64,000 nucleotides of DNA from Eriocheir sinensis (lineage: Eukaryota > Arthropoda > Malacostraca > Decapoda > Varunidae), in assembly GCF_024679095.1 (NCBI RefSeq), contig NC_066517.1, forward strand, positions 19,772,893-19,836,892. The letters run 5' to 3'. The translations under genes and the position numbers were made by a program. How positions within the stretch are numbered: the first letter of the stretch is position 1; the number at the start of each line of letters is the position of its first letter. Below the pieces are notes generated by a model. That model searched no databases. It saw only the letters and a list, made by a program, of their open reading frames with translations, and had not been told where the DNA came from. Positions 1 through 64,000 of the stretch are shown here, piece after piece.

Positions 1-182
1 GTTTTCTTTTCTCCTCCTCTTTCGCTGCCTGATACATGAGATGAATAGAAGGGTGACGCGTGTGTGTGTGGGGGTGGGGGGGGGGGCGTGTGCGTGCGAA
101 ATTACGAGCGTATTCATGTTAGAGAAAAAAAAAATGGTTTGTGTCATTTCTAAATTAACAAGAACATAATTATGGCAGATGG

Positions 183-358
<176 letters not shown>

Positions 359-453
359 TGAGGTAATGTCAATGTTGGAGGGAGAAGGAGGACATAATTA
401 ATCAAGCAAAACAGTGTCAGAGAAATGGAGACAGACGCGGATATACATACATG

Positions 454-700
<247 letters not shown>

Positions 701-1014
701 GAGGCAGCATATAAAAAAAAACTAGGTTACAGATAATATATAAGAAAGTGTGGGAGGCGAAAATTTGATGAGTCAGAGGTGGGATAAGAAAAGGGGAAAG
801 ATGAGGGGCTGAGAATTTAGTGACAGCTAGAAGGGAAGGGAGAGATAAGATAAATAAAATAAATAAAATAAATAAATAAAATAAAGAAAATAAAGAAAAG
901 AAGATAAAGAAAAATGACGGGGGAGAAAAAGGAGGGCAGGTGTGATGTGATGTACCCAACGGAGGCGAAAATAATGAAGGGGAAACTAATGAAGAAAAAA
1001 CAAGCAAAAATTAG

Positions 1015-1510
1015 GCCACTGGAACACAGGAAAAGGAAGTGAGGAAGAGGAAGAGATGGCGGTAAAAGGCAAGAGGAGCGAAGAGGAAGTAAAATAAGGC
1101 TGAGGAAAAACAGGAACGAGGAGGAATGGAAATAGGAAGTAGGTCACAGGAAACACGGGAAACAGGAAATACGTCACACACAGGAAATACGGGAAATAGG
1201 AGATAGGTCACACACAGAGGGAACATGGGAAATAGGAAATAGGTTACAAACACGGGAAACACGGGAAATAGGAAATAGGTCATACACACAGGGAACACGG
1301 GAAACAGGAAATAGGTCATACACACAGGGAACACGGGAAACAGGAAATAGGTCATACACACAGGGAACACGGGAAATAGGAAATAGGTCACGGAAACACA
1401 GAAAAAGGAAGCGAGGAGGAGGAAGGTGTGGCAGTAATAAGCAAGAGGAGCGAAGAGGAAGAAAAAGAGGATGAGGAAAAGCAGGTACGGGGAGGAGTGG
1501 AAATGGGAAA
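1015..1510. repeat. 36-bp minisatellite flanked by a larger direct duplication
   Basis: About six units of roughly 36 bp (core gggaacacgggaaacagg, aaataggtcat) run from about 1140 to 1392. The flanks 1020-1140 and 1393-1510 are diverged copies of each other (shared gcaagaggagcgaagaggaag), offset about 375 bp, so the minisatellite sits inside an older duplication. Confidence 0.85.
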
Positions 1511-2012
1511 GGGCGACAGAAAGAGTGTGGGGAGAAGGGAAAGATTAGGAGAGGAGGAGGGAGAAAAAGGGGGAAATATGAGAAATAGGAGGTAGAAAGA
1601 GGGAGTAAAAGGCGAAGGGAGAAAAAGGAGGTAAGGAAACGGTAGAAATAAAGTAGGTAGGGGGAGGAGGACAAATAAAATCAAAGGAAAGGAGAAAATA
1701 AGTAAATAGAGAAAGAGAAGAGAAAAATTAATGAGGAAAAATAGCAAGGAAAAAGTGGAAAAATTAACTGGATGAGAAGAAAATGGGAAAGGTAAAAAAA
1801 AAACAGAAAGAGGAAGGAATAGAGAGGGAAAGAAAGGTAAAAGAAAAAAAAAGGAAAGTGGTGGAAGAGGGAGTCAGGGGGGGGGGGGGGGGGAAGACCT
1901 TGACACCTGCTTTAATAACCTGTATGGATCATTAACTCTTATTTACACGGGTAGTTAAGAGACACGTGAACGGCACACAATTACTGAGCCTCGTTATGTG
2001 TGTGTGCGTGTG

Positions 2013-2072
<60 letters not shown>

Positions 2073-2470
2073 CCCGATCCACTTAAAGTTCACAAGATGA
2101 TTAAAGAGAAAAATTATCCCATCACTTAAAACTTATAACAAACTTTCCTCTAAAAAAAATGTAAATATGAAAATGAAAAAATAAATAGTCTGAATAATTA
2201 AACTACAACATGGCGAAGCGGGAAAAAAGAAAACTGAAAATCAAACTAAAAAGGGAAAGAAATACAAAGAACAAATAATCAAAACGAGAAGTAAGAAAAA
2301 AAAAGAAAATAAAGAAACCCAAAAAATAAAAGGAGGAAGAGAAAGCAGCACACACACACACAAAAAAAAAAAAACGAAACCTGAATACAAGGCGACAATG
2401 GAAACGCATAAAGGAATAACAAGGAGGAGGAGGAGGAGGAGGAGGAGGAGGAGGAGAAAGAAGAAGAAGA
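1511..2470. repeat. Purine-rich tract, poly-G, GT and GGA microsatellites
   Basis: Purine-rich degenerate sequence to 1875, poly-G near 1878-1893, GT repeats 1997-2070, A-rich sequence, then a GGA trinucleotide run 2424-2455. No coding signal. Confidence 0.85.
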
Positions 2471-2539
2471 AGAAGAAGGAACATTTTTCAATATACAGTC
2501 GCAGAAACATGACCTAAATCAGGACTCCGAGGACCTTAA

Positions 2540-2794
2540 CCCTCCTCCTCTTCGTCCTCCTCCTCCTCCTCCTCCTCCTCCTCCTCCTCCTCCTCCTCTT
2601 CCTCCTCCTTCTTTTCTTCATCCTCCTCCTCCTCCTTCTCTTCTTCATTCTTCTCCGCCTCCCTGTCAATATCCGTCTCGCTGGTTCGCGGATGATTTTA
2701 TTTTCGCAAGATCTGATTAATGTAAAGATTAAAATTCGTAATCTCACTTAAAAGGGATTAACTTAGGCTCTGATGTGCGTGCGTGAGTGTACGT

Positions 2795-2848
<54 letters not shown>

Positions 2849-2971
2849 AGAATTTAATCATGATATTTTTTTTTCTGGGTCTGCTACACTTTCTCTCTTT
2901 TCTTTTTAACATTTACTTATAAAAGAAGTTTTTTTTTATAACAGAACCCACCAACCACTCCTCTAAGTAAC

Positions 2972-3005
<34 letters not shown>

Positions 3006-3137
3006 TGTATGAATGAATGAATGTATGCTTGAATATGTATGTATCATGTATGTATTATAACCATCTATACATCAAGTGTGAATAAGTTATGGAAAAGCAT
3101 GCGTGTATGTATGTATGAATATATGTATATATGTATG

Positions 3138-3171
<34 letters not shown>

Positions 3172-3300
3172 TGTATGTATGTACGTATCATTATGCATTC
3201 TGACTCTTTGTACATCAAGAAACATGAAAAAAACTGATGCAAATATGTGTATGTATGTATGTAAGTATTTATGTATGTGCGTGTGTGCGTGAGTACCGTC
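2540..3300. repeat. CCT, GT and GTAT microsatellites
   Basis: CCT trinucleotides 2543-2640 with interruptions, GT 2800-2846, then GTAT tetranucleotide runs at 2974-3000, 3100-3182 and 3248-3280. Confidence 0.9.
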
Positions 3301-3473
3301 CAGTAAGTATACCTGTTGAATTTCGCCAGGCAAGTAATGCTTCGCACCGGCAGGTTAATTGGGCGGCGGTGCACGGGTGGGGCAGGTGAGGTGAACTTGC
3401 CCAGGTGAACGCGTGGAGGAAAATACACCTGGATTATATTTTAGGGTGGAATTAACTTGCAAACCACGGTGCT

Positions 3474-3477
<4 letters not shown>

Positions 3478-3516
<39 letters not shown>

Positions 3517-5035
3517 CTTCTATTCACTTATTCTTTTTCTTCTTCCTCTTTATCTCTAATTCTCTTTAATTTTCTCTTTCCTTTTCATTTGCATTTCCTT
3601 TCTTCTTCTACTTTGACTTTCTCGTTCTTTCTCTCCTTCCTCTTTATCTTTAATTCTCTTTCATTCTCTCTTTCCTTTTCATTTTCATCCCCTTTCTTTT
3701 AACCTGACCTTTCTATGCCCTTCCTTCCTTCCCTCTCTTTCCTCCCTCCTTCCCTCTCTCCCTTTCTCCACCTCCTCTCCCTCCCTCCACTCTTTCCTGC
3801 CCCCTTCCTCCCTCCCTTTCTCCAGCTCCTCTCCCTCCTTCTTTCTTCTTCTCTTCCTCCCTCACTCTCTCTACCTCCTCTTTCTCCTTCTTTCTTCTTC
3901 CCTTCGTCCCTCAGTTTCTCCACCTCCTTTCCCTCCTTCCTTCTCCTTCTTCCCTTCCTCCCTCCCTTTCTCCAGCTCCTCTTCCTACTTCCTTCTCCTC
4001 CTTCCCTTCCTCCTTCCTTCCCTCCCTCACGCACGAATTCGCCTTCCTTCAATATCTTGTTATCAAATCATATAATCCAAGTGTTCGTGTGAGTGTTAGA
4101 ACGAAAGAGGGAGAGAGGGAAGGAGAGAGAGGGAGGGAAGGAGGGAAGCAGTAAGTGCTGGAATCGAGGAAAGAAAATGTAGAAGAAAAAGAGCAAGTAT
4201 AAGAACGAAAAGAACACGAAGGGACAAGAGAAAAAAATATTAGGTAAAGAAACAGAGGAAGGGGAGACAGAGGAAACGAAGGAAGGAAGGAACAGAAGGA
4301 AGAAAAGGAGAAGAAGAAAAAAAGGAAAAAAGTGAAGAAAGTGAAAAAAAGAAGAAGTGTGGAAACGAAAACAAGGCGAAGGACGAGAGAGAAAAAAAAT
4401 ATTAGGTAAAGAAACACAGGAAGGGGAGACAGAGGAAACGAAGGAAGGAAGGAACAGAATGAAGAAAAGGAGACACGGAAGATATGAAAGGGAGAAGAGA
4501 GGGGAGAGTAAAACAGTGAATAAGCGTTAAAAAGGGGGAAGGGAAGAAGGGAGGGAGCGAACTAAAAAAGGAAAGTGAGAGGGAGACAGGGAGGGAGATA
4601 AGGGAAAACAGGGGGAGGAAAAAGAGATATAAATAGAGGGAAAAAAAATTATAGCGTCAGTCTATATACGGAACAGAACAGAGACAGACAGACAGACACA
4701 AACAGATACAGACTCAGACAAACAGAAAGACAGACAAACAGAAAAAAGACAGGCAAAGAAAAAAATAAACAAACAAAGAGAAATAGACAAACGCAAATAG
4801 GAAAATAAAAAGACAAACAGACAGGCAGATAAAAACAGACAGGCAGACACAGAGAAAGAAAATATAGACAAATAAAGAGAAATAAAGACAAACGCAAATA
4901 GAAAAATAAAAACAGACAAACAGACAGACAGATAAAACGACAGGCACACACAGAGAAAGAAAAATATACAGACAAAGAGAAATACAAGCGAACAGAAAGA
5001 GGGAAAACATTGAAGAAAAAAAGAAAGGAAAATGG
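3478..5035. repeat. Pyrimidine then purine tracts with internal duplications
   Basis: CT repeat 3478-3513, then C/T-rich degenerate sequence to about 4050. From 4090 the + strand switches to purines, with a 164-bp-offset duplication (tattaggtaaagaaaca at about 4237 and 4400). Between 4680 and 4990 are irregular ACAGACA units. No gene seen. Confidence 0.8.
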
Positions 5036-5298
5036 CACACTATCAGAACAGACGAAGGTGACCCGGAGTAAAAACCTTGAGTGTGTCGGTCCCAGAAATA
5101 GCGGTGTAACGTTTTCCTTTTTTTTTTTTTTTTTTCTCTCAAGGGGGAAGTTAAAAATAAAGTAGTGCCCCTTACCACCAGAATCACGAGGCAGGTGAAA
5201 GAAAACGGTAAGTGCTTATTTGCTTTGTGTCCGCCCGCCAATCAGAGGCAAGAACACTGCTTGGCCAAGAATAGTTTTGACCAATCATGATTAGGCAT

Positions 5299-5964
<666 letters not shown>

Positions 5965-6354
5965 GTAAAAATAAATATGTGGGTGGTGTATGTTTATGAT
6001 TCTGACATGTGTAGGCGACACCAATAAATAACACATAAACGATGGGAATTGAGAGTGATAACATATGTGAGACAGACAGTGAGAGTAAAAAAATATCGAT
6101 ATTGACATGTTAAAGTGACTGACGTATTGAAGTGACTGACGTGTTGAAATGTCACGTGTTACAACCCACACGTCAAAACAAACTGAATCACATCTGGTTA
6201 AATTAAAGACACCCCTAACAAATTGTCTTTAATACGTGCCTCAGAATTAGACAAATGAAAAAAAAAATAATCAGATATGATGATACGTTGATTTGTTGAT
6301 GGGAATACGATTGATTGTTTTAACAGGGGATTGGAAAGTTATATATGGAGCAGC

Positions 6355-6428
6355 GCCTACCGGGGTCTCTTTGTTTCTTTTTTTGTTTTGTTGCCCTTCA
6401 GCTGTCTCCCTTGCTGTAAAAAAATATG
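6355..6428 (+). mobile_element. LINE 3' tail remnant
   Basis: The words tgcccttcagctgtctccct and ttgctgtaaaaaaa match the 3' end of the non-LTR element at 55633-57183 (gagctgtctcctttgctgtaaa). Only the terminal 70 bp or so is recognisable. Confidence 0.6.
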
Positions 6429-7511
6429 AGAGGAGTGGAGGATCGTGATGAGAAATAGGAGAGTGCGATGAACGTAGGGAGAAGAACATTAGAGGAGGAG
6501 GAGGAGGAGGGGGAGGGAAATTACAGAAACACTAAGTAAGGAAACCGGTTACTCTGATGGATGAAAAAAAATAAAAAGGAACAGTAGATTAATAAGACAA
6601 AAAGTGAAAAGAAAATTAAAAAGAGAGATAGTGACACTGTTAAAAGCCGACTCAACGCCCTCAGTCTCCTCATGACCTTGTGTACCCTTGTGAGCAGTAA
6701 TGTGTGGGTGTGTGCGTCACGATGTTATACGGTGGAGGGAGACGGACAAAGGACGAGGGGTGAACGGTTACTTTTGAACTTGTTGATGATTCAGACTTTT
6801 ACTCGGGGGGGAAGAGGAAGTGGGATATTTACGATGTTAAACGTGAATACAGTGTTAGCATCGGTACACTTAATGGAGAATGGGAAGTGCCTTACATACG
6901 AAGTTAGCGTGGATAACAGTGTTGGTAGTGGAGTTAGTGGTTGTTGGTGCGCATAATGGGAGGAAGGGAGAGTCTTATATATGAGGTTACCGTGAATATA
7001 GTGACAGCAGTGGTGTTGGTGGTAGTGGTGATATTGGTTGACTATGAAAAAATGACACGAGGGAAAGACATGGAGAAAAAAGTAAAAGAATATGAGAAAA
7101 AGAGAAGGTCGGGCAACATGAGCTAAAAATGAGTCCAGAGAGCAATAAAGATAACGTAAGGGGAAGAAATGAGACAAAGTAACAACGAATGATAATAAGA
7201 GAAGGTAAGGAAGGGGCAACAGGTGAAGTTATGTGAATGTCGTGTTTGTAGTGGTGCTGGTTGTCATATCAGTCCATATAATGTGTAATGGATGAAGTTA
7301 AGTTTAAAATAGTGTTGGTAGTAGTGTTTATGATGGCATTCCTACACTAAAGAGCAAAGTTAACTTAGATCTAGTGTCAATAGTGGTGCTAATGATGCTA
7401 CGGCTATATTAATTGGACGGAGGAACTTGCTAATTTGTCAAAGTAAGGAAAGCAGTGTTATTAATGGTGTATAATGGTGTTGATGATAACGTGTTTGTTT
7501 GTGTGTTCCAG

Positions 7512-33336
<25,825 letters not shown>

Positions 33337-34290
33337 TTGCAGAGGCGCGGCGGAGACACCGACAACAACAGCAACAACAACCCGGGGATGCTGGACGTGC
33401 GGGGGGCGGCGAGGCGGGCGTGGAGGGTCATGGTCTTGTGGTCCCGGTGGCTGGGGCTCCTCTTGGCGGGGCCCTACTGCCGCGTGCCGGGGTGCGGAGT
33501 GCTGACAGCCGACCATGGGACGCCCGGGGCCCAGCTCTGACCGCTCCGTCTTCAAGCATCCTTAGCATCCACTAGTGAGGACCCTGAAAAAGTCCACTGA
33601 GGGAGTCCAGCCCGCCGTCACCCCGCCAGCCCGGTGAAGGTGAAGATTTCAGGAGTCCCCTTCCCTTAGTGGACCTCTGAGGCAGAATTTTGGACACAGA
33701 AAGACGTGGCTGACGATGATGCTTCCATGAGACACTCCTGAGGTTTGGTGGCGCAGAGTTGCGTTCACATCTCTTGGTGGACTTCTGAGGTAGAATTTTG
33801 GAGATTTTTGAACCCCAAAAGAAGTGGCTGACGTTGACGTTTCCGAAAGACATCCCTGAGTCTGTAGACGTGGCAGAGACGCCTCAGAGGCAGACAAGAA
33901 CGAGACAGAGGTTCTAATCGCACTACCGTAAGACATCCCTGAGACTTTACCTGTGGCATAAAGGCCTCAAGAGGAATCAAGTACGAGTAACAGAGGTTCT
34001 CATCACACCTGACGATGATGATGCACTGAGGTTCGTTCAAGCGATCAGATACGGAACTTCACTCGGTAAGGGAGAAACAACCTATGAAAAGCCCGCCACA
34101 AGCACGAAAGACAAAGGTTCCAATCGCGCCTCCTTATGGCACACTGACGTTCTCTTGAGCGATCGAACTTTACTTCACCTTACTCGATTAGGGAGACACA
34201 GCCCCATGACACAGCCTGCCACAGGAGAAAAAAAAAACAGGTTCTGACTCCACTGAGGTTCTCGTAAGCGATCAAACTCTATATCTTATT
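33337..34290 (+). other. 3' UTR and flank of DPP10-like gene with degenerate tandem units
   Basis: GC-rich sequence with a CAACAA run follows the stop. From 33650 to 34280 diverged units of about 120-130 bp recur (ggacttctgaggtagaattttgg, gacatccctgag, aacgagacagaggttctaatcgc). No AATAAA is near; the first I find are at 35717 and 35734, too far to assign with confidence, so the transcript end is unknown. Confidence 0.55.
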
Positions 34291-34431
34291 CGGTTAGGAA
34301 AAGGAACCCCGAAATAGACAACTAGGTCTCTCATTCTGAAGTAGATTATGTGTATTTTGGAGTCTTAGAAGTGGGTGGTCATGAACACAGTCAGTCCGGC
34401 AGTCAAATAGGGTCAGGGGGTTAGAAAATAA

Positions 34432-34504
<73 letters not shown>

Positions 34505-35427
34505 CCTGACCTAAACCAGCACCTGTATTAATTAATTTGTAAAGGTGTGCGTTTGTAGGTGACCCTCTCTGTCTAGACACATCCTTTAGTTCACGCCACG
34601 AAATGAGAGATGGAAATTATGGGAATAACAACAAGATAAAAGATAAAAAATGACGAGCAGGAAACGGAAGATGAGACTTGGCATAAATAACGATAGGGGA
34701 AGGAATAACAAAGAAAACAATAATAACGGAAACATGAAAGTAAAATAAGTGATAAATTTGAATGATCAAGAGAGTAAAAGATAAAGGCTGAGAATAAGCG
34801 GTGAATTAGAAAGGAAAATATGATGAAAGATAGGATACAAGAACAAAAACAATGATAAGGAAAGAAATGTAGAGATTAAGGAAGGAAATGGATAATGGAA
34901 GGTAGAGGATAATAATAATAATAAAAAACGACAAAAAATGAAGATAGAGAACAAGAAAGGTTAAAGATAATAGAAGATGAACGATTTAAATATAAGACAA
35001 TAAGTAAAGCAAGACCAAGAAAAGCATATAGCGGTAAAACAAGAAAAGTGAACCCGGGAAAAAGAAAAATCCAAAAATAGCACAAAAATTAACAGAATGG
35101 AGACAAAAAAAAGAGCATGATAAAAAGAAAGGAATCAGGGAGAGAAAAAAAAGATTAAAAAAGACTAAAAGAGAGAAGAAAAAAAGAAAGTGAGCCAAGT
35201 AAATCAAAACAATAAGAAAAAAAACACACAAGTAAACAATTAATTAAAAAAAAGCCATATTTTGTACCTCACAGAAGCGCCATGTAGGAGTCGGCCACTC
35301 ACTCATTAACCTGAAAAGTAGAGAGAAAAAAAATATTATTATAGACATAACAAATATCTATTTCTACGACAGTATTGTTCCTATTCTACTCCTGATCTAT
35401 TTTTTCCGCTTGGCTTAGAATGAGATG

Positions 35428-35505
<78 letters not shown>

Positions 35506-36047
35506 TGTGGTACTAGGTCTCCACTCTGTCTTCTCCCACTGACAAGCTTCATGTAACTACGGAAAGTAAAAAAAAAAACAATTTGTCATATTTTTAACGT
35601 GAAAAATGGCGCATAATTACTGCCCATAATTTTCCGTTGATAGTACTGTTGATAAAAGTTAACAGCTCTAAAAAAAGTAAAGCGCTGAGCTACGTATATA
35701 TTTTCATGATTTAGTCAATAAACAAAATGACCAAATAAACAACGGACAAACACCGAAGATTAAACTGCAGTACGGAGGTCAACAAAATTACTTAGTCCGT
35801 TAATTAAGCTGCTACCTGTGTCGTCCAGGAGCAGACACACCTTAGAGGCCAGGCGAGCAGGTGCCCCTCAGTAATTAGTGTGTTGGTTACCCATTAGTTG
35901 CTTTCTCTCTGTGCTTAGTTTCCGAGCCAGTATTCATTAATTAGCTACACTGTTTAGACGGTAATTAAATCAACGCGAATGATACCTGTTATTTATCTTG
36001 TTCTGAGGAAAAGGTAAATGAAAAAAAAAACATAGCAAAATAATAAT

Positions 36048-36097
<50 letters not shown>

Positions 36098-37927
36098 TGC
36101 ACTGAGGAAGTTATTTCTACTAATAAGAGGGTTTTTTGAGACTTTTCATGTCTATCTCTATGAGTGTCTATCTGTCTGCCTGTTAGTCTGTCTGCCTATC
36201 TATCTGTCGGTCGGTCGGTGAGTCGGTCTGCCTCGTCTCCTCGTTTAGCAAGGCTGTCTGTCTTAGTTTCACTGGAGGGAGTTATCATTTCCTTTCCTTT
36301 GTGTTGTTAATGTTGTTGTTGTTGCTGTTGTTGTTGTTGTTGACTAGATCTTCCATGGACCGTGTTGCCGCCACCCTCCCCTCTTTACCCCTCCCCCCCT
36401 TAACACCTCCCTCTTACCCCACTACCCTCCTACCCCCCACCAGCGCGGCGCACGCTAGAATATCATATTGATATACCTGTACACATGTAAGTACTTAGAG
36501 GTGAGTGAAGGCTTTAATATCATTATGCATATACGTACATAAGATACATAATACATATACTTATCCTTCGATGCAGATGTATTATAGTTTCTCTCTGTGT
36601 CCTGTTGTGTTCCTGTTTTGAGTGTGTTGCGCCACGTCACACCGCAGGGCGAGATTTGTAACTGTCTGTCTGTCTGCCTGTTTGTCTGTCTGTTTGTTGC
36701 TGCCTTCTTCTGCGAGGAAAACACTACACAACACATGATAGTCGCTTGGTAAAATGAAAAAATAAGGATGCAATTGAGAAAAGAATATTATAATACTTGC
36801 AAATTATTGAGCTATATAATAAGTATGTGTCTGCCTGCCTGTCTGTTGCTGTTTCCGCGTAAGGAAAACAAGACACAACACAAAAAAAAAAAGTAGTGAG
36901 AAGAAAATATATGTGCAACACAAAACCAAAAAAAAAAGAATAAAGGTATGATACAGAGAAAGCAAATTAAACATCAGAGGGGAAAAAAAAACATACTTCA
37001 AAGGGCTGAGAAAATTAAGGGAAAGAAGGAACAGAGAAAGGTAATAACGCAGAACAAAAATATGATATAGAGAAAAAGGAAACATCAGGGAAAAAAGATA
37101 AGCGCCACAAGGCTACATAAGGCAAAGCGGAGAAAGAAAGCAAAGAATAGAGGAAGGAAATCCAATGATAGTGATGCCACCGAGGTTATAGCTGAGAGTA
37201 TTAGTGGAAATTTAAAAAAAAAGGAAGTAGACAAGACAACCTGATACAAAAGTGAAATACATAATAATTTATCATATAATTAGTTATAAAAAGTAATACA
37301 AAAAATAAAGAAGCAGACAAGACAACCTTATTCAAAAGTGATAAAGTAATATAAAAGCCATTGAGAAAACTGATCCAAAAGTGATCAGGTCATAGGAAAA
37401 ATTTGGAACAACTTCTAAAATCAGTCAAAGAAATAGGAAATTATGCAAAGGTCTTTTAAAATGCAAACGCCATTCCGACAAGTAAGAAAAACAAGCAACA
37501 CAAGGCAGAGAGATGGAGACAAAAACACCCAGCTACGGACGAACTAAGGAAACGCCAAGAACTCGAAACACAAGGGAGCAAGCCAGTGTTGAGGGGTGTG
37601 TTGGAGCCTAATGCGGCGTCTCTCTAGTGTTGCGTTCGAAGCTTCGGTGAGTGAGTCGAGACAGATTCGCCCTCGGACATCCCTCACTCGTCTATAGTAT
37701 TGCTGTGCGTTGCGTATTCATGTATGTTAACTATTATTATCATTATTGTTATTATTATCATCTATTATTATAAATATTATTATTATAATTATTATAATTA
37801 TTATTATCATTATTATTATTATTATAATTATTATTACTGTTATCATTAGTCACAATATCTTCGTGTCTCCCTCTTGCACTTTAGCGTCACGCGATGGTGA
37901 TGGTGATGATGATGGTTAACGGTCATA

Positions 37928-38005
<78 letters not shown>
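34432..38005. repeat. Intergenic A/T-rich DNA with microsatellites
   Basis: AC 34432-34502, GT 35430-35506, AAT 36045-36094, GTT near 36310-36340, CTGT runs near 36665-36700, ATT runs 37730-37835 and GT 37929-38005. Between them is A-rich sequence with no coding signal. A small diverged duplication (tctgtttgttgctg..gaggaaaaca at 36690 and 36840) was also seen. Confidence 0.8.
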
Positions 38006-38009
<4 letters not shown>

Positions 38010-38166
38010 TCAAGGCTGGACTGCACTCTGCTAGTGTAAGTAGCTTTTGTAAATATATTTTTAATAAAGAAACCATAACAAAAGTCAAGATCAACATAAT
38101 ATTTCTTTCATTTCATCCCTGGTGGAGTTCCTCAATCCAGTTTTTAATGTATGGAAAGTAAACAAG
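38006..38166 (-). other. 3' flank of the pseudogene copy, shared with the later units
   Basis: The words aagatcaaggctggactgca, gtagcttttgtaaatatatt and atatttctttcatttcatcc match the flanks at 42690-42810, 48466-48950, 53390-53870 and 60323-60810. This marks the start of the duplicated unit. It has no SINE at the position where three later units carry one. Confidence 0.8.
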
Positions 38167-38747
38167 CAGAGGTGGGTGCGGTACTGAAAAATCAGAAGGG
38201 CGGTTGCGGTAGTGCGGTCCCATATTTTTCTTTCCCAGTGCGATACGCGGTGTGCGGTACTGCGGTAGCGGTAGTCAAAATAAAAATACTTGAGTGCCTA
38301 TCCTGGCTATCCAAACAAAAGAAACATGCTTAAAATAGTGCAATGAAAAATCGGCCGGCACCACGGACGGGTCCGGGGTTGAATTGGCCGGCACCGCGCT
38401 GGTTAAAGAAGACTCGCAGTGTAGTAGTTTAGTCTGTCTATTTAGTATTTAATTTTTAACAATAACTGAAAAGTCAGAATGATTGAATCACTGATTCTGA
38501 TGACTGATACCGATTGACTGATTGATTCCGATTTACTGTAAAAAAAAACAGTTCTGCGAGCATGACGCGCTGCAAATGTCGTCTTCGATAGTTTTCAAAG
38601 TACCGCAAAAAAGTACCACAGGATTTTTTTAGTGCAGTCGGCGGTAGTGCGGTATTTTCAGAAATTTTGCGGTAGTGCGGTAGTGCGGTACTTTTTTGTG
38701 ATGCGGTACTACCGCACAACCGCACTAAGTACCGCACTTGCCCACCA
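38167..38747. mobile_element. hAT-like non-autonomous element
   Basis: About 580 bp with imperfect terminal inverted repeats: left cagaggtgggtgcggtactg, right agtaccgcacttgcccacc. It is rich in gcggtagtgcggta words. The CAGAGGTGGG end is typical of hAT transposons as a family. No transposase is encoded. It interrupts the 3' flank of the pseudogene copy: the sequence on both sides (gtaaacaag, agccgttgc) is contiguous in the other units. A clear 8-bp target duplication was not found. Confidence 0.65.
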
Positions 38748-38816
38748 ACCAACCAGCCGTTGCAAACTACTTCTTTCTTACTGTAGGAAGGGAAATAAAT
38801 CGTTAAAGAGCGGCTC

Positions 38817-38822
38817 TTTATT
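38817..38822 (-). promoter_or_regulatory. Poly(A) signal of pseudogene copy 0
   Basis: AATAAA on the minus strand (plus tttatt), same place as in the intact copies, about 50 bp after the stop. Confidence 0.7.
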
Positions 38823-38869
38823 TTGGAGTATTCGTGAACGTTCGTAAGACAGTCGAAAGGGCTGTAGCA

Positions 38870-39118
38870 TTACCGTCCGTACCAACAGCCATAGCTGGGG
38901 CGGTAGGAGTAGGTGTTGTGTCCGTATCCGCATCCGGGCTCAGCCTCAGCCTCGGGCTCGGTGCTCCTCTATTGGTAGTGATGGCCCTTGTCATAGCTGG
39001 GGCGGTAGGAGTAGGTGTTGCATCCTCCGTATCCGAATCCGGGCTCAGCCTCAGCCTCGGGCTAGGCGCTACTCTTGTAGCGGTACCCGCCATGGCCGCC
39101 ATAGCTGCTGGAGGTTAT
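38870..39118 (-). pseudogene. Pseudogene copy of the repeat-peptide precursor (copy 0)
   Basis: Minus-strand translation gives two and a half repeat units recognisable by YRPSY, EAEAEPG and the end YGR-stop, but with two in-frame stops: TAG in place of the Glu after SA, and a stop replacing the Gly-Lys position (HHYQ-stop-RS). One dibasic site is changed to Lys-Ser. The 5' part (signal peptide, intron, exon 1) is missing; a LINE fragment lies there, and the old promoter is found about 1 kb away at 40160-40215. It keeps the AATAAA signal of its siblings. Confidence 0.85.
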
Positions 39119-39520
39119 ACAAAGGGCGAATAGGAGAATGTTGTACATAGAATACATATATAACTTGACATTGGACACTCTAACGAGTGCAAACCGCCCG
39201 CTGCCAACACCCTCTGGTCGGAGTGCTCAAAATGTGAAAATATGCATTTTTTACCTCGGTGACCTTGACCTTTGACCTTTGACCTTGAAAATCGAACTCG
39301 TCCGGTGGGGGCCCGGTAGTCCACCTATGAATTTTCAACATCCTAGCTGTAATGGTTCAAAAGTTATCACTTTACAGACAAAAAAAATTTATACAGCTGA
39401 AAACAATACCTTCCGCAAAATTCTTTTGCCGGCGGTAAAAACATACCAAAGCATACATAAAAGGTTGTACACAGTGGTAGGTATAGAATGGAGATCTTAA
39501 GGATCTGATGGGAGGAGAGA
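39119..39520. other. Repetitive spacer with TGACCT direct repeats
   Basis: Contains four TGACCT hexamers at 39260-39285 (AGGTCA half-sites on the minus strand, spacings 0, 1, 1). The surrounding ggtgaccttgacctttgacc and gtccggtgggggcccggtag look like the tail of a retroelement, but the family was not identified. Confidence 0.5.
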
Positions 39521-40165
39521 AGGGGCTACTTGTAACGAGGCTCCGGGTCAGGATTGTTCTCCAGTGCGCGGAGGCTCCTCGGGAGCCACGCGTGGTCCCT
39601 GTCCGGGACCTCTCTATGGAGCGCAAGAAGGTCCTGAAATTGATCCCAGCCCTCGGTCGCCATGCGCCTCCAGATGGACGACGCCATCTGATGGAGTCGC
39701 ACGTTCACGGCAGGATGGCGGCCTCCTCGTGGAGGGAGCGCGAGGTCCTAAATTCATCCCACATCACATTGAAAACAAACCTTAGTGCCGCGTTCTGGAC
39801 TTTCTGAAGCCGGTTGAGGTTCAAGATCCCGGAAACGATACAGCAGGGAGAGCGCCGCCCTCGCCTTCGCCACCCTCTCGGTGACATGGGGAGTGAACCA
39901 CAGAGTTATATATTAGAGGGTTTAACTCCAATCTCTCGCTACGGTATATAACTCTGTGGAGTGAACCCATGTTTGGAGATCTTGAGACCGAGAAGGCGTC
40001 CCTGTGTGCGAAAGTCGATGATCTCATCGTCGACAATGAGCGGGGCGGGAGTTCTGGTCCCCAAAGGTATGACGATGAACTTCGCCATGTTTGTCCGTAT
40101 CTTCCATGCTTTTTCGAAGCCCCCACCAACACTGGTGATCTCCCTACCCACACGGGCGTTGAGCA
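39521..40165 (-). mobile_element. Degenerate non-LTR retrotransposon fragment (RT C-terminal part)
   Basis: Minus-strand peptides include KIRTNMAKFIVIPLG, LGLKISKHGFTP, and further on LNLNRLQKVQNAALRFVFNV and WRRMATEGWDQF. These are the regions after the reverse-transcriptase catalytic core in Jockey/CR1-type elements (thumb and the Q..QNxALR(F/L) motif). The frame is broken by a 58-bp insertion at 39900-39957 and by other shifts. It separates the pseudogene body from its promoter. Confidence 0.75.
39900..39957. mobile_element. 58-bp inverted-repeat element with 10-bp target duplication
   Basis: Perfect 13-bp terminal inverted repeats (acagagttatata at 39900-39912, tatataactctgt at 39945-39957) flanked by the direct repeat ggagtgaacc at 39890-39899 and 39958-39967. 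Removing the element and one copy of the repeat rejoins the LINE frame (HGFTP then HVTERV). It is therefore a very small MITE-like insertion. Superfamily unknown. Confidence 0.8.
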
Positions 40166-40215
40166 TTTCACGAGAGTCTGTACGGACTCCTGCCGCCGTG
40201 CCGCTTATATACCGA
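40160..40215 (-). promoter_or_regulatory. Orphaned promoter of pseudogene copy 0
   Basis: Minus TATATAA (plus 40205-40211) with tgccgccgtgccgc and gtctgtacggactcc matches the promoter and initiator region of the intact copies at 43590-43627. The initiator is changed from TCAGT. No gene body follows because the LINE fragment lies at its place. Confidence 0.75.
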
Positions 40216-40470
40216 GGTATTCTATGCCATGTTAGGCGACATAGACATGATCATTTGTTTACAGGCTGCAGCATTAATGACTGAGCCAGCACGAAACATA
40301 AGTCTCGTCACTTCTTCACAACGAGACGAGATGCTGCAAGGGAACTGAGTGTCGTCCACCAATCGACGTGACTCCAGGACACGAGGGCAGCTCCAGCCGG
40401 AACAGGTGCGCTCCCTCCCTCCAGCCAAGGTTTCCGATGCTCACTCACTCCCCAAAACGAGGAATCAACA
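40216..40470. other. Upstream region of copy 0, shared with copy 1
   Basis: About 230 bp (catgatcatttgt, acaggctgc, cgagatgctgcaa, gactccaggacacgagggca) recur at 43985-44220 upstream of copy 1 but not at copies 2-4. Confidence 0.8.
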
Positions 40471-41270
40471 TAATAAACCATTCTGAGAGGAGTCATGTCT
40501 CATTGTCATAGGCTATAATGCGTCCTAGGGATGAATGTATAAGAGTGATATGTTAATGAGTAAGTACAGTAGAAACCTTAATAACACCTCTTAATGGAGA
40601 AATAAGGTGACCAGGTGGGAAAAACTGAGCTAGTAAGTACATTATTTTTTACATATTTTTGTTATAACTATTTACATGGGTAATTCTAGGTTATAATGTA
40701 TAAATAAGGCATGTACATTAACATATGTGTACATCAAATCCTTAATAATCTCTCATAATGGAGAAATAAGAGGAAAAATGGAGCCAGGCTGTGGAGCTTG
40801 GGTGGAGTCACAATCGGTGTGCTCCTTTTTTTGTGCGTGCCGTGCTGGGTTGTTACAATATGTCCCAGGCTTTGTGAAGGAAAATACCTGAAAAGATCCA
40901 CGCAGAAGCTAGGTTTGGCTTTAGCAGTTGTTAACCAGCTTAAAAATATGAAAAAGTGTCGATCGGTCCACCACTACCACCCGCCTCCTCCCAGGGTTTT
41001 GCCAAAGATCTATAGAATTCTTCTCTAATATTAATACCACATCATATTAAAACTACCTGTACAACTATTACATGTTTTAGAGAACACCACATTTCATATA
41101 ATATTATGATGTGTAAATCCTTGAATAAAACCAAGATTCGAATGAGATTCTTGCTGGCGTTTTTTTTTTTTTTTGTTTTTTTTAGGAGAGAGGGTGAAGA
41201 GAACAAGAAGTTAGAGGAAGATAAAAAGGGGGGAATATAAAGACAGGAGAAGTAGATAGCTTAATGGACG
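40471..41270. other. Spacer without recognised features
   Basis: A/T-rich sequence with a weak internal duplication (cttaataacacctcttaatggagaaataag at about 40571 and cttaataatctctcataatggagaaataag at 40740, offset 169 bp). No gene found. Confidence 0.6.
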
Positions 41271-42540
41271 ACCACCGTTGCATGAGGTTTTTTAGGATGT
41301 TGGATCTTTTTAGATGTTTTTAGAGTGTTGAGATGTGTGTTTGTTTGGAGTTAACACAAAATGTGTTTAAGTGTTACCTGATGATACAGGAGTTTGTGGT
41401 AGTGACTTGTCTGGTTGTGAATATTGTTTTTGCATAAGGCCACTTAGTAGTATAATGGGGTTGGCAAAGTTTGTAGGTGTTTTAAGCTGCTGGGGAACGC
41501 AGCATGAAAAGTCCTGTTGTCCTGGTGATTTTGCATTATCGCATCTTCCGCAGGGATGTTTAGAGTTAAGAGTCTTTCCCATATCTTTTCTGCCTTCAGG
41601 TGAAGCCTGATGTTGAGTGGTAGAGTTTTCGTTCTTTGGTGTAGGTCTTCTGTAGTGAGGGTGTATGGGTATCGCTGATTCGTTGCAAATCTTAGTGCTT
41701 TGTTTTGTATTACTTGGAGTTTGCTGAGCTGTGTCTTACTTAGTGCGTGGGTTGGTACTGGTAGGTACTCAAGGACGGGAAGTACAAGGGTCTTCACAAG
41801 GTGTGTCTTGGTCTTTGTTGGCATGTCTGCAAATCGGTATAGTTTCTTAAGGGAGCAATATGTCTTCGCTGGGAGACGTGGTCACATAGCCCCTTCTGGA
41901 TATTGTCAGGCCCAGTATTTTGCCTCTGTCAGCAGTGCGGTGTCTGCCCGCTGTGGTGACGAGTTCCTCGAATTTTCTGGAGCCGAGGCGGAGGATAATG
42001 AATTTAGACTGATTCGTCTGAATTTTCCATTGCTTTTCATATGTATTGACTGCCTCGACTCCTCGTATTACAGCTCTTTGTGCCATATTAACTGATGGGC
42101 CTTGATAGCCAAGTATCTGTGTGATGTCGTCGGCGTACGTGACGTTCGTGCCAACGACAGGGGGTGGTATGTCTCTCGTGTGTATTGAGAAAAGTGTTGG
42201 GGATAGCACACTGCCCTGAGGGACCCCACAGCGCAAGGCAAAGCTGTCGCCCTAGGTAATTTCCACTCTTATTCTCGCCCTTCTGTCGTCTAGAAAGTTA
42301 CACAGTAATCTTTCTAGAGCGACAGGGAGGTCGAGTTGAAGGATTTTGTACTTTAAACCTAGGTGCCAGACTTTGTCAAAGGCTTTTGTGATATCCCTCA
42401 TGACAATGTGGCATTGTCCTTTATCAGCTTTGTGCTGGGCAATTGTTTCTGTTGTAAGAGCAAGAGCGTGTTCAGTTCCTCTGCTTTGTCTGAAGCCAAA
42501 TTGTAAGGGGTAATGTAGAGTGTTGTCCTCCCTAACGATA
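41271..42540 (-). mobile_element. Degenerate non-LTR retrotransposon (reverse transcriptase)
   Basis: Minus-strand frames show reverse-transcriptase motifs in order: FGFRQSRGTEHAL, RDITKAFDKVWH, LRCGVPQGSVLSPTLFSI, the catalytic box TYADDITQI, KIQTNQSKFIILRLG, LGLTISRRGY, then LQVIQNKALRFATNQRYPY. This is the order of Jockey/CR1-like LINEs. An in-frame stop precedes GVPQGS and frames shift near 41840. No endonuclease part is present, so it is a 5'-truncated dead copy, distinct from the element at 55633. Confidence 0.85.
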
Positions 42541-42886
42541 ATAATAAACTCTTATTTTCTTCTTCCTACTTTCTTTTTTATCATAATCCTTTATTCATCC
42601 ATACATTTTTTTTTCTTCCTCCTCCTCTCACTTTTCCTTTTCCTAATTCTCTTCCTCCTCCTCCTCCTCCTCCATCGCCTCCCCTACTAGTGTAAGCAGA
42701 TTTTGTAAATATATTTTTAGTAAAGAAACCAGAACAAAATTCTCAATCAGCATAATATTTCTTTCATTTCATCCCTGGTAGCGTTCCTCAATCCAGTTCC
42801 TAATGTATGAAAAGTAAACTAGACAACAAGCCGTTGCTAACTACTTCTTACTGTAGGAAGGAAAACAAATCTTTAAAGAGCCGCTC
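42541..42886 (-). other. 3' flank of peptide gene copy 1
   Basis: Holds the unit-edge sequence taacgataataataaactct and CCT-rich DNA shared with later units, without GT tract and SINE. Ends at the poly(A) signal. Confidence 0.75.
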
Positions 42887-42892
42887 TTTATT
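42887..42892 (-). promoter_or_regulatory. Poly(A) signal of copy 1
   Basis: AATAAA on the minus strand, about 48 bp after the stop codon. Confidence 0.8.
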
Positions 42893-42939
42893 TTAGAGTA
42901 TTCGTGAACGTTCGTAAGACAGTCGAAAGGGCTGTAGCA

Positions 42940-43565
42940 TTACCGTCCGTACCCATAGCCATAGCTGGGCCGGTAGTAGCTGTTGTGTCTGTATCCGAAT
43001 CCGGGCTCAGCCTCAGCCTCGGGCTCAGCGCTCCTCTTGCCGAGGTAATGACCGCCATGGCCATAGCTGGGGCGGTAGTAGTGGGTGTGGTGTCCGTATC
43101 CGAATCCGGGCTCAGCCTCAGCCACGGGGTCGGCGCTCCTCTTGCCGAGGTAATGACCGCCATGGCCATAGCTGGGGCGGTAGTAGTGGGTGTGGTGTCC
43201 GTATCCGAATCCGGGCTCAGCCTCAGCCACGGGTTCGGCGCTCACTGCCAGAAGGCAGAAGCCCACCAGGACGGTAGCTACAGCCTGTGAGGAAGAACAG
43301 GAAGAATAAGTCACGTCCAGAGGCACGCAGCTCCCCTCGACCTAACAGCCCTACGGCGGGGCTGCGGGAGGCACCTCCAAGGAGAAAAAGATTCAACTTA
43401 GCAATAAACTCTAGCAGCAACAAATGTAGACTCCCGACACTCTGGTAACTACGGCTCTCACGCCCGGGCACCAGCTGCTGCCTGGATGGAGCAAGGAAGT
43501 AAAGATAGCGACAAGCTGCCTGTGGGAGCACAGCTGAAGGCAGCCACACTCACCGCGATCTTCAT
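42940..43565 (-). CDS. Secreted repeat-peptide precursor, copy 1 (3 units)
   Basis: Coding join on the minus strand: exon 1 43554-43565 (MKIA), intron 43285-43553 with gtgagt and ctcacag, exon 2 42940-43284; 118 residues. The start is chosen because only exon 1 gives a signal peptide: MKIAAVATVLVGFCLLAVSA, with cleavage expected after Ala20. The mature part has three units starting (S)AEP/EPV..EAEPGFGYG and carrying YYRPSYGHGGHYLGKR; the last ends SYGYGYGR-stop. Lys-Arg after Gly is a prohormone-convertase site followed by amidation, so products such as ...GGHYL-amide are predicted. No known peptide family was recognised; a glycine/tyrosine/histidine-rich antimicrobial or cuticle-associated secreted protein is the alternative. 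TATA box, TCAGT initiator and AATAAA are present. Confidence 0.85.
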
Positions 43566-43597
43566 GTCGACCAGGTGGAGAGACCAGCTTCGACTGT

Positions 43598-43627
43598 ACT
43601 GACTCCCGCCGCCGGGCCGCTTATATA
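43598..43627 (-). promoter_or_regulatory. Core promoter of copy 1 (TATA plus Inr)
   Basis: Minus TATATAA at 43621-43627 and the arthropod initiator TCAGT at 43598-43602; the initiator A (43600) is 27 bp from the first T of the TATA box. The start codon follows 35 bp downstream, giving a short 5' UTR. Confidence 0.85.
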
Positions 43628-44329
43628 CCGCGCCGCGTGAGGCCAGGGTCGCCCGACAGTTTTCTCCCCAGCTTGGCTCATCGGCTTTTCCGGAGGGAGG
43701 AGGCAGGGGCGCCATGGCCAAAGTTACGTGTTGCTGACAGCCTAGGCTGCCTCTCTCCCTCCAACTCGTCCAGGAGAGTCCTTCTCTGGTACATCAACCA
43801 TCCTCCCTCGTCTGTTCCATCTCCAATGACAGTCCTTCCCTGTGACAATGTAACATACCTCCTCCTCCTCCTCCTCCTCCTACTCCTCCTATTCCTCCTC
43901 CTCCTCCTATTCCTCCTCCACTGCCTCCTTTTCTTCCTCCTCCTATTCCATAACTGCGTTCATGCGTTGTGAGAGACGGAGTTGTTGCACGAGGCACGGA
44001 CATACAAACATGATCATTTGTGTACAGGCTGCGTTGGTGACTCAGCCAGCACGAACTATATAGCGTATCGTCACTTCTGCACAACAAGACGAGATGCTGC
44101 AAAGGAACTAAAGGTCATCCACCCCTCCACGTGACTCCAGGACACGAGGGCAGTTCCAGCCGGAACAGGCGCGCTCCCTTCCTCCAGCCAAGGTATCCCA
44201 TGCACACTCACTCAACAACACTAATGAATATTCTGGGCTGCGAGAGGGCTTCTACTTTTTCTTCTCCTTTTTCTTCTACCTCTTCTTCATTTACTTCTTC
44301 TTTTTGTTCTTCATCAAAATAATCATCTT

Positions 44330-44363
<34 letters not shown>

Positions 44364-44500
44364 TTGATCTTGTCCTTGTTCTTCCTCTACCTCACATTTC
44401 TTGCCTTTCTATTTGAATCAACTTTCTGTATCAACAAAAAAAAAACCATTGGAAGAAGAAGTAAGAAGACATAATAATAGGCTGAGTGACGTCAATGGTA
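43628..44500. other. Upstream region of copy 1 and spacer
   Basis: CCT trinucleotides 43859-43945, then the upstream block shared with copy 0 (43985-44220), then T/C-rich and ATC-repeat DNA (44333-44365). No gene seen. Confidence 0.7.
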
Positions 44501-44504
44501 ACAC

Positions 44505-45404
44505 ACGAACAGGTAAATAGCAAAACAGGTAAATAGCAAAACAGGTAAATAGTAAAACAGGTAAACAGCACAACAGATAAATAGTAAAACAGGTAAACAT
44601 CACAACAGGTAAATAGTAAAACAGGTTAATAGCAAAACAGGTAAATAATAAAACATGTAAATAGCAAAACAGGTAAATAATAAAACAGGTAAATAGCAGA
44701 ACAGGTAAATAATAAAACAGGTAAACAGCAAAACAGGTAAATAATAAAACAGGTAAGTAATAAAATAGGTAAATAGCAAAACAGGAACAGCAAAACAGGT
44801 AAATAATAAAGCAGGTAAACAGCAAAACAGGTAAATAGCAAAACAGGTAAATAATAAAACAGGTAAACAGCAAAACAGGTAAATAGCAAAACAGGTAAAT
44901 AATACAACAGGTAAACAGCAAAACAGGTAAATAATAAAACAGGTAAACAGCAAAACAGGTAAATAATGAAACAGGTAAACAGCAAAACAGGTAAATAATA
45001 AAACAGGTAAACAGCAAAACAGGTAAATAATAAAACAGGTAAACAGCAAAACAGGTAAACAGCAAAACAGGTAAATAATAAAACAGGTAAACAGCAAAAC
45101 AGGTAAATAGCAAAACAAGTAAACAGCAAAACAGGTAAATAGCAAAACAAGTAAACAGCAAAACAGGTAAATAGCAAAACAGGTAAATAGCAAAACAAGT
45201 AAACAGCAAAAGAGGTAAACAGCAAAACAGGTAAACAGCAAAACAGGTAAATAATAAAACAGGTAAACAGCAAAACAGGTAAATAGCAAAACAACTAAAC
45301 AGCAAAACAGGTGAATAGCAAAACAAGTAAACAGCAAAACAGGTAAATAGCAAAACAGGTAAATAGCAAAACAGGTAAACAACAAAACAGGTAAATAGTA
45401 AAAC
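44505..45404. repeat. 15-bp minisatellite, left half
   Basis: About 60 units of aaacaggtaaatagc with variants aataat and aaacagc. Because 15 is divisible by 3 and stops are absent, open frames of over 300 residues appear on the minus strand, but they encode only the repeat. Each unit contains CAG|GTAAA, a consensus-like 5' splice site on the plus strand. Confidence 0.97.
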
Positions 45405-46036
45405 AGCTTCCTCGAGGCTGGGCGTTCTGTACCGTCTCCGCCAGTTCTTCTCCCCCGCACAGTTGCTGTCCATTTACAGGGGCCTTGTCCGCCCTCGTAT
45501 GGAGTATGCATCTCATGTGTGGGGGAGGTCCACTCAAACAGCTCTCCTTGACAAAGTGGAATCAAAGGCTCTTCGTCTCATCAGCTCTACTTCTCAAATT
45601 GATGGTCTTCTACCTCTCAAATTTCGCCGCCATGTTGCCCCTCTTTCTATCTTCTAACGATATTTTCATGCTGACTGCTCTTCTGAACTTGCTAACTGCA
45701 TGCCTCCCCCGCTCCCGCGGCCCCGCTGCACAAGACTTGCTACTCATGCTCATCCCTATAATGTCCAAACCCCTTATGCAAGAGTTAACCAGCATCTTCA
45801 CTCTTTCATCCCTCACTCTGATAAACTCTGGAACAATCTTCCTTCATCTGTATTTCCTCCTGCCTATGACTTGAACTCTTTCAAGAGGAGGGTATCAGGA
45901 CACCTCTCCTCCCGAAATTGACCTCTGATTTCGAACACTCCTTTAACCTCTGTTCTGGAGCAGTAAGTAGCGGGCCTTTTTTTTTTCATTTTTTCATAAC
46001 GCCCTTGCACTGTCTCCATAGCTGTAAAAAAAAAAA
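45405..46036 (+). mobile_element. 5'-truncated LINE 3' end inside the minisatellite
   Basis: Starts at cttcctcgaggctgggcgtt, which is internal in the LINE at 55633-57183 (56550), and ends in gctgtaaaaaaa. Peptides match its 3' ORF end: MLSIYRGLVRPRMEYASHVW, KALRLIS and LWNNLPSSVFPPAYDLNSF, with frameshifts. The minisatellite continues at both sides. The 5' junction shares cag with the target, suggesting microhomology. Confidence 0.9.
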
Positions 46037-46900
46037 AGTAAATAATAAAGCAGGTTAATAGTAATACAGTTAAATAGTAAAACAGGTAAATAATAAAACA
46101 GGTAAACAGCAAAACAGGTAAATAATAAAACAGGTAAACAGCAAAACAGGTAAATAATAAAACAGGGAAACAGCAAAACAGGTAAATAAAAAAACAGGTA
46201 AATAGCAAAACAGGTAAATAGTAAAACAGGGAAACAGCAAAACAGGTAAATAATAAAACAGGGAAACAGCAAAACAGGTAAATAATAAAACAGGTAAACA
46301 GCAAAACAGGTAAATAATAAAACAGGGAAACAGCAAAACAGGTAAATAAAAAAACAGGTAAACAGCAAAACAGGTAAATAGTAAAACAGGGAAACAGCAA
46401 AACAGGTAAATAATAAAACAGGGAAACAGCAAAACAGGTAAATAATAAAACAGGAAAACAGCAAAACAGGTAAATAGTAAAACAGGGAAACAGCAAAACA
46501 GGTAAATAATAAAACAGGAAAACAGCAAAACAGGTAAATAGTAAAACAGGGAAACAGCAAAACAGGTAAATAGTAAAACAGGGAAACAGCAAAACAGGTA
46601 AATAATAAAACAGGTAAACAGCAAAACAGGTAAATAATAAAACAGGTAAACAGCAAAACAGGTAAATAATAAAACAGGTAAACAGCAAAACAGGTAAATA
46701 GTAAAACAGGGAAACAGCAAAACAGGTAAATAATAAAACAGGTAAACAGCAAAACAGGTAAATAATAAAACAGGTAAACAGCAAAACAGGTAAATAATAA
46801 AACAGGGAAACAGCAAAACAGGTAAATAGTAAAACAGGGAAACAGCAAAACAGGTAAATAATAAAACAGGGAAACAGCAAAACAGGTAAATAGTAAGACA
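46037..46900. repeat. 15-bp minisatellite, right half
   Basis: About 57 more units; here many read aaacagggaaacagc, alternating with aaacaggtaaataat in a 30-bp higher-order pattern not seen as clearly on the left. Confidence 0.95.
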
Positions 46901-47280
46901 ACGAAAGCAAAAGAGAATTGATCAATACAAAAAGAGAAAGGTTCCCCTCGATAAAGGGAAAAAAATAAGGACATGATAAAAATCTGAAAAAAGATAACTT
47001 CCGGAAAGGAGGAAATGGAAAAGACAATGAAAACAAAGGGAAAATCAGTACACAAAACCGAGATATTTTCCGCTTGAAATAAATATAAAAAACTACAAGA
47101 ATGAGAAAGAATTGGAAAGTTGTTGAGTTTCCTTACGCCTCCCCTCGCTTCCTTGTTCTCCCCTCCCCAACCTCCCTTCCGTTCTCTCTTGCACAACCTT
47201 CCCGGGACTCGAGGCAACACCCAAGCTAATTTTTACACACAAGAAGGGAAGGCGAGGGAGGAGCTGGAAATGAGATAGGT
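46901..47280. other. Spacer before the first large duplicated unit
   Basis: A-rich, then a short C-rich block around 47140-47220. Nothing recognisable. Confidence 0.6.
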
Positions 47281-47733
47281 AAAGTGTTGAATATTTCTCC
47301 TTTTCTCTACGTTAGTTTCAATTTGTCACCCTCCTCTTCTTCCATCTTCTTCAACTCTTCCTCCTACTTCTTCTTCTACTTCTCTCCTTCCTCCTCCTCC
47401 TCTTCCTCCTCCACTCCTAGCATTTCTATTCTTCTCCTCGCACTCTTAACAAAACAAACATTCAGATATCGGAGTCATTCAGGGAAAATAAAGACGGAAG
47501 AAACAAAGCCAAGAAAAGTGGGAATTGAGAAAAAAAAATGAAAATCGAGAAACAAAGCGATATGGCAATAATGAAGCGGCCGATCGGTGACTGACACACC
47601 GGAGAGTTAACTGACTATACTGATTTTTTGAACGGTTTGATAATTTAACCCTTGACTCGCCACACTTCAGAACAGCAATTAAATATTAATAAAAAATAAA
47701 TAAAAGCACGCCTGGCATTATAATTCTCCGTCT

Positions 47734-47824
<91 letters not shown>

Positions 47825-48402
47825 ACGATAATAACGAGCTCACATTTTCTTCTCCGTAATTTCTTTTTTATCGTCGTCCTTTATTCATCTATTCTTTTTT
47901 TTTTCCATCCCTCCTCCTCTTACTTCTCCTCCTCCTACTTCTCTTCCTCCTCCTCCTCCTCCTTCTCCTCCTCCACTTCCTCCTTTTCCTCTTCTTTGCT
48001 CACCTGTTCACAAATAATCAAGTTACACAGAACACAAAAAGGTGACCTTGCTCAATCAGGTAATTTGTGCTACTAGTAAGGAGAAGAAGAGGAGGAGTAG
48101 GAAGAAGAGGAGGAGGAGGACGAGAATGAGGAGAAGGTAATGGAGAAGGTAATGGAGGAGGTAATGGAGGAGGAGGAGGAGGAGGAGGAGGAGGAGGAGG
48201 AGGAGGAGGAGGAGGAGGAGGAAAAGGAGCTGGAGAAAGAAGGAGGGATTAGGAAGGGGAGGAGGAGGAGGAGGAGGATGACGAGGAAATGGATACGATA
48301 AGAGGAGAAAATTAAGAGGGAAAGTGAGCGTAATTTTTCCTCTCAAGACGATTTGTGGGTTTGATCCTTTGACTTGTTTACTTACCTAATTGAACCAGAA
48401 GG

Positions 48403-48469
<67 letters not shown>

Positions 48470-48486
48470 TCAAGACTGGACTGTAC

Positions 48487-48807
48487 TTTTTTTTTAAGTC
48501 ATAGTCGCCGGTAGACTTTCTTCAGGGCGATGGTGGTCAGCCCAAGCCCGTCATGGCGCAGGCAAGTGTTTATAGTGGCGCCATCTTTTCTTGGCTCATG
48601 CTGTCCCCCGGAGCTCATCCTTGAATCACTTGGACGGTTCCTCTAAAGTCCGGGTTCATGGGTGGTCTTCAGGCCAGCATGTGGGTAGTCTTAGGCCTCT
48701 CGCCGGTGATTATAAAATTAATGTTGGTAGCTACGGATTCGAACCCGGACCGTCCACAACAAGGTGAATGAGAGGCCCGCACGATAACCACCCAGCCTCC
48801 GCCTCCC
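48487..48807 (-). mobile_element. tRNA-derived SINE, unit 1
   Basis: About 320 bp. On the minus strand the head has ggtggttatcgtgcgggc (A-box-like) and gggttcgaatcc (B-box, plus 48735-48746), and the far end is an A tail (plus ttttttttt). Copies at 53408 and 60344 are nearly identical because the whole unit was duplicated. Absent at copies 0 and 1. Confidence 0.85.
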
Positions 48808-49021
48808 ATGCTATATTTTCTATAGTGTCAGTAGCTTTTATAAATATGTTTTTACAAACGAAATCATAGCAAAAGTCTAAATTAGCATAATATTTCTTTC
48901 ATTTCATCCCTGGTGGCGTTCCTCATTCCAGATTTTAATATATGGAAAGAAAACGAGGCAACAAGCCGTTGCTAACTACTTCTTACTGTAGGAAGGAAAA
49001 CAAATCTTTAAAGAGCCGCTC

Positions 49022-49027
49022 TTTATT
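49022..49027 (-). promoter_or_regulatory. Poly(A) signal of copy 2
   Basis: AATAAA on the minus strand, about 48 bp after the stop. Confidence 0.8.
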
Positions 49028-49074
49028 TTAGAGTATTCGTGAACGTTCGTAAGACAGTCGAAAGGGCTGTAGCA

Positions 49075-50006
49075 TTACCGTCCGTACCCATAGCCATAGC
49101 TGGGGCGGTAGTAGCTGTTGTGTCTGTATCCGAATCCGGGCTCAGCCTCAGCCTCGGGCTCAGCGCTCCTCTTGCCGATGTAATGACCGCCATGGCCATA
49201 GCTGGGGCGGTAGTAGCTGTTGTGTCTGTATCCGAATCCGGGCTCAGCCTCAGCTTCGGGCTCAGCGCTCCTCTTGCCGATGTAATGACCGCCATGGCCA
49301 TAGCTGGGGCGGTAGTAGTGGGTGTTGTATCCGTATCCGAATCCAGGCTCAGCCTCAGCTTCGGGCTCAGCGCTCCTCTTGCCGATGTAATGACCGCCAT
49401 GGCCATAGCTGGGGCGGTAGTAGTGGGTGTTGTATCCGTATCCGAATCCAGGCTCAGCCTCAGCCTCGGGCTCAGCGCTCCTCTTGCCGATGTAATGACC
49501 GCCATGGCCATAGCTGGGGCGGTAGTAGCTGCCGTGTCCGTATCCGAATCCGGGCTCAGCCTCAGCTTCGGGCTCAGCGCTCCTCTTGCCGATGTAATGA
49601 CCGCCATGGCCATAGCTGGGGCGGTAGTAGCTGCTGTGTCCGTATCTGAATCCGGGCTCAGCCTCAGCCACGGGTTCGGCGCTCACTGCCAGAAGGCAGA
49701 AGCCCACCAGGACGGTAGCTACAGCCTGCGAGGAAGAAAAGGAAGAATAAGTCACGTCCAGAGGCACGCAGCTCCCCTCGACCTAACAGCCCTACGGCGG
49801 GGCTGCGGGAGGCACCTCCAAGGAGAAAAAGATTCAACTTAGCAATAAACTCTAGCAGCAACAAATGTAGACTCCCGACGCTCTGGTAACTACGGCTCTC
49901 ACGCCCGGGCACCAGCTGCTGCCTGGATGGAGCAAGGACGTAAAGATAGCGACAAGCTGCCTGTGGGAGCACAGCTGAAGGCAGCCACACTCACCGCGAT
50001 CTTCAT
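49075..50006 (-). CDS. Secreted repeat-peptide precursor, copy 2 (6 units)
   Basis: Join: exon 1 49995-50006, intron 49726-49994 (gtgagt, ctcgcag), exon 2 49075-49725; 220 residues. Same signal peptide as copy 1 (cut after Ala20). Six units: the first lacks SA and begins EPVAEAEPGFRYG; five end in HYIGKR; the last ends SYGYGYGR-stop. The variable core before YYRPSYG differs between units: HSS, HGS, YNTH (twice), RHNS (twice). All five internal sites are Gly-Lys-Arg, predicting ...HYI-amide products. All six units keep the acidic EPEAEAEP head or its EPVAEAEP form. Function unknown. Confidence 0.87.
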
Positions 50007-50038
50007 GTCGACCAGGTGGAGAGACCAGCTTCGACTGT

Positions 50039-50068
50039 ACTGACTCCCGCCGCCGGGCCGCTTATATA
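50039..50068 (-). promoter_or_regulatory. Core promoter of copy 2 (TATA plus Inr)
   Basis: Minus TATATAA at 50062-50068 and TCAGT at 50039-50043, identical in sequence and spacing to the other copies. Confidence 0.85.
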
Positions 50069-50209
50069 CCGCGCCGCGTGAGGCCAGGGTCGCCCGACAG
50101 TTTTCTCCCCAGCTTGGCTAACCGGCTTTTCCGGAGGGAGGAGGCAGAGGCGCCATGGCCAGTTACGTGTTGCTGACAGCTTCCCTTGCCCCCCTCCCTC
50201 CCACTTGTT

Positions 50210-52021
50210 CAGGAGAGTCCTTCTCAGGTACATCAGCCATCCTCCCAGCGGCTTCTTCAAGTTGTACAGAACGAAAACAAAGGAGAAAGCTGGACCGTTG
50301 AAAACAAAAAACAGAAGAGCTCATTGAGAATGGAGCAGATATGAGTCAAATGTAGAATGACTATTTCCGTTCAGTTTTTAGGTACAGTAAATCAGCCACA
50401 AAGTAAAACAGCTACATACAAAGACCGCTACATAGTAAAAGACGTAGATAGTAAAAAAGGTACATAGTAAAACAGCTACATAGTAAAATAGCTATATAGT
50501 AAAAGAGCTACGTAGTAAAATAGGCAAATAGAAAAACAGAAAAATAGTACAACAGGCAAATAGTAAAATAAATAAATGGAAAACAATTAAACAATTCATT
50601 ATTAATCGGAAAGAACAGGTTAGCGTGAGATGACAAAATAAAATATGAATCCGGTCTAAGAAATGCCTGAGGAAGAAGGAGGAACCTGACTACTCTGAGA
50701 GAAAAAAACAAAAGACAAAAACAACGATAAAACAGAGAATGTATGATTATCTCTAAAACAAAAGATATGTTAGATAAAAATAGATGAAACTGCAAGGAAG
50801 AAAATAAAATAAAATAAAATATGTACAACATAACACAGAGAAAGGAATAATTAGGTATACATAGCAATAAGAAGGAAGATGAAAGGTGGGAAGCAGAAAG
50901 GCGAGAAGGAGAAGCAGAGAGAAGAATGAAGAAGAAGAAGAAAAGAGAAACAACGACACAGAATAATGAAGGAAGAGAAGAAAGGAAAAGGAAGAGGGAG
51001 GAGGAGAAAAGCGAAAGGAAAGGCAAACAGAAGCATACAGGAGGAGGAGGAAAGAGAAAGATGAATGAGTAGAAGAAAGAAAAGAAGGAAAATAAAGGAA
51101 ATGAGAGAAGCGTGAAATGAAAGGACCGAGATCAATAAAAGAGAAAAAAGGACCAATAAAATATTTTAAGGAGTGGGACTAAGGAACGAAGAGAGATATA
51201 GTGTGTAGCGTGAACAGAAGAACATCATGACAATGGAAATATAAAGAGGAAAAGGAGTGTGCAAGAAGAGGATACAGTACCACATAACACTGCGAGGGAA
51301 AAGGACCTATTCCCAAACAAAGGGAGAGGAAGAGAGGAAGGGAGAAGTGGAGAAATGAAGTGTGTTATCCTCTTCCCTAATACTGTGCCTTACCTAGCAT
51401 CCCACTCCCTATGCTATACTCAATAATGTAAAGGAAGTGGAGAGAAGTGAAGAAGTGTTTCCTTTCTCTGCTAACACACTTCCTCTTCTGGCTGAACCGT
51501 GATGAAAAATAAAGTGTGCAAGGACGGAGGCGAATACAGACGGGAGAAAGTGGAGGCTCTTCTGCAGTGGCCACGCCCTTTGCAAACCCACACGTAGAAG
51601 CGAGGTTGTAGGCAGCGAATGGGAGGATGTAGTGGTCTTGGTGTGATGTCTAAGTTTGGGACAATCAACACAACACATCCTAGTTGCTTACCAGTACCAG
51701 AAGCTGGAGTGAAAGAAGGGAGTGACAGGGAAGGGGGTGAGGAGAGGTAGTGATCTTACTGTGATGACCCGGTAAGTTTTGGACCATCGCTACAACACCA
51801 GAAGTGAGGGTGTTGGAAGAGAAGGAAAGGCTGTAGTGATCTTGGTGTATAGAGGGGATTCCCAACCTGGGGTAATGACCCCAGGACGGATAACTTCATC
51901 TTTCCTGTGGGGTTATGGGGAAACAAAGAGCGACCAAGAAAATCCTAAAAAAATGCCCATTGTATTAGGCCTTAGATTAGGACAGGTTGAATGCCCTTTT
52001 ATGCCCTTTTTTTTCGAATGA
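50210..52021. other. Unit 1 spacer upstream of copy 2
   Basis: A-rich DNA with degenerate acagctacatagtaaaa units (50390-50570), related in wording to the 15-bp minisatellite, then unique-looking sequence to 52020. Minus-strand open frames here are T-rich and carry no recognised domain. Confidence 0.65.
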
Positions 52022-52168
52022 TATTTACCATTCTGCAGAACCGCACAACGCGTACCGCACTGGGAAAGAAAAGGAATGGGACCGCACTACCGCAACCGCA
52101 CTACTCCGGAAAAAGTACCACACAACCGCAACCTCACTTCTGATTTTTCAGTACCGCGCCCACCTCTG
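52022..52168. mobile_element. hAT-like element end, unit 1/2 junction
   Basis: Reverse complement starts cagaggtgggcgcggtactg and continues gaaaaatcagaag and gtgcggtcccat, matching the left end of the element at 38167. Only about 145 bp remain. An equivalent copy is at 58991-59137. Confidence 0.7.
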
Positions 52169-52684
52169 AAAAATGAGTTGGTTAAAGCGTTATTTTTCTC
52201 TCTTTCTCTACAACAGTTTACATTTGTCACCCTCCTCTTCTTGCTTCTTCTTCAACTCCTCCTCCTACCTCTTCTACTCTTTTTCCTCTTCCTCCTCCTT
52301 CTCCTTCTCCTCATCCTCCTCATCCTTTTACTCTTCCTCCACTTCCTTCTTATTCAGCTCCTCCTACTCCTCCCTTCCTAGCAGTTCTATTCTTCTCTTC
52401 ACACTCTAAACAAAACAAACATTCAGATATCGGAATCATTCAGGGAAAATAAAGACGGAAGAAACAAAGTCAAGAAAAGTGGGAATTACAAAAAAATAAA
52501 ATGAAAATCGAGAAACAAAGCGATATGGCAATAATGAAGCGGCCGATCGGTGACTGACACACCGGAGAATTAACTGACTATACTGATTTTTTGAACGGTT
52601 TGATAATTTAACCCTTGACTCGCCACACTTCAGAACAGCAATTAAATATTAATAAAAAATAAATAAAAGCACGCCTGACATTAT

Positions 52685-52789
<105 letters not shown>

Positions 52790-53297
52790 ACGATAATAAT
52801 GAACTCTCATTTTCTTCTCCGTACTTTCTTTTTTATCATCGGATTTTATTCATCCATTCATTTTTCTTTTCATCCCTCCTCCTCTTACTTCTCCTCCTCC
52901 TCCTATTCCTCCTCCTCCTCCTCTTCTTCCTTTTCCTCTTCTTTGCTCACCTGTTCACAAATAATCAAGTTACACAGAACACCAAAAGGTGAACTTGCTC
53001 AATCAGGTAATTTGTGCTACTAGTAAGGAGAAGAGGAGGAGGAGTAGGAAGAAGAGGAGGAGGAGGACGAGAATGAGAGGAGGAGGAGGAGGAGGAGGAG
53101 GAGGAGGAGGAGGAGGAGGAAAAGGAGCTGGAGAAAGAAGGAGGGATTAGGAAGGGGAGGAGGAGGAGGAGGAGGACGAGGAGATGGATACGATAAGAGG
53201 AGAAAATTAAGAGGGAAAGTGAGCGTAATTTTTCCTCTCAAGACGATTTGTGGGTTTGATCCTTTGACTTGTTTACTTACCTAATTGAACCAGAAGG

Positions 53298-53390
<93 letters not shown>

Positions 53391-53407
53391 TCAAGACTGG
53401 ACTGTAC

Positions 53408-53728
53408 TTTTTTTTTAAGTCATAGTCGCCGGTAGACTTTCTTCAGGGCGATGGTGGTCAGCCCAAGCCCGTCATGGCGCAGGCAAGTGTTTATAGTGGC
53501 GCCATCTTTTCTTGGCTCATGCTGTCCCCCGGAGCTCATCCTTGAATCACTTGGACGGTTCCTCTAAAGTCCGGGTTGATGGGTGGTCTTCAGGCCAGCA
53601 TGTGGGTAGTCTTAGGCCTCTCGCCGGTGATTATAAAATTAATGTTGGTAGCTACGGATTCGAACCCGGACCGTCCACAACGCGGTGAATGAGAGGCCCG
53701 CACGATAACCACCCAGCCTCCGCCTCCC
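53408..53728 (-). mobile_element. tRNA-derived SINE, unit 2
   Basis: Duplicate of the SINE at 48487 with a few changes (gttgatgg for gttcatgg). B-box gggttcgaatcc is intact. Confidence 0.85.
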
Positions 53729-53942
53729 ATGCTATATTTTCTATAGTGTCAGTAGCTTTTATAAATATGTTTTTACAAACGAAATCATAGCAAAAGTCTA
53801 AATTAGCATAATATTTCTTTCATTTCATCCCTGGTGGCGTTCCTCATTCCAGATTTTAATATATGGAAAGAAAACGAGGCAACAAGCCGTTGCTAACTAC
53901 TTCTTACTGTAGGAAGGAAAACAAATCTTTAAAGAGCCGCTC

Positions 53943-53948
53943 TTTATT
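53943..53948 (-). promoter_or_regulatory. Poly(A) signal of copy 3
   Basis: AATAAA on the minus strand, about 48 bp after the stop. Confidence 0.8.
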
Positions 53949-53995
53949 TTAGAGTATTCGTGAACGTTCGTAAGACAGTCGAAAGGGCTGTAGCA

Positions 53996-55425
53996 TTACC
54001 GTCCGTACCCATAGCCATAGCTGGGGCGGTAGTAGCTGTTGTGTCTGTATCCGAATCCGGGCTCAGCACTCCTCTTGCCGATGTAATGACCGCCATGGCC
54101 ATAGCTGGGGCGGTAGTACCTGTTGTGTCCGTATCCGAATCCAGGCTCAGCCTCAGCTTCGGGCTCAGCGCTCCTCTTGCCGATGTAATGACCGCCATGG
54201 CCATAGCTGGGGCGGTAGTACCTGTTGTGTCCGTATCCGAATCCAGGCTCAGCCTCAGCCTCGGGCTCAGCGCTCCTCTTGCCGATGTAATGACCGCCAT
54301 GGCCATAGCTGGGGCGGTAGTACCTGTTGTGTCCGTATCCGAATCCAGGCTCAGCCTCAGCTTCGGGCTCAGCGCTCCTCTTGCCGAGGTAATGACCGCC
54401 ATGGCCATAGCTGGGGCGGTAGTAGTGGGTGTTGTGTCCGTATCCGAATCCAGGCTCAGCCTCAGCCTCGGGCTCAGCGCTCCTCTTGCCGAGGTAATGA
54501 CCGCCATGGCCATAGCTGGGGCGGTAGTAGTGGGTGTTGTATCCGTATCCGAATCCAGGCTCAGCCTCAGCTTCGGGCTCAGCGCTCCTCTTGCCGATGT
54601 AATGACCGCCATGGCCATAGCTGGGGCGGTAGTAGTGGGTGTTGTATCCGTATCCGAATCCAGGCTCAGCCTCAGCTTCGGGCTCAGCGCTCCTCTTGCC
54701 GATGTAATGACCGCCATGGCCATAGCTGGGGCGGTAGTAGTGGGTGTTGTATCCGTATCCGAATCCAGGCTCAGCCTCAGCTTCGGGCTCAGCGCTCCTC
54801 TTGCCGATGTAATGACCGCCATGGCCATAGCTGGGCCGGTAGTAGCTGCTGTGTCCGTATCCGAATCCGGGCTCAGCCTCAGCCTCGGGCTCAGCGCTCC
54901 TCTTGCCGAGGTAATGACCGCCATGGCCATAGCTGGGGCGGTAGTAGCTGCTGTGTCCGTATCCGAATCCGGGCTCAGCCTCAGCTTCGGGCTCAGCGCT
55001 CCTCTTGCCGATGTAATGACCGCCATGGCCATAGCTGGGGCGGTAGTAGCTGCTGTGTCCGTATCTGAATCCGGGCTCAGCCTCAGCCACGGGTTCGGCG
55101 CTCACTGCCAGAAGGCAGAAGCCCACCAGGACGGTAGCTACAGCCTGCGAGGAAGAAAAGGAAGAATAAGTCACGTCCAGAGGCACGCAGCTCCCCTCGA
55201 CCTAACAGCCCTACGGCGGGGCTGCGGGAGGCACCTCCAAGGAGAAAAAGATTCAACTTAGCAATAAACTCTAGCAACAATAAATGTAGACTCCCGACGC
55301 TCTGGTAACTACGGCTCTCACGCCCGGGCACCAGCTGCTGCCTGGATGGAGCAAGGACGTAAAGATAGCGACAAGCTGCCTGTGGGAGCACAGCTGAAGG
55401 CAGCCACACTCACCGCGATCTTCAT
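53996..55425 (-). CDS. Secreted repeat-peptide precursor, copy 3 (11 units)
   Basis: Join: exon 1 55414-55425, intron 55145-55413, exon 2 53996-55144; 386 residues, the longest copy. Signal peptide as in copy 1. Eleven units in order by core and end: HSS-I, HSS-L, HSS-I, YNTH-I, YNTH-I, YNTH-L, HNTH-L, HNR-I, HNR-I, HNR-I, RHNS-terminal, where I or L is the residue before Gly-Lys-Arg. Neighbouring units share cores, which points to local duplication. The last unit begins SAEPGFGY, a six-residue loss relative to copies 1 and 2, and ends GYGYGR-stop. Ten amidation-type GKR sites are all intact, arguing for selection on processing. Confidence 0.87.
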
Positions 55426-55457
55426 GTCGACCAGGTGGAGAGACCAGCTTCGACTGT

Positions 55458-55487
55458 ACTGACTCCCGCCGCCGGGCCGCTTATATA
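55458..55487 (-). promoter_or_regulatory. Core promoter of copy 3 (TATA plus Inr)
   Basis: Minus TATATAA at 55481-55487 and TCAGT at 55458-55462; identical to the other copies. A LINE starts about 145 bp upstream of the TATA box. Confidence 0.85.
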
Positions 55488-55632
55488 CCGCGCCGCGTGA
55501 GGCCAGGGTCGCCCGACAGTTTTCTCCCCAGCTTGGCTCACCGGCTTTTCCGGAGGGAGGAGGCAGAGGCGCCATGGCCAGTTACGTGTTGCTGACAGCT
55601 TCCCTTGCCCCCCTCCCTCCCACTTGTTCAGG

Positions 55633-57183
55633 TGCAGGGTGCTGTCACCCTGCCTGGTCAAACTCTTTCGCCTCTGCCTGTCAACATCTACCTTTCCTTC
55701 TTGCTGGAAGTATGCCTTCACACAGCCTGTACCTAAGAAGGGTGACCGCTCCAATCCCTCAAACTACCGTCCTATTGCTTTACTTTCTTGTCTATCTAAA
55801 GCTTTTGAATCAATCCTTAACCGTAAGATTCAAAAGCACCTTTCCACTTCTGACCTTCTATCTGATCGCCAGTATGGGTTCCGCAAGGGGCGTTCTACTG
55901 GTGATCTCTAATATCTTAACTGACTCTTGGTCATCCTCTCTTAGCCGTTTCGGTGAAACTTTTGCTATTGCGCTGGACATATCAAAAGCTTTTGATAGGG
56001 TCTGGCACAAATCTTTGCTTTCTAAACTACCCTCCTACGGTTTCTATCCTTCTCTGTACCTTTATCTCAGTTTCCTTTCTGACCGCTCTATTTCTGCCGT
56101 GGTAGACGGTCACTGTTCTTCCCTAAATCTATTAACAGTGGTGTCCCACAGTTCTGTCCTATCTCCCACTCTTTTTCTGTTGTTCATTGATGATCTTCTT
56201 TCCAAAACGAACTGTCCTATCCATTCCTACGCCGATGATTCCACTCTGCATTATTCAACTTCTTTTAATAGAAGACCCACCCTTCAGGAACTTAACGACT
56301 CAAGGCTGGAGGCTGCAGAACGCTTAGCCTCAGACCTTACTATTATTTCCGATTGGGGCAAGAAGAACCTGGTGTCCTTCAACGCCTCAAAACACAGTTT
56401 CTCCACCTATCCACTCGACACAATCTTCCAAACAACTATCCCTATTCTTTGACAACACCCAGCTATCACCTTCCTCAACACTAAACATCCTCGGTCTATC
56501 CTTAACTCAAAATCTCAACTGGAAACTTCATATCTCATCTCTTACTAAATCAGCTTCCTCGAGGCTGGGCGTTCTGTACCGTCTCCGCCAGTTCTTCTCC
56601 CTGCACAGTTGCTGTCCATATACAGGGCCTTGTCCGCCCTCGTATGGAGTATGCATCTCATGTGTGGGGCTCCACTCACAGCTCTTCTGGACAGAGTGGA
56701 GGCAAAGGCTCTTCGTCTCATCAGCTCTCCTCCTCATACTGATAGTCTTCTACCTCTTAAATTCCGCCGCAATGTTGCCTCTCTTTCTATCTTCTATCGA
56801 TATTTCCACGCTGACTGCTCTTCTGAACTGCTAACTGCATGCCTCCCCCCGCAGCCCTGCTGCACTCGACTTTCTACTCATGCTCATCCCTATACTGTCC
56901 AAACCCCTTATGCAAGAGTTAACCAGCATCTTCACTCTTTCATCCCTCACGCTGGTAAACTCTGGAACAATCTTCCTTCATCTGTATTTCCTCCTGCCTA
57001 CGACTTGAACTCTTTCAAGAGGAGGGTATCAGGACACCTCTCCTCCCGAAACTGACTTATCTTTCGGCCACCTCTTAGGATTCTTTTAGGAACAGCAGAT
57101 AGCGGGCTTTTTTTATTAATGTTTACTTTTTTGTGCCCTTGAGCTGTCTCCTTTGCTGTAAAAAAAAAAAAAAAAAAAAAAAA
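55633..57183 (+). mobile_element. Non-LTR retrotransposon (LINE), broken, with poly(A)
   Basis: About 1.55 kb. Reverse-transcriptase motifs in order: KKGDRSNPSNYRPIALLSCL, KAFESILNRKIQKHL, QYGFRKGRSTGDL, LDISKAFDRVWHKSL, SSVLSPTLFLLFIDDLL, catalytic SYADDSTLHY, then after frameshifts KALRLIS and LWNNLPSSVFPPAYDLNSF near the end, followed by agctgtctcctttgctgt and about 23 A. Frames shift near 55910 and 56450. It lacks endonuclease and 5' end. It is a CR1/Jockey-type LINE, present only in unit 2, so it inserted after the duplication. Confidence 0.93.
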
Positions 57184-58990
57184 TCAGCCATCCTCCCAGC
57201 GGCTTCTTCAAGTTGTACAGAACGAAAACAAAGGAGAAAGCTGGACCGTTGAAAACAAAAACAGAAGAGCTCATTGAGAATGGAGCAGATATGAGTCAAA
57301 TGTAGAATGACTATTTCCTTTCAGTTTTTAGGTATAGTAAATCAGCCACAAAGTAAAACAGCTACATACTACAAAGACCGCTACATAGCAAAAGACGTAG
57401 ATAGTAAAAAAGGTACATAGTAAAACAGCTACATAGTAAAAAAGCTATATAGTAAAAGAGCTACGTAGTAAAATAGGCAAATAGAAAAACAGAAAAATAG
57501 TACAACAGGCAAATAGTAAAATAAATAAATGGAAAACAATTAAACAATTCATTATTAATCGGAAAGAACAGGTTAGCGTGAGATGACAAAATAAAATATG
57601 AATCCGGTCTAAGAAATGCCTGAGGAAGAAGGAGGAACCTGACTACTCTGAGAGAAAAAAACAAAAGACAAAAACAACGATAAAACAGAGAATGTATGAT
57701 TGTATCTGAAACAAAAGATATGTTAGATAAAAATAGATGAAACTGCAAGGAAGAAAATAAAATAAAATAAAATATGTACAACATAACACAGAGAAAGGAA
57801 TAATTAGGTATACATAGCAATAAGAAGGAAGATGAAAGGTGGGAAGCAGAAAGGCGAGAAGGAGAAGCAGAGAGAAGAATGAAGAAGAAGAAGAAAAGAG
57901 AAACAACGACACAGAATAATGAAGGAAGAGAAGAAAGGAAAAGGAAGAGGGAGGAGGAGAGAAAAGCGAAAGGAAAGGCAAACAGAAGCATACAGGAGGA
58001 GGAGGAAAGAGAAAGATGAATGAGTAGAAAGAAAAAGAAGGAAAATAAAGGAAATGAGAGAAGCGTGAAATGAAAAGGACCGAGATCAATAAAAGAGAAA
58101 AAAGGACCAATAAAATATTTTAAGGAGTGGGACTAAGGAACGAAGAGAGAGATAGTGTGTAGCGTGAACAGAAGAACATCATGACAATGGAAATATAAAG
58201 AGGAAAAGGAGTGTGCAAGAAGAGGATACAGTACCACATAACACTGCGAGGGGAAAAGGACCTATTCCCAAACAAAGGGAGAGGAAGAGAGAGGAAGGGA
58301 GAAGGGGAGAAATGAAGTGTGTTATCCTCTTCCCCTAATACTGTGCCTTACCTAGCATCCCACTCCCTATACTTGCTATACTCAATAATGTAAAGGAAGT
58401 GGGCGGAGAGAAGTGAAGAAGTGTGTTTCCCTTTCTCTGCTAACACACTTCCTCTTCTGGCTGAACCGTGATGAAAAATAAAGTGTGCAAGGACGGAGGC
58501 GAATACAGACGGGAGAAAGTGGAGGCTCTTCTGCAGTGGCCACGCCCTTTGCAAACCCACACGTAGAAGCGAGGTTGTAGGCAGCGAATGGGAGGATGTA
58601 GTGGTCTTGGTGTGATGTCTAAGTTTGGGACAATCAACACAACACATCCTAGTTGCTTACCAGTACCAGAAGCTGGAGTGAAAGAAGGGAGTGACAGGGA
58701 AGGGGGTGAGGAGAGGTAGTGATCTTACTGTGATGACCCGGTAAGTTTTGGACCATCGCTACCACACCAGAAGTAAGGGTGTTGGAAGAGAAGGAAAGGC
58801 TGTAGTGATCTTGGTGTATAGTGGGGATTCCCAACCTGGGGTAATGACCCCAGGACGGATAACTTCATCTTTCCTGTGGGGTTATGGGGAAACAGAGAGC
58901 GACCAAGAAAATCCTAAAAACATGCCCATTGTATTAGGCCTTAGATTAGGACAGGTTGAATGCCCTTTTATGCCCTTTTTTTTCGAATGA
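57184..58990. other. Unit 2 spacer beyond the LINE
   Basis: Nearly identical to 50270-52021 (tcagccatcctcccagcggc onward). No gene recognised. Confidence 0.8.
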
Positions 58991-59137
58991 TATTTACCTC
59001 TCTGCAGAACCGCACACCGCGTACCGCACTGGGAAAGAAAAGGAATGGGACCGCACTACCGCAACCGCACTACTCCGGAAAAAGTACCACACAACCGCAA
59101 CCTCACTATTGATTTTTCAGTACCGCGCCCACCTCTG
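58991..59137. mobile_element. hAT-like element end, unit 2/3 junction
   Basis: Same fragment as at 52022-52168, ending ccgcgcccacctctg. Confidence 0.7.
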
Positions 59138-59650
59138 AAAAATGAGTTGGTTAAAGCGTTATTTTTCTCTCTTTCTCTACAACAGTTTATATTTGTCACC
59201 CTCCTCTTCTTGCTTCTTCTTCAACTCCTCCTCCTACCTCTTCTACTCTTTTTCCTCTTCCTCCTCCTTCTCCTTCTCATCCTCCTCATCCTTTTACTCT
59301 TCCTCCACTTCCTTCTTCTTCAGCTCCTCCTACTCCTCCCTTCCTAGCAGTTCTATTCTTCTCTTCACACTCTAAACAAAACAAACATTCAGATATCGGA
59401 ATCATTCAGGGAAAATAAAGACGGAAGAAACAAAGTCAAGAAAAGTGGGAATTACAAAAAAATAAAATGAAAATCGAGAAACAAAGCGATATGGCAATAA
59501 TGAAGCGGCCGATCGGTGACTGACACACCGGAGAATTAACTGACTATACTGATTTTTTGAACGGTTTGATAATTTAACCCTTGACTCGCCACACTTCAGA
59601 ACAGCAATTAAATATTAATAAAAAATAAATAAAAGCACGCCTGACATTAT

Positions 59651-59741
<91 letters not shown>

Positions 59742-60247
59742 ACGATAATAATGAACTCTCATTTTCTTCTCCGTACTTTCTTTTTTATCATCGGATTTTA
59801 TTCATCCATTCATTTTTCTTTTCATCCCTCCTCCTCTTACTTCTCCTCCTCCTCCTATTCCTCCTCCTCCTCCTCCTCTTCCTCCTTTTCCTCTTCTTTG
59901 CTCACCTGTTCACAAATAATCAAGTTACACAGAACACAAAAAGGTGAACTTGCTCAATCAGGTAATTTGTGCTACTAGTAAGGAGAAGAGGAGAAGGAGT
60001 AGGAAGAAGAGGAGGAGGAGGACGAGAATGAGGAGAAGGTAATGGAGGAGGTAATGGAGGAGGAGGAAGAAAAGGAGCTGGAGAAAGAAGGAGGGATTAG
60101 GAAGGGGAGGAGGAGGAGGAGGAGGACGAGGAGATGGATACAATAAGAGGAGAAAATTAAGAGGGAAAGTGAGCGTAATTTTTCCTCTCAAGACGATTTG
60201 TGGGTTTGATCCTTTGACTTGTTTACTTACCTAATTGAACCAGAAGG

Positions 60248-60326
<79 letters not shown>

Positions 60327-60343
60327 TCAAGACTGGACTGTAC

Positions 60344-60664
60344 TTTTTTTTTAAGTCATAGTCGCCGGTAGACTTTCTTCAGGGCGCTGGTGGTCAGCCC
60401 AAGCCCGTCATGGCGCAGGCAAGTGTTTATAGTGGCGCCATCTTTTCTTGGCTCATGCTGTCCCCCGGAGCTCATCCTTGAATCACTTGGACGGTTCCTC
60501 TAAAGTCCGGGTTGATGGGTGGTCTTCAGGCCAGCATGTGGGTAGTCTTAGGCCTCTCGCCGGTGATTATAAAATTAATGTTGGTAGCTACGGATTCGAA
60601 CCCGGACCGTCCACAACGCGGTGAATGAGAGGCCCGCACGATAACCACCCAGCCTCCGCCTCCC
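60344..60664 (-). mobile_element. tRNA-derived SINE, unit 3
   Basis: Third duplicate of the SINE at 48487; B-box gggttcgaatcc intact. Confidence 0.85.
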
Positions 60665-60878
60665 ATGCTATATTTTCTATAGTGTCAGTAGCTTTTATAA
60701 ATATGTTTTTAAAAACGAAATCATAACAAAAGTCTAAATTAGCATAATATTTCTTTCATTTCATCCCTGGTGGCGTTCCTCATTCCAGATTTTAATATAT
60801 GGAAAGAAAACGAGGCAACAAGCCGTTGCTAACTACTTCTTACTGTAGGAAGGAAAACAAATCTTTAAAGAGCCGCTC

Positions 60879-60884
60879 TTTATT
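60879..60884 (-). promoter_or_regulatory. Poly(A) signal of copy 4
   Basis: AATAAA on the minus strand, about 48 bp after the stop. Confidence 0.8.
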
Positions 60885-60931
60885 TTAGAGTATTCGTGAA
60901 CGTTCGTAAGACAGTCGAAAGGGCTGTAGCA

Positions 60932-62049
60932 TTACCGTCCGTACCCATAGCCATAGCTGGGGCGGTAGTAGCTGTTGTGTCTGTATCCGAATCCGGGCTC
61001 AGCACTCCTCTTGCCGATGTAATGACCGCCATGGCCATAGCTGGGGCGGTAGTACCTGTTGTGTCCGTATCCGAATCCAGGCTCAGCCTCAGCTTCGGGC
61101 TCAGCGCTCCTCTTGCCGATGTAATGACCGCCATGGCCATAGCTGGGGCGGTAGTAGTGGGTGTTGTATCCGTATCCGAATCCAGGCTCAGCCTCAGCCT
61201 CGGGCTCAGCGCTCCTCTTGCCGAGGTAATGACCGCCATGGCCATAGCTGGGGCGGTAGTAGTGGGTGTTGTATCCGTATCCGAATCCAGGCTCAGCCTC
61301 AGCTTCGGGCTCAGCGCTCCTCTTGCCGATGTAATGACCGCCATGGCCATAGCTGGGGCGGTAGTAGTGGGTGTTGTATCCGTATCCGAATCCGGGCTCA
61401 GCCTCAGCTTCGGGCTCAGCGCTCCTCTTGCCGAGGTAATGACCGCCATAGCCATAGCTGGGGCGGTAGTAGCTGCTGTGTCCGTATCCGAATCCGGGCT
61501 CAGCCTCAGCCTCGGGCTCAGCGCTCCTCTTGCCGATGTAATGACCGCCATAGCCATAGCTGGGGCGGTAGTAGCTGCTGTGTCCGTATCCGAATCCGGG
61601 CTCAGCCTCAGCTTCGGGCTCAGCGCTCCTCTTGCCGATGTAATGACCGCCATAGCCATAGCTGGGGCGGTAGTAGCTGCTGTGTCCGTATCTGAATCCG
61701 GGCTCAGCCTCAGCCACGGGTTCGGCGCTCACTGCCAGAAGGCAGAAGCCCACCAGGACGGTAGCTACAGCCTGCGAGGAAGAAAAGGAAGAATAAGTCA
61801 CGTCCAGAGGCACGCAGCTCCCCTCGACCTAACAGCCCTACGGCGGGGCTGCGGGAGGCACCTCCAAGGAGAAAAGATTCAACAGCAATAAACTCTAGCA
61901 GCAACAAATGTAGACTCCCGACGCTCTGGTAACTACGGCTCTCACGCCCGGGCACCAGCTGCTGCCTGGATGGAGCAAGGACGTAAAGATAGCGACAAGC
62001 TGCCTGTGGGAGCACAGCTGAAGGCAGCCACACTCACCGCGATCTTCAT
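60932..62049 (-). CDS. Secreted repeat-peptide precursor, copy 4 (8 units)
   Basis: Join: exon 1 62038-62049, intron 61772-62037 (266 bp, three bases shorter than its siblings), exon 2 60932-61771; 283 residues. Signal peptide as in copy 1. Eight units: HSS-I, HSS-I, HSS-L, YNTH-I, YNTH-L, YNTH-I, HNR-I, RHNS-terminal. The first three units have SYGYGGHY in place of SYGHGGHY, a change private to this copy. The last unit shows the same six-residue deletion (SAEPGFGY) as copy 3, so 3 and 4 are sisters. All seven Gly-Lys-Arg sites are intact. Confidence 0.87.
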
Positions 62050-62081
62050 GTCGACCAGGTGGAGAGACCAGCTTCGACTGT

Positions 62082-62111
62082 ACTGACTCCCGCCGCCGGG
62101 CCGCTTATATA
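62082..62111 (-). promoter_or_regulatory. Core promoter of copy 4 (TATA plus Inr)
   Basis: Minus TATATAA at 62105-62111 and TCAGT at 62082-62086, as in the other copies. Confidence 0.85.
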
Positions 62112-62239
62112 CCGCGCCGCGTGAGGCCAGGGTCGCCCGACAGTTTTCTCCCCAGCTTGGCTCACCGGCTTTTCCGGAGGGAGGAGGCAGGGGCGCCATG
62201 GCCAGTTACGTGTTGCTGACAGCTTCCCTTGCCCCCCTC

Positions 62240-64000
62240 CCTCCCACTTGTTCAGGAGAGTCCTTCTCAGGTACATCAGCCATCCTCCCAGCGGCTTCTT
62301 CAAGTTGTACAGAACGAAAACAAAGGAGAAAGCTGGACCGTTGAAAACAAAAAACAGAAGAGCTCATTGAGAATGGAGGAGATATGAGTCAAATGTAGAA
62401 TGACTATTTCCTTTCAGTTTTTAGGTATAGTAAATCAGCCACAAAGTAAAACAGCTACATACAAAGACCGCTACATAGTAAAAGACATAGATAGTAAAAA
62501 AGGTACATAGTAAAACAACTATATAGTAAAAAAGCTATATAGTAAAAGAGCTACGTAGTAAAATAGGCAAATAGAAAAACAGAAAAATAGTACAACAGGC
62601 AAATAGTAAAATAAATAAATGGAAAACAATTAAACAATTCATTATTAATCGGAAAGAACAGGTTAGCGTGAGATGACAAAATAAAATATGAATCCGGTCT
62701 AAGAAATGCCTGAGGAAGAAGGAGGAACCTGACTACTCTGAGAGAAAAAACAGAAGACAAAAACAACGATAAAACAGAGAATGTATGATTGTATCTAAAA
62801 CAAAAGATATGTTAGATAAAAATAGATGAAACTGCAAGGAAGAAAATAAAATAAAATAAAATATGTACAACATAACACAGAGAAAGGAATAATTAGGTAT
62901 ACATAGCAATAAGAAGGAAGATGAAAGGTGGGAAGCAGAAAGGCGAGAAGGAGAAGCAGAGAGAAGAATGAAGAAGAAGAAGAAAAGAGAAACAACGACA
63001 CAGAATAATGAAGGAAGAGAAGAAAGGAAAAGGAAGAGGGAGGAGGAGAGAAAAGCGAAAGGAAAGGCAAACAGAAGCATACAGGAGGAGGAGGACAGAG
63101 AAAGATGAATGAGTAGAAAGAAAAGAAGGAAAATAAAGGAAATGAGAGAAGCGTGAAATGAAAAGGACCGAGATCAATAAAGAGAAAAAAGGACCAATAA
63201 AATATTTTAAGGTGGGACTAAGGAACGAAGAGAGAGAGAGTGTGTAGCGTGAACAGAAGAACATCATGACAATGGAAATATAAAGAGGAAAAGGAGTGTG
63301 CAAGAAGAGGATACAGTACCACATAACACTGCGAGGGGAAAAGGACCTATTCCCAAACAAAGGGAGAGGAAGAGAGAGGAAGGGAGAAGGGGAGAAATGA
63401 AGTGTGTTATCCTCTTCCCCATAATACTGTGCCTTACCTAGCATCCCACTCCCTATACTTGCTATACTCAATAATGTAAAGGAAGTGGGCGGAGAGAAGT
63501 GAAGAAGTGTGTTTCCCTTTCTCTGCTAACACACTTCCTCTTCTGGCTAAATATAAAGTGTGCAAGGACGGAGGCGAATACAGACGGGAGAAAGTGGAGG
63601 CTCTTCTGCAGTGGCCACGCCCTTTGCAAACCCACACGTAGAAGCGAGGTTGTAGGCAGCGAATGGGAGGATGTAGTGGTCTTGGTGTGATGTCTAAGTT
63701 TGGGACAATCAACACAACACATCCTAGTTGCTTACCAGTACCAGAAGCTGGAGTGAAAGAAGGGAGTGACAGGGAAGGGGGTGAGGAGAGGTAGTGATCT
63801 TACTGTGATGACCCGGTAAGTTTTGGACCATCGCTACCACACCAGAAGTGAGGGTGTTGGAAGAGAAGGAAAGGCTGTAGTGATCTTGGTGTATAGTGGG
63901 GATTCCCAACCTGGGGTAATGACCCCAGGACGGATAACTTCATCTTTCCTGTGGGGATATGGGGAAACAGAGAGCGACCAAGAAAATCCTAAAAAAATGC
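62240..64000. other. Unit 3 spacer to window end
   Basis: Nearly identical to 50210-51970. No gene recognised. Confidence 0.8.

Follow-up and report, generated by a model that had tools for sequence, protein, structure and literature searches.

A tandem gene family in Eriocheir sinensis encoding predicted multi-copy secreted peptide precursors with in-phase X-Ala/X-Pro dipeptide heads

Known precursors with dipeptide spacers

The closest described systems are the precursors of bee apidaecin and ant hymenoptaecin, which share with the locus studied here a signal peptide, tandem units, dibasic Arg-Arg or Lys-Arg cut sites, an EAEP-type spacer of X-Ala and X-Pro dipeptides ahead of each mature peptide, and copy-number amplification (sections of PMC3415428 and PMC11678341). 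Stepwise processing has been proposed for both on the logic of the spacer (PMC3415428), and the mature apidaecin is a Pro-rich peptide of 18 residues with 28–33% Pro (PMC11678341, in part). A similar processing scheme, in which a dibasic cut is followed by stepwise removal of X-Ala dipeptides, is described for the yeast alpha-factor precursor (excerpts of PMC3415428). By description, the nematode nlp-29 cluster is also alike, with tandem young duplicates encoding Gly/Tyr-rich secreted antimicrobial peptides (PMC2453101, in part).

The crab family differs from each of these. Compared with apidaecin and hymenoptaecin, its predicted mature peptides are unrelated, being rich in Tyr, His and Gly with one Pro in ~21 residues; its units carry a Gly-Lys-Arg amide donor; and its spacers are longer and more varied (2–11 dipeptides). 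Alpha-factor is a fungal pheromone that is not known to be amidated, and nlp-29 is a nematode cluster that is not known to have an X-Ala/X-Pro spacer grammar.

The gene array

The window is a 64,000-nucleotide stretch of the genome of Eriocheir sinensis, the host. The original prediction of five copies on the minus strand, four open and one dead, with 2 + 5 + 10 + 7 = 24 Gly-Lys-Arg (GKR) unit borders, holds at the following coordinates:

Dead copy, ~38870..39135, minus strand: part of a unit array, interrupted by two in-frame stops; lacks the promoter and exon 1 strings seen at the open copies
Copy 1, 42887..43627, minus strand: TATA 43627, initiator ~43606, exon 1 43554-43565 (MKIA), intron 43285-43553, exon 2 42940-43284, AATAAA 42887-42892; 118 aa, 2 GKR
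Copy 2, 49022..50068, minus strand: TATA 50068, exon 1 49995-50006, intron 49726-49994, exon 2 49075-49725, AATAAA 49022-49027; 220 aa, 5 GKR
Head SAEPEAEAEP of copy 2, 49552..49581, minus strand: five X-Ala/X-Pro dipeptides right after Lys-Arg; predicted dipeptidyl-aminopeptidase spacer
Copy 3, 53943..55487, minus strand: TATA 55487, exon 1 55414-55425, intron 55145-55413, exon 2 53996-55144, AATAAA 53943-53948; 386 aa, 10 GKR
Copy 4, 60879..62111, minus strand: TATA 62111, exon 1 62038-62049, intron 61772-62037 (266 nt), exon 2 60932-61771, AATAAA 60879-60884; 283 aa, 7 GKR

The open copies start at ATGs 62049, 55425, 50006 and 43565 on the minus strand, with 7, 10, 5 and 2 GKR borders respectively, downstream of TATATAA boxes at 62111, 55487, 50068 and 43627. 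The promoter and four-codon first exon that they had been said to share are indeed common to all four: each has TATATAA, the initiator and MKIA, and the initiator stretch GGAGTCAGTACAGTC is identical among them. Exon 1 (MKIA) is followed by a phase-0 intron of 266–269 nt, and AATAAA follows the stop codon by 47 nt. A search for the promoter and exon 1 strings across the window found them at these four copies only. Copy 1 is identical to the NCBI model LOC126996101 isoform X8 (P0001) from MKIA on, with the splice junction MKIA/AVAT in both.

Every tandem unit is preceded by a dibasic site, as in the dibasic and dipeptide-spacer class, except the first, which follows the signal peptide. The four open window proteins contain no Lys-Arg outside GKR borders, and the final unit of each ends in ...YGYGR-stop instead of GKR. 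Tandem Repeats Finder detected arrays of 102–105 nt in the window, with 93–96% match, scores of 498–1781 and periods divisible by three.

The family exceeds the five copies first counted: the array extends beyond the window, and 10 copies of this subfamily (A) have an intact promoter and exon 1, six of them open and four disrupted in the assembly. Two sister subfamilies, B and C, lie on the same contig, which brings the total to 30 or more genes or remnants over ~220 kb; for one gene (L061), exon 1 was not found within 1 kb upstream. Over 45 pairs, mean identity is 98.9% for introns (minimum 96.3%) and 94.0% for 300-nt promoters (minimum 75.8%). The 42 units of the six open A copies comprise 23 DNA variants and 16 protein variants; away from its central part the unit varies too little for a dN/dS claim.

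Dipeptide grammar of the acidic heads

The main signal of the family, missed in the original prediction, is that the acidic head of the unit consists of X-Ala/X-Pro dipeptides stacked in register with the Lys-Arg cut, as in SA-EP-EA-EA-EP-GFGYG. The sample was 141 distinct unit N-termini from crabs, shrimps, prawns, a copepod and plankton, of which 129 carried a head, yielding 69 distinct heads. Of these, 56 fit the grammar completely and in phase, and over all 69 Ala or Pro stands at 312 even and 13 odd positions. Among heads of at least four residues, 55/68 are in phase, whereas 5,000 within-head shuffles gave 1.8 on average and never more than 8. The 13 exceptions, classified by reading, are seven heads that run on into the mature part, four with Ser at P1 and two that are not unit borders. 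The 12 N-termini without a head are mostly basic pairs in or outside units, but one (P0025) is a true GKR border. With five later proteins added, 105 of 123 distinct N-termini have at least two dipeptides in a row; 104 of these runs are in phase and one is shifted, the latter lying in P0026 and not recognisable as a unit. Taken alone, the five later proteins fit in 8/13 heads under a rule that admitted Phe, unlike the rule behind the count of 69; the misses are two one-residue overruns and three irregular units of P0036.

Runs comprise 2–11 dipeptides, with Ala or Pro at P1 by definition and varied residues at P2 (E, S, D, V, Q, Y, K, L and others). In A, B, C and Macrobrachium the first head keeps phase with the signal-peptidase cut as well, at a plausible site judged by eye (EP-VA-EA-EP in A, DP-EP-QP-EA-EP in B). 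The heads are not independent inventions, because the homologues were all found by word matching. The grammar is the dipeptidyl-aminopeptidase code proposed for the alpha-factor and apidaecin/hymenoptaecin precursors. Since the heads follow it in phase with the cut, they are most likely trimmed off, and the acidic-headed products first envisaged are not borne out.

An unlikely alternative is that the head is a charge-balancing acidic spacer, retained or unspecifically degraded, whose dipeptides are a by-product of (GAGGCT)n slippage. Slippage by 6 nt can indeed lengthen EAEAEA-type stretches with the phase preserved, and the heads do reduce the charge of the unit. However, the phase to the Lys-Arg and (by eye) signal-peptidase cuts also holds in varied, non-repeat heads with wide P2 variation, such as SP-VA-EA-LA-DP-EP-EA-DP in P0030, NP-IA-EP-EA-LA-NP-EP-EA-DP in P0035 and the 11 dipeptides SA-EA-SP-EP-IA-LA-SA-EP-FP-EA-DP in P0034, the last flagged by script as a one-residue overrun.

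Amidation

The Gly amide donor noted before Lys-Arg is confirmed for Eriocheir sinensis, at 24/24 Lys-Arg sites in the window copies, 36/36 in the six open A copies and 34/34 in the 13 open B copies. The open copies end before the stop in GR (A), G (B) or GK (C); open A and B copies were defined by script via that Gly ending, so that the fair count is 6/10 for A and 13/17 for B. Gly before Lys-Arg is absent in 16 homologues with at least two Lys-Arg sites (Penaeus, Scylla and others), and amidation is therefore not a constant of the family; terminal Gly across homologues stands at 6/16 versus 1/16 (Fisher p 0.083). Amidation is likely in Eriocheir sinensis but not family-wide.

Proposed processing

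That the precursor is multi-copy and secreted, with Lys-Arg cut sites, is supported, the signal peptide having been judged by inspection. Stepwise release of the peptides by peptidases, followed by amidation, is probably how such a precursor is used, and the sequence gives this processing good support. The gene anatomy, the unit borders, the dipeptide grammar and the enzyme families present in the genome are seen in the sequence; the cuts themselves, the amidation and the function are inferred. Signal peptidase would cleave after ...AVSA; a furin/Kex2-type convertase would then cleave after Lys-Arg, and a carboxypeptidase would strip the Lys-Arg. A DPP4-type dipeptidyl aminopeptidase would remove the acidic spacer pairwise (SA, EP, EA, EA, EP), halting at GF, and in Eriocheir sinensis the C-terminal Gly, once exposed, would be converted to an amide via PHM/PAL. 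The output would be a Tyr/His/Gly-rich cationic peptide in many near-identical copies per mRNA, and the spacer would be a removable pro-part that reduces the charge of each unit.

The genome contains S9 exons with the nucleophile motif GWSYGG (contigs C10, C48 and C6), a PHM-type Cu2 monooxygenase (contig C59) and proprotein convertase exons. A neighbouring gene of the DPP4 family was rejected as the processing enzyme: its nucleophile motif is GWGHGG, with no Ser.

Predicted peptides and their relatives

The predicted A product is a cationic GFGYG...HY(I/L)-amide of ~21–22 residues, for example GFGYGHNRYYRPSYGHGGHYI-amide, and the predicted B product is GRFRG...YYR-amide. The A product would thereby read GFGYG(H/Y)..HYI-amide or HYL-amide; GFGYRHNSYYRPSYGYGY-amide and GRFRGFGGGGFGGFGGHGGGYYR-amide are also candidate amides of the cluster. 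Loss of the head shifts the calculated net charge at pH 7 of internal A units from -1.8 or -0.8 to +2.2 or +3.2, and that of B from -1.0 to +4.0. The head does not neutralise all units: with it on, the last A unit stands at +2.0 and a C example at +1.2. The predicted B and C peptides, linear and cationic with 54–57% Gly, resemble armadillidin, a Gly-rich crustacean antimicrobial peptide with 47% Gly (PMC5031766, in part), whereas A internal units have just 27–29% Gly.

Membership in the apidaecins (GNNRPVYIPQPRPPHPR(I/L), Pro-rich, 18 aa, as given in part of PMC11678341) is ruled out by the mature A units, GFGYG...HY(I/L) with one Pro in 21–22 residues. No match to the Pfam Apidaecin model was reported for A or B, and one C head matched weakly (E 0.48, 11.1 bits versus a cut-off of 23.1).

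The statement that this is not a described decapod peptide stands in part: relatives exist in protein databases, some of them named, and no description of the family was found in the open-access literature. The relatives include Penaeus proteins called 'apidaecins type 73-like' or 'holotricin-3-like', of which P0006 and P0013 were found with A and P0034 and P0037 with C. No crustacean paper under those NCBI names was found in the open-access literature. These proteins share the unit grammar of the crab family; the A-type Penaeus units lack Gly before Lys-Arg, unlike those of Eriocheir, and the names are automatic.

Function and alternative readings

Antimicrobial or barrier defence is the most likely function, an assignment that we find about as easy to doubt as to believe; a hormone or another secreted effector is possible. 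Rel/NF-kB-type sites, sought as support for immune induction, were found within 600 nt upstream in none of the 10 A copies and four B copies examined, which is weak counter-evidence because chance would give only 0.17–0.42 sites per A promoter.

It seems improbable that the family consists of neurohormones, amidated peptides acting on receptors. Amidated neuropeptide precursors share the architecture of Lys-Arg preceded by Gly, and subfamily A has two weak Pfam matches, both below cut-off, to models of hormone peptides, namely GMAP (E 0.067) and Bombesin (E 0.17). Against this, the tandem set of 30 or more genes or remnants has shared processing signals and mature parts that differ, also between A and B, unlike most conserved decapod hormones; the Penaeus and Scylla relatives lack the Gly.

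Slightly less probable still is an uncut structural protein of cuticle, silk-like or other matrix, in which Lys-Arg and acidic blocks space Tyr/Gly-rich blocks: the repeats are rich in Tyr, Gly and His, some relatives bear keratin-like or hnRNP-like automatic names, and a tiny first exon is common among arthropod cuticle genes, yet the dibasic borders are conserved with Gly, the heads are in phase, the last units of open A, B and C copies end in Gly, alone or followed by a single basic residue, and the three proteins compared with Pfam, one per subfamily, matched no family above cut-off, hence no chitin-binding domain, the only PDB match being to one chain at E 0.36.

Significance

Stepwise release of amidated peptides from these precursors may belong to a wider pattern, which we propose tentatively and with slightly more doubt than confidence: a crustacean superfamily that conserves its way of processing, with a signal peptide, Lys-Arg, an X-Ala/X-Pro spacer in phase and an optional amide Gly, and leaves the peptides themselves free to diverge. 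Its mitten crab members would be 30 or more genes or remnants in one contig region of ~220 kb, in three subfamilies with ~100 units in the open ones, released by a convertase and DPP4-type trimming. If true, a dipeptidyl peptidase would be a single control point over the whole defence arsenal. The dipeptide-spacer logic of bee and yeast would reach crustaceans, and sequence grammar would find such peptides where homology fails. The exact mature peptides are predicted (a GFGYG start with an HYI-amide or HYL-amide end, and GRFRG...YYR-amide for B) and should be findable in crab peptidomes, where searches for acidic-headed masses would probably miss them. Because Eriocheir and the penaeids are major aquaculture animals, a large and apparently undescribed family of secreted peptides would be of practical interest.

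Precursor genes in the window

The contig of the window (C9, NC_066517.1) belongs to the 1.77 Gb genome of the Chinese mitten crab, Eriocheir sinensis, a brachyuran decapod. The original prediction of four open minus-strand precursor copies with 24 internal Gly-Lys-Arg (GKR) borders was borne out by recounting (7+10+5+2 = 24), and the four proteins, here subfamily A, have no Lys-Arg outside these borders. All four genes share a TATATAA box, an initiator stretch, a four-codon first exon (MKIA), a phase-0 intron of 266–269 nt and an AATAAA signal.

ATG 62049, minus strand: open A copy, 283 aa, 7 internal GKR borders
ATG 55425, minus strand: open A copy, 386 aa, 10 internal GKR borders
ATG 50006, minus strand: open A copy, 220 aa, 5 internal GKR borders
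ATG 43565, minus strand: open A copy, 118 aa, 2 internal GKR borders
~38870–39135: dead copy, two in-frame stops

The dead copy, also predicted, was found without the promoter and exon 1 strings of the open copies. The NCBI protein LOC126996101 isoform X8 (P0001) is identical to the 43 kb copy from MKIA on. Between the copies lie reverse-transcriptase-like or other transposon-like fragments, recognized by eye (41444–42551, 55501–57055, 39372–40300), and part of 38870–40000 is matched at dozens of other sites in the genome. At 44508–45406 and 46047–46900, arrays of 16/32-nt units (AACAGGTAAATAGCAA-like) carry ORFs of 222–422 aa in several frames; these look like repeat artefacts rather than genes, since units whose length is not a multiple of three leave every frame open.

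The array beyond the window

Six further minus-strand A copies lie on C9 past the window, giving ten with intact TATA box and exon 1, six fully open and four frame-disrupted. The latter, given below in local coordinates of C9 stretches (L029–L031), could be pseudogenes or else assembly errors within repeats. Subfamily B occupies the plus strand at ~19.917–20.020 Mb, where 13 of the 17 second exons read end in ...GHYYG-stop; its first exon, MNTK, was matched upstream in 16 of 17, the match for 19916553 being distant and without a TATA box. An example B unit is SADADPEPQPEAEP-GRFRGFGGGGFGGFGGHGGGYYR-GKR. Subfamily C comprises two genes, with 7 (L061) and 3 (L060) internal GYRGKR borders; exon 1 of the plus-strand gene was not found within 1 kb upstream.

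L029 ~7047, minus strand: disrupted A unit array, promoter and exon 1 intact
L030 ~7066, minus strand: disrupted A unit array, promoter and exon 1 intact
L031 ~8238 and ~3165, minus strand: disrupted A unit arrays, promoter and exon 1 intact
~20.022 Mb (L060), minus strand: C gene, exon 1 MTST (by eye), ends ...FGYGK-stop
~20.033 Mb (L061, local ~1000–2009), plus strand: C gene, ends ...FGYGK-stop

Genes and remnants on C9 thus number 10+1+17+2 = 30 across ~220 kb, a lower bound drawn from the stretches read, and the open genes hold 42 (A), 47 (B) and 12 (C, counted by hand) units.

Dipeptide heads

The acidic head that opens a unit is a stack of X-Ala/X-Pro dipeptides in register with the Lys-Arg cut: SA-EP-EA-EA-EP-GFGYG in A, SA-EP-GFGYG in short A units, EP-VA-EA-EP-GF directly after the A signal peptide, SA-DA-DP-EP-QP-EA-EP-GRFRG in B, and AP-QP-EA-LP and SA-EA-DP-AP among C heads. 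We collected 141 distinct unit N-termini from six open A copies, 13 open B copies and the related proteins P0002–P0032. A phase-blind definition found a head in 129 and none in 12, which mostly follow basic pairs other than unit borders, P0025 having a true GKR border. Among 69 distinct heads, partly related by descent because homologues were picked by shared words, 56 are wholly X-Ala/X-Pro and in phase, with Ala or Pro at 312 even against 13 odd positions; of the 13 exceptions, by our reading, seven overrun into the mature part, four have Ser at P1 and two are non-borders. When residues were shuffled within heads (5,000 rounds), 1.8 heads on average and never more than 8 came out fully in phase; the observed number is 55 of 68. 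Within a run P1 is Ala or Pro by definition, and P2 is diverse (E, S, D, V, Q, Y, K, L, T, N, I, F and others).

With five later-found relatives added, 105 of 123 distinct N-termini contain two or more such dipeptides in a row; the run is in phase in 104 of them and shifted in one, from P0026. Alone, these relatives fit in 8 of 13 heads under a prefix rule that permitted Phe, which the rule for the 69 heads did not; two misses are one-residue overruns of an 11-dipeptide head and three are irregular units of the plankton protein P0036. Six-nucleotide slippage could also lengthen EA repeats without loss of phase, but slippage alone is hard to square with the long irregular heads found in Macrobrachium (P0030), Halocaridina (P0035) and Penaeus japonicus (P0034).

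Amidation

Gly precedes Lys-Arg at 36/36 sites in the six open A copies and 34/34 in the 13 open B copies. Before the stop, the last unit closes with Gly-Arg in A, Gly in B and Gly-Lys in C; terminal Gly, fairly counted, occurs in 6/10 A and 13/17 B copies, the remainder being frame-disrupted, and is not independent evidence since open A and B copies were selected on these endings. Among homologues with at least two Lys-Arg, Gly before the pair is mostly all-or-none: 16 have it in the majority (three mixed), 16 lack it (Penaeus MKYL type, Scylla and others) and one lies between. Terminal Gly is found in 6/16 of the former versus 1/16 of the latter (Fisher p 0.083), several of these proteins looking cut or mis-annotated. 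Judged from these sequences, amidation is likely in Eriocheir sinensis; given the 16 homologues lacking Gly, it is not constant across the family, whose shared part is Lys-Arg plus the dipeptide head.

Predicted product and candidate enzymes

Lys-Arg cleavage, stepwise X-Ala/X-Pro trimming as proposed for apidaecin/hymenoptaecin (PMC3415428) and conversion of Gly to amide would release from an internal A unit a peptide of 21–22 aa, GFGYG...RPSYG(H/Y)GGHY(I/L)-amide. We consider the processing scheme quite probable. The computed net charge of an internal A unit is about +2 to +3 as amide versus -0.8 to -1.8 with its head, and a B unit shifts from -1.0 to +4.0 once the head is removed. Even with the head on, the last A unit (+2.0) and a C example (+1.2) are positive, so charge balance explains only part. 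Candidate trimming enzymes are S9 exons with a GWSYGG nucleophile motif on contigs C10, C48 and C6, a candidate amidating enzyme is represented by Cu2-monooxygenase exons on C59 (C-terminal domain nearly complete), and proprotein convertase exons, candidates for cutting, are present in the genome.

Beside the precursor cluster with its DPP-type spacers lies a DPP4-family gene in exons (window 24953–33336, plus strand), parts of which score above the Pfam cut-offs for DPPIV_N and Peptidase_S9. Its nucleophile motif, GWGHGG, seemingly has Gly in place of the catalytic Ser, which suggests a pseudo-peptidase.

Relatives and earlier description

Relatives occur in Scylla, Penaeus, Macrobrachium, Halocaridina, the copepod Lepeophtheirus and plankton sets; homology outside Decapoda is unsure. 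Protein matches numbered 29, 3 and 6 (P0001 and one repeat counted in), with ~8,000 candidates scored each time; the sequence compared is of low complexity. NCBI's automatic annotation calls some of them 'apidaecins type 73-like' (Penaeus vannamei) or 'holotricin-3-like' (Penaeus japonicus). When a single protein from each subfamily (A, B, C) was compared with Pfam, no family exceeded its cut-off; the Apidaecin model touches a C head at E 0.48, below cut-off, and the sole PDB chain matched by A has E 0.36. In the open-access PMC literature, no paper with the unit and head strings was found, though a description may exist elsewhere; by title, 'apidaecins type 73-like' returned bee work only, and family names with the locus returned other animals only, among the matches listed. 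For apidaecin with Penaeus vannamei, the titles, abstract openings and consulted part of PMC11678341 mention no such gene.

A possible role in defence

No Rel/NF-kB-type site lies within 600 nt upstream of the ten A and four of the 17 B copies, where chance expectation is also low; for a defence role this result is neutral or unfavourable. Introns are near-identical, at 98.9% on average. The crab cluster and its peptides may be compared with the nematode nlp-29 cluster (PMC2453101) and armadillidin (PMC5031766). The predicted peptides would fit a defence function because they are cationic, amidated and Gly/Tyr-rich, and are encoded by a large tandem array whose introns are nearly identical and whose mature parts are diverse; an antimicrobial or barrier defence role in the crab may be given an even chance.
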